64,000 nucleotides of DNA from Novipirellula artificiosorum (GTDB taxonomy: Bacteria > Planctomycetota > Planctomycetia > Pirellulales > Pirellulaceae), in contig NZ_SJPV01000004.1 of the NCBI RefSeq assembly GCF_007860135.1, positions 496,001 through 560,000 of the forward strand, given 5' to 3'. The notes under the pieces were generated by a model, which saw only the letters and a program-made list of their open reading frames with translations, searched no databases and had not been told where the DNA came from. Position numbers and translations under genes: made by a program. Below are positions 1-64,000 of this stretch, piece after piece; the first letter of the stretch is position 1, and the number at the start of each line of letters is the position of its first letter.

Positions 1-2385
1 CCGTTTTCCGACTACTGCCTGCGATTGCAGCAGGAGGTTCAGGGGAAGAAACACGGATTCCTCGCCGGAAACGTTACGTACTATGTCGGCGGGTTTCATG
101 CGAGTTGGGAGCTGAAAGAACACGAAACGCTTGGCTTGACTCATCTGTTCCATCATGACTTGCGCAGCCGCGGCGTCGGATTGGTCCGCAGCCACGGCAA
201 AGGGCATGACGACACGGGTCTCGGCAACGACTTCTCGGGCTGGGAGTTCTACAAGGATACGCGGGTGCTCTATGGCAGCGTCTTGATCGGCGAAAAGATT
301 CATCGCCATCCCATTCCGACGAAGATGTTCTGGCGGCCTGATCGGATGATCTGTGAATACGAAGTTGACGGCGTCCAAGTGCGAGAGGAGAAATTCATCG
401 CTGATAACGATGCTGCCTGCACGTTGATTACCGCATCGCAACCCGTCACACTGCGGTTCAACGGTCAGAGTTTTTTTGGCCGGAATAGTCTCACGAGCAC
501 AGCGACGATCCAATACGACTCGGACCACAACGCCATCCACATCGTCGAAGGCGGCACGACGAAGTGCCAACCAGAAAACGATCGATCCGAGCACACCGGC
601 CCGATCATGTATGAGGGAATGAGCACGGTTCTCACTGCTTCACGCGATTTCGCCAGTAACCATCGGTTCAGCAAGGGCGAGTACCGTGAGTGGCATTATG
701 AGTTCGATGTGCCCTGCGATTCGACGGGCGTCGTACTCGTCTGGGCAATGCATGATGACGGGCAACAGGCAATCCAGAACGCGATGGCTGTGCTGGGTAG
801 CGAAAGTCGTCAAGTCTTTCGACCATCTTCGGAAACCGAAACCGAAACCGGTAGCGGAAGTCGTCAAAACTTTCGGCACTCCCCAACCGAAACTCTTGAC
901 GAGTATCGCTACAAGCACGCATCTAGAATGATGCTCGCGAAGACGCGCGAGATGAATCGACAGCTCAACGAAGATATCCCGTGGTTCCGTTGTTCGGATC
1001 GAAAGTTTGAAGACATCTACTACTACCTGTGGTCGCTGTACCTGATGTATTACATTGACGTGCAGCGGGGCTGGGAGATGGAGCCGCATACGCAGACGGC
1101 CGTCAATAATTTCCTCGGCATGCACCGTTACGACGCAACATTTCAGATAAGAGTAGGAGCGTGGACCGGCAACAAGGCACATTATGCTTATGGCAACGTG
1201 CTGACATGGAAGCATCTCTTCAAGGCCGGGCACTATCGCAAGTCACCCGAAGGCGTGATTTCGCTCGCCGACAACAAAGGGACGACGTGGCATTCGGGTG
1301 TGTACGGCAATGAGCTATCAGAGCATGTCCTCGGTGCTTGGCAGATCTACCAGCACACAGGCGACGTCGAGTTTCTTCGTGAGTGTTACGAGGACTACTT
1401 CCGCGAGGTCTTCCGCCACGCCATCGCCCCCTTCTTCTCAAATCACTTTGACGTGGCCGAATCGCTGACGAAGATGGCCCGTCTGACCGGCCACGACGAG
1501 GATGTCGACCACTGGCAGCGACTGCTTCCACGTAGCGACGAACAAATTAGAACTTGGTTCCATCAGCGGTGGCAGGCGAACGGACACGAAGATTTCTTCG
1601 GCGGTAGCAACGACGGCATGTTGATGACGACCGGATTTTGGCACATGCGTTCAAAGCATTTTCCGCGAAAAAACGCTTTGGAAATGACCCCGTCCTGGGC
1701 GCTGAACAGAGACAAGGGGTTTTATGGCGACGGTGACTTGTTCCCACTCGCCATGTCCCGTCAGTCCATGAAAACCTTTGCGTCGGATGTCGACCACGCA
1801 TTCGGCTACACACCGGACACCGCGTACTTCACGCTCGACGGCATGTTTCGCCAGCGACTGGGCGATCCGGCCTGGCGGCTGACGCTGAATCATCTGCAAA
1901 ACTACAACTTTCATTCCGACTGGAACATTCCGGTCGCGCCAGAAGCCTACACTCGCAGCGGCAAATTGTTCGGCGACCAGTATTCAAACTTTAACGCCGG
2001 TAAACTGCTGTTGTACCTGGAAGGTCTTGCGGGTCTTGAGTACTCAATTCCCAACAACACACTCACCGTGCATGACACGATGCCCATCAACTGGGAATGG
2101 ATGGAAGTCCGCCTGCCGATTCGGATGCCTGGCGAAGAAAAAACCCATTGGCCGACGATTCGGTACGAACGGTCGCAGAGTGGAGACGACATCGCCAAGT
2201 CGATTCGCGTCACTGACTGTCCACTAAGGATTACGATTGCACCCTGGTCGGAAACGAAACGCGTCATTGCCTCCGAGTCCCAGCCAGACAGTAGCCGAAT
2301 GTCGACGGCTTCCCAATATCCGTCCTATGGTTTCGATGAACGGGACTCAGCAGCGCACGTCAAACTGCGACTGGTGGATAAATAG
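1..2385 (+). CDS. Six-hairpin glycosidase-like protein, 5' end outside window
   Basis: The frame is open from the first base, so the true start lies upstream; the first usable start inside is a TTG at 25. About 795 residues are visible. The C-terminal half looks like the MGH1-like/six-hairpin glycoside hydrolase fold (amylo-alpha-1,6-glucosidase and GH63 relatives): aromatic-rich stretches such as WNIPVAPEAY and DQYSNFNAGK, followed by a beta-rich end. The N-terminal part resembles the beta-sandwich that precedes such catalytic barrels. Likely role: hydrolysis of an alpha-linked oligosaccharide; the substrate cannot be read. Residues around 265-292 are an in-frame repeat insertion, listed separately. 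The next gene starts 17 bases downstream on the same strand, so the two may be co-transcribed. The fold call is by impression, not by catalytic residues. Confidence 0.6.
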   Translation, partial: PFSDYCLRLQQEVQGKKHGFLAGNVTYYVGGFHASWELKEHETLGLTHLFHHDLRSRGVGLVRSHGKGHDDTGLGNDFSGWEFYKDTRVLYGSVLIGEKIHRHPIPTKMFWRPDRMICEYEVDGVQVREEKFIADNDAACTLITASQPVTLRFNGQSFFGRNSLTSTATIQYDSDHNAIHIVEGGTTKCQPENDRSEHTGPIMYEGMSTVLTASRDFASNHRFSKGEYREWHYEFDVPCDSTGVVLVWAMHDDGQQAIQNAMAVLGSESRQVFRPSSETETETGSGSRQNFRHSPTETLDEYRYKHASRMMLAKTREMNRQLNEDIPWFRCSDRKFEDIYYYLWSLYLMYYIDVQRGWEMEPHTQTAVNNFLGMHRYDATFQIRVGAWTGNKAHYAYGNVLTWKHLFKAGHYRKSPEGVISLADNKGTTWHSGVYGNELSEHVLGAWQIYQHTGDVEFLRECYEDYFREVFRHAIAPFFSNHFDVAESLTKMARLTGHDEDVDHWQRLLPRSDEQIRTWFHQRWQANGHEDFFGGSNDGMLMTTGFWHMRSKHFPRKNALEMTPSWALNRDKGFYGDGDLFPLAMSRQSMKTFASDVDHAFGYTPDTAYFTLDGMFRQRLGDPAWRLTLNHLQNYNFHSDWNIPVAPEAYTRSGKLFGDQYSNFNAGKLLLYLEGLAGLEYSIPNNTLTVHDTMPINWEWMEVRLPIRMPGEEKTHWPTIRYERSQSGDDIAKSIRVTDCPLRITIAPWSETKRVIASESQPDSSRMSTASQYPSYGFDERDSAAHVKLRLVDK
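796..876 (+). repeat. Intragenic pair of 27-bp repeats
   Basis: Two near-identical 27-base units (796-822 and 850-876) share the core GTAGCGAAAGTCGTCAA or GTAGCGGAAGTCGTCAA followed by CTTTCG. They are spaced exactly 54 bases apart, so the reading frame is kept. A run of (CCGAAA)n lies between them. The encoded segment is polar (SESRQVFRP and GSRQNFRHS with ETETET between), unlike the enzyme around it, which points to a small inserted repeat element. Confidence 0.75.
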
Positions 2386-2402
2386 AGAGGATTTGCAGAG
2401 CA

Positions 2403-4619
2403 ATGAAGTTTCAACACCGATATGGCAGGAAGATGGCGGCAGGAAAGTACTCTGCTCCGATCTTCCTGCCCCCATTTTCCGGTCAATGTCTTGCCGTACT
2501 TACGATCTTCCTGGCCACTGCGGTTTCTCTTGCAGGCGAACCAGCTCGCTGGTCGCTGAGCTACGACGCCGGCTACCGGGATGAAAACGGTGCCTATGCG
2601 GGCGGCAGCGAGATCATGCACATCGTGTCGCATCGTGGGAAACTGTACGCGGCCAACGGGTATTGGATGGATGCCCATTGGGTCATCCCTCCAGACCCCG
2701 AAGAGCAATCGGCCCAGGTGCTTCGTCTCGATTCGTCCGGCGGGACCTGGCAAGTCGATCTGGAGATGGGCAAGTCGAACGGTTACGACCTGCGCTACAT
2801 GAAGGGCAACATCCTCAAGTCGGTGACGTTCACTTATGGCGCAGACGGCAAGCGGTTGCCTGAGCCCGTCAACCTGCTGGTCATGGCGGCGGGCGCGACC
2901 TTTGAACGTGGCGGTGCGGTTTCCGCCTGGGTGCGCGATGATGAGAAGGGAGAGTGGAATCACACCATCGTGCGTCATGGAGCGAATGCAGGCGGCATCC
3001 GTTGGGTTCCGCGCGACATGGAAGTCTATCGGGACAAGGTGACAGGTGTGGAGCGGCTTATTCTATTGTTGGGCAATCCGGGTGTGGTTTCTGGGGTCTA
3101 CGCCCCTGAGGCGCCAGGCAAGATTCGCTGGGAAACGATTCTGGAGTATCCGTTTTCGGAAGTTGGCAGCGTCAAGACACGTCCGCTTGGCATCGTTCAA
3201 GCCAATGGCTCGCTGTTGTTCTCCGTAGACGATGCCATCTTTCGCCGCAACGACGGTCCGCGTCCCAGCTACACCGAACTATTGCGTTTGGCTGACGACG
3301 TCGATACCGATGTCGGCGGCATTCGCGGACTGACAACCATCAAGAATCCCAACGGCCCCGGCGAGTCGGTTCTGTTTCTTTGGGCTCCGGGCGGACGCTC
3401 GACCAGCCAGGTGAAACGGCTCGATCCCGACGGCAAGGGCGGGTACACCACGCACGACGAAGCCAGCATGATGGACCTGATGAGGAAGCACCTGGATGCC
3501 GAAGTGACCTACACGTTGGGCGCGCACAACATGATGTATCCAGTTCGCCACCCGAAGACGGGAGAACTGGTACACCTGCTTGGTTTTCAAGGGAATCTCG
3601 CCGGCAAAAATCATCTGCTTTGGCCCGGCAGCCGGTTATATGGCGGCGCGCTCTACGCGATCCGCAAAGCCGACCAGAGCTACACGGTGCATGAAGTCAA
3701 CAACGCCTATGCGCCTGGAAAGCTCGCGCTGGTATCCCCGCGAGCGTTTTGCCTTTCCCCGTTTGGAGACGATCAACTGTTCGTTGGAGGACACGACGCC
3801 AGCAACCGGATTTCCGACGACATGGCCTGGATTTGCAAAGCGCCGTTGGATGTCGCCCTGGGTTTGCGCGCGGGACTCGATGCGACCGAAAAGCGGCGTG
3901 AGTCCGTTCCGGATGAACGCCTGACGAAAGGTCCGGTTTACGAACTACGGATTTACGAAGCCAACGAACGCCGGCTTGCACATCTCATCACTCGCTTTCG
4001 TGAATATACCGATCGCATCTTTGCCAGACACAACATGAAAGCACTGGGCTATTGGGTGCCCACGGACGGCACGCCCCGACAGAAACGGCGTATCGTTTAT
4101 GTGCTGAAGCACCCCTCACGGTATGAAGCCTACGCGAACTGGATTCACTTCACGAACGACCGCGAGTGGCAAAAAGTGTTGGACATGCCCGAGTTTAGTG
4201 GCCTCCTGGCGGAGAAGCCGACCAGCATTTTCATGACCGAGACCGACTATTCGGCAAAGGTTGCCAATGCGATCCAGCAGGCCGGCGGTGTGTATGAATT
4301 GCGGACGTACACGTGCAACGAAGGCAAACTGGGCGCGCTCAATGATCGCTTTCGCGACCACACCACCACGCTGTTTGGCAAACACGGGATGAAGAACATC
4401 GGCTATTGGACGCCGTTCGATCTGCCCGAGAGCCAAAACACATTGATCTACCTGATTCACCATGAAAGCCGCGAACAAGCGGACGCCAACTGGAAGTCGT
4501 TTCTCAGCGATCCCGCATGGCAAAGTGTGGCCAGGGAGTCTCAAAAAGACGGCAAGTTTCTGGCCAAGCCGCCAGATCGCATCTTCTTAAAACCACTGGA
4601 CTTTTCGCCACTCAAGTAG
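2403..4619 (+). CDS. Exported protein with two C-terminal NIPSNAP domains
   Basis: 738 residues. The first 45 contain a hydrophobic stretch (CLAVLTIFLATAVSLAG) that fits a signal peptide, so the protein probably leaves the cytoplasm. ATG 2403 is used; ATG 2433 would give a more usual signal-peptide length. Residues about 45-495 are a beta-rich region with repeated G/W/D motifs, possibly a propeller-like fold. From about 515 come two NIPSNAP domains in tandem, each opening with YELRxY and containing the HxMKxxGYW motif (ARHNMKALGYW and GKHGMKNIGYW). NIPSNAP domains are small ferredoxin-like folds whose bacterial function is unknown. It follows the glycosidase-like gene closely, so a sugar-related job is possible but unproven. 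Confidence 0.8.
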   Translation: MKFQHRYGRKMAAGKYSAPIFLPPFSGQCLAVLTIFLATAVSLAGEPARWSLSYDAGYRDENGAYAGGSEIMHIVSHRGKLYAANGYWMDAHWVIPPDPEEQSAQVLRLDSSGGTWQVDLEMGKSNGYDLRYMKGNILKSVTFTYGADGKRLPEPVNLLVMAAGATFERGGAVSAWVRDDEKGEWNHTIVRHGANAGGIRWVPRDMEVYRDKVTGVERLILLLGNPGVVSGVYAPEAPGKIRWETILEYPFSEVGSVKTRPLGIVQANGSLLFSVDDAIFRRNDGPRPSYTELLRLADDVDTDVGGIRGLTTIKNPNGPGESVLFLWAPGGRSTSQVKRLDPDGKGGYTTHDEASMMDLMRKHLDAEVTYTLGAHNMMYPVRHPKTGELVHLLGFQGNLAGKNHLLWPGSRLYGGALYAIRKADQSYTVHEVNNAYAPGKLALVSPRAFCLSPFGDDQLFVGGHDASNRISDDMAWICKAPLDVALGLRAGLDATEKRRESVPDERLTKGPVYELRIYEANERRLAHLITRFREYTDRIFARHNMKALGYWVPTDGTPRQKRRIVYVLKHPSRYEAYANWIHFTNDREWQKVLDMPEFSGLLAEKPTSIFMTETDYSAKVANAIQQAGGVYELRTYTCNEGKLGALNDRFRDHTTTLFGKHGMKNIGYWTPFDLPESQNTLIYLIHHESREQADANWKSFLSDPAWQSVARESQKDGKFLAKPPDRIFLKPLDFSPLK

Positions 4620-4781
4620 AGGAAGGAAGCATCGTTTACGAGGAGATGGACATCGACCCTCAGGCAGAGCTTTACGATAGGGAAAACCGGCCGTTTCTGC
4701 TTTGCAGCGGCCAACCCTTGCCGCTGTTATCATGGCTCCTTTGAACCAGAAATCCATCGAGAACAAACAACGCAATTACCC

Positions 4782-4871
4782 TTGAAGCGACGAACATTTC
4801 TACGAGGCGCCGGTGTGGCCCTGGCGCTGCCTCGCCATCCCGTTTGTTGTCTGGTGAACGACCGCCCTTGA
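4782..4871 (+). pseudogene. Tat-leader remnant (DUF1552-like protein)
   Basis: A 30-codon open stretch reads KRRTFLRGAGVALALP and then runs into unrelated sequence and a stop. RRTFLRGAG is the twin-arginine leader typical of planctomycete exported proteins of the DUF1552 family. Nothing of the mature protein remains, so this is the 5' stump of a deleted gene. The AraC-like remnant begins immediately after it. Confidence 0.55.
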
Positions 4872-5260
4872 GTCCCATATACATAGCTCCCATCGGGATT
4901 GTCCGTCGCTGTAGTTCTGATGGTCTAGCGGTTGAGCACTCCGCAGTCGCCGCGGGCCTACGGTGTATTCACGACCACGCGCATGAGCCGATACGGATGG
5001 TCGATGTGACGGCGCATGTTGACATCTCGCGGAGCGGGTCGTAAAAAGCCTTTCGCGAGCACTTTGTCCGCACTCCCATGGCAGAGCTGCGGCGCGTGCG
5101 TTTGCAACACGCCATGTCACTGCTGCGGGAAACCGATTGCACCGGATAACGTCACGGAGATCGCTGAGCAAACCGGGTTTCAAACCGCACACAGCCTGTG
5201 CCGCAGTTTCAGACAGCACTTTGGAATCACTCCTGGAAGCTACCGAATTTCGACGTCTGG
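4855..5260 (+). pseudogene. Frameshifted AraC/XylR-type regulator remnant
   Basis: Pieces in at least two frames add up to the C-terminal half of an AraC-family activator: [37 protein letters not shown], then [19 protein letters not shown], then NVTEIAEQTGFQTAHSLCRSF and QHFGITPGSYR. The last part is the second helix-turn-helix with its usual AraC signature. The IAPIGIV linker resembles planctomycete XylR-like regulators. A stop lies at 5040 and another frameshift near 5148. There is no sensor domain. Clearly non-functional. Confidence 0.8.
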
Positions 5261-5651
5261 CGGGACTCTTCCTGATCATCGCCCCTGAAACCGATGCATA
5301 TGTTTCGCAGACATCGTGTTACGATACGAAGCACAAAGAGAGGCTTCACGAAGACCGTTGCTTCCGCTGTACTCTTTTCAATCTGCGAACTCATGCTGCC
5401 ACGCTAGTTCGTTTAGGGTTCTTCACTGGCCACCAACGCTTTTTCCGAAAAAAACGTACGTTTTTTACAGGCTTTCGGTGACAGAGAGAGTCACCTGGTG
5501 ATATCGATGGGTTGCCGAAGGGGCTGCGTGACAGCCAAAAATTGGCAGATCAGGTCGAGACTATCGCGCTCTCGCAATCTTGGCACCCTCTAAGTTCATT
5601 CGCCGATTGCTTCGGCTCCTGCGGACCGGACGCGAAAAACGCCGCTCGGGG
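5261..5651. other. Spacer with two perfect palindromes, no gene
   Basis: No convincing coding sequence. Two symmetrical sites stand out: an 18-base perfect palindrome A6-CGTACG-T6 at 5449-5466, and an inverted repeat GGTGAC-N7-GTCACC at 5477-5495. They are only 10 bases apart and lie between the decayed regulator and the first element gene, so they may mark or flank the element's left side. A weak leader-like reading around 5345-5400 is interrupted by stops. Confidence 0.4.
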
Positions 5652-5879
5652 TTAACAGCTTTTGCCGTTCAGTTGAACGGCGCCGACACGTTCAGCGACG
5701 TCCGGTGGAATCGAAAGCATCAGCGACCGACCGTTTTCCCAGTCGACATCGACTTGCGTCCAGCCATTTTGCAGGTGCAGGCCCGTGACAGTTCCGGTGG
5801 TGCCAGTCGGAATTGGATCGGGATCGTCAGTCATCGAAGTCAGACGGATGCGATCGCCTGGTTTGAGCTGTGTCATCAT
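5652..5879 (-). CDS. DUF4314 family small protein
   Basis: About 75 residues from ATG 5879 (a second ATG follows directly). The motifs KPGDRIRLTSM, DPDPIPTGTTGTV and VDWENGRSL match the DUF4314 family, small beta-barrel-like proteins common in phages, plasmids and integrative elements of many phyla. Function is unknown. A longer reading upstream exists, but its sequence is low quality and not family-like, so the internal ATG was chosen. It is the last gene of the element. Confidence 0.8.
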   Translation of the reverse strand: MMTQLKPGDRIRLTSMTDDPDPIPTGTTGTVTGLHLQNGWTQVDVDWENGRSLMLSIPPDVAERVGAVQLNGKSC

Positions 5880-6052
5880 GTTGAGTTTTCCACTACGAAA
5901 TTGATCCGTTCGAAAAAAGCCGTGGCCCGTTGTCGGGCAGCGTGACGCGTTTGGTGGGGTGTGGCAGGATTGAGCCGCACTGACGGCAAAACGCCCGGAC
6001 GCTACCAACGTCGGGCGTGCTGAAGCCGGCAATTGGGATGGGCTTGGCGGGT

Positions 6053-6307
6053 TTACACCACCGCGCCAAGGACACTTTTTTTTAGTTGGTCGAGCATCTC
6101 GCAAAAGATGTAATGTTCTTCCAAGAGCGGGCCAGCCGGACCGCCGTGGTCGACGTCGGCCTTTTCAAGGGCGTCGACCAAGGGGCGAAGCTCCTCGGCG
6201 ATCTTGTAGTACGACCGCCGAATCTCTTGGTAGGCCTCCGGGTCGAGTGTTAGCATAGCGGTGCGAAGTTCGCTGGCGCGGGTCTTTTGGGTCTCGGTCA
6301 TGGCCAT
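6053..6307 (-). CDS. Small helical element protein
   Basis: 84 residues beginning MAMTETQKTRASELR, with CGGAGA about 7 bases ahead of ATG 6307 as ribosome site. The protein is mostly amphipathic helix (YQEIRRSYYKIAEELRPLVDALEKA) and ends in LLEEHYIFCEMLDQLKKSVLG. No family recognised. It lies in the leftward element operon, and its size and charge fit a DNA- or protein-binding accessory factor, but nothing in the sequence proves that. Confidence 0.6.
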   Translation of the reverse strand: MAMTETQKTRASELRTAMLTLDPEAYQEIRRSYYKIAEELRPLVDALEKADVDHGGPAGPLLEEHYIFCEMLDQLKKSVLGAVV

Positions 6308-6502
6308 GGTTGGGTCTCCGGTGGAAAGGGTATTGTTTGCGTTCGCTGCGATACGATGAACACATGAGGCCATCAATTCGCCGGCGCATCAACCAAGTCC
6401 GAGAATCAATTCCTGAACTTTTTGCATGTTTTGCGACATCTCCAACTTGGCCGATAGACGCCGCGTGTTGCGGCGCCGCAACGGTATTCAGAAAGCGCAT
6501 GG

Positions 6503-6778
6503 CTAGCAGCTGCGGGCGGTCTCCCAAGCTCGTTTGCTGCCGTAGCAAATCTGGCCTCCTTCGACGATGTAAACCATCGCGTCGTCGGCCACGTCTTGGT
6601 CGTCGAAGTACTCGCTGGGGTCGTCCTCGCTCGCTTCGTTCATTTCCGCACCGCTGGTCACGCCGGCAATCCGGTTTTCAAAAGGCCAGTTTTCTTGCGT
6701 CATCAAACGCACTTCACAGTCTTCGCCATGTTCGTCTTGGTACTCTGCGAGCAGTTCGATCAATTCGCCAATCTTCAT
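6503..6778 (-). CDS. Acidic phage/plasmid-type protein
   Basis: 91 residues. It opens MKIGELIELLAEY and contains EVRLMTQENWPFE, AGVTSG and VYIVEGGQICYGSK. This arrangement (a short helix, then a beta sheet ending VYIVEG..YGSKxAWE) is a recurring small protein of phages and integrative elements, of unknown function. Very acidic in the middle (SEDDPSEYFDDQDVADD). Same strand and order as the other element genes. Confidence 0.7.
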   Translation of the reverse strand: MKIGELIELLAEYQDEHGEDCEVRLMTQENWPFENRIAGVTSGAEMNEASEDDPSEYFDDQDVADDAMVYIVEGGQICYGSKRAWETARSC

Positions 6779-6819
6779 GACTTTATCTTCGTATTTGAAA
6801 AAGGGAAATGGAGTTACTG

Positions 6820-6981
6820 TTAATCGGTGGTGATGAGCGTGTCGGGTGACGCGACCTCAATCCTCGTTCCGTCGACCATTGGGATGTAATAACCGCCGAA
6901 GGTGGGGCGAAGGCTGTCGAACACTTCGACGCCGCCGATTCGGTCGCCAGGTTTGATCTCGTGGGCTTTGCGTTGTGTCAT
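6820..6981 (-). CDS. 53-residue protein with KPGDRI motif
   Basis: Short reading from ATG 6981: MTQRKAHEIKPGDRIGGVEV and then a beta-rich end IPMVDGTRIEVASPDTLI. The KPGDRI start recalls the DUF4314 protein at the left end of the element, so the two may be distant relatives. No good ribosome site is visible. About 260 bases separate it from the upstream HTH gene; I see no gene in that stretch. Confidence 0.45.
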   Translation of the reverse strand: MTQRKAHEIKPGDRIGGVEVFDSLRPTFGGYYIPMVDGTRIEVASPDTLITTD

Positions 6982-7242
6982 GTTTGGGGATCCGTTTGAG
7001 GTGGTGCAAAACGGTTTGGGACGACATATATTGAGCATGAATCGGAGGACGCAGCAAGTCGATTCCTCCTGCCAAATACAACCTTTTTGCATTTTTGTTT
7101 CGCTGCCCGACCTGGCCGACAATTGGCGTGTGTCGCGTCCGTTGGAATTGGTCGGCACGGCGTCCGAACAAGCAAACGCCGCGGCGTGTGGCGAACGTGG
7201 CGGCGTTGGAGGGAATTGGTTCGGCACAGTTAGATTTCGGAA

Positions 7243-7671
7243 TCAGATCAAATCGGTCGGCGGCGATGCTTGTGACCGATGCAGAAGATCCACCCACATC
7301 TTTCTCTGGTCGCCCCAGTCGTGTGTCTTAGCGATCGGCCGCACTTCGCGTTCAAGGATCGCATCGCGGCCCTGGATCGTTCGTGGTAAGTCGAGAATCT
7401 GTTCTTGAATGTCTGGGGCTAGATTGTCGAGCCACATAATTTGCGACATTCGCGTGGTTGAGATTTGGCCGTAGTGCGCAAGCTCGGATTGGTTGAGGAT
7501 CACCCCGTCGCGAACCAAGTCATAGCAACGATGGGCCAGCGCCAACAATCGAGTGATTCGTGGGATGCGGCCTTCTGGCACGGACGGTTCCTTGCCATCT
7601 TCAAGACTCTTGCTGCCGTTGCGACGTATCTTGACATGGAAGGAACGGTTGATGGTTAGCTTTTTGTTCAT
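7243..7671 (-). CDS. Helix-turn-helix partner of the serine recombinase
   Basis: 142 residues. The middle (VPEGRIPRITRLLALAHR, then LNQSELAHYGQISTTRMSQIM) contains a clear helix-turn-helix with alignment-grade features: an ARLTG-like turn and the SQIMWLDNLAPDIQEQIL recognition/dimer part. Proteins of this shape are often encoded just after a large serine recombinase in integrative elements. A role as directionality or regulatory factor is inference. The start codon overlaps the recombinase stop by four bases (ATGA), so the two are translationally coupled. Confidence 0.75.
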   Translation of the reverse strand: MNKKLTINRSFHVKIRRNGSKSLEDGKEPSVPEGRIPRITRLLALAHRCYDLVRDGVILNQSELAHYGQISTTRMSQIMWLDNLAPDIQEQILDLPRTIQGRDAILEREVRPIAKTHDWGDQRKMWVDLLHRSQASPPTDLI

Positions 7672-9218
7672 GCCAATGCCTCCACGGTGCCGGCCGTCAG
7701 GCTCTGCATGCCTGTGTCGTGGAATGTGATCGCGACGTTGCCAGCGACGCCGTCAAAGTCCACTCGGTCAACCAACAGCGATGTTAGGCGAACCTGCTCG
7801 CGGGGTTGGATGGTGTCCCAGAGCTCTTCAAAGCCGGCCAACAGCTGCCGCACGTCCGCGTTGTCGATGGATTGATTCTGCAGCGATTGACGTTCCGACT
7901 CGATCGCATTCAAGCGGTCACTGGCCACGTCGATTCGCGATTGCAGTTCGGGCAGTCCCGCAACGCGTCTGTTATTGGTCGCGTTGGCGGCAATCGCCCG
8001 CAGCTTTTCATGGTCATTGCGAAGCTGTCGCTCCAACCCTTTACGTTCGGACTCGAGAGCTTCCTGTTGCTGCTTGGACCGGGATTCGATTTGACCGATC
8101 GTTTGATCGAGCAGTTCTTCATCGGTGCCGATCGATTGAATCTGTTGTACGACGAACCGTTCAATCTCACCGGCGGGCACCGATGGAGCCGGGCATTCTG
8201 CCCAGCCTTTTTGCATCGCGGTGCCGCAAACATAGTAGCGATATCGTTTGCTGCCTTTGCAACTGTAAGAGTGTGTCATCGGGCGACCGCAAGATTGGCA
8301 CCAGATCAAACCCTTCAGCAACGCGTTGTGCTTGTTCCGAACCCCTGTGCCGCCGGATTGCCCGTTCGCCTTAAGTTGATTTTGCACACGGCGAAACAGG
8401 TCCAGCGGCACAATGCCGTCGTGCTCGCCTTCGTGCGTTTCGTCCTTGTATCGAGTTTTTCCGATGTAGGTGACGTTGGTCAGCATCTTGTAGAGTGAGT
8501 TTCTCGTGAACGCTCGACCGCCACGTTGATCGCCTTTCTTGGTGACCCATTGTTTGGACGTCCATCCGCGTTGCTTCAGTTCTTTAACGACCGGCAATAG
8601 TGAGCGATGTTCGACATACAAGGCATAGATTTGGCGAACGCGGTCCGCTTCGACCTCGTCGACCACCAACTTCGTGTTCTCGACCGTGTATCCCAATAAT
8701 GGCATTCCGCCGGACCATTTGCCACGCCGGCGCGAGGCGGCCACTTTGTCGCGGATCCGCTCGCTAATCATCTCTCGTTCGAACTGGGCGAACGAGAGGA
8801 GGACGTTCAGGACGAGCCGGCCCATCGAGGTCGATGTGTTGAACTGCTGCGTCACGCTGACAAACGAAACACTATGTGAGTCGAACGTCTCGATGATGCG
8901 GGTGAAATCGAGCAGTGATCGGCTGAGACGATCGACTTTGTAGACGATCACGCAGTCGATATTGTCTGCTTCGATGTCGGCCAGCAATTCTCTCAGCGCT
9001 GGCCGTTCCATGTTGCTGCCGGTGAAGCCGCCATCGTTGTAGGACTGGGCGACGACTTCCCAGCCTTCGTGCTTTTGAGAGGCCACGTACGCTTCCGCGG
9101 CGTCACGCTGGGCGTCCAGTGAACTGTAATCCTGTTCGAGCCCCTCTTCGGTACTCTTGCGGGTATAGATCGCACAGCGGACGAGCTTTTCAGGTTTGGA
9201 TTGTTGGGACTTCCTCAT
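7668..9218 (-). CDS. Serine site-specific recombinase
   Basis: 516 residues. The resolvase domain comes first (about 12-160): AIYTRKST gives the catalytic serine at residue 22, and VYKVDRLSRSL and FAQFEREMISERIRDK are the usual conserved arginine-rich blocks. A recombinase domain follows (GYTVENTKLVVDEVEA, then NSLYKMLTNVTYIGK). Next is a zinc ribbon with two cysteine pairs (CQSCGRPM and a later Cys pair), then a coiled coil (about 375-460). This is the large serine recombinase type that carries out integration and excision between attP and attB. It overlaps both neighbours by four bases: DUF2924 upstream and the HTH gene downstream. Confidence 0.95.
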   Translation of the reverse strand: MRKSQQSKPEKLVRCAIYTRKSTEEGLEQDYSSLDAQRDAAEAYVASQKHEGWEVVAQSYNDGGFTGSNMERPALRELLADIEADNIDCVIVYKVDRLSRSLLDFTRIIETFDSHSVSFVSVTQQFNTSTSMGRLVLNVLLSFAQFEREMISERIRDKVAASRRRGKWSGGMPLLGYTVENTKLVVDEVEADRVRQIYALYVEHRSLLPVVKELKQRGWTSKQWVTKKGDQRGGRAFTRNSLYKMLTNVTYIGKTRYKDETHEGEHDGIVPLDLFRRVQNQLKANGQSGGTGVRNKHNALLKGLIWCQSCGRPMTHSYSCKGSKRYRYYVCGTAMQKGWAECPAPSVPAGEIERFVVQQIQSIGTDEELLDQTIGQIESRSKQQQEALESERKGLERQLRNDHEKLRAIAANATNNRRVAGLPELQSRIDVASDRLNAIESERQSLQNQSIDNADVRQLLAGFEELWDTIQPREQVRLTSLLVDRVDFDGVAGNVAITFHDTGMQSLTAGTVEALA

Positions 9219-9712
9219 TGGCCAGCCTCTTTACAGTTGAGATTGAAAAATTTGTTGCCGCTCCAGTGCGAACCGGTAACGTGTTTGGCAACGGCCGAAA
9301 GTGATCGAAACAGTTCGCCTTCAAACTCAAATCCGGTGTTCGTCACTCGGACTCGAATCTCTCGGTTTTTGTAAACACGTGTGATCAGCGTGCCGGGCAG
9401 CGGTTTCGCAGATGTTTGCACTCCGGTCGGGAACACTCGGGTATGTTTCGCCGCCTCGGCAGACAGCCGGCGGGCTGCCGGTGCGGTCACTCGCAAATCG
9501 GCTCCTTCGGCCAATTCACGAAGGCGAGCTATCGCCTGGCGTGACAATCCGCCTTCGATGCTCGCCTGCATCCGCCAAACGATGCGGCGTATCAGCCACT
9601 TGCGGTTTTTGGCGTTGGTTGTTTCGCCGGTAACTTCGGCGAATTGATCTCGCAGTTCGCCGCAGGTCATTTTCTGTAACCGCGCGACTTCCTTCGCGAC
9701 ATTAAGCTTCAT
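9215..9712 (-). CDS. DUF2924 family protein
   Basis: 165 residues from ATG 9712, with GAGGAG as ribosome site about 8 bases ahead. MTCGELRDQFAEVTG and RKWLIRRIVWRMQ fit the N-terminal part of DUF2924; TRVYKNREIRVRV and FRSLSAVAKHVTGSHWSGNKFF fit its C-terminal DNA-binding-like part. DUF2924 genes are commonly paired with a serine recombinase in phages and islands, and the four-base overlap here repeats that pattern. Exact function unknown; a recombination accessory role is inferred from the pairing. Confidence 0.85.
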   Translation of the reverse strand: MKLNVAKEVARLQKMTCGELRDQFAEVTGETTNAKNRKWLIRRIVWRMQASIEGGLSRQAIARLRELAEGADLRVTAPAARRLSAEAAKHTRVFPTGVQTSAKPLPGTLITRVYKNREIRVRVTNTGFEFEGELFRSLSAVAKHVTGSHWSGNKFFNLNCKEAGQ

Positions 9713-10054
9713 GGGTGACTCCTCGATTGGGTGTTTCGGACGCCGAGACGTTTGGCGTCGTGACACTGAGCACTGAGTTCGCAGAAGAGTCAACCGAACG
9801 TTGGCAACTTTCGGAAGAAGTCTCAGAGATTGGCCGGGACGTTCCCGACAACGCTCGCAGGTTGATGATCGCGTCGGCCAAACATGTGGCGATTTGGAGT
9901 TGGCGGGACTGGGGTGAGGGCGATGATGATTCGACTTTCGTGAGCATCCAAACTCGGGGGAAAGAGACTGGCCGGCGTTCGTCGGCGTGGGTGCGAAGAT
10001 TCCAAAGGCAGGGGCGTTGATTCGGTTGGTTTGTTGTTGGGTTGTTACAGCGGA
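9713..10054. other. Spacer in element, no certain gene
   Basis: About 340 bases between DUF2924 and the next leftward gene. Short open frames exist on both strands (for example a plus-strand reading 9715-10020), but none has a family-like sequence or a good ribosome site. The stretch probably holds the promoter for the DUF2924-recombinase-HTH operon reading left. Confidence 0.4.
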
Positions 10055-10477
10055 TCAGACTTGGCCGTGCGAGTTGGGTTTGAGCTGTTCGCGGATCGGT
10101 TCGATCATGTCGCGGCCCCAACGGGTTTTGAACAAGCCAGCAAAGAAATCGTTGCGAGAGGCTTCGACATCAAGCTGCGTGATGGTTTCGGCCAGAAAAT
10201 CGGCCGTTGGCACGACATGACTGGTGCGCCCCTTACGGTGCAGGGTTAGGCGTTGTAGGTGCCGTAGTTCGACCAGTTTTTTCGTTGTCCGCCCCAGCCG
10301 CATCCTCTTTCGCGAGTTTTTGCGAGTGGCCCAATAGGTCGGCTCGAATGGGATGCCGTGGTGTTCCATTCCGTTAAGCCAGCTGGTGCGGATTGGAAAC
10401 TTAGCGGTCGCCAGTTCCCCGAATACTTCAATCTCGGCGACGAGGCAACGTGCCAATTCAAAATGATCATTCTTCAT
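10055..10477 (-). CDS. Unrecognised element protein
   Basis: 140 residues from ATG 10477 (MKNDHFELARCLVAEIEVFG). The protein is basic and rich in Arg/Lys in the middle (RKNSRKRMRLGRTTKKLVEL) with a C-terminal helical part ending IREQLKPNSHGQV. I recognise no family. Upstream in-frame sequence encodes low-complexity Cys/His/Thr translated from the GC-rich palindrome region and is not coding. Nucleic-acid binding is plausible from charge alone. Confidence 0.5.
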   Translation of the reverse strand: MKNDHFELARCLVAEIEVFGELATAKFPIRTSWLNGMEHHGIPFEPTYWATRKNSRKRMRLGRTTKKLVELRHLQRLTLHRKGRTSHVVPTADFLAETITQLDVEASRNDFFAGLFKTRWGRDMIEPIREQLKPNSHGQV

Positions 10478-10592
10478 GCTTTTCTCCAAAAGTCGGACAA
10501 CTTGTTCCAGAAAACAAACTGAGGTAAGTAAGGCGGCTGGTTCGTGGGGACTGACCTGAGCGCCTCCCCGCCGGAGGACCCGTTCGATGTTC

Positions 10593-10739
10593 TGTGTGTG
10601 TGCGCACGCGCGGCCGATCACACACAGGGGCGGGCGTGCTTGCACCGCCCCTGGGGGTTGTAGGGGGGTGCGCGCACACGCACAGACGGACATTTTGTGT
10701 TTGTGCGCATGCGTTTGATGGTGCGTGTGCACACACACG
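10593..10739. repeat. Cluster of GTGCGCAC-like palindromes and a GC hairpin
   Basis: Four alternating purine/pyrimidine tracts (10593-10612, 10668-10684, 10702-10713, 10721-10739) contain the palindromes GTGCGCAC, GTGCGCGCAC, TGCGCA and GTGTGCACAC. Between the first two lies a perfect hairpin CAGGGGCGG-N11-CCGCCCCTG (10625-10653). The cluster lies directly after the 3' end of the primase/ATPase gene. Possible readings: a replication origin or initiator-binding array, a transcription terminator (the GC hairpin, without a T-run), or simple-sequence expansion. Confidence 0.6.
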
Positions 10740-10745
10740 ATTCGG

Positions 10746-12722
10746 TCACCAGTCGCTCTCGGACGCCGGCTTTGGGACCGTGGCAACCTTCGCTTTGCGG
10801 GCCGCGCCGAACGTCCAGCGATAGATCAAACCTTCATCCTCAGCAGCCTGTCGCAGTTCGCGGGCCTCGCGTTTTGACATCTCGCCATCTGCCGCAGCCT
10901 TTTTTTCGACCTGTGAAAGCGTTTGCGGTTCCTCTGTTACAAACGCTCTCACGAACGACTCAACTGTCCAGACGCGACGCGGCTCCGGCGGGTCTTTCGG
11001 CTTCCGTCCGCCGCGTTCGGGTTTGAGGTCGGTTGGATCGAGGTTGTCGTCGAGATACCAAACCGGAAACAACCAACGCAGGCATCTCGGCTCAATCGGT
11101 GGCCAAGACCTGACCGCCGCATCGACGACCACGCAATCCGCCTCTTTGTGATGTCGAAGGACCAAGTGTGTGTCGGTCGCCCGCGACTGACTGCCAGCAC
11201 CGGCGCCAACGTCGGTGACGGACTTTACAGATTGGTTGCCTTTGCTGGCGTGATGAACTAGGACGAATGAGCACTGCAGTTTGGCGGCATAGCGATCGAG
11301 TGCGTTGTACAGATCCGTCACGTTGCCGTTGCTATTTTCGTCGGTGTCCTTTGGCATGAAACGATAGAACGCATCCAGGATGACCATCTTGAAGAAGCCA
11401 GGTGTGAATCCGTCAAAGTAAAGGTCAAGCGAATTGATGTCGGGAAGCCGGCCACGCAGGTTGTCGATGAACATCGAATCGTTCAGCGATTCAACCTGAA
11501 TCCCGCGAGCCGAAGCGACGCGAGGAATCCGGCTGGCGGAGGTTTCGGAGTGCAGTTCGTTATCAAGAAGCAGCACGTTTCCCTGATGCGTCTGGTAGGT
11601 GTCCAACCATATTCGCCCCGTAGCCACCGCCATCGCCAAATCCATAACCAACCACGATTTGCCAAGCTTGGGCGGTGCGATGACGTTCATCGTTTCGCCG
11701 ACTCGTAGCAAACCGTCGATGATCGGCTCGCGGAGAACCGGAAATTCGTTCAGCAAATCGCCTACTGGCTTGATCTGCGGAGTGAACCGGGAATAGGGCG
11801 TGCGACTCTTAGCCGAGTCTTGGGTGCCCAACGCCTCACCCCGTCGGCATGTCTTCTCCGCATCGCGTAGCCGTTTTGCGATCTCGGCATCGCTCCACTC
11901 CTTCGGAAACGGGCGAACCGCCGTGTATTGCCGGATGCACCGTATGGCTGCTTCGTCCGAAAGGTCGTGTTCGACGCACCGGCAGCACGAAACATAGAGT
12001 CGATGCGAGCCGTCGTTGTGATCATTGATCGTTAACTTGAGCAACGCCGCCAGGCAGTCATCGAACGCGGCGTCTTGCGGCCCCGATCGTTCATTCGTTT
12101 CGCTCTGTGATGGCGGCCATAGCTGCTCGCAAAGCTCGTCAAGGCTTCCCTGGCAGTCTTGCACGTCGGCCGGCGAGCCGCTCAATCGTTTCCCGGTGAC
12201 GGTGAAGAACCGGCCTTGATCGTAGACTTCGACCTTGCCAATCATCAGCGGCCCGAACCCCTCCTTTCGACATTGCGCAAACGATGGTTTGGCTCCACAA
12301 AGGAACAACTTCACACCGGTCCCCGACGGCGAAACCTCGGCGTAGGTGTCGAAGTTTGAAACGATATCGGCACCCCAGGTGTATTCGCCAGATTCGGCTA
12401 AACAGTCGTCGATGTCCACGCCGGCGAATGGGTCATCGGCGGTGAAAACGAAACCGATGCCGTTGAGTCCGATGCCGTTGGTTCCGTGCGACGACTCAAA
12501 GCGATCCCAGGCTTTCTCGAAGTCTGACCATGTGGATGGATCATTGGTCTTCGCCAACCGACCGTTTCGCGGATCGATTGGTTCCTTGGTCGGTCGATTG
12601 TCACGAATGACGGATCTCCAGCACACCCATTGCGGCACCGATAGCAGCGAAGGCGGGATATTCTGTATCGGATACTCGGCAGTGCCGGCCGATTCAATCG
12701 TTTGAGGTTCAGTGACTTGCAT
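10746..12722 (-). CDS. Primase-polymerase-like / RepA-type AAA ATPase
   Basis: 658 residues. The N-terminal part (about 20-215) resembles bifunctional primase-polymerase proteins: PQWVCWR at the front, then FAGVDIDDCL with two metal-type aspartates, and YAEVSPSGTGVKLF. The C-terminal half (about 340-560) is a RecA/RepA-like ATPase with Walker A PPKLGKS, a Walker B-like MVILDAFYRF and LVHHASKG. Such fusions start and unwind DNA replication in plasmids, phages and integrative elements. A helical tail (EKKAAADGEMSKREARELRQA) follows. AGGGA stands ahead of ATG 12722, and the HTH gene ends 14 bases upstream, so one operon is likely. Confidence 0.85.
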   Translation of the reverse strand: MQVTEPQTIESAGTAEYPIQNIPPSLLSVPQWVCWRSVIRDNRPTKEPIDPRNGRLAKTNDPSTWSDFEKAWDRFESSHGTNGIGLNGIGFVFTADDPFAGVDIDDCLAESGEYTWGADIVSNFDTYAEVSPSGTGVKLFLCGAKPSFAQCRKEGFGPLMIGKVEVYDQGRFFTVTGKRLSGSPADVQDCQGSLDELCEQLWPPSQSETNERSGPQDAAFDDCLAALLKLTINDHNDGSHRLYVSCCRCVEHDLSDEAAIRCIRQYTAVRPFPKEWSDAEIAKRLRDAEKTCRRGEALGTQDSAKSRTPYSRFTPQIKPVGDLLNEFPVLREPIIDGLLRVGETMNVIAPPKLGKSWLVMDLAMAVATGRIWLDTYQTHQGNVLLLDNELHSETSASRIPRVASARGIQVESLNDSMFIDNLRGRLPDINSLDLYFDGFTPGFFKMVILDAFYRFMPKDTDENSNGNVTDLYNALDRYAAKLQCSFVLVHHASKGNQSVKSVTDVGAGAGSQSRATDTHLVLRHHKEADCVVVDAAVRSWPPIEPRCLRWLFPVWYLDDNLDPTDLKPERGGRKPKDPPEPRRVWTVESFVRAFVTEEPQTLSQVEKKAAADGEMSKREARELRQAAEDEGLIYRWTFGAARKAKVATVPKPASESDW

Positions 12723-12736
12723 GTTCGTATTCGTCC

Positions 12737-12955
12737 CTAAACCCGAGTTGAAGATTGACGATTGCGTTCCGCATCCATGCGACTCAGTTCGCTGGCGATG
12801 TGATCGAAGCTGGCCTGCGAGAACACCCGAGCGTGGCCGGCCCAGCCGGTCGCTTCGATGCGTCTTGATCGAATGATGTATTCGATGCGGTGGACCTTGG
12901 TGTCGAGTCGCCGGGCGATCTCACCGACGGTCAATAGCAGCGGGGGCTGTGACAT
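12737..12955 (-). CDS. Excisionase-like HTH protein
   Basis: 72 residues from ATG 12955 with AGGA as ribosome site. LLLTVGEIARRLDTKVHRIEYIIRSRRI is a winged/MerR-like helix-turn-helix of the excisionase/helix_turn_helix_17 sort, followed by GHARVFSQASFDHI. As the first gene of the leftward operon it probably controls the element's promoter or acts as recombination directionality factor; that is inference. Confidence 0.75.
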   Translation of the reverse strand: MSQPPLLLTVGEIARRLDTKVHRIEYIIRSRRIEATGWAGHARVFSQASFDHIASELSRMDAERNRQSSTRV

Positions 12956-14033
12956 GAATTTCCTGTTTGCACGCGGAACGGCTTCGCAGCGGTTGCCGGT
13001 TGATGGGCAGGCGGCGAAGCCAAGAAAGAGAGGGACCAAAATCTGCGGAGTCACCCGATGCGGGGACGAACGGCAGATTCAAAAGAAGCTCGCCGCGACG
13101 AATCGCGGGCGGGCGAGGAGCTCGTTGGCTGAGTTGGTCGCTGGTTGGTTGGCTGAGTGGCTCGGTGGTCGAGCGAGCAGGATTATGGGAATTGAAGGAG
13201 GCTTGTCAAACAAAAATTTCCGCTTGGACTTTCATTGCAGTTGGGTGGATCGCGATGACGGTTTGGCACGGCAAAACACGCTAAAATCGGTCGCGGCAAA
13301 ACGCTCAAGCGATCCGAGCGTGAACGCGGCCCCGTTAACGCTTCGACGCGAGTTGGCCGATTGTTTGTGGGCTCGTGCGACAGCCGCCGGTCGAAAAACA
13401 GCGGCAAACACGGGCCTAATCGTGCTGCTTCGTTACTGCATTTGAAATTCTCTGGTGTTACGAAAATTGGCGTTGGAAAAATCAGAACTTTGCAAAATAA
13501 AATGTGGCCTTGAATCATGAAGAAACGGTCGCCCCCTACCTATAGACCTACCGGAAAAAACAGCGAGATCACGGAATCTGGATGAAAATAGTTTCGAAAC
13601 CGGACATCAGACGGGATCATCGAGAAGGTCTCGTACGGCAACGCGACGATGAAAACTTGCTGCGAAATCTCGTCCTCTACCCTTTACCTATGCCGTTCTT
13701 GAAGACGACTGCGCGCCGTTCTGCGAACATTGCCTGAAATCAATCCAGTCAACGCGACAACGCCGCTCTATTTCTGACCGCTGCAGATTCGACACGAATC
13801 GGCAGCGACTACGAGAGAAGTTCGCGCGTGATAAGGCTGCGATCTTGAACGGGCAAACACCGTTCCTCTACCTCTAGACCTTCCAACTTTGACGTCCAAA
13901 AGTCGAAACTGCCTTTCCGATTTCGTGGAAAGTTTGGCGGTCGCGAATTGATTTGGCCAAAAATCGATTCCAAAAACACACTCGCCCCTATTAGTCACTT
14001 AAACCGTTTCGCGACATCATTGCGCACACCAAA
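12956..14033. other. Non-coding right side of element
   Basis: About 1.08 kb with open frames on both strands but no recognisable protein, no family motif and no good ribosome sites. The first part should carry the promoter of the leftward operon. The 13.5-13.9 kb part carries three spaced direct repeats. The sequence at 13.2-13.4 kb is rich in GTTGGCTGAGTGG-type near repeats. The element end presumably lies in or just after this stretch. Confidence 0.45.
13533..13884. repeat. Three spaced 20-bp direct repeats
   Basis: Units CCCCTACCTATAGACCTACC (13533-13552) and CCTCTACCTCTAGACCTTCC (13865-13884) match at 17 of 20 positions. A third, diverged unit CCTCTACCCTTTACCTATGCC-like lies at 13674-13694. 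They may be initiator- or recombinase-binding sites of the element, since they lie on the upstream side of its HTH/primase operon. Confidence 0.55.
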
Positions 14034-14510
14034 TTGCTACACCGCCATTTCGTCCCAGGATTCCTTGAAGAAAACGCAACGAGAATATTTGACCTGCGAG
14101 TCGGACAGGATGTTGCGAAATGCCTAACGACAGTCTTCTCAGGGTTACTTAGGAGAAGTGGTCACGACGGTGACCACATTTTTGCGACTTCGCTTGAGTT
14201 GTTTGCGAAGACAAGAAACGCAAAGCCCTCCTGGGTTACTTATGCAAACCGTCCGCCTCAAATCCTGAATTCTGTCGAGAGTTTGAGAAATAGTTGCGAT
14301 AAATTGCTGGACCAACTCGCTGGCGGCAGGCAGCAACGATGGCATCTCAGAGCATTTGTTCTCGAGCGAATTCTGTTAGCGATCATAGCCCCTGAGTGGC
14401 AACGTAGTCTGGTTCGAGCCGGGCGAAGTTTTCAGGTGCGAACCTGTTTGCGTCTGACCTGCTTGTCGCAATCGAGATGCATTTTTTTCTTGATGCTGAG
14501 TGTCCGATGA
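14034..14510 (+). CDS. Doubtful open frame before the truncated ECF gene
   Basis: 158 codons open from a TTG. No family is recognised and no ribosome site is convincing. The one point in favour is that its stop overlaps the ATG of the ECF sigma gene by four bases (ATGA). The opposite strand has no better candidate. It may be coincidence in decayed DNA. Confidence 0.2.
   Translation: MLHRHFVPGFLEENATRIFDLRVGQDVAKCLTTVFSGLLRRSGHDGDHIFATSLELFAKTRNAKPSWVTYANRPPQILNSVESLRNSCDKLLDQLAGGRQQRWHLRAFVLERILLAIIAPEWQRSLVRAGRSFQVRTCLRLTCLSQSRCIFFLMLSVR
14158..14177. repeat. Perfect 8-bp inverted repeat
   Basis: GTGGTCAC-GACG-GTGACCAC, arms of eight bases with a four-base loop. It could be an operator or part of a recombination site. 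It lies about 330 bases ahead of the truncated sigma gene and shortly after the element's right side. Confidence 0.5.
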
Positions 14511-15199
14511 CTTCATTCCCCGAAACGCGACAAAGTCTGATTTTTCAGGTCAGAGATCCGAACACTCGGCTGGCGTGGGAACAGTTTGTAGAAATTTACC
14601 ACCCCGTGATTTATCGGATCGCCGTCGCACACCGAATGCAGGAAGCCGATGCACAGGATTTAGGTCAAGAGGTATTGCTGGCGGTCGCTTCGGCGGTTCA
14701 GCGTTGGGAAAAGGCACATGAGGGAACTCGGTTTCGACATTGGCTGCGTCGCATAGCGCGTAACGCGATTCTTAATGCTGTCACACGCCGTCCGCCAGAC
14801 CAAGCAGCAGGCTTGCTATCGATCGACGAATTGTTAGCCGAGCTTCCGCAGCGTGAAGATGCGACCGAATTGATGATTGCCCTGGAGTATCGACGCGAGT
14901 TGTATTTGCGGGCGGCTGAGGTGGTTCGCGCCGACGTCTGTCCAGACACCTGGAAGGCTTTTGAGCTGACCGTCATTGACGGCCTGAGCAACGCGCAAGC
15001 CGCACGCACGTTAGGAAATTGCCGCCCCAGTGTTCCGCGTCAAGCAGTTAAGTCGAGGCGATCATCGCATTCGTCTGATCGTGTTCAGCGACAATTTTGT
15101 AGAGGTCGACTGGTGCGTCTCTGGTCACGTCGGATATGTGGTCGAAGGAACACTCGAAATCGATTATTGCGGCCGAGTCGTGAGATATCGTGCCGGTGA
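14507..15199 (+). pseudogene. Truncated ECF sigma factor fused out of frame into cupin gene
   Basis: From ATG 14507 the reading MTSFPETRQSLIFQVRD through region 2 (ADAQDLGQEVLLAV, FRHWLRRIARNAI) is a normal planctomycete ECF factor. Region 4 begins (LTVIDGLSNAQAARTLG) but breaks near 15018, just where the recognition helix should come. After that the frame only translates the cupin gene in the wrong frame until 15199. Without the second half of region 4 it cannot bind a -35 element, so it is probably inactive. Paralogues at 27849 and 45239 show the missing end (GSVYAARSRIMRKL-type). Confidence 0.8.
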
Positions 15200-15314
15200 C
15201 GGTTTGTGCATTCCATCCGGCGAACCCACGAAACACAAAGCCAATGGGGCGTGTGGGAAAGCGATCTTATTTGTTGTGGAGCAGACTGATGCCCAACTCT
15301 TTCCGGTCAAATAA
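15030..15314 (+). pseudogene. N-terminally truncated cupin-domain protein
   Basis: 94 residues from a GTG. VKQLSRGDHRIRLIVFSDNF, HVGYVVEGTLEI and IPSGEPTKHKA are the cupin barrel. The intact paralogue at 22721-23110 carries about 44 more residues at its N-terminus and aligns from VRVKQ onward with a little over half the residues identical. The front here was lost in the same deletion that cut the ECF sigma gene. The barrel itself is nearly complete, so some function is conceivable if the GTG is used. Confidence 0.7.
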
Positions 15315-15413
15315 AGTAATGTGTGCGAAAATGGATTCACGATCGGGGCTTGGCCACCACTACCCAAACGCAGAATCGTTACGATCACCGTCTGAGAGAG
15401 TCAGTGGCATACG

Positions 15414-15863
15414 ATGACTGACCATCCCACCATGCCGACTCCACAATCTGCCATGAATGAACATGAAGAACGACTAATCGCCGCGTTTGTCTTGAAGGAT
15501 ATCCGCGAGCGTTATCGATTTCTACTTAGTGCAGGCGACATGCGGCGACGCGGACAGTGTTGCAATCGGCTGAATCACTGCCGTGACTTTGACGAACGAT
15601 TCGTGACCTGGTTGCCACGCGACCCACGCTCAACCATGCGTAAGTTCGAAATCGCAAAGCTGCTCTGCAGCAAAGGCTGTCGCGCTGACGTTTACGTTTT
15701 CGGCTCGGCGGATTCCGTGGACGGCAAAACGCTGCCACTGCTGGAAGCGATGACCGACATCGAGGCGGCGGGATTTGGCGCACTGCTCTCGTGCGTTCCA
15801 GGAAAACTAGCGTACTACTACGATGAATTGGGCGAGCGACGTGCAATCCTAGAACGTGAGTAG
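15414..15863 (+). CDS. Conserved-looking hypothetical protein
   Basis: 149 residues, cytoplasmic by composition. MNEHEERLIAAFVLKDIRERYRF is helical; the middle holds CCNRLNHCRDFDERFV, and the end holds VYVFGSADSVDGKTLPLLEAM and YYDELGERRAILERE. Cysteines at the CC..HC stretch could bind metal but do not form a standard zinc motif. I do not recognise the family. It stands alone; the next gene is on the opposite strand. Confidence 0.65.
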   Translation: MTDHPTMPTPQSAMNEHEERLIAAFVLKDIRERYRFLLSAGDMRRRGQCCNRLNHCRDFDERFVTWLPRDPRSTMRKFEIAKLLCSKGCRADVYVFGSADSVDGKTLPLLEAMTDIEAAGFGALLSCVPGKLAYYYDELGERRAILERE

Positions 15864-15941
15864 AAACCGTCGAGAGGACGAACGTAAATCCAATGTTTCT
15901 ACCGTTGCGAAAACTCAAAGATGCTGAAATAGCGATGCTGG

Positions 15942-16916
15942 CTACTCTTTAGCATGCTTTGCAATCTCGCCGCCGGAGAACTCGACTGAGCATTGGGGGC
16001 CGGTGTCGAGAGCGATTTTCTCGGCAATCAACTTGGTCACGGGAGCCAGCACGCTGAAGTGATCCTTCCCTTTGACGGGATGAAACTGAACCAACGGATT
16101 TTTGGACGCACGCTTCAATTGATAAAGTGCGTAGAGATTACTGCCCGAGGATGCGCCTTCGAATACAAACGTCGGATTTTTGATCGAGCTCAACCAATGT
16201 ATGGGAGATCGCATTTTCAATTCCTGTTTATCTTTGTAATCGAAGGGGATCGGTTCGCTTGAGTAGCCAATGATTTCGTCGATCGCCCCAAAGGAAAACA
16301 CGGCGCGAAATCGATCACTGGCGGCCGCGGCCAGAATGACCAGTGTCCCGCCCGTGCTATGCCCGCCCAAGTAGATTCGGTTGGGATCGACAAAGTCTTG
16401 CTTTGAAAGATATTCCGCGGCGGCGATTACGTCGTTGACCTCCCCATAACAACACTCTCTAAAACCGGGATTCTCGTTGCCTCCTCGAAACGAGGGATAC
16501 ATCGTCACGATGCCCGCCTCTCGAAAGGCGCTGGCCGATTGATCGTCCTCAGGCGTGGACTCCTCCCACGCGGTCTCTCCGATGCTGTTGTCGAAGCCAC
16601 CGAATACCCAAATGATCGCAGGCTGTTTGGCACCGCCCTCCCGCGGCCGGCTAAGATATGCGGCGAGTTTTCCCACGGCTGAATCAAAATGCACAACATC
16701 GAATAATTGCGGAGGCGGTATTGGCACCGCTTCATTCGTTTTCTCCTGGAGCACAAGGCGAGTCTTGAACGCCCTGCGGACATCCGCAAACGATGTATCC
16801 TGCTCCGATTGCCCATCAACGTTTCCGACGGCATTCCCAGGTTTTCCCTGATTCGCCTCGCGACTGCATCCGCTACCGAGCAATAAAACCAATAGCGCCC
16901 ATTGAAAGACCTTCAT
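15942..16916 (-). CDS. Alpha/beta hydrolase lipoprotein
   Basis: 324 residues. The signal peptide ends in the lipobox LLGSGC with Cys17, so the protein is probably lipid-anchored. The hydrolase core includes AAYLSRP, IIWVFGGFDNSIGE (oxyanion-side strand), YPSFRGGNENPGF, and the nucleophile elbow GGHSTGG with Ser187. An acid after FVFEGASSGSN and His in KGKDHFS complete a plausible triad. The shape is that of dienelactone hydrolase/prolyl oligopeptidase relatives. Ribosome site AGGTGGAA ahead of the ATG. Substrate not readable. Confidence 0.85.
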   Translation of the reverse strand: MKVFQWALLVLLLGSGCSREANQGKPGNAVGNVDGQSEQDTSFADVRRAFKTRLVLQEKTNEAVPIPPPQLFDVVHFDSAVGKLAAYLSRPREGGAKQPAIIWVFGGFDNSIGETAWEESTPEDDQSASAFREAGIVTMYPSFRGGNENPGFRECCYGEVNDVIAAAEYLSKQDFVDPNRIYLGGHSTGGTLVILAAAASDRFRAVFSFGAIDEIIGYSSEPIPFDYKDKQELKMRSPIHWLSSIKNPTFVFEGASSGSNLYALYQLKRASKNPLVQFHPVKGKDHFSVLAPVTKLIAEKIALDTGPQCSVEFSGGEIAKHAKE

Positions 16917-17205
16917 CGTTCCACCTGTTCTGCGATCGACATATTCGAAAACTCAGCTCCAGATCACCAACGCAATAACGAGCCCAGTTGTCTGGCTCAA
17001 GATTCTACACTTTTCGGCGCGAGTTCTCGCTGAGTAAGGGCGGCGAGGCGTCCAGTTCCTTGCGGTCAGTTGATCGGTGTGAAGCCGAGATCAATTTTCA
17101 CTGGGTGCCGTCTGACTGAATTTTCTTCTGGTAAATCATGCTCGACTTTCCACGGCGAGGACAGATTGAGGCGGCGAACCCGCCGGTGAGCAGGTTTCGT
17201 GTCGA

Positions 17206-19161
17206 CTATCGACCACGCAAAATTTCAACGCTCGAATCCGTGACTTTGCGTCGTTTCAGCCAGTGAAGCCCTCCTGCTGCTTGAAACGCCAAGCAGACGA
17301 CCTGGGAATAAACGACCATCTTTTGCGCGGTCGCCTGTCGCAACAGATTGTCAGGTAGCGGGCCAATGCCATCGAACTGCCACAACGCAAGATAGACTCC
17401 CAGCAACGAGCAAAATGCCAGCAGGCTCCAGCCGTAGTGGCTGGCATAGTCAGCTTCAAGCAACAGGGCGGCGGCGTACAGCAAACTCATGAACCCAAAC
17501 GCAGCGAAGCCGACATGCACGTAAAAAGTGTGTTCGTTGTAGTCGACATCGATCGGCGCCCAGCCGATTCGGATGTAGCTCCAGCCGGCAACAATGCCAC
17601 AGAGCGATGCCAGTATCGCTAGTTTTGTCGACGCCCGGCGTTGAAAGAGATACGGCACCGAGCAGGCATAAAGAATCGTTCCTGTGCCCGCGAAGGTGAG
17701 TGCCCAAAGGAAAACGATGTTCGCGGGATAGTTGTCGCCATCGTCGTATCGATACTCCCGTCCAAGATCGCTCAGCGAGTTGTGTGTCCACGAATAGGAG
17801 GCTAGTGTCCGGTCGTGGATCGTGCTGCCTCGGTAAAGCCACATCGAGCCATGTGCCAGGACAACAAAGATGGCAACCTGCAACAGCGACAGCCAAACCA
17901 TGGTCGCTAGCCAAGATCCGCCAGCGTTTACCGACCGCCTAAACAGCCATCGAACAACAAGGAAGACCGCTAAGATCGCGAGTGGTGCAAGATTCGCTTT
18001 CTCAAAAACCGAAACAGGCGGTTGGTCCCATACATCCCAGCGAATCGAAAGTTTGTCGTGAGCTAATTGCGTCAGGTTAAACGACTCGCCCGCCTTCAAC
18101 CGTCGCCATCGGAAGTCGCCCGCGCGTCCATAGTAAGAAATGTCCATGCCGGCGCGGTCGGCTTGGATTTGGAAATCGGACGGGACCGTGGCCGGCAACG
18201 CTTCGAAGCGATATTGGATTGTGAACAAGTCATCCGCGGAACCGTCCTCCGTCGACTCGAAACAGCTGAACTCTGAAATCTCTGGATACCAAGTTCCGTC
18301 AGGAAACTGTCGCCACTGGCGGTTCACGAGCGAACCCCGGGTCGCGGTTTCGGAATCCCAAATCCATTCGCGGCGAACGAGTGCGTAGCGATGCGGCACG
18401 CTCAGCGTGAACCGCTCGCCATCTGCATCCGTCAATTCGACTTCCTGGTCATCTGCGGACACGATCCGAAAACGTCCGTTGACCAGGGCCTTGGAAACAT
18501 CAAAGTCGCCGCTCGGCTGGCCGATACCCAAACCAAATGACGATCCGGCACGCGACGTTGCCAGACCCAGTACATCGGCGAGCGGATCGGTCGTCGGTTC
18601 CGTGGCCCGGAGTACTTCGTCGACGTCTCGGTTTGCTGAATAGATGGTGACATCCTTTCTGGCAACGTCCTGGATCACGTATCCCGCTCGTCCATCAAAA
18701 ATCTGAATCCATCCCGATTCTTCGATGGCAGCGAAGTCGCCGCCAGAAGCCAAGTCCATTCGTGTCGCCGGTCCCAGGTGAAACTCTTCCACGACAAACT
18801 GGGTCGACTCAGGAAGTTGAACTTGATTCCAGGTCAGTTCAGCTTTCTTTCGTCGTTGAGTCAGTGCGCACCGGTAGTGGTATTGGTCGCTCTGGGCGAA
18901 GGTGGCGTAATGCTTGTTCCAGGCACCTGCAATTCGATTGATCGCATCGTCAGCAGAAAGAACCGATGAGGATAATAGCCCCATCAGAGCCAACATGACC
19001 GAAGGCCATACCTGGCGCCACGACGGTGCTGGAATGCCCTGCCGTCGGACCAGTTTGACTTGCCAGCGAACCCATCCATGCGAGATGCACAACACGGTAA
19101 GCACGAACAGAGACGTGCGCACGCTATATAGGAATGCCCGATGTTTTCCCTGACTTAGCAT
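17206..19161 (-). CDS. Membrane protein joining a DUF2092-like domain to a DUF998-like domain
   Basis: 651 residues. Two hydrophobic stretches near the front (about 10-28 and 53-68) make the true start uncertain; ATG 18996 would give a classical signal peptide ending at VLSADD. Residues about 70-380 are a beta-rich exported domain like DUF2092/LolA-type predicted periplasmic proteins (YATFAQSDQYHYRC, FDGRAGYVIQD, GTWYPEISEFSCFE). From about 385 come roughly eight membrane segments including SYSWTHNSLSDLGREY, which fits the DUF998 family of integral proteins. Function unknown; the exported half could sense a lipid or lipoprotein ligand. Confidence 0.6.
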   Translation of the reverse strand: MLSQGKHRAFLYSVRTSLFVLTVLCISHGWVRWQVKLVRRQGIPAPSWRQVWPSVMLALMGLLSSSVLSADDAINRIAGAWNKHYATFAQSDQYHYRCALTQRRKKAELTWNQVQLPESTQFVVEEFHLGPATRMDLASGGDFAAIEESGWIQIFDGRAGYVIQDVARKDVTIYSANRDVDEVLRATEPTTDPLADVLGLATSRAGSSFGLGIGQPSGDFDVSKALVNGRFRIVSADDQEVELTDADGERFTLSVPHRYALVRREWIWDSETATRGSLVNRQWRQFPDGTWYPEISEFSCFESTEDGSADDLFTIQYRFEALPATVPSDFQIQADRAGMDISYYGRAGDFRWRRLKAGESFNLTQLAHDKLSIRWDVWDQPPVSVFEKANLAPLAILAVFLVVRWLFRRSVNAGGSWLATMVWLSLLQVAIFVVLAHGSMWLYRGSTIHDRTLASYSWTHNSLSDLGREYRYDDGDNYPANIVFLWALTFAGTGTILYACSVPYLFQRRASTKLAILASLCGIVAGWSYIRIGWAPIDVDYNEHTFYVHVGFAAFGFMSLLYAAALLLEADYASHYGWSLLAFCSLLGVYLALWQFDGIGPLPDNLLRQATAQKMVVYSQVVCLAFQAAGGLHWLKRRKVTDSSVEILRGR

Positions 19162-19289
19162 GGCTCAAGTTTACGTGGATCGAGTTCGAGAGGCAACGAA
19201 CTTCTTGACGCGCGGTTTCCCAAGGTGCCTCCGCTGAAGGTGTTGCCGAACGGGCCGGAGTACTTCCTCGAATCTCGGTGAATATCTAA

Positions 19290-19926
19290 GCAGAAAAACA
19301 ATCCGAGCATACGCTCAGTATTCCAGACGCTGAATTTGAGAAATATGCAGATAAGTTGAGCGCCATGCGCAAGGCCATCGGAAAGGGTGACATAGAAACA
19401 TAGAAACAGTCAGGTCGCTGGTGAAGTCCGTCGTGAAGCGGATCGAAAGAGCCTAGAGCTTGAAATCCTCCAGAGCCCGAACGTCGCAGTGATTGAACTG
19501 CTTCGCGCACGATAGAATCTCAAGCTTAGTCCCGCTCAGCTTGCGGTTGTCCATGGCAACCTTGCTGAGGTTAAGCGGGAGACGCTGGAGATGCCGGCCG
19601 AGCAAATCGCCGAGTTGAAATTGTTGGACTTGGCATCGTTTCATGACCGGGTGGACGTGGCTGGCGAGTTAATGAAGCACAAACCCAATATCGAACGAGA
19701 CTATTACTAAGCCTTAACTCCGCTGGCTTGTGCCGCAGAGCAGGAGCATATTGAAACCATCGCGAAGTTGATCGAGCTTGGCGCGGATGTCAACTTCAAA
19801 GCCGACTATACCGCGTTGCAACGAGCCTGTAGCGGTGACCAAGCTGACGCAGTCGCTTTGCTGTTAAAATATGGTGCCGACGTCAACACGGCTCGACACA
19901 ACGGACACCAGGCAATTTCAAGCTGA
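19290..19926 (+). pseudogene. Ankyrin-repeat pseudogene
   Basis: From about 19570 one frame reads AQLAVVHGNLAEVKRE, LASFHDRVDVAGELMKH, then a TAA at 19708-19710, then TPLACAAEQEHIETIAKLIE, LGADVNFKADYTALQRAC and VALLLKYGADVN, ending at a TGA at 19924. These are ankyrin repeats (GADVN turns). Upstream, AEFEKYADKLSAMRKAIGKGDIET in another frame looks like the same gene's front, with several stops and shifts between. A decayed gene with no complete product. Confidence 0.7.
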
Positions 19927-20045
19927 CGTTGCCTGAAATCGAAAAAGTGAAGCGAGCGGGGGTACAATGCATGTCGTGAACTGAAACTGACGCACGGGGC
20001 GCCCGCGATGCTGGCTTATTATACGAGAAACAGAGGCGACTCATC

Positions 20046-21296
20046 ATGAACTCACCATCACTCGTATCGATGATACTATCGCTGGCCTGCCTTTCAGCAT
20101 TCTCGGTGTCGGCCGACGCGGATCAGGTGGAGGCTGAACGATGGATGGCGAAAGCGGTTGAGTCTTCCAGAAGGATCACGACCGAGTCAGCCATCAGCCA
20201 TGCAGCCGACAAATTGTCTCATGCTCATGCTCGGCTGGGGCAGGTTGACGATGCGTTTAATGCAGCGAAACGTGTTACGAATCCGCAACTGAAATTATAT
20301 GCGTTAGCAGCGACAACGCAGGCAGCGGTCAATGCAGACCAGAGCACCGATTTGATGGTGGCCGAAGCCGGAGAGACACTCAAAGGCAACGAAGGTAGTT
20401 TCAACAACTCAGCAATGGAAAATATACTTCGCATCGCGGAGACAAGACAAAAGACGTTGCCAGCCACCACGAAGCAACCTGAGCTTCCACCGATTGAACA
20501 ATTGCAAAAGGCGTTTGATCATGCGCAGAATCGGGGAGAAAAGCTGGCGGCATTTCAACCACTGATGATGCGATCCTTACAAAAAAAATCGTTCGAAACG
20601 CTGGAACGAGCGATCGAAGAAGCGATCAAAATGATTGAGAAGAATCCGCTTCCCGATCAATCGTCGAAGTTTGGCACCTACGGTGACGCGGCGGCAATCG
20701 CCCAAATCCGTGTTACAAATTTGCGGATCGCAACGATGCTGGCTGACGAAGGTAAGAACGACGAAGCGGCCCGGCATCTTGCGCTCGCCAATTCCGTGAT
20801 TGATCGGCTGCCCGAAAGTTCCGCCCTTGTCAAATGGGAACTGCAGAACCTTCGAATACAAGTCTTGTTAAAGCTAAAACGTATCGACGCAGCAATACAG
20901 GATTTCGAAACGATTAGGACGCCCCTGATCGCATCGCGAGCGGCTGCTGATATCGCGGTGAGTCAGATCGAGAACGGACAAGTGGAAGCGGGGTTGAAGA
21001 CGGCGGATCGAATTGGCACTGGTCAAGGTTCCGGCGACGATCGCGGCATGGTCGCAATCGCACTTTTCAAATACGCTGACCGCAACATCGCCGTTCAGTA
21101 CATCAACCAGGTCGGTGAAACAGACGAAGCGATGAACGCATTGATCTCGCTCTCTCGTCATTGGATTGAGATCGGCGATATGGATCAATTGCGATCCACT
21201 TTCGACTCCATCAACTCACCAACCGCACGCACCCACTACGCAATCTCCGCTGCCACATTTCTGATGGTACGCGACTTGCGTAATGTCGCCCCTTGA
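20046..21296 (+). CDS. Exported helical-repeat (TPR-like) protein
   Basis: 416 residues with a signal peptide (LVSMILSLACLSAFSVSADA). The rest is alpha-helical repeats: ISHAADKLSHAHARLGQVDDAFNAA, IAQIRVTNLRIATMLADEGKNDEAARHLA and VAIALFKYADRNIAVQYINQV resemble TPR or Sel1-type pairs. Probably a periplasmic scaffold; no enzyme motif seen. The following membrane gene starts 15 bases later, so the two may be one operon. Confidence 0.7.
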   Translation: MNSPSLVSMILSLACLSAFSVSADADQVEAERWMAKAVESSRRITTESAISHAADKLSHAHARLGQVDDAFNAAKRVTNPQLKLYALAATTQAAVNADQSTDLMVAEAGETLKGNEGSFNNSAMENILRIAETRQKTLPATTKQPELPPIEQLQKAFDHAQNRGEKLAAFQPLMMRSLQKKSFETLERAIEEAIKMIEKNPLPDQSSKFGTYGDAAAIAQIRVTNLRIATMLADEGKNDEAARHLALANSVIDRLPESSALVKWELQNLRIQVLLKLKRIDAAIQDFETIRTPLIASRAAADIAVSQIENGQVEAGLKTADRIGTGQGSGDDRGMVAIALFKYADRNIAVQYINQVGETDEAMNALISLSRHWIEIGDMDQLRSTFDSINSPTARTHYAISAATFLMVRDLRNVAP

Positions 21297-21310
21297 ACGA
21301 CAGGCTACAA

Positions 21311-21877
21311 ATGCCCAGCATTCCATCACAGATGATCAGTTGGTTTCGCATCCTGCCTGCCATTATCATAGCAATCGGCGGCTTGCAGGGCCTGTGGGTG
21401 CTTCGGCATGCGTTGCCCAATCAACTGAACGGAGCATCGACTGCGTTGATTGTCTTTTATGCCTGCAATGTCGCTGCCGCATGGCTGCTGTGGAAGAAGC
21501 CACACGTCGGACTGAGACTCACTCTCGTTTTGCAGCTGTTTCAGGTACTGCGAATTCAGGGACCAACGCTGAGTTACTCATTGGCAAATTTTGCCGGGTT
21601 CTGGCTGCTGCAATCCGAGAGCGGCGCTGAGTCTGCCTTCCGGCCTGTCAGTTGTTTTCTTTTTTCCCAAACCACGGGCTTTGGATCTTCGATTCCCATT
21701 GGGCCGACTTATTACGGTGTCAATTTGTTTGCGATCGCCCTCTCAATTGGCGTTTGGGCAATGATTCAGCTTCAGCCCAAATTCATCACCGCTACCCCAC
21801 TGAGCGGAATAACAGAGTGTCAGGAATCGACAAAACCATTTGGAGTGAAGTTATGCCAACGAAATTCGTGTTTTTGA
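21311..21877 (+). CDS. Small integral membrane protein
   Basis: 188 residues from ATG 21311 (a TTG at 21293 would overlap the previous stop and is less likely). Four to five hydrophobic segments: WFRILPAIIIAIGGLQGLW, ALIVFYACNVAAAWLLW, LTLVLQLFQVLRI, LANFAGFWLLQ and VNLFAIALSIGVWAMIQL. No family recognised. Confidence 0.6.
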   Translation: MPSIPSQMISWFRILPAIIIAIGGLQGLWVLRHALPNQLNGASTALIVFYACNVAAAWLLWKKPHVGLRLTLVLQLFQVLRIQGPTLSYSLANFAGFWLLQSESGAESAFRPVSCFLFSQTTGFGSSIPIGPTYYGVNLFAIALSIGVWAMIQLQPKFITATPLSGITECQESTKPFGVKLCQRNSCF

Positions 21878-21932
21878 AATCGATGGTCACGGTGCTTTTG
21901 TTTTCCGCGGCCAACACCAGGAGTCTAAGGTC

Positions 21933-22439
21933 ATGAAGATCAGGATTCGGAGCGAAACATCTGCCGATCTCCAGGCGATTGAGGCTGTGACTGCGGCTGC
22001 CTTCCGCGATGCTCTGCACACCAGCCACACGGAACACTTCATCGTAAACGCATTGCGCGAAGCAGGAAAACTAACCGTATCGATGGTGGCGCAAGAGATC
22101 GCCGAAATCGTCGGGCATGTGGCCGTTTCTCCGGTTACGATTTCTGACGGCAGCGATGATTGGTTTGGCCTCGGCCCCGTCTCGGTTTCGCCGGAACGAC
22201 AGCGTCAGGGGATTGGCTCGCGACTAATGGAGCAGGCGCTGGCCGAGTTGCGCAAACAGGGTGCCAGTGGCTGCGTTGTCCTGGGATATCCACAGTTCTA
22301 CAGCCGTTTCGGTTTCAAGGTGGATCCGGATCTTGTTCTGCCCGACATGCCACCGGAGTACTTCCTTGCGGTTTCATTTGGAACCAAATCTGCTGCGGGT
22401 ACTGTGTCCTACCACGAGGCGTTCAACGCCGTGAAGTGA
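21933..22439 (+). CDS. GNAT-family N-acetyltransferase
   Basis: 168 residues. The acetyl-CoA-binding motif A is PERQRQGIGSRLMEQA; VSMVAQEIAEIVGHV is the beta3/4 hairpin, and YPQFYSRFGFKVDPDL is the C-terminal part typical of YhbS-like transferases, which acetylate an amine of a small molecule or protein. CAGGAG stands ahead of ATG 21933. The 280 bases after it hold no clear gene. Confidence 0.9.
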   Translation: MKIRIRSETSADLQAIEAVTAAAFRDALHTSHTEHFIVNALREAGKLTVSMVAQEIAEIVGHVAVSPVTISDGSDDWFGLGPVSVSPERQRQGIGSRLMEQALAELRKQGASGCVVLGYPQFYSRFGFKVDPDLVLPDMPPEYFLAVSFGTKSAAGTVSYHEAFNAVK

Positions 22440-22720
22440 GAGGCAACTTGACATTGTCGCCATTTACGAGGCTGATCATTTTCGACCTGCCTGCCGTTTG
22501 TGTCATCGGAATTCCTCCGGGAGCGAGACGCAGCTCATTGTTTCACCGAGGTCGGGTGAGCGGGTCACTTCTCTCGGCGGAATGTCGTTCCAGGTGCAAT
22601 CATTTATCATGAAGGATGGCGACTTTCGAATGTCAGGCTTGGTTGGATACGATTCTCAAACGACCAGGCGGACCAGACGTTGACGCATATCAACAACAAC
22701 AACTCAACGAAGACGTGTGA

Positions 22721-23110
22721 ATGAATTCCAGGAACCTCGAAAACTCGTCTAAGGCAAATCCAACGACAAGAGAAGATCATGCAGTAAGAGAGGAGGATGG
22801 CAATCTTGTCGACTTTACCGCGATACCGTGGAAATCTTCGGAAGTCGGTGTGAGGGTAAAACAGGTAGTTCGCGGCAATCACCAAATTCGACTCATTGAA
22901 TTCTCGGAGGACTTTGTTGAGGCGGACTGGTGCCGAAAAGGCCATATCGCATACGTCGTTCACGGTACAATTGAGATCGACTTCGGTACGCGAGTTGTCA
23001 CGGTAAATGCCGGCGATGGCGTTTTCATTCCACCTGGGGAGTCCTTAAAACACAAAGCCCGCGTCCCCAATGGTACTGCCACTTTGTTTATCGTCGATAA
23101 AGAGGAATAG
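22721..23110 (+). CDS. Cupin-domain protein
   Basis: 129 residues: a polar front of about 43, then one small beta-barrel cupin with VRGNHQIRLIEFSEDFV, HIAYVVHGTIEIDFG, and AGDGVFIPPGESLKHKA. Metal-binding His residues are sparse compared with classical cupins, so metal binding is uncertain. It is the intact relative of the truncated cupin at 15030. The next gene begins six bases after the stop; the two form an operon. Confidence 0.85.
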   Translation: MNSRNLENSSKANPTTREDHAVREEDGNLVDFTAIPWKSSEVGVRVKQVVRGNHQIRLIEFSEDFVEADWCRKGHIAYVVHGTIEIDFGTRVVTVNAGDGVFIPPGESLKHKARVPNGTATLFIVDKEE

Positions 23111-23116
23111 AACGCG

Positions 23117-23452
23117 ATGCCGACAAACAATTTCCCATTCGATCTGGTGCGCAAGCTAGCCATGACGCTGCCAAACGTTGTGGAAGGTACCGTTCATGGC
23201 GCCCCTTCTTGGAAACTGAATGGAAAATTGCTGGCCTGCCAAGCCGTTCACAAATCGGCCGAGCCGAATTCTCTTTTGGTAAAGATGTCGCCGGCTGACC
23301 GCAAGCAACTACTATCTGCTGAGCCAGACACATATTACGTGACGGAACACTATGCCAATGCTTCGGTAATCCTCGTGCGACTAGATCAGATAAACTCGAA
23401 AGCTCTGAAGTCGCTGCTGAAGACGTCGTGGCTTTTTTTGAGTGAAGAATGA
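23117..23452 (+). CDS. MmcQ/YjbR family protein
   Basis: 111 residues. The pattern FDLVRKLAMTLPNVVEGTVHGAPSWKLNGKLLAC, followed by LVKMSPADRKQLLSAEPDTYYVTEHYANA and a C-terminal helix, is the MmcQ/YjbR fold (a small DNA-binding-like family of unclear function). GAGGA precedes the start. Cupin and MmcQ are read as one operon. Confidence 0.85.
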   Translation: MPTNNFPFDLVRKLAMTLPNVVEGTVHGAPSWKLNGKLLACQAVHKSAEPNSLLVKMSPADRKQLLSAEPDTYYVTEHYANASVILVRLDQINSKALKSLLKTSWLFLSEE

Positions 23453-23681
23453 GATTTAGACGCTTGGCGTCGATGCTTCTGGCTCTAAGTCAACGATTTG
23501 CTCTGTCGAGCAGTTTGTTTGCGAAACTCAAAATCGACGAATTCGATTGAAGTCCCAGCCCGAATTGGGTCGGGGAAGCCAGGCGAGATTGTAGAATACC
23601 GAAGCCATCTATTGACAAGTTGTTACTAGTGGCTAGCATGTGTGGCATTGGAGCAACGTTTAGCTGACGTAGGTCGACACT

Positions 23682-24122
23682 ATGCCCCCGGACGATTCAG
23701 GCCGCAAGTTTCAAAAGGAACTCAATTCTGGAGCGGTGTCGCTCGTGTTGTTGAGCGTTTTGCAACGAAACGGTGAGCCGATGTACGGGTACGAGATCGC
23801 AAAATATCTTGAGTCAGCGGCACAAGGCGCGCTCCCTATGAACCAGGCGGCGATCTATCCTGTTCTGCGTTCGCTCGAGAAGCAACAGTTGCTTCGCAGT
23901 CGGATGGTCGCATCGGAATCGGGGCCTCCGCGAAAGTATTATCAACTTACTGCGGCCGGAAGACGCGCGTTCGACGAATGGAAGTCTGCTTGGATGAAGA
24001 CGACATCATTTGTGAATTCCCTGTTGGAGACGAGCGATGTTGAAAGCGATGCCAACGCCGATGCTGAAGTACCTCGAGCAACTGGAGCAGTGCCTGAAAC
24101 AAAAGAGCGGCATCGCCGCTGA
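23682..24122 (+). CDS. PadR-family transcriptional regulator
   Basis: 146 residues. A winged helix (SLVLLSVLQRNGEPMYGYEIAKYL, then NQAAIYPVLRSLEKQQLL, then RKYYQLTAAGRRAFDEW) is diagnostic for PadR. PadR regulators often repress their own operon together with a HAAS/DUF1700 membrane protein, which is exactly the next gene here. The end of the reading overlaps the next gene by about 86 bases, more than usual; the last 35 residues (DANADAEVPRATG...) are low complexity and may be extra. Confidence 0.9.
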   Translation: MPPDDSGRKFQKELNSGAVSLVLLSVLQRNGEPMYGYEIAKYLESAAQGALPMNQAAIYPVLRSLEKQQLLRSRMVASESGPPRKYYQLTAAGRRAFDEWKSAWMKTTSFVNSLLETSDVESDANADAEVPRATGAVPETKERHRR

Positions 24123-25824
24123 AGATGCGTTGAGCGATGCGCGCGAGCACTTAGAGCGAGACTACCGCGAGCTTTTGCAGTGCAAGCCAGACTGTTCCGA
24201 TGACGACGCATACCGACACTTTGCATCGACTTACGGAGAACCCGACTCTGTCGCTCAGCAATACGAGGACTTATCGAAGCCATTGTTGTTGAAGCTACCC
24301 GGATATGCGCCGGGCTGGCGGATTTGCTGCACGCGCTGCGGTCGCAGCGCGCCGGCAGCCAAAGCAGGGATCACACGCATCGGTGCCCGCTCGCATCGTA
24401 AATACGTCGTGGGGTGGTGCCGCGATTGCCGATGGTTGCGCTGGCTGCGGATCGAACACGATCTGGATCGCACCAACCTCACGAAGGAACTCGGCGTTCG
24501 CAAGTCGCCAGCGGAGTTGCGATCGAAGAAACATCGGCCCTGGACATTTCTTGCAGCGTTATTGCTATCGATTTTCTTGCTTGTCTTCGCGGCGAACGTC
24601 GGCTCGCGGATTCTTATCGGCCTTGGTTTTTCCGATCCGCCCGCCGATGGTACGTTCGGAGAAATGCCGCCGGGGTGGAAAGTCGATAGCCATATTGTAT
24701 TCTCGACGGAGAGGGCAAAGGCGATTGGCGAGAAGTTTGGCGGAGATATCATTGGTGTGACCAACACGGTGATTCGCGATGGCACCAGAAAGCTACAGAT
24801 CAATGAGATCCAATGCCGTACTGCGAACGATGCCACAGTGATCCAAAACGCGTTGGCCAAGCTGCATTCGAATCCGCGCGACTGTGTGCTCAGGGATACC
24901 ACGGTGTTTGAGTTCGTGTGTCGAACGCCAGAATCCGGTCGTTTCGCCGCTGAAGCCCGATACCGACTGCCGATTCAACCCGAAAAGGTACGATACCGTG
25001 TGCAGTTCGACGCAGCACCCCTTGCCGCGGTCGAACCAATGGCTTGGAACAGGTTTTTCAATCTGTTCTTGACTTGGGAAGCCAGCGAGAACAAAGCGGC
25101 AATTGAATCACAAATCGACGACTTGTCGAAGCAATTCGAGTTCTCGAACAAACTAACGTTGAAGCGAACCGGCTTGGGATCAACAGAGACCCAATGGAGC
25201 TTTGCCCCCCAAGCAATTTCGACGACGGAAGCGATCACCGAGGAAGCGATTAGCTACGAATTCGCCACAATGCCCACGCGTGCGGGAGTACGTTACGTGC
25301 ATGTCCTCGCCGACGTGACCTGCGAACGGCTTGCGGTCACGAAGACGGATCGAATTCATGATGGATCTCTGCTTGCGGCTAATCCATTTTGGCCCGTTGA
25401 TGACCTGAGAATTCAGAAACTGGCCCAACAGATTACTGCCGGCGCATCGGGAGAGCAGGCAAAGGTCGACGCGATCATGGCGTGGTTTGCGAATTCACAA
25501 AATATTCGCTTTGATGGGAAGACAGGTTCGCGATTCGGAACTTTGGCGGTGCTGGAGCAAAAGTTTGGTCATTGTTGGGATTATTCGGATCTTTTTGTTT
25601 CGCTTTGCCGAGCCAGCGGGATTCGATCGCGCCAAGTCGTAGGTTGGTTGTATGGCAGCTCAGGGCACGCATGGGCCGAGGTTGTGATTGACAACGCATG
25701 GCGTCAGATGGACCCAACGACTGGCACACTTTGCGGCAGCGATTACATCCCGCTCGTCATCAGCGAGGATGGCACGATTCCATTCGTGTACGTTTCCGCG
25801 GTGAAGATTGAAGTCCTTCCATAA
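24037..25824 (+). CDS. HAAS / zinc-ribbon / transglutaminase-like membrane protein
   Basis: Up to 595 residues (ATG 24061 is an alternative that reduces the overlap). The front (LKYLEQLEQCLK, DALSDAREHLERDY, FASTYGEPDSVAQQ) is a HAAS domain, normally paired with PadR regulators. Residues about 95-135 hold two cysteine pairs (CTRC and CRDC), zinc-ribbon-like. One membrane segment at about 170-195 follows. The C-terminal part is a transglutaminase-like core with Cys513 (GHCWDYSDLF), His544 (GHAWAEVVI) and Asp559 (MDPT): a protease or amidase fold on the far side of the membrane. The combination suggests a switch that links an envelope enzyme to PadR; that is inference. Confidence 0.8.
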   Translation: MLKAMPTPMLKYLEQLEQCLKQKSGIAAEDALSDAREHLERDYRELLQCKPDCSDDDAYRHFASTYGEPDSVAQQYEDLSKPLLLKLPGYAPGWRICCTRCGRSAPAAKAGITRIGARSHRKYVVGWCRDCRWLRWLRIEHDLDRTNLTKELGVRKSPAELRSKKHRPWTFLAALLLSIFLLVFAANVGSRILIGLGFSDPPADGTFGEMPPGWKVDSHIVFSTERAKAIGEKFGGDIIGVTNTVIRDGTRKLQINEIQCRTANDATVIQNALAKLHSNPRDCVLRDTTVFEFVCRTPESGRFAAEARYRLPIQPEKVRYRVQFDAAPLAAVEPMAWNRFFNLFLTWEASENKAAIESQIDDLSKQFEFSNKLTLKRTGLGSTETQWSFAPQAISTTEAITEEAISYEFATMPTRAGVRYVHVLADVTCERLAVTKTDRIHDGSLLAANPFWPVDDLRIQKLAQQITAGASGEQAKVDAIMAWFANSQNIRFDGKTGSRFGTLAVLEQKFGHCWDYSDLFVSLCRASGIRSRQVVGWLYGSSGHAWAEVVIDNAWRQMDPTTGTLCGSDYIPLVISEDGTIPFVYVSAVKIEVLP

Positions 25825-26121
25825 TGGTCATCGAATAGAATACGACTATGAATTGCGTTGGGAGATGCTGAATCAACTCTGTCGAAAGCCGTACGCATTG
25901 AATCGTCAGCCGAATAGGACACTGCCAAGTGCTTGGTTTCGGTTGGTCGAGCATGAAAAGTTCTTCGGCAAAGAATCGGTGACCTAGTTTCGTATGTTGG
26001 CGTCCATTGTCGAGACGTGTTAGTTGATAGGCATCCGGCTGAAACGTGGTCGCGATTTGGCTTGTATCGGGACGAGGACTTATTGGGTTCAGGAAAGGCT
26101 CCGAAAGGCGCAGGCACTACG

Positions 26122-27615
26122 ATGCATTACAAGTCCAATCACATTCTTAAGTTGCCTTTCACGGTACCATTCTTGTTGTTTCTGCTCGCGAGTGGATTGG
26201 CAGCAGGTGCTGAAGAAGATACTCAGGAATCCCGTTTCCAGGAGCACATCGTCGAGTTCCACAATGGAGACGTCAGGCTTGCTGGAAGTTTACTCGTGCC
26301 CGAGGGCGTCTCTTCTTGCCCGGCCGTTGTCTTTGTTCACGGCGCAGGCCGCAATACGCGGAAGCAGCACCAAGAGCTTGGTAAATATTTTGCATCCAAC
26401 GGCATCGCAGCACTGATTTACGACAAACGCGGCACCGGTGAATCCGGCGGCGTCTACGAGAGTCATGAGCCCTACAAGAACCTGGTGGATGACGCCCTTG
26501 CCGCCGTTGACTTGCTCAAGCAACGTCCCGAGATAGCACAATCCCAGATCGGGATTTGGGGCCTCAGTCAAGGTGCCTACATCAGCGCTGCTGCAGCATC
26601 GAGGACGCAAGACATCAAATTCGTCATCACCGCAGGGGCATCCGTTGCCGACGGCAGCTTCTTCTACTACTGCGACAATCTGTTTCGCAAACATGGGCTG
26701 TCGGACACATTGCGTGATCTTGCCGCAAAAGGGCATTTTGTGACCAGGGATTTGAACGAAACCATGCAAGGTGGACTAAGTCTCTCGTCGTTTGTACCGC
26801 GATCCTATCCGCCGCCCGATCAATACCTCCATCCCGCATGGAGCCACGTCACACAGCCGGTTTTGGCAATGTGGGGCGAACTAGATCAAATCATTCCGGT
26901 AGGTGAAAGCGTTGCCGGCATGAGGAATTCTTTGGCTCATGCGAACAATGACCGATGGACCATGATCATCCTGCCGAATGCGAATCACGATCTAGGACTC
27001 TCCGAAACTGGCGAGCTGCAAAGTAAGTGGCGTGGCTATGCACCCGGAGCATTGAAAACCATGACGGACTGGGCTCGCGCCACGCTCAATGACCCATCGC
27101 AGATCGACGCAAAGAAGCAGGTAGGCGTCGCCCCTGAAGCAGGAATTCTTTCCAGGTATGCAAGCTATGAAGGCCTTCGCTGGTACGGTAACGCGACGGT
27201 TCAGATTGCGCTTTGGGTTCTCTTCTTTACCGTTTTTCTGATCAACACGATCATCATTTTGTACCGCCGCTTGAGTCGACGATCAAAACCAACGTTACCA
27301 GGATTAGGATGGCCAGACCGACTTAAGCGGATGCTCTCCTTGCTGAACTTCCTGATCATGATCGCGCTCACCATTACGATATTGTTGGTGATTGACCAAA
27401 TACGCCCGAGTTGCCCGACCGTCCTGAGGTTTCTTCCAATCCTGGGAACCGTGTCGACGTTTGCGACCATCGCCGTTGTGATCGGGTTTGCCACGACTCG
27501 TCGTGATTTCGACTGGACCACAACAAGCAAGTTCTGGTGGTCGCTCGACTTGCTTTGCCTGATGCTGTTCGTTCCTTACATGCTGTATTGGAACCTAATC
27601 GGCTTTCACTTTTGA
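26122..27615 (+). CDS. Exported alpha/beta hydrolase with C-terminal membrane segments
   Basis: 497 residues from ATG 26122 (longer in-frame readings upstream lack a family match). A signal-like stretch (LPFTVPFLLFLLASGLAAGA) is followed by the hydrolase: VVFVHGAGRNTR, YDKRGTGESGG, GIWGLSQGAYISA (nucleophile Ser), MWGELDQIIP (acid), and NANHDLGLS (His). After about residue 355 come three to four membrane segments. This is a peptidase-S9/esterase-like enzyme tethered to the membrane. The 297 bases before it hold no gene I can support. Confidence 0.8.
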   Translation: MHYKSNHILKLPFTVPFLLFLLASGLAAGAEEDTQESRFQEHIVEFHNGDVRLAGSLLVPEGVSSCPAVVFVHGAGRNTRKQHQELGKYFASNGIAALIYDKRGTGESGGVYESHEPYKNLVDDALAAVDLLKQRPEIAQSQIGIWGLSQGAYISAAAASRTQDIKFVITAGASVADGSFFYYCDNLFRKHGLSDTLRDLAAKGHFVTRDLNETMQGGLSLSSFVPRSYPPPDQYLHPAWSHVTQPVLAMWGELDQIIPVGESVAGMRNSLAHANNDRWTMIILPNANHDLGLSETGELQSKWRGYAPGALKTMTDWARATLNDPSQIDAKKQVGVAPEAGILSRYASYEGLRWYGNATVQIALWVLFFTVFLINTIIILYRRLSRRSKPTLPGLGWPDRLKRMLSLLNFLIMIALTITILLVIDQIRPSCPTVLRFLPILGTVSTFATIAVVIGFATTRRDFDWTTTSKFWWSLDLLCLMLFVPYMLYWNLIGFHF

Positions 27616-27696
27616 CACCAGGAAAACGGCAGCAAGAGTGACCAATTATTTGCCGCGAATGTTCGCAAGTCGTTTGTCCGGAAACGAGAGCAACCA

Positions 27697-27730
27697 AGCC
27701 CTGAATCAAGCGTTCGCTTGATTCAGGGCT
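27697..27730. terminator. Perfect 16-bp hairpin, probable terminator
   Basis: AGCCCTGAATCAAGCG-TT-CGCTTGATTCAGGGCT: arms of 16 bases, a two-base loop and no mismatch. It lies 80 bases after the hydrolase stop and 119 bases before the ECF sigma gene. There is no T-run after it, so it may act as an RNA-stabilising or rho-independent-like hairpin. Confidence 0.6.
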
Positions 27731-27848
27731 AGTCAAAGCAGTTCTGAGAGGAGGAAATGTCTGAAAAACACCGTTTGGCGAGAAAGAATATGATTTGTGC
27801 TGAGTCATCTATGTAGAGCGACTCATTTTTCACCAGGAATCGCGATCC

Positions 27849-28451
27849 ATGACCGTCAGCCCACCAGAGACCCGTGCCAGCTTGATTCTGCGGTTGCAGG
27901 ATGCTGCGGACGTGGTGGCGTGGGATGAATTCGCAGAGATTTATGCTCCGGTCGTGTATCGCTCGGCTCGGCGGCAAGGCTTGCAGGCGGCTGATGCGGA
28001 TAACGTTGTGCAGGAGGTTCTGGCGGCAGTGGCTCAGTCTGTGACGCAGTGGCTCCAGCGTGACGATCGGGGGCCGTTTCGCAAGTGGCTGTTCCGAATT
28101 GCCCGCAATACCGCCATTGATTTTCTCACGCGGCGAAAACATCGAGCGTGGGCCGAGGGTGGCGATGCTGTGGCGCGGCAACTGGATGAAGTCGAAGCGG
28201 CCGCCGATATGTCGAGTCAATTCGATCTGGAGTATTGCCGGGAAGTTTTCCTGCGGGCTTCCGAGGTCGTGCGGCGACAAGTGAGCGAAACGACCTGGCA
28301 GGCGTTCTACCGTACGAGTGTCCTGCAGGAATCGGTCGAAACGGTTGGGGATCACTTGGGGCTTCGAGCCGGCGCGGTGTATATCGCACGCTGTCGCGTG
28401 ATGAAACGATTGCAGCAGACGGTCGTCGAGTTGACAGGGGATGTGAAATGA
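27849..28451 (+). CDS. ECF sigma factor (kinase-linked)
   Basis: 200 residues. Region 2 carries the conserved ADADNVVQEVLAAVAQSV and FRKWLFRIARNTAIDFL; region 4 carries ETVGDHLGLRAGAVYIARCRVMKRL. Full length for a planctomycete ECF factor. It lies 25 bases ahead of the giant kinase gene and should be co-transcribed with it. Planctomycetes have ECF groups tied to Ser/Thr kinases, and this fits them. Control is probably by the kinase's N-terminal zinc-finger-like part (see next). Confidence 0.95.
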   Translation: MTVSPPETRASLILRLQDAADVVAWDEFAEIYAPVVYRSARRQGLQAADADNVVQEVLAAVAQSVTQWLQRDDRGPFRKWLFRIARNTAIDFLTRRKHRAWAEGGDAVARQLDEVEAAADMSSQFDLEYCREVFLRASEVVRRQVSETTWQAFYRTSVLQESVETVGDHLGLRAGAVYIARCRVMKRLQQTVVELTGDVK

Positions 28452-28476
28452 GAAATCCCAATGAGGAAAAAATCCA

Positions 28477-31400
28477 ATGATAAAGTGTGATGATGCAGCG
28501 CTCGCCGCTCTACTGAATACTTGTGACGACGTTGACGAGCACGACAGTGATGTGGCTCTGCACGTTGAGTCCTGTGAGTATTGCCAGAGCCGGTTGTCAG
28601 AGCTGGCCGCCGATGCTGAGCAATGGGACGCAGTGTCGCAATGGCTTTCACCAGGCGACGTGACTTCTGAGATTTACGCCGAGTCACTCGACGCCAGGGA
28701 ACGCTGGAAACGTCCGTCTGCCTGGACGGAGACAATGGCGAAGTCGCTGCTTTCGGCGGCCAGTCACCCCGAGATGCTGGGCCGCATTGGTCGCTACGAT
28801 GTGGAACGCCTGATCGGCAGCGGTGGGATGGGTGTGGTTTTCAAAGCTTACGACACGGAACTCAATCGGCCAGTGGCGGTGAAATTGCTGGCTCCGTACT
28901 TGGCTGGCAACGGTGCCGCACGCAAGCGGTTCGCTCGGGAAGCTCGCGCGGCAGCGGCGGTGGTGGATGATCATGTCGTGCCGATCCACAACGTCGAAAC
29001 CGAAAGCGAACATCCGTTTCTGGTGATGAAGTACATCGCGGGCGGTTCGCTGCAACAGCGGCTCGATCGCGAAGGGCCACTCGAAGTTTGCGAAGTCCTG
29101 CGGATCGGCATGCAGACCGCGAAAGGGCTGGCTGCCGCGCACGCTCAGGGTTTGATCCATCGCGATGTCAAACCGTCGAACATCCTCCTGGATGAAGGCG
29201 TCGAGCGAGCGCTGCTGACCGACTTCGGTCTGGCACGCGCCGAAGACGATGCTTGCTTGACTCGCAGCGGCTTCCATCCTGGCACGCCTCACTATATGTC
29301 GCCCGAACAAGTGCGCGGCGAAGCCATCGACGGGCGCAGCGATCTCTTCGGACTCGGCTGCGTACTGTACGCCTTGTGTACCGGCCATCCACCCTTCCGC
29401 GCCGAAACCAGCTACGCGGTTCTCCGTCGCATCACCGACACGGAACCTCGCCCGATTCGCGAAACCAACCCCGACGTTCCGTCATGGCTCGAACAAATCG
29501 TGATGAAGCTGCTCGCCAAATCGCGGGCTGACCGTTTTGACTCGGCGGCAGACGTGGCTGAGCTGCTGGAGGACTGTTTGGCCCACGTTCAGCAACCGAC
29601 AACGACTCCTCTGCCCGAGTCCATTGCCGCATTGGCCCCACGACAAAGCCGTCGTCCGCCGGTCGGAAAAGTCATCGCTGCGGCAGCCTTTGCTTTTTCA
29701 CTGATCTTCGCTGGCGTGTTGATCGTGCTGGAGTTGAACAAAGGGACGCTGACGATCGAGTCCGAGGCGGATGACGTGCCGATCCGCATTATGCAGGGGG
29801 ACGAAATTGTTGAGAAGCTGACAGTCACGAAGTCAGGCGGGTCTGTTCGCATAGCGGCGGGAATATACAAAATCGAATTCGATGGTGAATTTGAAGGAAT
29901 CTCGCTGAAGGACAACATCGTTTCGCTGAAGCGAAGACGGACGGAAACGATCAGGATCATCCGTGAAGTGAAGTCAATAGAAAACGGCGATAACGACGTC
30001 GCCGAGAAATCACATTCGCCGTTGAACGGTCCGTACAACTTCCGAACCTCGCCGCAATACAAAGATTTGTCAGCCGATGATCGTGGGAAACTCGATACCG
30101 TCCACAACGATTTCAACTTGTTGTGGGGAGCACTCCACAGATTTGCATCTGAGCACAACGACGCCGTACCAATGTCTCTGGAGGATCTCGTCCCTCGCTA
30201 TCTGAAGAGTCTTCCCAAAGATCCGTTTGCGACTGCGACAACGGCCGCGAAGACAGATCTCGGCATTTATCGCAGCTCACTCGGTGGCTACGGGTATCAC
30301 TATTGCCGTGGCAAAGGGCAATCCTGGATCGTTGCCAGCGTCGGCTTGCCGGATTTCCCGTACCTTGCGGAGCGAGGAAATGTCGGTCTTTACCTGCCCA
30401 AAGGGCGTTGGATTTCCAAGTCTCTTGATGTTGTGCCGCCGTTGGATGAAGAGACAAGCGCAGAGCACGGCGACGTCAACAATCAATTCGCTTCGCCAGC
30501 TCACGCCACAACCGTCAACAACCTTTCGCAGTTGATGGCCGCGCTGCATCAGTACCATGAGGACAAAGGCCACTTCCCGCCGGCATCGGTTTTGGGCAAG
30601 GATGGCAACGGTGGACCGCCGCATAGCTGGCGTGTTGAAATTCTGCCGTGGCTCGGTGAGCAGGCTCTGTACGACCAGTATCGCTTTGACGAACCGTGGG
30701 ACAGCGAACACAACAAACCGCTACTGTCGCAGATTCCGGATGTGTTTCGAGGAATCGTCAACAGTGAAGTTGACGATCCCAATTCGGTCTATTCAGCCTA
30801 CTATGCGGTAACGTCCAATGATGTGTCGAAACGGGCAGTGGAACTGGAAGAGGCAAAACGGCGAGGCCACGAAATCGACTCTTACGGCTTTGGGGGCGAC
30901 GCAGAGAACGAACGCAACAGCATAATTGAAGCGGAGGTTCCCGCAGGAACGACATTTTTCTGGAACCAACGTGGTTCTGAGTTTCGTTACATTCTGGACG
31001 GCACTTCCAACACGATCGCTATTGTCGAAGCTCGAAGAGACATCCCATGGACACAACCAACCGACATCGATTATTCCGCCGACAAGCCGCTACCACAGCT
31101 CGGACGCAATGACGGAGGATGGTTCGCTGCGTTTGCCGATGGCACTGTCAAGCAAATCGCTACCTACAACGATGAACGCACCATTCGTAACTTGCTAACA
31201 ATCGATGATGGCAATCAAGTTGTACCGCATCTCGTTAAACGATTTCAGATCCGAGAAGCGGTGGCTGCATCGGGCTCCGTGTTGCAGGGAGAAGGACTTT
31301 CCACGACTGCCCAACGACCGGGCGGAACGCTTTTAAGTTGGATGACTGATGAACCGCCGATCATCTGTGAAGACGACATCCAGGCGATTGAATTGAGGGA

Positions 31401-34335
31401 TGATCCTGCCAACAAATCCAGCTTCCAAGTAAAGATGACACTCTCGGATGTTGCGGGGAAGAGATTGCTGGCCGAGACCGCACGTATGTGTGAGCAGTCC
31501 ACGCCTGAACACTCGCCGCATCTGGTGATTTTGATTGACGGGTCCAGCGTGAGCGAACCTCGCGTTGTGACACCGATCGGCGCAACCCTGGTCATTTCCG
31601 GTCTAACCGGTCGCGAGCAAGCGCAGGTCATTGTATCGCACGTTCGCCGCACGATTGCCCTGGCGAATCAAGCCATCGACGAGCAACACGCATCCGAACC
31701 GGTTGAGGCTGGCGCGGCCACAATTCCGGTGATTCCAAAAAAACTCAGTGGGCATGAAATCGGAGAAGACGAAGAAGAGGTGTCGGATACCCTGAGTCGC
31801 TCCGAAGCCGCACCGGCCAATCGAATGGAAACCGAGATTGCCAGCTACAACGAGAGCACGAAAGCTCTCTACCCCAACCTGGCAGATTCACCGTTGACGC
31901 CAGAGGAATTGATCGCCTGGGCGTCTTGGTATGTGGAACGAGACGTGGATTTGTCACCGGGAATGAAGACCGCTCTAGGAACGATCGCTCAGGAACATCG
32001 ACTTCCATTCAATCTCACGTTTCGCGGGGGCGTGCAGGAATTGTTGGCATGCGAGCCACCGGTAGAGTGCTACCGAATCTCGGTTCATGATGAAGAAACC
32101 AACGAGATGCTGGCTATTCGCGAGCGATTCGTTCAGCCCTCCAAAGGGTTCCCGAAGCCCGATATGTCTGTGTACCACGAAGGAACACGACTGGCGACTG
32201 CCGTCAAACGTTTCAACGCGCGGCATCGCGAAATTAACGGACAACGGCAGTTGCCTTTGACGGAGGACGAAGTCGTCGCAGCCATTCTTTATGAGCAAAC
32301 GAAACGCGATGGAGCGGACGTCAGTGATTCACTGTTCGAGAGCCTTCAAAACATCGCTCACACACGGACTCTTCCTGAAGGAACGGAACTAGATTTGATC
32401 CCTACATTTGGGGTCCAAGGAGGGTCGACGTACACGATCTGTTCTATTCGCGTGAAGATGCCGCAAAACGAAAAGGGTCGTGAAGGCTGGACGTATGCGT
32501 TTGAGATTCGCAAGCAGTTTATTTCCGTGAAGCATGGCAATACTGGTGAGATTCATTGGGGCAAGCCAGCGGAGAATGGGTTGCAGGCTGGCGTTCGTAT
32601 CAGTCCGCCACTACAGAAATACAAAATCGGTCAACAGCTTGAAATTGAAATCGCCTATCGCAACATCTTCAGTGAACAGCTAGCCGGTTCGCTTCCCAAC
32701 TTCCTTTCTTATGACAAAGTCCAGGTTCACGATGCTGCTGGCGTTTCGATGACCTTAATCGATCGCGAGGCGGAAAAGATCATTGGTGGCTGGAGAGGCG
32801 CTGGCTGGAATGATCAGCCGCAGACTCTTCGCGGACGACCGATCGCGCTGGTGACAGAGCAAACTCAGCAGGACTCATTCGATCGTCGTACGCTGTTCGT
32901 GGTTGTACAGCCCGGCCAAAAGTACACATTGCAGTTTGCTGTTGGAAACTACGCGGATGGAGCCGAAGGATCAATCGAGACTGGCAAGGTCGAATTTTCC
33001 GTATTGGGTCCCGGAGCAGGTTCCACGACTTCCGATGAATCGAAAAACTCTGCTGTGGCTGTTCCGCCGATGGAATTCGACACGCTTGAGGATTTCCTGA
33101 AACCCGGCAAAGAACTGTTTGACCGGGAGATGCAGCAGATTGACGAGCGTTTGGCGTCAGCCGAAGAAGGGACTGCCGAGCATACTCTGTTCAAGACGAA
33201 GAAGAAACAATTGCAGGAGCGATGGGATCTGGGTGTTGCTCAGGTGAAAGGCATGGTTGCCGCAGCGAAAGCCGGGAACCCCGTGCAACTCGCACCGATT
33301 GTGATCCCAAGTAACCCAACTCCATGGCGAGCGCCGTTGCCCGATCCATTGCAGACGCATGATGAAGAGATAGCGAAAGTCCTCACTGGAACTTGGGATA
33401 TCAAGCAATTGACGGAGTCTGGCAAAGACGTTCCGTTCGACGAGGGCTCAGTAACCTTTGGCGCGAACATGTTGATGATGCGTTTCAAGCTGGGAGACGA
33501 AGAGGGCGAGCAACAGTACATGTACCGCATTTCTGGCGACAAGATCGACCTTTGGGAATACGATCCCGAAGAAACCCAGACGGATCGAACTCAGCCGATG
33601 CTCGGATCGTTCAGGCTCGCCAACAACACACTCCGTATCTGTCACCACGATCGACCAATGGAAGTCGGCCAGCCTCAACCACGCCCGCCGCTCCTACCCG
33701 GCAGGGGGCTTGTCTTTTGGGAACTGCAACGCAACGACGACCATAACAAGGGACGAGAAACCAAACCACTGTCAACTGATTCATGGGAAGTGCGGGTCGA
33801 TGGCAGATTCGGCACGCTGCAAGTTCTCAAGCCGGTTTCACTCACGGACGCAGTCGGCAAGTTCAACGAGGTGGCAAGAACACATGAAGTCGGGCGCGAT
33901 CAGCCCGAACTTACGGCAGAGGAAGTGGTCGGAGCATTGCGGCTGTTGGTGGCGAGAAAGGAATGCAACGAAGCGACCCGGAAAGACTTTCAGCAGGTCA
34001 TTGACTCACAGATGTTGCGGCCAGGTCACATAATCCAGTTCAACACGCAATCTGAAACGGAAGGGCACTTGTTTACGGTTTGGGCGATTCAATTTGGCGA
34101 TGATGATTCGTATGCGTGGTTCAAGATTCGCAACGCGACGTTGATATCCCGCCTGAAATCTGCGGAGGAACGAAAGGCATGGGAACAAGCGAAAGACGCA
34201 ATGGCGAAGAGCTTTCGCGAGGCCAAGCTAAGTGGTCAGTTGCGTCACAAAATGGAATCTCATGCGTCTGAACCAACAAATATCCCCGGCTTTAGCTTTG
34301 AAACAAATCTCGTGCCCTTGGACCGTTCAAAATGA
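28477..34335 (+). CDS. Giant Ser/Thr protein kinase with multi-domain secreted tail
   Basis: 1952 residues. In order: an anti-sigma-like zinc motif HVESCEYC (about 28-36); a Hanks-type kinase (about 103-360) with GSGGMGVVFKAY, HRDVKPSN (about 229), DFGLAR (about 249) and SPEQ; a membrane segment FAFSLIFAGVLIVLEL (about 405-420); a helical stretch; a DUF1559 domain (about 675-910, with WRVEILPWLGEQALYDQY); a SecD-like P1-head segment (about 965-1070); three copies of an unnamed repeat (about 1124, 1240 and 1789); a module starting HWGKPAENGLQAGVR (about 1358-1505); and a TIGR03067 domain (about 1629-1750). This probably senses the cell surface and regulates the sigma factor encoded just before it. 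Confidence 0.9.
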   Translation: MIKCDDAALAALLNTCDDVDEHDSDVALHVESCEYCQSRLSELAADAEQWDAVSQWLSPGDVTSEIYAESLDARERWKRPSAWTETMAKSLLSAASHPEMLGRIGRYDVERLIGSGGMGVVFKAYDTELNRPVAVKLLAPYLAGNGAARKRFAREARAAAAVVDDHVVPIHNVETESEHPFLVMKYIAGGSLQQRLDREGPLEVCEVLRIGMQTAKGLAAAHAQGLIHRDVKPSNILLDEGVERALLTDFGLARAEDDACLTRSGFHPGTPHYMSPEQVRGEAIDGRSDLFGLGCVLYALCTGHPPFRAETSYAVLRRITDTEPRPIRETNPDVPSWLEQIVMKLLAKSRADRFDSAADVAELLEDCLAHVQQPTTTPLPESIAALAPRQSRRPPVGKVIAAAAFAFSLIFAGVLIVLELNKGTLTIESEADDVPIRIMQGDEIVEKLTVTKSGGSVRIAAGIYKIEFDGEFEGISLKDNIVSLKRRRTETIRIIREVKSIENGDNDVAEKSHSPLNGPYNFRTSPQYKDLSADDRGKLDTVHNDFNLLWGALHRFASEHNDAVPMSLEDLVPRYLKSLPKDPFATATTAAKTDLGIYRSSLGGYGYHYCRGKGQSWIVASVGLPDFPYLAERGNVGLYLPKGRWISKSLDVVPPLDEETSAEHGDVNNQFASPAHATTVNNLSQLMAALHQYHEDKGHFPPASVLGKDGNGGPPHSWRVEILPWLGEQALYDQYRFDEPWDSEHNKPLLSQIPDVFRGIVNSEVDDPNSVYSAYYAVTSNDVSKRAVELEEAKRRGHEIDSYGFGGDAENERNSIIEAEVPAGTTFFWNQRGSEFRYILDGTSNTIAIVEARRDIPWTQPTDIDYSADKPLPQLGRNDGGWFAAFADGTVKQIATYNDERTIRNLLTIDDGNQVVPHLVKRFQIREAVAASGSVLQGEGLSTTAQRPGGTLLSWMTDEPPIICEDDIQAIELRDDPANKSSFQVKMTLSDVAGKRLLAETARMCEQSTPEHSPHLVILIDGSSVSEPRVVTPIGATLVISGLTGREQAQVIVSHVRRTIALANQAIDEQHASEPVEAGAATIPVIPKKLSGHEIGEDEEEVSDTLSRSEAAPANRMETEIASYNESTKALYPNLADSPLTPEELIAWASWYVERDVDLSPGMKTALGTIAQEHRLPFNLTFRGGVQELLACEPPVECYRISVHDEETNEMLAIRERFVQPSKGFPKPDMSVYHEGTRLATAVKRFNARHREINGQRQLPLTEDEVVAAILYEQTKRDGADVSDSLFESLQNIAHTRTLPEGTELDLIPTFGVQGGSTYTICSIRVKMPQNEKGREGWTYAFEIRKQFISVKHGNTGEIHWGKPAENGLQAGVRISPPLQKYKIGQQLEIEIAYRNIFSEQLAGSLPNFLSYDKVQVHDAAGVSMTLIDREAEKIIGGWRGAGWNDQPQTLRGRPIALVTEQTQQDSFDRRTLFVVVQPGQKYTLQFAVGNYADGAEGSIETGKVEFSVLGPGAGSTTSDESKNSAVAVPPMEFDTLEDFLKPGKELFDREMQQIDERLASAEEGTAEHTLFKTKKKQLQERWDLGVAQVKGMVAAAKAGNPVQLAPIVIPSNPTPWRAPLPDPLQTHDEEIAKVLTGTWDIKQLTESGKDVPFDEGSVTFGANMLMMRFKLGDEEGEQQYMYRISGDKIDLWEYDPEETQTDRTQPMLGSFRLANNTLRICHHDRPMEVGQPQPRPPLLPGRGLVFWELQRNDDHNKGRETKPLSTDSWEVRVDGRFGTLQVLKPVSLTDAVGKFNEVARTHEVGRDQPELTAEEVVGALRLLVARKECNEATRKDFQQVIDSQMLRPGHIIQFNTQSETEGHLFTVWAIQFGDDDSYAWFKIRNATLISRLKSAEERKAWEQAKDAMAKSFREAKLSGQLRHKMESHASEPTNIPGFSFETNLVPLDRSK

Positions 34336-35018
34336 AAAAAGGACAACTGATGAACGATGTGACCTCGGCCTGTGTTCGGTCGTTCGAATGGATGCTACAC
34401 GGTATGAACGTAGTAAAAACATCAGGCATTCTCATCTCCTGCCTCCTGCTGAGTCTTTCGATAGGCGTGGCTCAAGACTTTGAGTCCGCCCAAACCAACG
34501 ATGGCACTCAGGGCACGCAATCACCGGCGAAACGAATTGGCGCAGTCGAACTTCCGCCCGAAGAAAACAATTCGTCCAATGAACTGAACTCAAACCCTGC
34601 GATGGTGGTTGGGCCGAAAATGGACGGACTTGGTCAGCCCCGAGCCTGGAAATGGCGAAACCAGGTGCTTGACACAACTGTGACTGTCGAGGGGCTGGCA
34701 TTGGGAATGCCACCGATGAAGCCGTCGCACATGCCGACGCAACGAGTGATTTACGAAGGTGGCATCATCTTCGTTAAAAGTGCCAACTTTAAGAGCACAG
34801 ATTGCATCGGTAAACTGGTGAGGGTCACCGGCACGCTTCGGCTACAGCCGGCAAGTGTGTCTCGCTTCGACGGACACAAGGACGTGATTTCCCCTAAGTA
34901 TTACTTTATTGATTGTGAGCATCTCGAACTCCTTGATCGTGTCTCGGAATCCGTACTGATGTCGCCGGAGTTGACGGACGGTGGGGCTGATCACGTTGCC
35001 AATGAGTCCAAACAATAG
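34332..35018 (+). CDS. Exported protein of unknown function
   Basis: 228 residues; the first ATG overlaps the kinase stop (ATGA). ATG 34350 or ATG 34404 are alternatives; the latter opens directly on a signal peptide (NVVKTSGILISCLLLSLSIGV). The mature part contains VRVTGTLRL and a beta-rich region like an OB or barrel fold. It sits in the same operon as the kinase, so it may be a cofactor of its sensing part. Confidence 0.6.
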   Translation: MKKGQLMNDVTSACVRSFEWMLHGMNVVKTSGILISCLLLSLSIGVAQDFESAQTNDGTQGTQSPAKRIGAVELPPEENNSSNELNSNPAMVVGPKMDGLGQPRAWKWRNQVLDTTVTVEGLALGMPPMKPSHMPTQRVIYEGGIIFVKSANFKSTDCIGKLVRVTGTLRLQPASVSRFDGHKDVISPKYYFIDCEHLELLDRVSESVLMSPELTDGGADHVANESKQ

Positions 35019-35514
35019 TGGACGGCTCTGGCAACTGGATCGTCGCTCCACAGATGTGCCATGGCAGAGCCTACTCGCACACTGCGAAGGCTGCGATTTG
35101 GCAGCTCGATGCAGATGAACGAGTCCTACTTTCAACAGTCTACAATGACACAATGTTCACAAGCGTCTTGCCTCCTGACGGCGCGGACTATGTCGTCAAT
35201 CTAAGGTTACGTTGTGGGAAGACTGAACGTGTCGCCTTTCGGCCGGCGATTCTTTGTTCGACTTCTCGAACTCAGGAACGCAAACAAAGCTGGTTCATGC
35301 GGGCAAAGAGCAGTCGATCGACAACGATGACGGTTCTCGCGAGTGGACGATCCTTACGGCAAGACGGCGCAGCGAGAATAGCTCCGTGGAACTGAATAAA
35401 CAGCAAGTGCTCGATCTCGGCATCGACCTGCAAACCATCAAACAAATCGGGCTGCAATCCGTTCGCGGCACGATCGCCGTTAGTAACTTCGGCGTGACTG
35501 GCAACGTTTATTAG
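35018..35514 (+). pseudogene. Frameshifted remnant after the kinase operon
   Basis: A reading opens with GTG at 35018 (overlapping the previous stop) and continues WQLDADERVLLSTVYND, PPDGADYVVNLRL, then seems to continue in another frame from about 35240: LFDFSNSGTQTKLVHAG, EWTILTARR, LDLGIDLQTIKQIGLQSV, ending at 35514. The two halves look like one protein split by a frameshift; I do not recognise the family. Confidence 0.4.
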
Positions 35515-35570
35515 CGTGAACGAATGGAAAACAAAAAAGACTGATGCCCACAACCAAAATGGAAACACCC

Positions 35571-36164
35571 ATGCGAATACTCTTAATCTTGACTTTTGCC
35601 TTTACGGTTTCGGCGGCGGTCTTAGCCGACGACACGATTCCATTTGATGGATGGGTGTTTCCAGGTGCGAAATTGAAAGAACAGTCAACGACGCCGATTA
35701 CACGTACATCGGCTGACAAGAAACCCGTTCAGTCAGTTGAGAGCGGGCTGGGCCAATATCTCACGGAGAAACCGTTCCACGAAGTTGTCGCATTCTATGT
35801 CCGCAAGAGCGGACTCAGGCCGCCGAATTGGAGCATCCTGGGGCGTGAATACCCGGGAACCGATGTCCATATTCCGGCACACTTCTCGCACACCAATTTT
35901 TACCGTGAGGAACCAAGCATTACCGTGCTGCACTACATTCGCGAGGATGTTGCCACCGCTCAAGTACTCGTGACCGACCACCCGCAACTTGGTTTCATCA
36001 CCGTCTCGATTACACGCGGAAGGAACGACGACCAAACCGTGATCCAACTGATCCAACATTCATCAAAGCGAATACATCGGCGCAACGAACAATCTGACCA
36101 GAATACACAAGAGTCCTCTGCCGCTGCGGTCCTGAATTCAGAGTTTACAACTCGGACGCCATGA
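35571..36164 (+). CDS. Exported hypothetical protein
   Basis: 197 residues from ATG 35571. The signal peptide MRILLILTFAFTVSAAVLA is followed by a globular domain: FDGWVFPGAKL, QYLTEKPFHEVVAFYVRKSG, FSHTNFYREEPSITVLHYIRED, and VTDHPQLGFITVSITRGR. Same strand as the kinase region. No family recognised. Confidence 0.6.
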   Translation: MRILLILTFAFTVSAAVLADDTIPFDGWVFPGAKLKEQSTTPITRTSADKKPVQSVESGLGQYLTEKPFHEVVAFYVRKSGLRPPNWSILGREYPGTDVHIPAHFSHTNFYREEPSITVLHYIREDVATAQVLVTDHPQLGFITVSITRGRNDDQTVIQLIQHSSKRIHRRNEQSDQNTQESSAAAVLNSEFTTRTP

Positions 36165-36221
36165 CCCCGAAGAAGAGAACCCATCTGATACACTAAAGCT
36201 TCCTTTGAACGGAGATTGAAA

Positions 36222-38348
36222 ATGATTTTGTCACCCAATGTCTCCGGCAAGCTGTCCTGGAAAGGCGCATTGGCAATGGCCATCCTTGCCATCATCGCGT
36301 TGCCTTATTGGTCGCTGGCGCAGTCTGCAGCGGATCCACCGCAGACCGAAGCCTCGTCTATGCCCGAACTAGTCATTCAAGAGAGCAGTGAAGAAACAGC
36401 AATCACAGAGGAAGTCGTCGGAGACATTCGATACCTTCATCCGCCTGCCATCGCCCAGTCATTGATTGTGGAAGAAGGTGCCTGGGGGCCTAATGTTGAC
36501 GGACTGAAAGCTGCATTCTTGATGAGCGACATCGTCGGACGATCCGATGACTCGATGTTCGTCAATGGCGCACTCGTTGTCAAAAACGTTAGTGAAGAGC
36601 CGGTTTGGTTTTCAGAGACGGCATCAACAGCCATTCCGAAGCTGTACAGCGTCGACGACAAAAGGATCGCGATTGAAACGGGGCCTTTTCTATCGACTGC
36701 AATCGGACATCGCTTCTATCAGGCTTGCAGCATCGTGCGGCGAACGATCCTCGCGCCGGGCGAACAATGCGTGCTTGATCGAGAGTGTGAATTGGCGGTC
36801 TACAGTCCGGATAGAAATACTCGATGGGGAAATAGCATTCACACTGTTTTTGAGCGTGCAACTGTACCGCCGGGCAGATACTCCGTCGCGGTTGACTTTA
36901 CTCCCGGACTTCAATCCGAAAGCTATTGGAACGATCTTGTTGAACATAGCAAAATCGAGATTGCTCTACCTGACTTCTACGAGAATGGACAAGTCGTACC
37001 GCGAAGTGTGCCGGGTGAGTGGTATGGATCACTGCAAACGGGCCGAGTTCAGCTCACTGCGTTCGATGGTAGCGACGCAACGAAGATCAACGAGTCGCGG
37101 AAAGTGCCTGCCGATGTCGCCGATAATCTGCGAATCGGGAGTCGGAACGGACTTACCTTCTTTAAACGCGATGGAGTTTTACGACTGTACGATCAGCAAG
37201 TACCGCACGCGCTGGTGGCTTTTGTTCCCGCGCACGATGGCGTGTTCATTACCGAGGGTGTGCTCAAGCTACGTTCTACATGCTTACGCAATCTGCTGGA
37301 TATATCCGAGCAGCAGGTGAAACTGATTGACCTGTGTTCCGGCAATTTACTAACGCATTTCGTGCCAAATCAAGAAGGTGAACTCGAACTGCAAGACGCG
37401 AAGAACGCAGAAAGGGTGTCGAACAAAGTAAATCCTGGTCAGGAATCGACTTCCGAGCAAAATGATATTTCTCACACACTGGAACGCTGGGTTTCAGTGA
37501 GTCCGTTGAAGGTGACGGTCGCCTCTGCAGGAACGGCCAAAGTTCTTGACGACTACAGCGTGCGGCTGGATGGAGAGCGTGTCGAGATGGTTGTCGCGGA
37601 CGCAAAGTTTGCATACCGTTGGTGCCCGGCTGGTGAATTCAAAATGGGTGCGTCCGAAGATGCACGAAGGGAGTATGGCGAACGTTTCGTACCACAGCAA
37701 GACGTGCTTATCTCAACCGGGTTTTGGATGCAGGAAACGGAAGTCACGCAATTGCAGTATGAGAAAGTGATGGGACAACGTCCGGCATTTTGGAATGTCA
37801 GTTTGCAGTCGGACGACATCTCACAACACCCGGTTGAGCAGATTACGTGGTTCGAAGCAACGGAGTTTTGCGCGCGGCTATCGAACATGGATGTGGCGAA
37901 TAACTATCGATTGCCAACCGAAGCCGAGTGGGAATACTCGTGTCGAGCCGGAACCACCACAACGCGTTACGGCGATCTCAAGGACATTGCCTGGACCTTT
38001 CAGACCACTGAAGAAGGCGGCGAAGGCGGCTCAGGGCACCGCCACGTCGGCAAGAAGAAACCGAACGCGTGGGGGCTCTACGATATGTTGGGCAATGTCG
38101 CCGAGTGGTGCTCCGACTGGCACGGGCCGCCTCCGTTGCAATTCATAGCCGACCCAACGGGACCTGAATCCGGTGAGAGCCGAATCGTTCGGGGCGACGA
38201 TTGTTTCGCAGACTGTTCGGAAAGTTTTCCGGGTTGTCTGGCCGGAGCCCGCGCGAGTTGGCGACCGGACGACAGTAGCCGAATCATCGGGTTTCGTGTG
38301 GTACGTATTCCGGCCAATGCAGAAAAGGGGTCGCACATTGAGCAATAG
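36222..38348 (+). CDS. Exported protein with FGE-sulfatase-type domain
   Basis: 708 residues from ATG 36222, with GGAG about 8 bases ahead. A membrane/signal stretch (about 13-30) is followed by a WGPNVDGLKAAFL module (about 87-256) similar to one in both kinases. The C-terminal part (about 463-700) is a formylglycine-generating-enzyme fold: RWCPAGEFKMGASED, QETEVTQLQYEKVMG, YRLPTEAEWEYSCRAG, LYDMLGNVAEWCSD and GFRVVRI. In planctomycetes this fold is often a carbohydrate- or protein-binding module, not an enzyme; I cannot tell which here. Confidence 0.75.
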   Translation: MILSPNVSGKLSWKGALAMAILAIIALPYWSLAQSAADPPQTEASSMPELVIQESSEETAITEEVVGDIRYLHPPAIAQSLIVEEGAWGPNVDGLKAAFLMSDIVGRSDDSMFVNGALVVKNVSEEPVWFSETASTAIPKLYSVDDKRIAIETGPFLSTAIGHRFYQACSIVRRTILAPGEQCVLDRECELAVYSPDRNTRWGNSIHTVFERATVPPGRYSVAVDFTPGLQSESYWNDLVEHSKIEIALPDFYENGQVVPRSVPGEWYGSLQTGRVQLTAFDGSDATKINESRKVPADVADNLRIGSRNGLTFFKRDGVLRLYDQQVPHALVAFVPAHDGVFITEGVLKLRSTCLRNLLDISEQQVKLIDLCSGNLLTHFVPNQEGELELQDAKNAERVSNKVNPGQESTSEQNDISHTLERWVSVSPLKVTVASAGTAKVLDDYSVRLDGERVEMVVADAKFAYRWCPAGEFKMGASEDARREYGERFVPQQDVLISTGFWMQETEVTQLQYEKVMGQRPAFWNVSLQSDDISQHPVEQITWFEATEFCARLSNMDVANNYRLPTEAEWEYSCRAGTTTTRYGDLKDIAWTFQTTEEGGEGGSGHRHVGKKKPNAWGLYDMLGNVAEWCSDWHGPPPLQFIADPTGPESGESRIVRGDDCFADCSESFPGCLAGARASWRPDDSSRIIGFRVVRIPANAEKGSHIEQ

Positions 38349-38480
38349 CGGTCAATCGTTCAGTCATTCGGTTGTGTTTGCCATAGGGACGGCAGCAGGC
38401 GCGGTGACAACGGTAAATGGAATGGTCATGGACGCCAGTCTAATATCGGAGGAAGCAGGTAAGCGTATTCTCATCTCCCA

Positions 38481-39515
38481 TCACTTGCTGTTTTCGATGG
38501 ACTTCAATTCGTTCAGGCGTTCGTCCGTAGCTGCGAGGACGCCGTTGTCGGGGTCGACGAATGCAAACAGTCGCCGATCAACGTTGTCAAGATACCTGGG
38601 CGGGTGATCGCGTGTGGATGGGATAACTCGCAGAAAGAGGAGCATGCGATCAAGATCGGTGGCGTATTCGAGAGTCAATCGCGCGGTAATCATTGCCTCA
38701 TCGTTCTTGGAGCTGGCTACTTCAAGAAAATTCTCTTTGTCCTTCGGCACGTCTCGCGAGTCCTTAATACGGCGTTCAATCATGAAGCTCATGTAGTCAA
38801 CGCCTGCCGAAACCCGCTTTGCAATGACAATATCGGATGCGTCATCATAGAGTTGCTTGACGATGGCCTTCTTCTCGACTTCCAGGTCTGCTTTGCGGAT
38901 TTGCTCTCGCTCCCGTTGTTTTTCCTGTTCACGCTGATTTCGCGCGGCAATCTGCTGTTCAATGTAATTCCTGGTCCATGCTAGCTCCTCGGCGGTATAG
39001 GGAAATCGGTGGCCAATGCTCGGAACCTCGTCGGGACGTTGTGACGAATCGGGGCCATAGCAAGTCGCGATCCACTGAGTCCCAAGCTTTGGTGGTGGGA
39101 AGGCGGTTTGCTTCCACGCGATCAAGTCCGGATTGTCTTCCCCGCCGGTGTCGATGTAGTGGGGTGGTGGCAACCAGAATGCTTCAATCCGACGTTCAGC
39201 GAATTCGCCACGAACAATCTCGCCTACGGTGATTTGCAGTTTGGGCGGATTGGCATTGGTGAACGGCCCTTTGCCGACGACTGTCTCTACCGTGATCTGC
39301 GCCACTGCATCAGCCGCCAGAAGCTCCCAAAGAGGATCGGCAGACGCACCGCCAAAAGCGTTTCCGGACACAGAAGAGGTGGATTGAAATTCACTGCTCG
39401 GCGTCGTGATTTCGGATTTTGATGCGTCACGTTCTGCGATGCGTGTCGAATCGGTGCAACCACACAGTGTGAACCATGCGACGACAGTCACGGAAATGAC
39501 AAGAGTTCGTGCCAT
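38481..39515 (-). CDS. Lipoprotein of unknown function
   Basis: 344 residues. Lipobox LCGC with Cys20 after an 18-residue signal. The mature part includes VETVVGKGPFTNANPPKLQITVGEIVRG and then a long charged coiled-coil (EQEKQREREQIRKADLEVEKKAIVKQ-type, about 195-220). The last part looks beta-rich. First of the leftward cluster toward 38.5 kb; its start overlaps the neighbour's stop by one base (TAATG), so coupling is likely. Confidence 0.65.
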   Translation of the reverse strand: MARTLVISVTVVAWFTLCGCTDSTRIAERDASKSEITTPSSEFQSTSSVSGNAFGGASADPLWELLAADAVAQITVETVVGKGPFTNANPPKLQITVGEIVRGEFAERRIEAFWLPPPHYIDTGGEDNPDLIAWKQTAFPPPKLGTQWIATCYGPDSSQRPDEVPSIGHRFPYTAEELAWTRNYIEQQIAARNQREQEKQREREQIRKADLEVEKKAIVKQLYDDASDIVIAKRVSAGVDYMSFMIERRIKDSRDVPKDKENFLEVASSKNDEAMITARLTLEYATDLDRMLLFLRVIPSTRDHPPRYLDNVDRRLFAFVDPDNGVLAATDERLNELKSIENSK

Positions 39516-40144
39516 TATTTTCCTGACGAAAGACGGTACTTGAGGAACTCGCGTTTCAGTGTATCCCGAGCGTGCTGAAACTTCTTACTGTCCAGTGCGT
39601 CCAGAAGGTCACGACGATCATTGACGCTGGGTGCCAATCGGGCGAGCCCCGGATCCGACATCGCAAGGTGGGCATCGGGATTCAGACCAAACGCGAGATT
39701 GATCGCTAATAGGGACAGTTGCATCTCTTGCAGCGTACTATCCGGCGGAAAAGCACCAATGTTAAATCGAATGAGGTACTCCCCCGCGATCGGTTCCGTC
39801 GTGCGCCATTCCCGCCGTTCGACATCATACTGTAGCTGAAACCCTTTCGACGCGAGATGCTCGACAAAGCGAGTGATCTGTACGTTGTGCGGCTCCTGAG
39901 CAAGCGGCAGTTGTCTCTGTTCAATCACCACGTTGTCTGCGTCTGCGGCGGTTGACCGGGATACCCAGGGATGCGAGTGAGCGTAGAACGGATCCTCAGC
40001 CGAGGAATCCGATGCTGAAATCGATTCAGACGATTCTCCACCATTGCTGGTCCCACCACGCATGGAATCTGTCGGACCGGGTTGACATCCGACAGCGATG
40101 CCGAGAAGTACCGGAAAAATGTATTTGTGACGAAAGGCCGGCAT
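39515..40144 (-). CDS. Small lipoprotein, N-terminus duplicated in neighbour
   Basis: 209 residues. LLGIAVGCQPGP is the lipobox with Cys20. The next about 30 residues (DSMRGGTSNGGESSESIS) are nearly the same as in the lipoprotein at 40809-41324, but the rest differs entirely (FVEHLASKGFQLQYDVERREW and so on). Function unknown. It ends one base into the next gene. Confidence 0.6.
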   Translation of the reverse strand: MPAFRHKYIFPVLLGIAVGCQPGPTDSMRGGTSNGGESSESISASDSSAEDPFYAHSHPWVSRSTAADADNVVIEQRQLPLAQEPHNVQITRFVEHLASKGFQLQYDVERREWRTTEPIAGEYLIRFNIGAFPPDSTLQEMQLSLLAINLAFGLNPDAHLAMSDPGLARLAPSVNDRRDLLDALDSKKFQHARDTLKREFLKYRLSSGK

Positions 40145-40257
40145 GTCGGCATACTCGACGGCGAGTGGAAAACGGATTCATGGCTCATGACTGCAACGAT
40201 TCCATTCTACCCTTGGGAAACAATCGCCATCGTCGGTTGTTCGGCACCCGTCACGGG

Positions 40258-40698
40258 TTAATGGTCGGGAAAGTATGAACCAACATCGATCAGGTAGTAG
40301 GTTTTGGACTGTTTGGCGTCCGGTGATTCATCGCCTATGGAGATTCCCAATCGACATTTTGTCGCCAGCTCGCGTGACATGTAAAGCGAGACCTGTTGAT
40401 CCTCGCCATGACTTCCGGCTGTCGCCGCAACTGGAATGCGACCGATCTGCTTTCGTTTGGTATCCCTTTGAATACGCTGATCGTAGACGTGCAGGTTCGC
40501 ACCTACAAATCGCTCGTCGATTCGCTTTGCGATGGAGACGGTGATTATCGTATTCCCGTATTTCTCGACGACGGAAACCACGAAGCGATCGCCGGCCCGC
40601 TCCCTCTGCGTTGTTTTGTCGAATTGGACAGTGGAAACATCGGCATTTACCATCGCCACCGCTGAACAAGTGAGGATGGACGCAAATAGAATTCTCAT
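40258..40698 (-). CDS. Small exported protein
   Basis: 146 residues. AAGGAG stands ahead of ATG 40698. A short signal (MRILFASILTCSAVAMVNA) is followed by a beta-rich domain: VVSVVEKYGNTIITVSIAKR, VGANLHVYDQR and KTYYLIDVGSYFPDH. No family recognised. It lies between the two duplicated-leader lipoproteins. Confidence 0.6.
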   Translation of the reverse strand: MRILFASILTCSAVAMVNADVSTVQFDKTTQRERAGDRFVVSVVEKYGNTIITVSIAKRIDERFVGANLHVYDQRIQRDTKRKQIGRIPVAATAGSHGEDQQVSLYMSRELATKCRLGISIGDESPDAKQSKTYYLIDVGSYFPDH

Positions 40699-40808
40699 TG
40701 GGCATTTCTCCTTGCCGCCGAACGATTGCTAACCCCGTTAGGCCGTTAGGCGGCAGTTGACATTGATCGCAGGAAACGTTGCTTGGTTCGCCGTCCGTGA
40801 TGCATCGA

Positions 40809-41324
40809 TCAGCCTTCGGGGACAATCCACAATACCAGAAGTCGACCAGTATCGACGTCAATATACCCTTCGATTGAATTTCCGAAGGTGCCGAAAGACA
40901 TGATCTCCCAGCAGTTACCAGCTTGTCCACGCAGATCGTCGATTGTCCCGAACAAGATCAGCGATTGCCGTTCATCTTGCCTTAAGGTGCCGTCGATTCT
41001 CTGAAAACATGCTTGACAGGTCAGTCGGCGAGCATGCAAGTGCTCTCGATCCTTGATAGCACGCACGGCGAACGCCTGACGGTCTGAGGACAAATCCTCT
41101 GGCAGCGAGTTGAATGCTTGTACCTGAAATGCGTCGAGTGCTGAGTCAGCGTTTTCGGGGCCGACCACAGAACCAGATTCACCCACCGGCATGGAAGAAG
41201 TTATTTCGGGCGATTCTCCGCCATTGCTGGTTGCAGGACGCATGGAATCTTTCGCACCGGGACTACATCCTACAGCGATGCCAAGAATTGCAAGAATCGC
41301 GATTTTGTCGAGTCTGGCAGCCAT
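40809..41324 (-). CDS. Small lipoprotein, second copy of duplicated leader
   Basis: 171 residues from ATG 41324. AILGIAVGCSPGAKDSMRPATSNGG repeats the leader and lipobox region of the lipoprotein at 39515-40144; the rest (VQAFNSLPEDLSSDRQAFAV, CQACFQRI, and a C-terminal IEGYIDVDTGRLLVLWIV) does not. CQAC could bind metal. A longer start at 41384 is possible but not leader-like. Confidence 0.6.
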   Translation of the reverse strand: MAARLDKIAILAILGIAVGCSPGAKDSMRPATSNGGESPEITSSMPVGESGSVVGPENADSALDAFQVQAFNSLPEDLSSDRQAFAVRAIKDREHLHARRLTCQACFQRIDGTLRQDERQSLILFGTIDDLRGQAGNCWEIMSFGTFGNSIEGYIDVDTGRLLVLWIVPEG

Positions 41325-41723
41325 ATGAATAGACGATTCCAAATGGGAAATAGATCCGCACGTATGGATGATTATGACTAGCACGTGCCATGGTCCTCGA
41401 ACAAAACCGTTTCAGAACGATGGTAACCGTGACGCGCAAGTCATAATACTCGACCGTAGCAAAGTTTAATGTTCAATGCGAGCAGCGGCAGCGTGAGCGA
41501 GGCCATGAATCGGGCGGCAATTCCGACAGATCGTCCGGCCGTGTGCCGGAGAGCTGCGCGAGGAGGTCCCGAACGAAGGCAAACGGCTCGACTTGGTTCG
41601 CCTGCGCACTGTCCATTCCCCGCGCTACCGAAAGCAATCCGGACGGTCAAACAGGAGACGGCGATAGGGCGAATCAAGGACCGTCGATGACGAGGCTGTT
41701 GGTTTCTTGGGCTTGCGGAACTC
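41325..41723. other. Divergent spacer, no gene seen
   Basis: About 400 bases between the leftward lipoproteins and the rightward GntR operon. Open frames exist on both strands here but none has a motif or ribosome site. The region should hold the leftward promoter(s) as well as the start of the GntR promoter at its right end. Confidence 0.45.
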
Positions 41724-41761
41724 TTGACACGCGACAGGTGCATTGCTAGAGTAATGCACAT
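41724..41761 (+). promoter_or_regulatory. GntR-operon promoter with overlapping operator
   Basis: TTGACA (41724-41729), a 17-base spacer, then TAGAGT (41747-41752) as -10 box. The perfect inverted repeat GTGCATT-N8-AATGCAC (41738-41759) spans the -10 box. The GntR ATG follows two bases after the repeat (41762), so transcripts would have almost no leader. A bound regulator there would block its own promoter. This is a textbook layout for an autoregulated YtrA-type GntR gene. Confidence 0.75.
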
Positions 41762-42166
41762 ATGCAGTCGAGCGAACTTTCATTTTCCGTCTCACCGTCG
41801 TCTGGTGTGCCGATTTACCGGCAGATCATTGACCAGGTCAACGCGCTCGTGGTCAGTGGACGGCTGAAGCCTGGTGATGGGCTGCCAAGCATTCGAAAAC
41901 TGGCTGAGTCGCTGGAAGTCAACATGATGACGGTCAGCAAAGCTTACGCTCGACTGGAGGTTGACGGCGTCCTGATCCGCATGCGGGGCGTGGGAATGGC
42001 GGTCGCTGAACAATCCGTTCCAAATTCGGCGACCGTCAAGGATCGGCAAGCAGAACTTCGGACGCTGATCGAGCAGGCCGTGTTGCGTGGATTGCAATTG
42101 AGACTTACCGATCGGCAAATCGTCGCCGTCGTGGAATCCATCTTACGAGAGAATCGCAATGAATAA
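41762..42166 (+). CDS. GntR-family regulator, YtrA type
   Basis: 134 residues. IYRQIIDQVNALVVSGRLKPGDGLPSIRKLAESLEVNMMTVSKAYARLEVDGVL is the wHTH of GntR. The short C-terminal part (TLIEQAVLRGLQLRLTDRQIVAVVESIL) is the two-helix end typical of the YtrA subfamily, which controls ABC transporters. It overlaps the ABC gene by eight bases and has an operator over its own promoter. Confidence 0.9.
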   Translation: MQSSELSFSVSPSSGVPIYRQIIDQVNALVVSGRLKPGDGLPSIRKLAESLEVNMMTVSKAYARLEVDGVLIRMRGVGMAVAEQSVPNSATVKDRQAELRTLIEQAVLRGLQLRLTDRQIVAVVESILRENRNE

Positions 42167-43052
42167 GCCAGACGTCCGCATCGAAATATCAAAACTCTGC
42201 AAGTCGTTTGCGAAGCACCCGGTCCTTCAGGATGTTGATTGGTGCATTCCGTCTGGCACCGTGGTGGGATTGCTGGGAACCAATGGCTCTGGAAAGACCA
42301 CGCTGATTCAATGCTTGCTGGGATTGTTGAAAGCGGATTCCGGCCGCGTGACGATCGACGACGAGGACGCCTGGGATTTGTCTGCCAATACAAAGGCACG
42401 CATCGGTTACGTCGATCAACGACCACAGTTCTACCCGTGGATGAACGGAGCAGACCTGTTGAAATACGTGGGAGCGATGTACCCGCACTGGAATGATGCG
42501 CTGTGTGCCGAACTTGCGAAGCAATGGATTGTCCCGTTGTCAAAACCCTTCGGAAAACTCTCGCCCGGCGAGCAGCAAAAGGTTGCTATTCTAACAGCTT
42601 TGGGCAACGAACCCGATTTGCTGATTCTCGACGAACCGGTCAGCAGCCTCGATCCGCTGGCACGACGTGCTTTTCTGAAATCGCTGCTCGAAATCGCACG
42701 CAATGAAAGTCGGACGATCGTCTTTTCGACGCATATCACATCGGATGTCGAACGGGTTGCCTCGCACGTCGCGTTTCTGCATGAAGGCAAGATACAGTGG
42801 TTCGACGAACTGGACGTAACGAAGGAACGCATTCGGCGTCTGCGATTCCGATCGAATCAGGATTTCCCGACAACCCTTTCGATTCCTGGGGCACTGCATG
42901 TTCAGGTTGATGGTTCGATGGCGGTGGCAGCAGTGGCGGGAACGGAGAAAGCTGACATCGATGCTGTTTGCGCTCGTTATGACGCATCCGTCGAAGTCGA
43001 AGAACTGAACTTGGAAGAAATTTTCCTGGAGCTGCATCATGTGGACGCGTAG
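42159..43052 (+). CDS. ABC transporter ATP-binding protein
   Basis: 297 residues. Walker A GTNGSGKTT (about 40-48), Q-loop near YVDQRPQF, signature LSPGEQQ (134-140), Walker B LLILDEP (154-160), and a switch His in STHITSD. Two overlapping starts (eight bases with GntR, 14 with the permease) show a tight three-gene operon. The export partner is the large membrane protein that follows. Probably an exporter of an antibiotic or envelope component; substrate unknown. Confidence 0.95.
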   Translation: MNKPDVRIEISKLCKSFAKHPVLQDVDWCIPSGTVVGLLGTNGSGKTTLIQCLLGLLKADSGRVTIDDEDAWDLSANTKARIGYVDQRPQFYPWMNGADLLKYVGAMYPHWNDALCAELAKQWIVPLSKPFGKLSPGEQQKVAILTALGNEPDLLILDEPVSSLDPLARRAFLKSLLEIARNESRTIVFSTHITSDVERVASHVAFLHEGKIQWFDELDVTKERIRRLRFRSNQDFPTTLSIPGALHVQVDGSMAVAAVAGTEKADIDAVCARYDASVEVEELNLEEIFLELHHVDA

Positions 43053-45096
43053 CTATTGGGTTTTCATAACCTACTTAAAGCGACCTTTGTCGTGGCTATT
43101 TGCCGTGGCTGCGGTCCTTTGTTCGGTCGTGCTTTACAACTTGATCGATGACAAGGTTCGGAGCGTCGACAACGAAGTTCTTTCGGGCAAGGTGATCAGT
43201 TCCTTTGAGCAACTGGAAAGCGTGCTCGCGGGTGATCCCGCAAGACCTGTTGAGCTCGACTATGGACAACTCTTCGGACTCGCCACGCGCAAGGTGTTTC
43301 CGCATCCTCGTAGCGAGATGCTTCATATCGGTCCAGAAGAACAGGCGTTGATCCATGCCGCTCTCGAACCCGTAGAAAACCTGAAAAATGTTGTGGCGAT
43401 GAAGGCAGGTCATGCGGTTGATCAAGCGACCATCAATCGCATTGCCAAGTTCAAGACGTTGAAGCGATTGTCGATTTTTGCAGACCTTGGTTATGAATCG
43501 CTGGACTTTCAGCCGCTGAGCAACCTCTCCGAACTTGAAGTGCTTCAACTGGGTGTGGTCAATCGTGTCGAATCGCTGAGGCCGTTGGCAGAGTTACCGA
43601 ACTTGCACACGCTTGGAATCGGATACCCGATGCTGTTGCATAAGCATGGTCTGGACGAGTTTGCCAGGCTTCCGCACTTGCGAACTCTCTCGTTGCCCGA
43701 TTTGCGTTCCTATCGAGGGCTTCAAGACAGCGTGGGCAAATTGCGGCAATCCAAGACGTTACAGCGAATCAACTACGGTGTTTCCTGGGACGATGCCGAT
43801 GCGTTGGCTGACATGCGATCGCTAGTCGCAGGGATTGACGTCGAACCCTCGAAGTATCGTCCCGCCCGGCACGTGGTTCTGTTCTTTGCACTGCTCGCCG
43901 TCGCGATTGCAGGATTCCCGACGATGCATCTCGCTGGCCAACTTTCACTGCCATCGTCCTATTTGGTTCCGCTGTATCGTGCGCCTCACTATCTTGTTGC
44001 CTGCCTGTTGATCACAACGCTGATTAGTTTGGCGACTGCCGGGCTGGTCAGTCTCGGTGCGAATGCATTGACGGCATCGTCGTTGATGCTCTGCGTTGCT
44101 AGCCTGAATGTTTGGTCTGGAACCCGAGTCCTTCGCAAAGGCAACGTCACTGCGAAGACTTGGTTTGTGAATCTACTGGTAGCGTTACCCGTCAGTTTAT
44201 TTCCGTTTCTTCTCCTTGCATCGAGCTTCTCTCGTCCCATGTGGGTGGAAAACTATCTGATGTCAGACCAGGTCGTGATTCCGTTGTTGTGTCTTGTGAT
44301 CGCGGCGCGGCTGGGCTGGCTCGCCTACTGCAATCTCGAATCGCGACTGGCAACGCGAATCGAACTCGGCCTGCCCGCTGTCTTGTCGTTCCACGATCTT
44401 CAGGCACTTAGTGCCGCACAGGCTGACACTTCTTCATCGGCATTGTCTGGCAACCCTCAAATGGCAGTGGGCATGAAGTTGCCGATTGTTGCCAAAGCAG
44501 CACTGGCCGTGACGCTGTTGGCGATACCGCTACGAGCGCTCGGCTACGAAGACCTTGGGCGAACCGCGGCGATGACTTGCCTCGGTGCATTTTTCTTATG
44601 TGTGTACCTGACGGGAGTGAAGTGGTGGAAGGAAATGCCGTACTTTGCCGCCACAACGACGCGGCCGCCAGATCGAATGGGGCATGTCAATCGACTGATG
44701 CGAGGCATCACTGCAGATCTCGTTGCTTTGGCGCCCTTGCTATTGGCCTGCATTGTTGCCACCAGCCTCTTTGGCCCTTGGCACTGGGAAGGAATCGGGC
44801 TGCGTTTCTTGCACGGCGTCGTCGCGGTTGCCAGCATCACACTGGCCGTTTACGCGGTCATTCTTTGGATCGTGGCGATTCGTAGCGTCATTGGAATCGC
44901 GATCCTAGCCTTTGTCTGCTACATGCCGTGTTCCATGATGGTGATGCAGGTCGCCGTGATTGACCGCATGGCATCGCCACTACTATCGGGGATCACGGTC
45001 GTGCTTTCCGGTTGCGCTTTCGCGTTGATTTCAGTCGCAGCAATCTATTTCGCAAGACGGTACTTTGCCCGAATCGAATGGGCACGATTCCATTGA
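43039..45096 (+). CDS. ABC-operon membrane protein with leucine-rich repeats
   Basis: 685 residues. A first membrane segment (about 17-35), then an outside domain with leucine-rich repeats (about 110-260): LKRLSIFADLGYES, LSELEVLQLGVVNRVESLRPL, LPNLHTLGIGYP and LPHLRTLSLPDLRS. After residue about 270 come ten or so membrane segments to the end. This is an unusual permease: YtrA-operon permeases normally lack repeats. The LRR domain may bind a peptide or sense a ligand. Its start overlaps the ATPase stop. Confidence 0.8.
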   Translation: MWTRSYWVFITYLKRPLSWLFAVAAVLCSVVLYNLIDDKVRSVDNEVLSGKVISSFEQLESVLAGDPARPVELDYGQLFGLATRKVFPHPRSEMLHIGPEEQALIHAALEPVENLKNVVAMKAGHAVDQATINRIAKFKTLKRLSIFADLGYESLDFQPLSNLSELEVLQLGVVNRVESLRPLAELPNLHTLGIGYPMLLHKHGLDEFARLPHLRTLSLPDLRSYRGLQDSVGKLRQSKTLQRINYGVSWDDADALADMRSLVAGIDVEPSKYRPARHVVLFFALLAVAIAGFPTMHLAGQLSLPSSYLVPLYRAPHYLVACLLITTLISLATAGLVSLGANALTASSLMLCVASLNVWSGTRVLRKGNVTAKTWFVNLLVALPVSLFPFLLLASSFSRPMWVENYLMSDQVVIPLLCLVIAARLGWLAYCNLESRLATRIELGLPAVLSFHDLQALSAAQADTSSSALSGNPQMAVGMKLPIVAKAALAVTLLAIPLRALGYEDLGRTAAMTCLGAFFLCVYLTGVKWWKEMPYFAATTTRPPDRMGHVNRLMRGITADLVALAPLLLACIVATSLFGPWHWEGIGLRFLHGVVAVASITLAVYAVILWIVAIRSVIGIAILAFVCYMPCSMMVMQVAVIDRMASPLLSGITVVLSGCAFALISVAAIYFARRYFARIEWARFH

Positions 45097-45238
45097 TACC
45101 GATTGAGTTTGAATATCACGCCGGCGATTGTCTGCATCTTGATGGAGCGTAGCAGAGTGGTCCCTAAAAGGTCACAAAATTTCTTCCAGTCGTGTCAAAT
45201 TTCGGGCGCGGGCTGCGTAATCCTTTGTAAGAGGGATA

Positions 45239-45868
45239 ATGGCAGTTATGACACGATCACCGGAAACCAGCGATAGCCTGCTGCTGAGCGTGCGAGATAC
45301 GGACGATCGGGCGGCGTGGGATCGGTTTGTCGCAATCTACCGCCCAATGGTGTACCGCATCGGTCGCCGCGCTGGGTTGCAGGACAGCGACGCCGAGGAT
45401 CTGGCTCAACGCGTGATGATCTCAGTTGCTGGCGCGATCCCGGATTGGGAAAAAGACCCGCACCAGGGTGGCTTTCGAGGATGGCTCAATCGGATTGCTC
45501 GAAATGCTCTGATCAGCATGCTTCGCAGTCGGAAACTCAGCGAAGCCAACGGGGTGATTGGCAAAGGCGGACTCCCAAAGCAGTTGCTGTCGCCCGAAGC
45601 ATCTGATGATGAAATCGATCGCATCATTCGTCAGGAACATCATCGCAGTCGTTTGCGGTGGGCGGCAGAGCAGGTGCGACACGAATTTACTCAACCGACA
45701 TGGCGAGCCTTCTGGCTGACCACGCTTGGTGAGGTCTCGGTTCCCGACGCGGCGGAACAACTTCAAATCTCAGTCGGAAGTGTTTACGCGGCGCGCAGTC
45801 GGATCATGCGGAAGCTGCAGGAACTTGCTCGCGACAGTGACCTATTTAATGCGGAGGATTGTTTATGA
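45239..45868 (+). CDS. ECF sigma factor (second kinase-linked)
   Basis: 209 residues from ATG 45239 (ATG 45248 also possible). Region 2: DAEDLAQRVMISVAGAIPDW and FRGWLNRIARNALISML; region 4: VPDAAEQLQISVGSVYAARSRIMRKL. Full length. The stop overlaps the kinase start by four bases (ATGA), so the pair is translationally coupled. Same organisation as the pair at 27849-34335. Confidence 0.95.
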   Translation: MAVMTRSPETSDSLLLSVRDTDDRAAWDRFVAIYRPMVYRIGRRAGLQDSDAEDLAQRVMISVAGAIPDWEKDPHQGGFRGWLNRIARNALISMLRSRKLSEANGVIGKGGLPKQLLSPEASDDEIDRIIRQEHHRSRLRWAAEQVRHEFTQPTWRAFWLTTLGEVSVPDAAEQLQISVGSVYAARSRIMRKLQELARDSDLFNAEDCL

Positions 45869-48800
45869 ACGGCCAACCACTCAATCGATGCGATATTGCA
45901 AAGCTGGATGCGCTGCTGCGTGGTACTCTTTCCCAAGATGAAGCCGCGGACGTGGAAGCTCACCTGTCCGGTTGCAGAACTTGTGCCGAGCGAATTCAGC
46001 TTGCGGCGGTACCCGAAACGTCGTGGGATGAAGCTCAGTCGTTGCTTTCGCTGGACGAGTTCGACGGGTTATCGAGTTTGGCGTCAGCCAGTTCACTGTT
46101 TCCGTCAGACGCTGACGATCACGTCGATTCGCCAACGAAAGATCTACTGTCGCGGGAAATCTCCGGCTGGCTTGATCCGACTGATGATCCGGCGATGCTT
46201 GGGCGGTTTGCCGGATATGAAATCGTGGGCATCATCGGCCATGGCGGTATGGGAATCGTCCTGAAGGGGTTTGAGCGATCACTCAATCGGTACGTGGCAA
46301 TCAAGATCTTGGCTCCGCGTTTGGCGACGAATGGATCGGCTCGAAAGCGATTCGCTCGCGAAGCTCAAGCAGCCGCGGCCGTGCGGCACGACAATGTGAT
46401 CGCGATTCATCGTGTCGACGAATGGCATGGACTGCCATTCCTGACAATGCCGTACGTGGGTGGTGTTTCGTTACAGAAACGCATTGACCGCGAAGGCCCG
46501 CTGAGTATCGAACAAACACTACGTGTCGGAGTGCAGATCGCGGCCGGACTTGCAGCGGCTCATGCCCAGGGGCTCGTACATCGCGACATCAAACCGGCCA
46601 ACATCCTGTTGGAGCACGGCGTTGAACGTGTCACGATCACGGACTTTGGCCTTGCTCGTGCAGCCGACGACGCCTCAGTCACTCGCACCGGTGTGATCGC
46701 GGGAACACCGCAGTATATGTCACCGGAACAGGCGGAGGCGAAACCGCTCGACGCGCGTAGCGATCTGTTCAGTCTCGGCAGCGTGCTCTACGTGATGGCC
46801 ACCGGACGCCCGCCATTTCGAGGAGAGGGTAGCTTCGATGTCCTGAAACGTATCGTCAACGAACCGGCGCGATGCATGCGCGAGATCGAACCAAAAGTTC
46901 CCGAATGGTTTGAATGCGTGGTGAATCGGCTCCACGCCAAATCACCGGACCAGCGGCCACAATCCGCGGAAGCTGTTGCCGAGCTACTCGAAGACTGCCT
47001 CGCTCACGTCCAGCAACCAACAACATTTCCGCTTCCGGAATCCGTTGCCACGCTGTCAGCCAAACAAGGCAATCGCCCGCCGTTGAAGAAGTTCATCGCC
47101 GCCGCAGCCTGCGCCTTCTCGCTGATCTTCGCGGGTGTGTTGATCGTGTTGGAGCTCAACAAAGGCACGCTGACGATCGAATCGGACGCCGACAATGTTC
47201 CCATCAGGATCAAGCACAACGAAGACATCGTGAAGCGGCTGTTGGTGAGTCGCGACGGAGCAACAACACGCTTACATGCGGGACAGTACACGCTCGAAAT
47301 CGACGGACCGCAATTGACTTACGACATTGCCGATGGAACTGTGATCGTCAAACGAGGCGCGACCAACATCGCGAAAGTCACTTACGCAGAAAGCAACGAT
47401 CATGCTGCGGAACAATTAACGCCACGGCAAAGTTTGTCAGCTGCAGTCATTGAATTCAACAACATGTATTCAAAAGACGGAAGAGGCAGGCCGCAGCAGC
47501 CTCTCACACAAGATGAGATCATAGCGTGTCTGCTGTGGAGATTGGGAAACGGCGAACTATCGGACGAACTCGCGGAAGCATCGCGGATGATGCTCGACAC
47601 CCGAGAACGACTTATGCCCGCAGGTTGGCAACTCACCGGCGGGCTCAAGCGTCGTCGACATGAGAATGGAAGCACTCATACCTGGGAAGTGAATCTGGAG
47701 ACGGATGGACTCTCCAGGCCCATTTCCATTCGTCAAACAGCGATCAGTCCGCCAGAATCGATGAGAACCGTAAGCGTAACACGGGAGGGTGGCATTGAAA
47801 CGATTCCGCTTGCGTCTGTGATTGAATCCTTCAATGCAACCTGGCAGAATCACGACGACTTTGAGAGCACTTCCCATCGAGCCCTTATTCACGGCCTTGA
47901 ACTGCCTCCTCTGACAATCGATGAAGTCCTCGCAGCTATCTCGCTGTCGCTATCCACCCGCGATGAAGGGGGCATGTATGACTCAACTTTTCAACGTCTG
48001 CAGGCCACTGCCGCAACGCATCGGTTGCCCGCGGACGTTCGATTTGAGTTGATTCATTCGATTAAAAACGACATCGACCAGTGGTTCACAACTTCGCTGA
48101 TCCGCATGCTTGTGCCGAGCATCGGCAACTCAGAATCACCGTACCTGCTCACCGTTCGGCGGCAATTCATTGAAACCGATTCCAACAAGCCTGCGGCGAC
48201 ACACTGGGGAAAACCTGACCGCAATGGATTGCAGGCGGGTGTTCGACTGGTGCCTGCTCAGCGAACCTATCAACATGGACAGGTTGTGGATATCGAGTTC
48301 CTGTACCGGAGCACTACCAGCAAAAAAGTCCCGGCTACATTGCCTGCTACCTTTCAATTCGGAAAAGTCTCAGGGATTCGCCTCGAACGCGTAAGCTTTG
48401 TGCAGCCCAAGTGGCCTGATGGTTCGGTCCACACGTTGATTGGCAACGAACCGGTGGTTGTGCGAGGGCATCGAATGCAAATCTGCTTTGACAGTGACGA
48501 AGCATTGAAGCCCGGCGTCAACCTGAAGGCAATCACGCGGCCTAAAGCGAATCACTACGTGCGGATCGCGGTGCCGAATCCTGGCGACGGTGCTGCGGAC
48601 GCACCGCTTGACATCTCTGATCGCCTTTTTTTCAGCATCCCTTCGCTCACGCCTCCCAAAGTTCTTCCGATATCTGAATTGCATTACTATCAACATTGGG
48701 GGACGTCCGTGCCTGGATACCGGCGCCCTGAGCAATCGACTCCCGACCCTGAGTTCATCGATCCCTTTCAAATTGGCGTGTCGCTCGGGCCCGCCGATAA

Positions 48801-49188
48801 GAGCCAAGTTCCCGCGTACTACTCCAGCGGACTGCAAGTCATTAAAGTAGCACCGTACAGCCCCGCAGATTATGTGGGCATCGAGGTTGGCGACATCCTG
48901 CTCTCATGGGAGGGTAATCAGATTTACGGTGACGATCCGAACAAACCCTTTGTGAACTACAACGGCCCGAACAACCAACTGCGCGCGGCACTTGAGATGA
49001 ATGCCAAGAGCAAGGGGTGGGCAACGTTCAACATGGATTTTGATTTGCTGGATCACCGCTCGGGTGAAGTAATCCGTATTTTTCCGTGGTTTGGTGAAAC
49101 GGCAGGCGGCAGTCCCAACAAAACGGAGGTGATCAGACGCTTAATGGATCGCAAACGTCTTCGCGAAGAGTCGAGCGGGAAGGATTAG
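45865..49188 (+). CDS. Ser/Thr protein kinase with zinc-finger-like front and PDZ end
   Basis: 1107 residues from ATG 45865. In order: an anti-sigma-type motif HLSGCRTC (about 33-41); a Hanks kinase (about 113-370) with GHGGMGIVLKGF, HRDIKPAN (about 239), DFGLARAADD and SPEQ; a membrane segment FSLIFAGVLIVLEL with the same NKGTLTIES juxtamembrane as the first kinase; two copies of the unnamed repeat (about 526-610 and 649-732); the HWGKPDRNGLQAGVR module (about 779-922); and a PDZ domain (about 990-1080, with GLQVIKVAPYSPADYVGIEVGD). It probably senses cell-surface stress and releases the sigma factor. Confidence 0.9.
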   Translation: MNGQPLNRCDIAKLDALLRGTLSQDEAADVEAHLSGCRTCAERIQLAAVPETSWDEAQSLLSLDEFDGLSSLASASSLFPSDADDHVDSPTKDLLSREISGWLDPTDDPAMLGRFAGYEIVGIIGHGGMGIVLKGFERSLNRYVAIKILAPRLATNGSARKRFAREAQAAAAVRHDNVIAIHRVDEWHGLPFLTMPYVGGVSLQKRIDREGPLSIEQTLRVGVQIAAGLAAAHAQGLVHRDIKPANILLEHGVERVTITDFGLARAADDASVTRTGVIAGTPQYMSPEQAEAKPLDARSDLFSLGSVLYVMATGRPPFRGEGSFDVLKRIVNEPARCMREIEPKVPEWFECVVNRLHAKSPDQRPQSAEAVAELLEDCLAHVQQPTTFPLPESVATLSAKQGNRPPLKKFIAAAACAFSLIFAGVLIVLELNKGTLTIESDADNVPIRIKHNEDIVKRLLVSRDGATTRLHAGQYTLEIDGPQLTYDIADGTVIVKRGATNIAKVTYAESNDHAAEQLTPRQSLSAAVIEFNNMYSKDGRGRPQQPLTQDEIIACLLWRLGNGELSDELAEASRMMLDTRERLMPAGWQLTGGLKRRRHENGSTHTWEVNLETDGLSRPISIRQTAISPPESMRTVSVTREGGIETIPLASVIESFNATWQNHDDFESTSHRALIHGLELPPLTIDEVLAAISLSLSTRDEGGMYDSTFQRLQATAATHRLPADVRFELIHSIKNDIDQWFTTSLIRMLVPSIGNSESPYLLTVRRQFIETDSNKPAATHWGKPDRNGLQAGVRLVPAQRTYQHGQVVDIEFLYRSTTSKKVPATLPATFQFGKVSGIRLERVSFVQPKWPDGSVHTLIGNEPVVVRGHRMQICFDSDEALKPGVNLKAITRPKANHYVRIAVPNPGDGAADAPLDISDRLFFSIPSLTPPKVLPISELHYYQHWGTSVPGYRRPEQSTPDPEFIDPFQIGVSLGPADKSQVPAYYSSGLQVIKVAPYSPADYVGIEVGDILLSWEGNQIYGDDPNKPFVNYNGPNNQLRAALEMNAKSKGWATFNMDFDLLDHRSGEVIRIFPWFGETAGGSPNKTEVIRRLMDRKRLREESSGKD

Positions 49189-49284
49189 TCGTTCCGCTAA
49201 GACGGCGACTGACGGAATTTTGAAGATATTCTGTAAGGATTCACTCGGGCGAGGTACCAATACTACTGGAGTGACGTTTTTTCG

Positions 49285-49848
49285 TTGTCTGACAGAGATC
49301 ATTGGGTGCTTGACGAAGATCAAAAGTCGATATTTACGAACTGGCTTGAGGAACATGGCTCCTCAGTCATGAAGGTCGCTCGCGCCTACACGCTCACCAG
49401 TGAGGAATCGCAGGACCTCGCTCAGGAAATCTTGCTTCAAGCGTGGCAGTCGCTATCGCGATTTCAAGGGAAGGCAAGTGCGGCGACGTGGTTCTATCGT
49501 GTGGCTCTGCACACGGCAATGAATTGGCATCGCAAGGACAGGCCGCGACGAACCAGGCAACAACCGCTGATGGAAGTGCAAACGGTGACGACTGACGAGT
49601 CCAGCAGTGCCGAACAGGTGCAACAATGCGAGACCGTCGAGCAACTCTACGCGGCCATTGCTCAGTTACCGAATACCGACGCCGCGCTCGTGTTGCTGTA
49701 CTTGGACGACCTGAGCTACCGAGAGATGGCCGAAGTGTTGGGCATTTCGGAGAACAACGTGGGAGTGAAGTTGAATCGGGCGAAAAAGGCTCTCAGCGCG
49801 CTGATGAACAGTGAGTCCCATAAATTGGGGGAATCCGATGAGTCTTGA
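49285..49848 (+). CDS. ECF sigma factor
   Basis: 187 residues from TTG 49285 (GTG 49306 is in frame and may be the true start). Region 2: LTSEESQDLAQEILLQAWQSL and AATWFYRVALHTAMNW; region 4: LSYREMAEVLGISENNVGVKLNRAKKAL. The stop overlaps the next gene's ATG by 11 bases, so the beta-lactamase-like membrane protein is its partner. No zinc anti-sigma seen, but the partner's front may play that role. Confidence 0.95.
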   Translation: MSDRDHWVLDEDQKSIFTNWLEEHGSSVMKVARAYTLTSEESQDLAQEILLQAWQSLSRFQGKASAATWFYRVALHTAMNWHRKDRPRRTRQQPLMEVQTVTTDESSSAEQVQQCETVEQLYAAIAQLPNTDAALVLLYLDDLSYREMAEVLGISENNVGVKLNRAKKALSALMNSESHKLGESDES

Positions 49849-52276
49849 CAAATACCAACAAGCGTGGAAGGCCGAAGCATCGCAAGTGCAAGTAACGTTC
49901 GACGCGGACTTGCTGTCGAAGGAAGTCCAGCAGTCGCACGATACTTTTCGGTCGTTGATCTTCTGGCGCGACGTTCGAGAGGTTGGAACGTCGCTGGTGA
50001 TGATCCCTATCTGGTTCGTGATGGGCATCGGCATGTCACTGCCCTGGACGTGGTATTTGACCGTGCCCGCGCTGCTATGGATTGCCGGCTTCATGTTGGT
50101 AGATCGTCGTCGTCACCCTCAACGGCCAAGTGATCCAGGCGAACCACTGTTGTTCTATGTGAAGGAATCACGGGCTCAGGTCGAGCATCAGATCTGGTTG
50201 CTACGGAATGTGTTTTGGTGGTACCTGCTGCCGCCTTCAATTTCGATCATGGCGTTTTTTACAAATGTTGCATGGGATAGTAGCGAGAGTTGGCTTGGAT
50301 TCATTTTTGTCGCTGGATTTGAAGGAATCTTTCTGTTTCTTCTTTACGGCTGGGTCTATCGACTGAATCAACGGGCCGTTCGAGATCAACTCGAGCCGCG
50401 ACGAATCGATCTCCAGAAACTCATCACGTATTTGGAAGGCGAAAGCCCTGCTGAAGACTCCAGCGAGATGATCGATATTGTTTCCGCTTTGTCGGGAACC
50501 GATGGAAACGCTGGGTTGAGTCCCAACTGGGCCCGTTGGGCCGAGAACTGGAATCGGATCATACCGTCGTGGCGTGAAGTGGCCATCATCCTCGTCCCCA
50601 CGCTGGTCGGAGCGTCCCTTGGATTCCGATTTCCGCTCACTGACATGGGGCCTGTGTTTTTCCAGTCCGTAGTCGCGGCTGTGATTCCATTCGAGATTGC
50701 TTTTTTCGGCCTCTGGTATCTTTCTTACCGACGTCACAAGGAGCATCCGTTCTCGGGCAAAGGCAGCGTCCGCCTCAACACACCGGCGATTGTCACGATC
50801 GTCATGATCACGGTGATTTCGACTTTAGCCTTCGCCGCAATCTTTTCATGCTTCAGGGAGTTGATGTCGCGACGGGGGCCTGGCTTGGATGACATCAGTG
50901 CATTTGTCGACGATGACATCAAGCACATCGACACTTGGTTGCAAAGCCTGACGGATTCGTCTTATCCCAGCCTCAGCGCTGTCGTCGTTCGTGACGGTGA
51001 GATTGTCTACCAGGGTGCAGTCGGATTTGAGGATATTGAGATACGACGGCCAGCGACAGCGCGAACTCAATATCATGTCGCATCGGTGACCAAGGTGTTC
51101 ACGGCATCACTAGCGGTGATGTTGCATGAACAGGGAGTGATCGATCTGGACCAGGCGGCGGCAAGCTATCTTCCAAACGACGTTCGGATAAGCACCACGC
51201 CTGAGCTTGGAGCAACCATCACTCTGCGGCAGCTTGCGTCGCACACCTCGGGCTTACCGAGCGGCGTTCCAGGCCAGGTTCAATCGGGCGAAGGTCGGTA
51301 CGAATTGGAACCCCAGCGGCTCTATGATCATTTGGCCAGCGTCGAATTGATTTCCAATCCCGGCGATGGCAAGGAGTATTCCAACCTGGGATTCGGATTG
51401 CTTGGGCATGTACTCGAGAGGGCCGCAAATAAGCCGATCGATCGATTGTTGCAAGAGATGCTTTGCGATCCGCTGCAACTGAACAACACCGCAATCGAAG
51501 GCGACGCCAAGCTTCACCCAGCCACCGGCTATGCTAGAAAAAGTCGCGGCGGTGCGGTGCAAACGCATTCTCTCCAAGAACGATTGGCAGGTTCCGGTGG
51601 CTTGGTCACGACCACCGAAGACCTGGGAAAGTTTCTGATAGCTCAGATGAAACCGGGCGTGTTCAGCAACGAGATGCTCGGCCAACTTCATACGGAAACG
51701 AAGCTGCCCAGTGGATCGCCATCGGGGACTGCGCTCGGATGGTCGGTAAAATCGATCGATGGCGTAGGTCGTATCCTGGAAAAAAATGGCAGTCGCAGCA
51801 ATTGTAGTGCGTGGATCGGGTTCTCGCCGGAAGACGGAGTCGGCGTTGCAGTGGTAACCAATTGCGGTGGACCGATTGTCGATCCGATCGGCCGCAAGTT
51901 GTTGGAGCGGTCCATTTCCCTTTCGCAAAGGAAACTGGTGACAAAGGATGGCTATGCGAAGGTGGCACCCTATACCGGCGTCCGCTGGGAAAACGGCCGG
52001 CCCATCGTTCGTGTGCATGACCGTTGGACTCCGCTCGTTTCAATCGATGGCATACCGATCGATCGTATCATGGATTTTGCAAACCAAGAGTACGGCGAGA
52101 TTGCACACAAACGATTTGCCGAAGACTTGGTTGAGGTCTTGTCAACGATGGGTCACGAGCCAAAGTGGGAATTGACTTTGGGTCTCGAATCCACAAGTGG
52201 GCAGGTCGAGCAGTTACCGATTCGGATGACTGAACAGAATCGCAAACTTGCACAAAAATACTTGCGGGATCGCTGA
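49838..52276 (+). CDS. Membrane-anchored class C beta-lactamase-like protein
   Basis: 812 residues from ATG 49838 (earlier in-frame starts reach into the sigma gene). The front 48 residues (MSLDKYQQAWKAEASQVQVTF and so on) are of the kind planctomycetes put after ECF factors. Then four to six membrane segments, then a serine-hydrolase domain (about 370-690) with SVTK (Ser416, Lys419), YSN (514-516) and SHTSGLP, of the class C beta-lactamase/peptidase S12 fold. Possibly a peptidoglycan or D-amino-ester hydrolase that also controls the sigma factor. Confidence 0.85.
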   Translation: MSLDKYQQAWKAEASQVQVTFDADLLSKEVQQSHDTFRSLIFWRDVREVGTSLVMIPIWFVMGIGMSLPWTWYLTVPALLWIAGFMLVDRRRHPQRPSDPGEPLLFYVKESRAQVEHQIWLLRNVFWWYLLPPSISIMAFFTNVAWDSSESWLGFIFVAGFEGIFLFLLYGWVYRLNQRAVRDQLEPRRIDLQKLITYLEGESPAEDSSEMIDIVSALSGTDGNAGLSPNWARWAENWNRIIPSWREVAIILVPTLVGASLGFRFPLTDMGPVFFQSVVAAVIPFEIAFFGLWYLSYRRHKEHPFSGKGSVRLNTPAIVTIVMITVISTLAFAAIFSCFRELMSRRGPGLDDISAFVDDDIKHIDTWLQSLTDSSYPSLSAVVVRDGEIVYQGAVGFEDIEIRRPATARTQYHVASVTKVFTASLAVMLHEQGVIDLDQAAASYLPNDVRISTTPELGATITLRQLASHTSGLPSGVPGQVQSGEGRYELEPQRLYDHLASVELISNPGDGKEYSNLGFGLLGHVLERAANKPIDRLLQEMLCDPLQLNNTAIEGDAKLHPATGYARKSRGGAVQTHSLQERLAGSGGLVTTTEDLGKFLIAQMKPGVFSNEMLGQLHTETKLPSGSPSGTALGWSVKSIDGVGRILEKNGSRSNCSAWIGFSPEDGVGVAVVTNCGGPIVDPIGRKLLERSISLSQRKLVTKDGYAKVAPYTGVRWENGRPIVRVHDRWTPLVSIDGIPIDRIMDFANQEYGEIAHKRFAEDLVEVLSTMGHEPKWELTLGLESTSGQVEQLPIRMTEQNRKLAQKYLRDR

Positions 52277-52486
52277 TTGAGTAACTCATTTGCGAGCGAA
52301 GCAGTTCATGCAATGTTGCCGTTCGCAAATTGTCAGCGACATCTTTGAGCGTCGTCCAAGCCCAGCATGGGGAATCCAAAATTTTTCACATTCGTTTGTA
52401 ATGTTCGCGCCGCCGAAGTTACCAATAGTAGTAGCAAAGGCTGCCAGTCTTGCACGACAACTTCATTTCCAACTAGGAGCTTTCTC

Positions 52487-53947
52487 ATGCGATACTTCGC
52501 ACCCATTGCTCGTTTGTTCGTGCTTCTCGCATTGTTTGTAGCGACAATTCGTTGTTCCACCTCTGCTGCGCAAGCGCAGACAAATGACGTTGCCGCCAAG
52601 CTCGCGGAAATTTGCCGCAAGCATGATGTGCCGGCAATGACTGCTGCTGTGGTCAACTCGAATGCATTGGTGACATCGGATTGCTTTGGCATCCGCAAGA
52701 AAGGAACTTCCGACAAGGTTGAATTATCAGATCGGTTTCCGATTGGCTCTAACACCAAGTCGATGACGGCGACGTTGGCAGCCGTTATGGTGGATTCAGG
52801 AAAAATCGATTGGTCAACGAGCATTGGCGAAGTTTGGCCCCAAGCCACTGACGATGACATTCATCCAAAGCTAAGCACGGTGACACTGGATCAGTTGTTG
52901 ACGCATCAAAGTGGACTGCCCGGTGATATTTCAGAATTTTCAGGTCAGGCGTGGGCTAGCTTCTTCGAGGAAAAGCAATCGCCTGTATTGGAGCGCCGAC
53001 GTATGCTCAAGCTGGTGCTTTCCAAGGCACCTTCGCAACCTCAAGGAAAATTCGCCTACTCGAATCTCGGTTACGCGATCGCCTCAGCGATGTTGGAAAC
53101 CCGCGCACAAGAGTCGTATGAGTCGCTGATGAAGAAGCATGTTTTCGATCCACTGGAAATGCACTCGGCAGACTTTCGATCTATGGGGTCGGCAAAGCAA
53201 TTGCGGTCACCTCTCTTGTGGGGACACGCGCAGAGCGGCGAGCCCATTGATCCAAGAACGGCGGGTGCTGAAAACCCAACGGTCTATGCAGCCGCTGGTA
53301 CGGTGCATTTGTCCATCGAAGACTACGCGAAGTACGCACGGTGGCATTTAGCGGCAAAACCCGCGCCGGTACTGCGATCACAAAGCGCATTGGACCATCT
53401 ACACAAGCCGCAAGTCGACTATACCCTCCCCGGCGCAAAGTACGCGTGCGGATGGATTTGCATGGATACTGCGCTCGGTCCCGCGCTCAACCACGCCGGG
53501 TCCAACACGAATTCCTGGGCATTGATCTGGATCTTGCCCGAATCCGACTTCGCAGCCATCGTTTGCACGAACTCGGGGCAGCAAAAAGCATATATCGCTT
53601 GCGACGAGATGATGAGTTATCTGATGTTGGAACACGCTTCCGCCAAAAGCACGAAGCGTGCAGCATTGCCTGCAACCGATCCGGGCGAAGTCACACCCGA
53701 GCGTCTGGTAGGACATTACCAACTTAATCCCAACTTTGTCTTTGACGTGCGCAACGAAAACGGTCGCTTGTTCGTTACTGTCACGAACCAGCCAACAAAT
53801 GAAGTATTCGCTGACTCACCAACGCAGTGGTCGTATCGCGGAATCGATGCAAAGCTGGAGTTTCATCTTCGCTCCAAGAGTCCTGCCTACGCATTAACGC
53901 TTCACCAAAATGGAATCGCACAACAAGCAAAGAGAGTCCGCGAATGA
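52487..53947 (+). CDS. Exported beta-lactamase-family serine hydrolase
   Basis: 486 residues from ATG 52487 with TAGGAG ahead. A signal peptide (ARLFVLLALFVATIRCSTSAAQA) is followed by the S12/class C fold: SNTK (Ser88, Lys91), YSN (Tyr191) and THQSGLPGD. The C-terminal about 100 residues form an extra beta-rich domain (FVFDVRNENGRLFVTVTNQPTN). It follows the membrane form directly on the same strand, so a local duplication or paired function is likely. Confidence 0.85.
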   Translation: MRYFAPIARLFVLLALFVATIRCSTSAAQAQTNDVAAKLAEICRKHDVPAMTAAVVNSNALVTSDCFGIRKKGTSDKVELSDRFPIGSNTKSMTATLAAVMVDSGKIDWSTSIGEVWPQATDDDIHPKLSTVTLDQLLTHQSGLPGDISEFSGQAWASFFEEKQSPVLERRRMLKLVLSKAPSQPQGKFAYSNLGYAIASAMLETRAQESYESLMKKHVFDPLEMHSADFRSMGSAKQLRSPLLWGHAQSGEPIDPRTAGAENPTVYAAAGTVHLSIEDYAKYARWHLAAKPAPVLRSQSALDHLHKPQVDYTLPGAKYACGWICMDTALGPALNHAGSNTNSWALIWILPESDFAAIVCTNSGQQKAYIACDEMMSYLMLEHASAKSTKRAALPATDPGEVTPERLVGHYQLNPNFVFDVRNENGRLFVTVTNQPTNEVFADSPTQWSYRGIDAKLEFHLRSKSPAYALTLHQNGIAQQAKRVRE

Positions 53948-54182
53948 TTCGGCAGCAGACTGGCTGTGCCGCAGCAAGTACGATCAGTTTAGACTGCATT
54001 GGACGCCCAAGCGAGTGAGTAGGAGAAGAGAGCTCTCTCGCTCGCGATTCGGGCTTGTATCGGCGGTTCTGGAATCCTTTGGCTTTTTGTCACCGACCAC
54101 CATTGAGATGTGACAGTTCAGTGAAGCAGTAAGTTTTTGGGCTGCTAAACTGTTCTAGAACCTGTCAACGTCGGAGTGCCAA

Positions 54183-55718
54183 ATGAGAATAAGTCTCTTT
54201 TTTCCGGTGATCGGGCTGATCTTTGTGATTGGCTGCCGTCAAGGAGGCCTGCCGACTGCTAACGCCAAGAATCAGCTACCAAAGCGATATCTGGTGGTTT
54301 CCTTGTTTGACGAAGGTGATCCTTTTGACCGAGCGAGCGAGACGCTCGTAAAGCGGCACCAAGCTGATCATCTGCACGTCGCGGCGGAGTTGTTGGGATT
54401 GCTTGACGAACTTCGCACACGAAATCCTGATTACGTTGCATTTGTTGTTAAGCCGGACGTGTTGGATATTAATCTGGCGAATCGAATATTGAAGTTGTCC
54501 ACCGAGGTCGATGATGATCCGTTCGTTGATTTTGCATACGGCTTTATCACAGGGCGTGACGCGGACGCAGCGGTGAAATTGGTTCACGCCGCCGATGCGA
54601 GGCGTGGCCTGCCGTCGATCTCGCAGTTTGGCGTCGGCTCCGATCAGTCCCCTGCATCCATGCAACAGAAAGGTGCGCTGCCTCTGCGTGGCGCGATAAT
54701 TCCAGCCACGTTCTATACGTCTCATGGAGATACCGACGAGACGCGCGACGAGGAGTTTATCAAGAAGTCGATACCTCAGCTCGCTCGCTCGCCAATACTG
54801 CTGCTTGCTTCACATGGATATCCCGATGGACTAGTGGGCGGTCCGAAGGCTGCCGATATTCAGGGACGAGACTTCCACGGGAGCGTAGCCTTGAACATCG
54901 CTTGCTACACCGGGGTTACGAAAACTTGGTACGAAGACGACTGGGCAACAGCCAAACTGCGGAAACGCGAGGTCTCGCCGGAAACGAGCTTCTGTCTACA
55001 GATGATTGACTCGGGTGCGGCTGGCTATTTCGCGTATCTCGGTCCGCGTCCGTCAGGTCCGACCATGATTGGAGATGCCACATTGATCGCTTCGTCCGGC
55101 GAGACGATGGGCGAGCATTTTCGTCAGCACTGCAACAGCGTTGTCCTGGCTCATCTGATGTCTGGCTCGGATCGTGTGCAGTTCAAAGAACACGTCGATG
55201 GTGCAAAGCTTGATCGCAATCAAACGCCTCGCCAAATTGTGATGGCCAGTTCCACAGGTGGCGTGTTAATTGGCGACCCAGCTTGGCAACCCTTTGCGGA
55301 ATTGCCTGATACAAATCCGACGGTTACGAAAGTTCAGCGCGAGCAGGGTAAGTTGACTGCGGAAGTTCGGATCGAAGTCCCGACCTTCCATTTCTACGCC
55401 AGCGAACCACTCAACTACTGGAACGATCGCGACTCGGCGTTTCGTTTAGAAACCATCATCGAAGTCGACGACCAGAATATGCAACAAGTGCGGCTGACAA
55501 AGAACTCGCTCGGCGATGTACCGCATTCTCTCGTGGCGGCTGTGGAACAGCACGAAGGGAAACGGATGCTACACATGAAAGCCGTGTTCGCGCACCCCGG
55601 AATGGAAGACCTTCAACGTTTGATGGAGCGAGGCTTAGCCGGAACGTTCGTCATCGAAACGTCACCGTCAACTTCGGAAGTACAGCCACAACCGCTTCGA
55701 ACGGAAGTGACCGAGTGA
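54183..55718 (+). CDS. Caspase/gingipain-like lipoprotein
   Basis: 511 residues. Lipobox VIGC with Cys18. The middle looks like the caspase/gingipain (peptidase C25-like) fold: ILLLASHGYPDG gives His211, and VALNIACYTGV gives Cys241, 30 residues later as usual for this fold, followed by GAAGYFAYLGPRPSG. The fold begins around DYVAFVVKPDVLD. A secreted protease or protease-like sensor is likely; catalysis is not proven. GGAG stands ahead of the ATG. The next gene's GTG overlaps its stop by four bases. Confidence 0.75.
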   Translation: MRISLFFPVIGLIFVIGCRQGGLPTANAKNQLPKRYLVVSLFDEGDPFDRASETLVKRHQADHLHVAAELLGLLDELRTRNPDYVAFVVKPDVLDINLANRILKLSTEVDDDPFVDFAYGFITGRDADAAVKLVHAADARRGLPSISQFGVGSDQSPASMQQKGALPLRGAIIPATFYTSHGDTDETRDEEFIKKSIPQLARSPILLLASHGYPDGLVGGPKAADIQGRDFHGSVALNIACYTGVTKTWYEDDWATAKLRKREVSPETSFCLQMIDSGAAGYFAYLGPRPSGPTMIGDATLIASSGETMGEHFRQHCNSVVLAHLMSGSDRVQFKEHVDGAKLDRNQTPRQIVMASSTGGVLIGDPAWQPFAELPDTNPTVTKVQREQGKLTAEVRIEVPTFHFYASEPLNYWNDRDSAFRLETIIEVDDQNMQQVRLTKNSLGDVPHSLVAAVEQHEGKRMLHMKAVFAHPGMEDLQRLMERGLAGTFVIETSPSTSEVQPQPLRTEVTE

Positions 55719-57439
55719 TCAACGATTCCATTTTAACTCATATTGACGATGAGAAGCTCGTCCAACAGTGCCTTGCCGGTGATACGCAAGCATTTGAATC
55801 ACTGGTTCGCCGATATCAGACACTCGTATGCTCTGTTGCCTACGCGGTCGTCGGCGACGTGGCAACCAGTGAAGACATAGGGCAAGACACATTCGTTGCT
55901 GCCTGGAAGACCCTGAATTCGCTCAAAGAACCTGCAAAGTTCAAATCGTGGGTTTGCCGAATCGCTCGCAACCAAGCCATCAATTCGATTCGCGTTCGCA
56001 GCGAACTCACTGGACAGCCGTTGCCGGAAGTAGTCACCAGAATTGAAGACGCCCCCGAGTATCAAGCCATGTTGGAAGAAGAATCTGATTTTGTATGGCA
56101 AACACTTTCTCGTTTGCCGCTGCAATACCGAGAACCGCTGGTATTGTATTATCGCCAAGAGCAATCGGTCGCCGCAGTGGCTCAGGCATTGGAGCTATCG
56201 ACCGACGCAGTCAAGCAGCGTCTGGCCCGCGGACGAGAGATGTTGCGAAACGAAGTGATCGAAGCTCTTCAGCGCAAACTACGCGTTAGTATTCCGACGG
56301 CTTCATTTACAATCGCCGTTATGAGTACCGTCGCGAGCTTGGGCAAGACGGCTGCGGCATCAACAATATCAACCGGCGCAGTAGCGGCGACGGCAAAGGT
56401 TTCAACGGTCGCGATGAGCAAAATGGGGCCGGGTTTTGCGGGAGCGGCCAGCGGTTCGCTGCTCGGGTTCTTCGGCGGCTTGTTGGGTACTTATCTCGGT
56501 TGGTTAACCGCTGAATATCCAAGTCAGCGCCGATTTATTGTCCGTCAGACGATACTTTTTTTGATTGGCATTACTATCTTCAGTCTGCCATTCGCAATGA
56601 TGTGGTCGGGTTGGAATCCGCAACAGGCATTTGGTGCCGCAGGCTACGGTCTTGCCATTGCAGCATGGATGATCGGGTTCATGGTGCTTGATGGTTTATG
56701 GATTGCGTGGGGAATCCGTCAGTACACAGCGCTCGAGAAAATTGAACGCAATGCCAAGACGGCTCAGCTTAGTCAGCACCTAAGACTTCGCAGTCTCACC
56801 TCTGGTTGGGAAGGACGCCGTTGGACGAGCCGAGTCATTCTCATGGGAAGTCCGCTGATACAAATCGCATTCTGTGATCCCGGCGACGCATCCGACAAAG
56901 CGAAGGTGGCCAGCGATGGGACAGCCCGAGCATGGATTGCAATCGGCCAACGAGCTTACGGACGCGTTCTGGCGGTGGGGAATATCGCCTTTGCTCCTGT
57001 AGCCATCGGCACGTTCTCTGTTGGATTTGTATCGTTCGGAGTCGTCAGTGTTGGAATCGTATCATTTGGCGTGCTTGCTGTCGCGTTGGTAGCCGCCGGA
57101 GTACTGACCTTCGGCGGGATATCCTCTGGCGTGATCGCTATCGGGGTTTTCGCAGTGGGGCCACTCTGCATCGGTATCATCGCTGCAAAGGGGCCGCTAG
57201 CGATTGCCGCCGGTTACGCGGAAGGTGCACTGCCGATCGCGCCTGAAGCGAATACGGATGCCGCCACCGAGTTCATTGCCAACTCCGCGGGGATGCGTAT
57301 CACGGAACAATTTTTTAAGCAGACGATTATGATAGCGGCTGGGTATCCGTTGTCGCTGAATCTGGCGTTAGCTGCCTTCATACTTGGCGGCCTATTAATC
57401 AGCTTTCGCCGTGGATGTTCACCAAAAGGGGTTGAATAG
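55715..57439 (+). CDS. ECF sigma factor fused to membrane domain
   Basis: 574 residues from GTG 55715. Residues about 10-185 are an ECF factor: ATSEDIGQDTFVAAW, FKSWVCRIARNQAI and LPLQYREPLVLYYRQEQSVAAVAQALELSTDAVKQRLARGREML. The rest has several membrane segments and a long Gly/Val/Phe/Ser-rich part (about 425-510: FGVVSVGIVSFGVLAVALVAAG and similar) of roughly 6-residue periodicity. Membrane-fused ECF factors (ECF01-type) are known from planctomycetes. It overlaps the protease-like lipoprotein gene, which may give it its signal. Confidence 0.9.
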   Translation: MINDSILTHIDDEKLVQQCLAGDTQAFESLVRRYQTLVCSVAYAVVGDVATSEDIGQDTFVAAWKTLNSLKEPAKFKSWVCRIARNQAINSIRVRSELTGQPLPEVVTRIEDAPEYQAMLEEESDFVWQTLSRLPLQYREPLVLYYRQEQSVAAVAQALELSTDAVKQRLARGREMLRNEVIEALQRKLRVSIPTASFTIAVMSTVASLGKTAAASTISTGAVAATAKVSTVAMSKMGPGFAGAASGSLLGFFGGLLGTYLGWLTAEYPSQRRFIVRQTILFLIGITIFSLPFAMMWSGWNPQQAFGAAGYGLAIAAWMIGFMVLDGLWIAWGIRQYTALEKIERNAKTAQLSQHLRLRSLTSGWEGRRWTSRVILMGSPLIQIAFCDPGDASDKAKVASDGTARAWIAIGQRAYGRVLAVGNIAFAPVAIGTFSVGFVSFGVVSVGIVSFGVLAVALVAAGVLTFGGISSGVIAIGVFAVGPLCIGIIAAKGPLAIAAGYAEGALPIAPEANTDAATEFIANSAGMRITEQFFKQTIMIAAGYPLSLNLALAAFILGGLLISFRRGCSPKGVE

Positions 57440-57557
57440 ACTTCCGAGATTCTGTCGCCAGCAAAGCTTTTGAAAGTGACCGCCCCGTCTACGAACTTTC
57501 CATCGAGGCCATACAAGAACTGACGGTAATGAGGCCTGTTCTCATGACAACAGCTCG

Positions 57558-59513
57558 TCAGCTGGCGCACAACGCCATAAGCTGTGCGACGATTTCGTCG
57601 TGACCTTGCCGGGTGGCCCACGCCAAAGGCTTGGCCCAGGGTTCGGTCCCGGGGTCGGAAGGGTCTAAGCCACGGCTTAAATACAGTTCAACGAGTTCGC
57701 GGCGGCCCCAGCGACAGGCCCAACCAAGTGGAGTCGATTTGAGCAGCAGATCGCGCTGCTCAAGCGAGGCCCCGTGCTCAAGTAGAATGGTGGCTAGTTT
57801 GAGACGATCGGATTCTCCAGTGGTGGTTGTGGCGATGTGGTGCAATAACGTGAATCCGTTCTCTCCAACGACACTCGGATTGACGCCGTGCCGCAGAATG
57901 TGATCGAGGCTTTGGGGATTGGTCGCTCGCACCATGGCATAGGTCCACCAGGCGTCGTCTTTGGGGCGATGGATGTGCTGAAGACATAGCCGCACAATCT
58001 CCGGGGAGTTATCACCGGCTGCTAGAAGCATCTGTTCGGCCAGCTCCACGGGCGTGGCGGAATCAGAGTTGAGGCTGCAAGCCGGCGTCGTTCCATCGAG
58101 AATCGCCTGCGCTAATCCAATATCGGCACAGCTTGCCACATGCTCGACAGTAATCCGGGCTCCATGGTCGTTCAGGATCACCTTGAGCCGCTCGTCTGCT
58201 GTCGTTTGTGCAATCGACATGGCATCGCCGCAAGCGTACAAGACCGCATTCACGTCGGCTCCATGGTTCAGCAGAGTTTCGGCAACTCCGTGCCGGCCGC
58301 ACATGGTTGCGAACCAAAGTGGCGCACCCCAACTCCGGCTCCCGTCGTCCGTCGACACACCTGATTCATCAGGGTCAATGCCCAACGCCAACAATTGCGA
58401 CACCATTTCGAGATTGTTGACTCGAACGGCGATACTGAGCAAACCGCCTCGAAAAAAATGAACGTCATTGATGAGTTGATTCTCGCGATGCATTCGCAAG
58501 ACGGAAGATAGATCTCCCGTAGCGACCGCAGTGCGCGGCGTGAGACTCGCACCAGCCGATCGCAGCAGAGTGCATGTTTCATTAAAACGCTCTGGAGCAA
58601 CCCGCGACCGTTCAAGAAAACAGAAATCGCGTCCATGTGACGACCACCCAGCCAAAACAGCCGCATAGTCAAGTGGCGTCTTCCCCGAACTGTCACGGAT
58701 CGCGTGTAGGTGGGGTGGAACGTCGCGTTCGGCCATTGCATTCACGTCGGCTCCGTGTTCGATTAACCACCGAACCAAAAGGGGGTTGTGCATGGAGGCA
58801 GCAATGTGCAGCGGCGTTGCCCCGCCGTCGTCACAGGCATGAACCAGCGACAGGTCACTTTCCAGGATGCGAATCGCTTCGTCGTTGATATCCTGGTGAA
58901 TCGCCTTGAAGATCGCATCGGTTTGCGGACCAATCGTTGCACCGGAACCGCTCAACTTTGTACGGCGATTGCGTTCTTGCTGCTCGATGATCTCGACAAT
59001 GTCATTCCAGTCGCGACTCTTTGCGATGGCGAACGCGGAAGTCGCCTCTCGATGGGGCCAAATCCCTTTGTGTGCATCGGATCCCAACTGCATCAGCAGA
59101 CGAGTCATTTCTGTGTTTCGATTGAGGACAGCAAGATGCAGAGCAATTTGTTCTCCAAAGCTGCCACCCCTTTCGATGCCCACGAGTTCGGGGCGTGCCT
59201 TCGCCAACTCTCGGACGCGCCCGATGTCGCCCGCTTGAACGGCCTCACAGAACGCTTGCACGTTCAAACCATCGACATGCTGTTTCAGTCTCGCCCAACT
59301 GGAGAAACCGTAGGCACGAGCAAATATTCGCTGGGCGTCGGCCAGTGAGAGCGTCTCTCGATTCGGCGTCTCCTCGAATCGTTGGACCTCTTGAATCGCT
59401 GCCGTCTGCCCGGCTTTGTAGGATTTGAGCAGTTGCTTCGCTTGCTTGCGAAGCTGTAGAAGATTGGGTTTGGCGGGAAGGCTGCGCGTGGGGGCAGGCA
59501 GTGGTTTGGTCAT
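57558..59513 (-). CDS. Ankyrin-repeat protein
   Basis: 651 residues from ATG 59513 (a longer reading upstream is not family-like). The front is helical and basic (LRKQAKQLLKSYKAG), then LSLADAQRIFARAYGFSSWARLKQHV, then many ankyrin repeats: TPLHIAASMHNPLLVRWLIEHGADVN, LWFATMCGRHGVAETLLNHGADVN, TPLGWACRWGRRELVELYLSRGLDP and others. Cytosolic; a protein-interaction scaffold. On the opposite strand to its neighbours. Confidence 0.9.
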   Translation of the reverse strand: MTKPLPAPTRSLPAKPNLLQLRKQAKQLLKSYKAGQTAAIQEVQRFEETPNRETLSLADAQRIFARAYGFSSWARLKQHVDGLNVQAFCEAVQAGDIGRVRELAKARPELVGIERGGSFGEQIALHLAVLNRNTEMTRLLMQLGSDAHKGIWPHREATSAFAIAKSRDWNDIVEIIEQQERNRRTKLSGSGATIGPQTDAIFKAIHQDINDEAIRILESDLSLVHACDDGGATPLHIAASMHNPLLVRWLIEHGADVNAMAERDVPPHLHAIRDSSGKTPLDYAAVLAGWSSHGRDFCFLERSRVAPERFNETCTLLRSAGASLTPRTAVATGDLSSVLRMHRENQLINDVHFFRGGLLSIAVRVNNLEMVSQLLALGIDPDESGVSTDDGSRSWGAPLWFATMCGRHGVAETLLNHGADVNAVLYACGDAMSIAQTTADERLKVILNDHGARITVEHVASCADIGLAQAILDGTTPACSLNSDSATPVELAEQMLLAAGDNSPEIVRLCLQHIHRPKDDAWWTYAMVRATNPQSLDHILRHGVNPSVVGENGFTLLHHIATTTTGESDRLKLATILLEHGASLEQRDLLLKSTPLGWACRWGRRELVELYLSRGLDPSDPGTEPWAKPLAWATRQGHDEIVAQLMALCAS

Positions 59514-59776
59514 GACGACGTCCTTTTCAGCAGTAATCTGCTGCACAGCTCGGTGCCCGCGTCGCGAACCTGAAGGAAGTACGCCAACAGTTAACGTATG
59601 GTGAAACCAGGTGGGCTCAGCCCTTTCCGCGGACACAGTAGCGTCCTGAACGCTACAGCGAGTATACGAGCCGTGACGGAGAATTCAACTAGCGCCGCGA
59701 ACTACTACGACTGCAAAGCCTGACTCATGATCGCGTCGAACCCAGATTCTAGTTTTTCGATAGAATTTGCAAAACC

Positions 59777-60415
59777 TTGTCGCAATTCGGTGTTGAGTCT
59801 GCACTTGCTTTACAGAACGGCTCTACGAATCAGTTGGGCTTGAATGAATCTAGCAAGCAGTTGAGGCTCAAGTTGAACGAATCCGATGCAGAATTAGCTG
59901 GGAAAGCGCAGTGCGGCGATGTGCCTGCATTTGAGCAGCTAATCCTGCGTTACGAGCGGTCAGCGCGCAGCATTGCCTGGGCGTTTCTGCATGACTCGCA
60001 CGCATGCGATGATGCGATCCAAGAAACATTTGTTGCCGCTTATCAAAGTCTCGCTGGGCTGAGAGAAACGGAGAAGTTCGGAGCATGGTTGATGCAGATT
60101 GCCCGACGCACATCGCAGAAACTCGCGACCAGGGTCAACAACCGACCCGACCAGGGGCCATCGATTGACGAAGTCGCTGAAGTACCATTGGCGATTTCCT
60201 CACGCCAACGACAGTTGCTCGAACTGATCGAACGGCTACCGGAAAACGAGCGGCTGGTGATCGCAATGCGTTATTTCGATGGCCACTCCAGCCAGGAAAT
60301 CGCTGATGTCACAGGACGACCACTGGGCACCGTTACCAAGCAACTCTCGCGAGCGTACGAAAGGCTACGAAGTTGGTTTACACAATCCGAGGAGCAAGTT
60401 CATGAGCGAAAGTAG
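59777..60415 (+). CDS. ECF sigma factor
   Basis: 212 residues from TTG 59777, though TTG 59840 or nearby starts are also possible. Region 2: ACDDAIQETFVAAYQSL and FGAWLMQIARRTSQKL; region 4: PENERLVIAMRYFDGHSSQEIADVTGRPLGTVTKQLSRAYERL. The stop lies 14 bases inside the next gene's start, so the two are coupled. No ATG was found near the front, so the exact start stays open. Confidence 0.9.
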   Translation: MSQFGVESALALQNGSTNQLGLNESSKQLRLKLNESDAELAGKAQCGDVPAFEQLILRYERSARSIAWAFLHDSHACDDAIQETFVAAYQSLAGLRETEKFGAWLMQIARRTSQKLATRVNNRPDQGPSIDEVAEVPLAISSRQRQLLELIERLPENERLVIAMRYFDGHSSQEIADVTGRPLGTVTKQLSRAYERLRSWFTQSEEQVHERK

Positions 60416-61799
60416 GGTGTTGGAACACGAACTTAACCAACTGGGGGAAGACTTGCGCCGAGAGCCGAGTGTGGCTTCTTCTATTGTCGCAAGGATTCAA
60501 GAGATCGAATCAACGGAGGTGGTCACGCTGCCATCGGTTAGACGTACGCAAACGCGAACGTTCGCGAGTATTGCTATGTCGTTGGCCGCGGTGGCTGCCG
60601 TCACGGCCTTGATGTTCGTCTTTCGAACGGACGTCGTCGCTTTTGCACAAATGCAGAAAAGGATTGCTGAGTTTCAAACTGCTTCACTTCGGTATCAACA
60701 GTCTGTTTTCAAACAAGATGAAAAAGAAACGGAGATTAGCAAGTCCGAAATGCGAGTGATGATTAACACGGAAGGCGGACGGATTCGAGTTGAAATGCCC
60801 GATGGTTCTTTGTTGATAACCAACAGAGCCATTGGCAAACGCCTGACGACGGATTTGAAGAACAATACGGCTACGCTAGCCCACGTGTATGACAGCCAAG
60901 AGGAACACAACCTTCTAGCGATGTTGCGATCCATGCATTTGGCCGAAAATGCTCAGAGCATCGCAACGAAAATCATTGATGGGGAGACTTGTCTAGGCTT
61001 TCGCGTTGATGAGCCCGAATCCGTTTTGCGAGTATGGGTGTCGCCTGAGACGTTGTTACCCGTACATGCTGAGCGGACGATTGAGAACGTGAATGGGCCA
61101 TGGCCGAATAATGGCGTTGATGAGAAAGTAAAGGTCGTTACAACGTTTACTGATATACGTTTTGGAATACCGCTGGAAGACGCCCTCTTCAGCCTAAATC
61201 CGCCACCGAATTTTCGGCTGACCGAGACCGGAAAGCCTCCAACAAGCCTTTCGGAAGTATTTCCAACGACGCCTCAAATCGTTCCGCTGGAAGGTATCGG
61301 GGTACTAAAATTCGGAATGACTCAGTTGGAAGCAATGCAGTTGCTCGGTCGTCCCGACAGAGAGGATATCTCGAAACCCAGCATCCAAATTGACGAAAAT
61401 ACATCTCAAGTGGACGACAAACCACGTCCGTCTAAGGACTCTCGCCTTGTTATTTTGACCGAGTTTCACGCCCTTTCCTATTTCAATCTCGGACTTCGAT
61501 TGAACTTCGAGGTCAGGGATGGGTTGGTTGGATTGTTGTTCCATAAGAAGGTACCACTTCAGGAAGGAGTTGAGTTGCCAGGAACGTTGGCTAACGGCCT
61601 CGGTCTCGGTTCTTCGGAACAAGAAGTCATCGCGACTTACGGCGAACCCAGCAAAGGCTACTCGAAGTCCATGCTGTATTACGAGGACTTCGGGCTCATG
61701 TTTGTGATGTCTGAACAGCGCACAGTTTCTTCGCTCAGCCTCGATCAAGGAAGCGAGAGAAGCTTGCGATTTGAATGGCGAGAACCCGACGAGAAGTGA
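60402..61799 (+). CDS. Single-pass protein with DUF2092/LolA-like domain, sigma partner
   Basis: 465 residues from ATG 60402. The front (SESRVLEHELNQLGEDLRR) is cytosolic, then one membrane segment (about 57-75, ASIAMSLAAVAAVTALMFVF), then a beta-rich exported domain like DUF2092/LolA (QMQKRIAEFQTASLRYQQSV, RIRVEMPDGSLLITN, ALFSLNPPPNFRLTE). The topology fits an anti-sigma partner whose outside domain could bind lipoproteins. The final about 130 residues are beta-rich, with a G(I/V)LKFGMTQLEAMQLLGRP-type repeat. Confidence 0.75.
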   Translation: MSESRVLEHELNQLGEDLRREPSVASSIVARIQEIESTEVVTLPSVRRTQTRTFASIAMSLAAVAAVTALMFVFRTDVVAFAQMQKRIAEFQTASLRYQQSVFKQDEKETEISKSEMRVMINTEGGRIRVEMPDGSLLITNRAIGKRLTTDLKNNTATLAHVYDSQEEHNLLAMLRSMHLAENAQSIATKIIDGETCLGFRVDEPESVLRVWVSPETLLPVHAERTIENVNGPWPNNGVDEKVKVVTTFTDIRFGIPLEDALFSLNPPPNFRLTETGKPPTSLSEVFPTTPQIVPLEGIGVLKFGMTQLEAMQLLGRPDREDISKPSIQIDENTSQVDDKPRPSKDSRLVILTEFHALSYFNLGLRLNFEVRDGLVGLLFHKKVPLQEGVELPGTLANGLGLGSSEQEVIATYGEPSKGYSKSMLYYEDFGLMFVMSEQRTVSSLSLDQGSERSLRFEWREPDEK

Positions 61800-61994
61800 G
61801 CGCAAGTTGAGCCCACCAGAGATGGGGTGGCGGGTGTCGCTTGTGAGTGGGCAATTGCGAATGCCCCCACAATCACACTCCTGGCGTCGGTCGCTGGGTC
61901 AATCCTCGCAACAATCGCAGAAAAATGAACGAACATCGCGTTGGGCTGTAAGAAATCGCATCCGGCGGGATGATACTTAGTAGGAGAGATCATC

Positions 61995-62387
61995 GTGCCA
62001 GAATTTCCGGAAACCAGCCACAGCCTGATTGCCCGAGTCAGCGACCCGAGCGATGCGGCTTCGTGGGCTGAATTTCTGGCCATTTATCAGCCCGTGATCT
62101 TTCGCATGGCCCGACGACGCGGTTTACAGATCGCTGACGCGCAGGACGTCCTTCAGCAGGTCTTTCTTTCGGTCGCTCGTTCCATTGACGGTTGGGAGGC
62201 GACCGAGGGTCGTGCACCGTTCAGGGCTTGGCTGACGACAATCGCTCGCAATGCGATTACCAAGTCGCTCTCCCGTCGGCCAAGTGATGGTCGGATTCGC
62301 TTGCGAGTGATAGTGCTTGAATCAGGTAGTTCAATTCCGATCGTACTTCGACTTCGTCCGCCACCGTTTCCGATATTTCCGCTTTGA
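61995..62387 (+). pseudogene. ECF sigma gene truncated by rearrangement
   Basis: From GTG 61995 (AGGAGAG ahead) the first 98 residues are a normal planctomycete ECF region 2: ADAQDVLQQVFLSVARSI and FRAWLTTIARNAITKSLSRR. After residue about 97 (near 62285) similarity stops and the frame runs into the 3' end of the opposite-strand sigma gene. There is no region 4, so it cannot work as a sigma factor. Confidence 0.8.
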
Positions 62388-63054
62388 CGGCCGCTCGAAA
62401 TCGTTTTCGCAAGCGATGCACGGCCATTGCGGCGGCTTCGGCATTGAGGCCGAGTTGTTTGCCAAACTCAGCCGATGTCGGCATCGCTGTATCGCCGGTC
62501 AGGCAGGGTTTCAGCAATTCAAACTCTGATGTCTTACCGGCCTGTTGATGTTGCCTCTCAAGCGCCGACAGTACACGGTCAAGTACCTCAACCGCCCACT
62601 GGCGATCAAAGTAGGCATCGGGTGGAAAACCGTTCGGATCGATCAAAGACTGTTCACGCAGTTCATTTTCGTCCGACGCCGATGCGTGAATCGACTGCGG
62701 GGGCTTTCCCGCACCACGCTTGGCCGCCATCCGACGGTCATTGGCATCGCTGAGGAAATGCTTAACGCAACCGAGCAAATAAGATCGAAACCGCCCTCGG
62801 CTTGGTTCGGCTTGCTCGAAGCCGTTGCCGTCGAGAATGCGTGCGAAGAAGTCGTGCGTTAAGTCACGAGCATCCTGGGGTGATCGGCATGATTTCCGAA
62901 TGAACGCCTCGACGGGCCGATAGTAAGCCGTGCATAGCTCTCCAAGTGCCTCGCGCGCTTCAGGCGAATCGCCGCGTGCGGCAACAATTCGCGTCCACTG
63001 AGTGGTCGCGAATCGGGGTTGCTCGTGGTTTCCAAATTCGGACGTTTGCGTCAT
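62257..63054 (-). CDS. ECF-like sigma factor, 3' end altered
   Basis: 265 residues. Region 2: SPQDARDLTHDFFARIL and FRSYLLGCVKHFLSDANDRR; region 4-like: FGKQLGLNAEAAAMAVHRLRKRFRAAV. The normal end of this family is a short acidic helix (SETVADEVEVRSELNYLIQAL). Here about 15 extra residues (LASESDHHLADGRATW) follow, translated from the neighbour gene across the breakpoint. All functional regions are intact, so it may still work. It is read left, 18 bases after the membrane protein gene. Confidence 0.85.
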   Translation of the reverse strand: MTQTSEFGNHEQPRFATTQWTRIVAARGDSPEAREALGELCTAYYRPVEAFIRKSCRSPQDARDLTHDFFARILDGNGFEQAEPSRGRFRSYLLGCVKHFLSDANDRRMAAKRGAGKPPQSIHASASDENELREQSLIDPNGFPPDAYFDRQWAVEVLDRVLSALERQHQQAGKTSEFELLKPCLTGDTAMPTSAEFGKQLGLNAEAAAMAVHRLRKRFRAAVKAEISETVADEVEVRSELNYLIQALSLASESDHHLADGRATW

Positions 63055-63072
63055 GGTTTACTGGCTATCGCT

Positions 63073-64000
63073 TCACCGATTCTCGTATTGAATTGCGACC
63101 GATTCCGCTATGTCCGCAGAACTTGGGCCAATTTCCATTTGAAAATACGTAACTAACGCCAGCATGATCGTTCCGATGGCAATGATACACAAGCTAACAA
63201 ACACAGTCAGAACCACTCTCCATGTTCTGCTTTCAACGTAGTTTAGAATCAAAATCACAGCACCAAAGACGCCCAGCAGGATACCAGTGACCGAGAACGC
63301 CAGTGCTGTTCCCAAACTTCCAAACGCGGGTAACGCCCGCTGGATATCAAGCTCTTGAGTTATTGAGTCAATTCTCGCTTCCACTTCTGCCAATTCTTTG
63401 TCACCGTCGGCTGAGGGCGACTGTTTCAAAATCGCCTGCGATGCCCGTGCAACATTTAGCTGAGCGGTCAAGCGAGTTAATTCTCGGCTCTGTTCGTGAA
63501 GTTGACGTGATTGCTTTGCCTGGTGAAGCCAAAACCCGAGAATCGGTAGCGTGATCGCGAGTACGAGTGCGATTGTACACATGGCTGTTACCCTTGGGCT
63601 TCGAGCTGATACGCTCGTCGACACAGAAATCCCAACTCCATCTTGGCTCACTTTTCGGAACAGCCACCACGCAGAAACGGGTAATAAGATCGTGCCGAAC
63701 CATGCCGTGAACGCAACGATCGCTTCACTGAGAATGGGATGCCAGCTCGGATCGTCAAGTACCGCCTGAAGCATGAAGATACCGAATCCACCGATAGGCA
63801 CGGCAAGCAACGCCCCAGTCCATGCGATCCATCGTAACGGTCGATATTGGCGTGCCGCACCCAACGCACGCTCCGCGAGCGACTCGTTCCACATCAATGC
63901 AAGGAATGCTGCAACCAACGACATCGGAATACACAACACTATGCCTGCGGCTAGAAATCTTCCGCCGATCCCAAGTAGCAAGAGGAACACGATCAGAAAG
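63073..64000 (-). CDS. Membrane protein, probably cut by window end
   Basis: The frame is open to the window edge; GTG 63990 is only the last start inside it. Visible: five or six membrane segments (LAAGIVLCIPMSLVAAFLALMW, WIAWTGALLAVPIGGFGIFML, TAMCTIALVLAITLPILGFWL, FSVTGILLGVFGAVILILNY, LTVFVSLCIIAIGTIMLALVTYF) and a coiled-coil between (QSRELTRLTAQLNVARASQAIL). It precedes the leftward ECF gene by 18 bases and may be its partner. Confidence 0.6.
   Translation of the reverse strand, partial: FLIVFLLLLGIGGRFLAAGIVLCIPMSLVAAFLALMWNESLAERALGAARQYRPLRWIAWTGALLAVPIGGFGIFMLQAVLDDPSWHPILSEAIVAFTAWFGTILLPVSAWWLFRKVSQDGVGISVSTSVSARSPRVTAMCTIALVLAITLPILGFWLHQAKQSRQLHEQSRELTRLTAQLNVARASQAILKQSPSADGDKELAEVEARIDSITQELDIQRALPAFGSLGTALAFSVTGILLGVFGAVILILNYVESRTWRVVLTVFVSLCIIAIGTIMLALVTYFQMEIGPSSADIAESVAIQYENR

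Follow-up and report, generated by a model that had tools for sequence, protein, structure and literature searches.

Introduction

In the EcfP/PknT and EcfK/PknS systems (ECF43), the sigma factor is activated by a neighbouring kinase, and the ECF gene lies beside that of a Hanks-type Ser/Thr kinase, as it does in the two modules described here. ECF43 sigma factors require phosphorylation because their region 2.2 lacks acids. The absence of this acidic motif is described in the available part of PMC8999054, whereas the subfamily found in our sequence mostly keeps it. Kinase-linked ECF groups with planctomycete examples are ECF59, 61, 62 and 217; in the accessible sections of the same source their neighbour is a kinase and not usually an anti-sigma factor, and for this reason such groups are predicted to be controlled by phosphorylation. 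Unlike these groups as there described, an anti-sigma factor would here sit inside the kinase.

A second set of relatives consists of the anti-sigma factors ChrR, RslA, RsiW and DdvA. They share with the N-terminal segments ("fronts") of the kinases studied here an Hx3Cx2C motif, a Cys or His upstream of it, short helices and a gene placed directly behind an ECF gene; they differ in that the anti-sigma domain here heads a Hanks-type receptor kinase. The nearest parallel among the PDB matches is DdvA, whose front is found on a CHAT-domain protein.

Kinases and anti-sigma factors are also known to act together. In Mycobacterium tuberculosis the Ser/Thr kinase PknB phosphorylates the zinc anti-sigma factor RshA, and SigH is freed (excerpts of PMC13147305 and PMC8999054). 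PknB and RshA are two separate proteins, whereas in the modules described here both parts lie on one polypeptide. SpoIIAB is both an anti-sigma factor and a protein kinase and, like RsbW, is a GHKL kinase. The same double role in a single protein, as is proposed here, is described for RsbW in the available portion of PMC7406223. RsbW and SpoIIAB phosphorylate an anti-anti-sigma factor and are not receptor kinases, whereas the kinases studied here are; no GHKL family was found in the latter, all of whose kinase matches are of the PF00069 kind (Pfam, E≤1).

Kinase-linked ECF factors are thus already known; the built-in anti-sigma domain is new as far as we have searched. In the literature covered, some of it available in part, we found no kinase of this sort described as having a zinc or anti-sigma domain; the 2021 ECF reclassification and the 2012 paper on planctomycete ECF factors fall outside that coverage and may mention the domain.

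Two ECF-kinase modules in the window

The window, the whole 64,000-nucleotide stretch of Novipirellula artificiosorum DNA that was analysed, contains two modules with the following features, all on the + strand.

27849..28451, +, ECF sigma factor 1 (ECF1), 200 aa, region 2.2 motif DADN (PF04542 43.9 bits; TIGR02937 over cut-off)
28452..28476, +, spacer of 25 bases between ECF1 and kinase 1 (gene coordinates)
28477..34335, +, kinase 1, 1952 aa, with an anti-sigma-like front, a Hanks-type kinase domain, a single membrane segment and a large outside part
28477..28662, +, kinase 1 front, ASDI-like, about residues 1-62 (48.5 bits, profile without window sequences)
28795..29541, +, kinase 1 protein kinase domain, residues 107-355 (PF00069 151 bits)
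29671..29727, +, kinase 1 membrane segment, residues 399-417 (hydropathy scan)
45239..45868, +, ECF sigma factor 2 (ECF2), 209 aa, region 2.2 motif DAED (PF04542 48.6 bits)
45865..45868, +, four-base overlap, ATGA, shared by the end of ECF2 (stop codon) and the beginning of kinase 2 (ATG 45865)
45865..49188, +, kinase 2, 1107 aa, with an anti-sigma-like front, a Hanks-type kinase domain, a single membrane segment and an outside part
45865..46098, +, kinase 2 front, ASDI-like, residues 1-78 (zf-HC2 over cut-off; PDB profile matches; model mf07d88d2c530)
46216..46980, +, kinase 2 protein kinase domain, about residues 118-372 (PF00069 158.5 bits)
47095..47151, +, kinase 2 membrane segment, residues 411-429 (hydropathy scan)

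An earlier note on this DNA had reported a 25-base gap in the first module and a four-base overlap in the second, and the gene coordinates bear this out; its outline of both kinases, an HxxxCxxC start followed by a kinase, a single membrane segment and an outside part, likewise holds. PF00069 was found in both, and both translations show the catalytic Lys along with the HRD and DFG motifs. The best 19-residue Kyte-Doolittle mean is 2.72 in kinase 1 and 2.68 in kinase 2, with next-best values of 1.13 and 1.38. The outside part of kinase 1 has a DUF1559/SBP_bac_10 match and that of kinase 2 a weak PDZ match below cut-off.

ECF1 and ECF2 belong to the same subfamily. Both contain sigma-70 region 2 (PF04542) and exceed the cut-off of TIGR02937, which spans regions 2 and 4; region 4 lies just under the Pfam cut-off in ECF2 (24.2 vs 25.7) and was not found by Pfam in ECF1. 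The ECF and kinase genes of each module are probably co-transcribed.

The kinase front resembles zinc anti-sigma factors

The motif reads HVESCEYC in kinase 1 (residues 29-36) and HLSGCRTC in kinase 2 (residues 33-40), with C4, H29, C33 and C36, and C9, H33, C37 and C40, as the respective likely zinc ligands. In a set of 156 ECF-kinase pairs, where the H, C and C of the motif are present by construction, a fourth likely ligand was found ahead of the motif in profile columns 8-11 (Cys in 131 or His in 24, 155/156 pairs). This Cys/His was not used to select the pairs, and other four-column windows, off the motif, hold Cys/His in at most 35/156.

Pfam called zf-HC2 (PF13490) in kinase 2 (27.6 bits, cut-off 22.2) and did not call it at E≤1 in kinase 1, the N-terminus of which scored 48.5 bits against a profile from which both window proteins had been left out. 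Among 47 N-termini scanned one by one, 28 matched zf-HC2 at E≤0.01. When profile A5 (47 N-termini, the kinase 2 front included) was compared with all PDB sequences, six matches were obtained at E≤1, every one an anti-sigma factor, with E-values of 9.2e-6 for DdvA, 0.0025 for RslA, 0.0046 for RsiW, and 0.029 and 0.031 for ChrR; the remaining one is the CHAT-domain protein with the same DdvA front (E 2.5e-4). The kinase 1 front alone gave four weak PDB matches, of which the third, RsiW (E 0.8), was the sole anti-sigma factor.

The predicted structure of the kinase 2 front (model mf07d88d2c530) has helices at residues 11-19, 24-36, 38-48, 51-62 and 64-78, and Hx3Cx2C spans the second and third of these (24-36 and 38-48), as in class I anti-sigma domains (ASDI). 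The predicted helices are compatible with the ASDI fold, a bundle of three helices with a fourth added, of which helix 1 contacts region 4 of the sigma factor and helix 4 contacts region 2 (available portion of PMC7406223). Five of the six Foldseek matches to this model are RslA, ChrR or RsiW chains, individually weak (E 1.4-5.2), and VIA-align gave matches that are likewise weak singly, with Z 5.6 for RsiW and 5.5 for RslA. By sequence homology, the front is a class I anti-sigma-like domain of the zinc type.

Distribution in the host genome

HxxxCxxC occurs in 9 of the 90 N. artificiosorum kinase N-termini examined. Shuffled kinase N-termini gave a mean of 0.068 and a maximum of 1 (500 shuffles), and a chance motif was rejected. 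All nine motif kinases follow ECF genes of one subfamily, ECF1 and ECF2 included, and all belong to the 13 host kinases preceded by a PF04542 gene (P 1e-9); the 13 were read from match tables by eye, and two possible further sigma-like genes ahead of host kinases (L019, L107) would make this 9/15 instead of 9/13. The front profile splits the host kinases in the same way, with 23.3-70.3 bits for the nine vs at most 6.4 for the rest. The front is absent from the 77 examined host kinases without a PF04542 gene ahead and from four host kinases behind other ECF genes. A general planctomycete kinase feature was likewise rejected, as the motif was found in 0/81 other host kinases examined. At least six host PF00069 matches (four strong, two weak) lie outside the N-terminus survey, and a genome-wide zf-HC2 search gives no match beside them.

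Conservation in planctomycetes

Searches covered the planctomycete phylum. Among 190 unique ECF loci of the subfamily, 169 have a same-strand kinase downstream, meaning the first same-strand kinase frame in the stretch, at gaps of up to 856 bases and not always the next gene. HxxxCxxC is present in 155 of these 169 kinases, a count that describes this subfamily only, as the ECF seeds were taken from motif-bearing pairs, and that differs from the 156 pairs by one duplicate. The motif had been proposed for comparison across orthologues, and it holds up there. For 113 ECF matches outside the host genome, 108 were examined and 5 omitted (one contig edge, one fragment, three low score). Scanning with the complete ECF alignment A1 was uninformative. 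The front profile found no trace of the domain in 8 of the 14 motif-less kinases behind an ECF gene of the subfamily, so that some relatives do without it.

In the reverse direction, starting from the front, 11 of 13 front-bearing kinases from seven other genomes were found immediately behind a gene for this ECF, and for two no such ECF lies in the stretch examined; the 13 loci omit host-genome rows and one locus of genome G020. The search turned up the front in at least 9 of 149 genomes, host included, with at most 30 candidates per genome scored.

A probable model for sigma factor control

We consider it probable that the kinase front holds a default-active sigma factor at the membrane and that kinase signalling frees it. 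Each module would be an operon of two genes, one for a sigma factor and the other for a receptor that includes an anti-sigma factor in the same protein. At the cytoplasmic N-terminus of the kinase, a class I anti-sigma domain of the zinc type would bind the co-translated ECF sigma factor, keeping it off RNA polymerase and at the membrane. A signal at the outside part would switch on the adjacent Hanks-type kinase, and phosphorylation by the active kinase, whether of the front, of the linker or of sigma itself, would then free the sigma factor. We infer that the front binds and inhibits sigma, and that a signal and a phosphorylated residue lead to release rather than hold; one protein may thus sense, hold sigma and phosphorylate in one pathway. 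The earlier note's proposal that the zinc-motif front is the sigma-holding part gains strong support from its homology, its restriction to ECF-linked kinases in the host genome and its presence at 155/169 subfamily loci, while contact with sigma is what we infer.

If this is true, the kinase-linked ECF factors of the subfamily are not without an anti-sigma factor, as their neighbourhoods suggested, but are held by the kinase. An anti-sigma domain within the kinase would change the phosphorylation-control model for a large subfamily, and would bring together in one polypeptide two main ways in which bacteria signal, the receptor kinase and the sigma/anti-sigma pair. The chances seem about even that planctomycetes widely use such one-protein sigma receptors, in which a transmembrane kinase doubles as the anti-sigma factor and, by phosphorylation inside the complex, releases the sigma factor translated along with it.

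Among 154 ungapped region 2.2 motifs, the first position is acidic in 151, the fourth in 149, both in 146 and neither in 0; one of the nine host ECF factors is without the first acid (HVPD). With DADN and DAED in the window and the acids kept in 146/154 of the set, an inactive sigma factor of the EcfP type was rejected, since retention of the acidic region 2.2 implies that sigma should be active without phosphorylation. The front might instead only dock sigma as a substrate, which the kinase would activate by phosphorylation as in EcfP/PknT, the front not being inhibitory. Kinase-adjoining planctomycete ECF groups are indeed predicted to be phosphorylation-activated (available part of PMC8999054), kinase-linked ECFs, ECF59 included, are said to have lost the acidic motif in the accessible text of one review (PMC8103513), and near the sigma N-terminus a Thr is kept in 150/156 and a Ser/Thr in 142/156. 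However, the DAED-like acids kept here, unlike in ECF43, speak for a sigma factor that works unphosphorylated, the motif is retained outside ECF43, in groups whose mechanism may be a different one (PMC8999054, same portion), and the solved relatives of the front domain are anti-sigma factors. We regard docking alone as rather unlikely.

The kinases look active by their motifs: in the 156-pair set HRDxKxxN is present in 150, VAxK in 147 and DFG in 139. This retention of catalytic motifs in nearly all members, together with the position of the kinase directly behind the front, to which it is joined by a partly conserved linker, argues against a front that holds sigma and lets it go through proteolysis or zinc/redox chemistry while the kinase domain acts on other substrates. 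Cytoplasmic zinc anti-sigma domains are often redox sensors (available portion of PMC7406223) and RseA is released by proteolysis (accessible text of PMC8103513), but we find this route improbable, more so than docking. Within the linker, one column ahead of the kinase domain is Ser/Thr in 81/127 and Ala in kinase 1. This linker position and the Thr near the sigma N-terminus are candidate phosphorylation sites; a conserved one is not established.

Contact between sigma and front was approached by structure prediction and by co-variation. Prediction of an ECF-front fusion gave a pTM of 0.50, and further comparison rows for this fusion cover its sigma part only. Inter-protein covariation placed one pair only above the maximum of 20 re-pairings. 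Distance correlation was higher for ECF and kinase (0.77) than for ECF and front (0.71), so that co-inheritance alone could explain it, and it is indecisive because the genes are neighbours. It is very improbable that the zinc domain serves the kinase in some general way, in regulation or dimerisation, with no sigma binding: the fusion and covariation give no demonstrated sigma contact and 2/13 fronts are without such an ECF upstream, but the domain is absent from the 77 examined host kinases not behind a PF04542 gene, and everything that it matches in the PDB at E≤1 is an anti-sigma factor.

Gene arrangement at individual loci

The four-base ECF-kinase overlap of module 2 recurs at 46 of the 169 kinase-followed loci. 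Among the 19 loci without a kinase in one set, L161, L168 and L169 stop at contig edges. L168 still shows the motif, together with the beginning of a kinase, and at L206 the motif lies inside a 126-residue frame without a kinase match.

Two ECF/kinase modules in the window

Each module consists of an ECF sigma factor gene followed by a kinase gene, and every coordinate in the earlier note was correct on re-reading.

27849-28451, plus strand: ECF1, followed by kinase 1 after a 25-base gap
28477-34335, plus strand: kinase 1, 1952 residues, motif HVESCEYC
45239-45868, plus strand: ECF2, with an ATGA overlap with kinase 2
45865-49188, plus strand: kinase 2, 1107 residues, motif HLSGCRTC

The order of parts is the same in both kinases: an N-terminal segment carrying the HxxxCxxC motif (the front; 106 residues in kinase 1, 117 in kinase 2), a PF00069 kinase domain, one membrane segment and a large outside part. 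The juxtamembrane and membrane stretch is nearly identical between the two, and this likeness suggests a recent duplication or conversion.

The front resembles zinc anti-sigma domains

The likeness to zinc anti-sigma factors that had been claimed for the front was supported, as to its nature, by PDB profile matches and a likely fourth ligand. A profile of 47 fronts, searched against all PDB chain sequences (E<=1), had six different hits: RslA, RsiW, two ChrR sequences, DdvA, and a CHAT-domain protein whose front is that of DdvA. Of the window kinases only kinase 2 exceeded the Pfam cut-off for zf-HC2; the kinase 1 front scored 48.5 bits (E 2.9e-15 among 90 N-termini) with a profile of relatives' fronts from which both window proteins were excluded. 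Of 156 ECF/kinase pairs, selected for the motif's H, C and C, 155 have a likely fourth zinc ligand (Cys 131, His 24) 23-26 columns ahead of the His, compared with Cys or His in at most 35 of the 156 in four-column windows elsewhere. The Cys version of the putative zinc site reads roughly C-x23-24-H-x3-C-x2-C (commonest distances 24 and 25 columns), an arrangement which we take to resemble the one in RsrA-type anti-sigma factors.

The model of the kinase 2 front reached pLDDT 92-95 over residues 11-40 (ten-residue block means; whole model 74.8, pTM 0.41), with helices predicted at 11-19, 24-36, 38-48, 51-62 and 64-78. Foldseek gave six matches at E<=10, each of them weak: two to RslA, two to RsiW, one to ChrR and one to a Mediator chain; VIA-align gave Z 5.6 against RsiW and Z 5.5 against RslA. 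Judged from sequence, the front is an anti-sigma-like domain.

The front accompanies one ECF subfamily

In the N. artificiosorum genome (102 PF00069 matches, with some kinases matched in more than one piece), the motif occurs at the N-terminus of 9 of 90 kinase frames examined, all nine with an ECF gene upstream on the same strand. The ECF factors at these nine loci all belong to a single subfamily, with phmmer E<=1.4e-25 against ECF1 and ECF2, whereas other sigma-like genes near kinases gave 3.6e-6 or worse. The association of the motif with the 13 ECF-following kinases has a hypergeometric P of 1e-9; the four of these that lack the front come after other ECF genes. Front profile scores were 23.3-70.3 bits for the nine and 6.4 for the next kinase. 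Four of the nine lie within about 50 kb of one contig, C4 (27849-49188 in the window and C4:563402-572873).

ECF profile matches were found in 29 of 40 genomes, N. artificiosorum included. Outside it, a kinase comes after the ECF gene at 89 of the 108 loci examined, and 79 of these kinases have the motif. A named-genome scan gave 80 loci; two carry the bare title 'bacterium' and the rest planctomycete titles, which include Singulisphaera acidiphila DSM 18658, Stieleria sedimenti, Stieleria tagensis and Rhodopirellula sp. JC639. Kinases follow 72 of the 74 new loci, 68 with the motif; at the other two the sequence ends 204 and 73 bases past the ECF gene. Combined, 190 unique loci yielded 169 kinases, and 155 of these carry the motif, the subfamily seeds being motif-bearing pairs; presence in most orthologues is thus borne out. 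The genes overlap by four bases in 46 of the 169 and are separated by at most 60 bases in 137.

Among the 14 motif-less kinases, an anti-sigma profile matched four (L252, L292, L257, L268; E<=2.1e-5) and, weakly, two (L192, L139), with no match in eight. This pattern recalls anti-sigma groups that contain both zinc and non-zinc domains (PMC7406223). The reverse search, from the front and with at most 30 candidates scored per genome, found 13 loci in seven other genomes, every one at a kinase start; this ECF subfamily lies just upstream in 11, and not in L315 and L321.

A proposed role for the front

That the front holds the sigma factor, as the earlier note proposed, stands as a proposal, unlike its anti-sigma-like nature. 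Structure prediction, covariation and distance correlation do not support it. For a read-through fusion of ECF and kinase front (locus L271; 69-row alignment), pLDDT was 80 and pTM 0.50, so an interface is not predicted. Only one ECF-front pair covaried above the maximum of 20 re-pairings. Distance correlation was higher for ECF-kinase (0.77) than for ECF-front (0.71), with a partial ECF-front correlation, given the kinase, of 0.50.

ECF43 factors, according to PMC8999054, stay inactive until phosphorylated because acids are missing from region 2.2; other kinase-linked groups keep such an acidic motif and may work differently. ECF59 is counted among the groups that lost it (PMC8103513). In contrast to ECF43, the present subfamily mostly keeps the acids: of 154 ungapped region 2.2 motifs, 151 have an acid first, 149 fourth and 146 both, and one of the nine N. 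artificiosorum factors has HVPD. By default these sigma factors should therefore be active, so that they would require an inhibitor, a part that the front could play. Translational coupling of ECF and kinase would supply matched amounts.

Kinase motifs are largely intact in the 156 pairs (HRDxKxxN 150, DFG 139, VAxK 147). In M. tuberculosis, phosphorylation of the anti-sigma factor RshA by PknB frees SigH (PMC13147305, PMC8999054). The planctomycete kinase might combine phosphorylation and sigma release in the same way, although within a single polypeptide rather than separate proteins. Ser or Thr occupies a linker column ahead of the kinase domain in 81 of 127 aligned sequences; kinase 1 has Ala there. 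Kinase-linked ECF factors and zinc anti-sigma domains are both known, and their combination is new as far as the literature searched shows.

Other sigma-related loci

14477-15199: a third member of the ECF subfamily (E 1.1e-56), with a region 4 end that departs from the family
49285-52276: further ECF gene directly after kinase 2, overlapping a membrane protein that carries PF00144, a beta-lactamase-family domain
61995-62387: ECF remnant of the same subfamily, region 2 only
62257-63054, minus strand: sigma-like gene overlapping that remnant

No PF00069 match of this genome follows the gene at 14477-15199, which looks like a decayed module. Elsewhere, at L206, the frame after the ECF gene has 126 residues and the motif HLLHCDAC but no kinase match, apparently a broken or separate front. 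Three distant subfamily members (L226, L227, L228) precede kinases with short N-termini that show no anti-sigma trace by profile and share a C-P-x-Y stretch ahead of the kinase domain. The PF00144 protein is possibly another sigma-linked membrane protein of unusual build.
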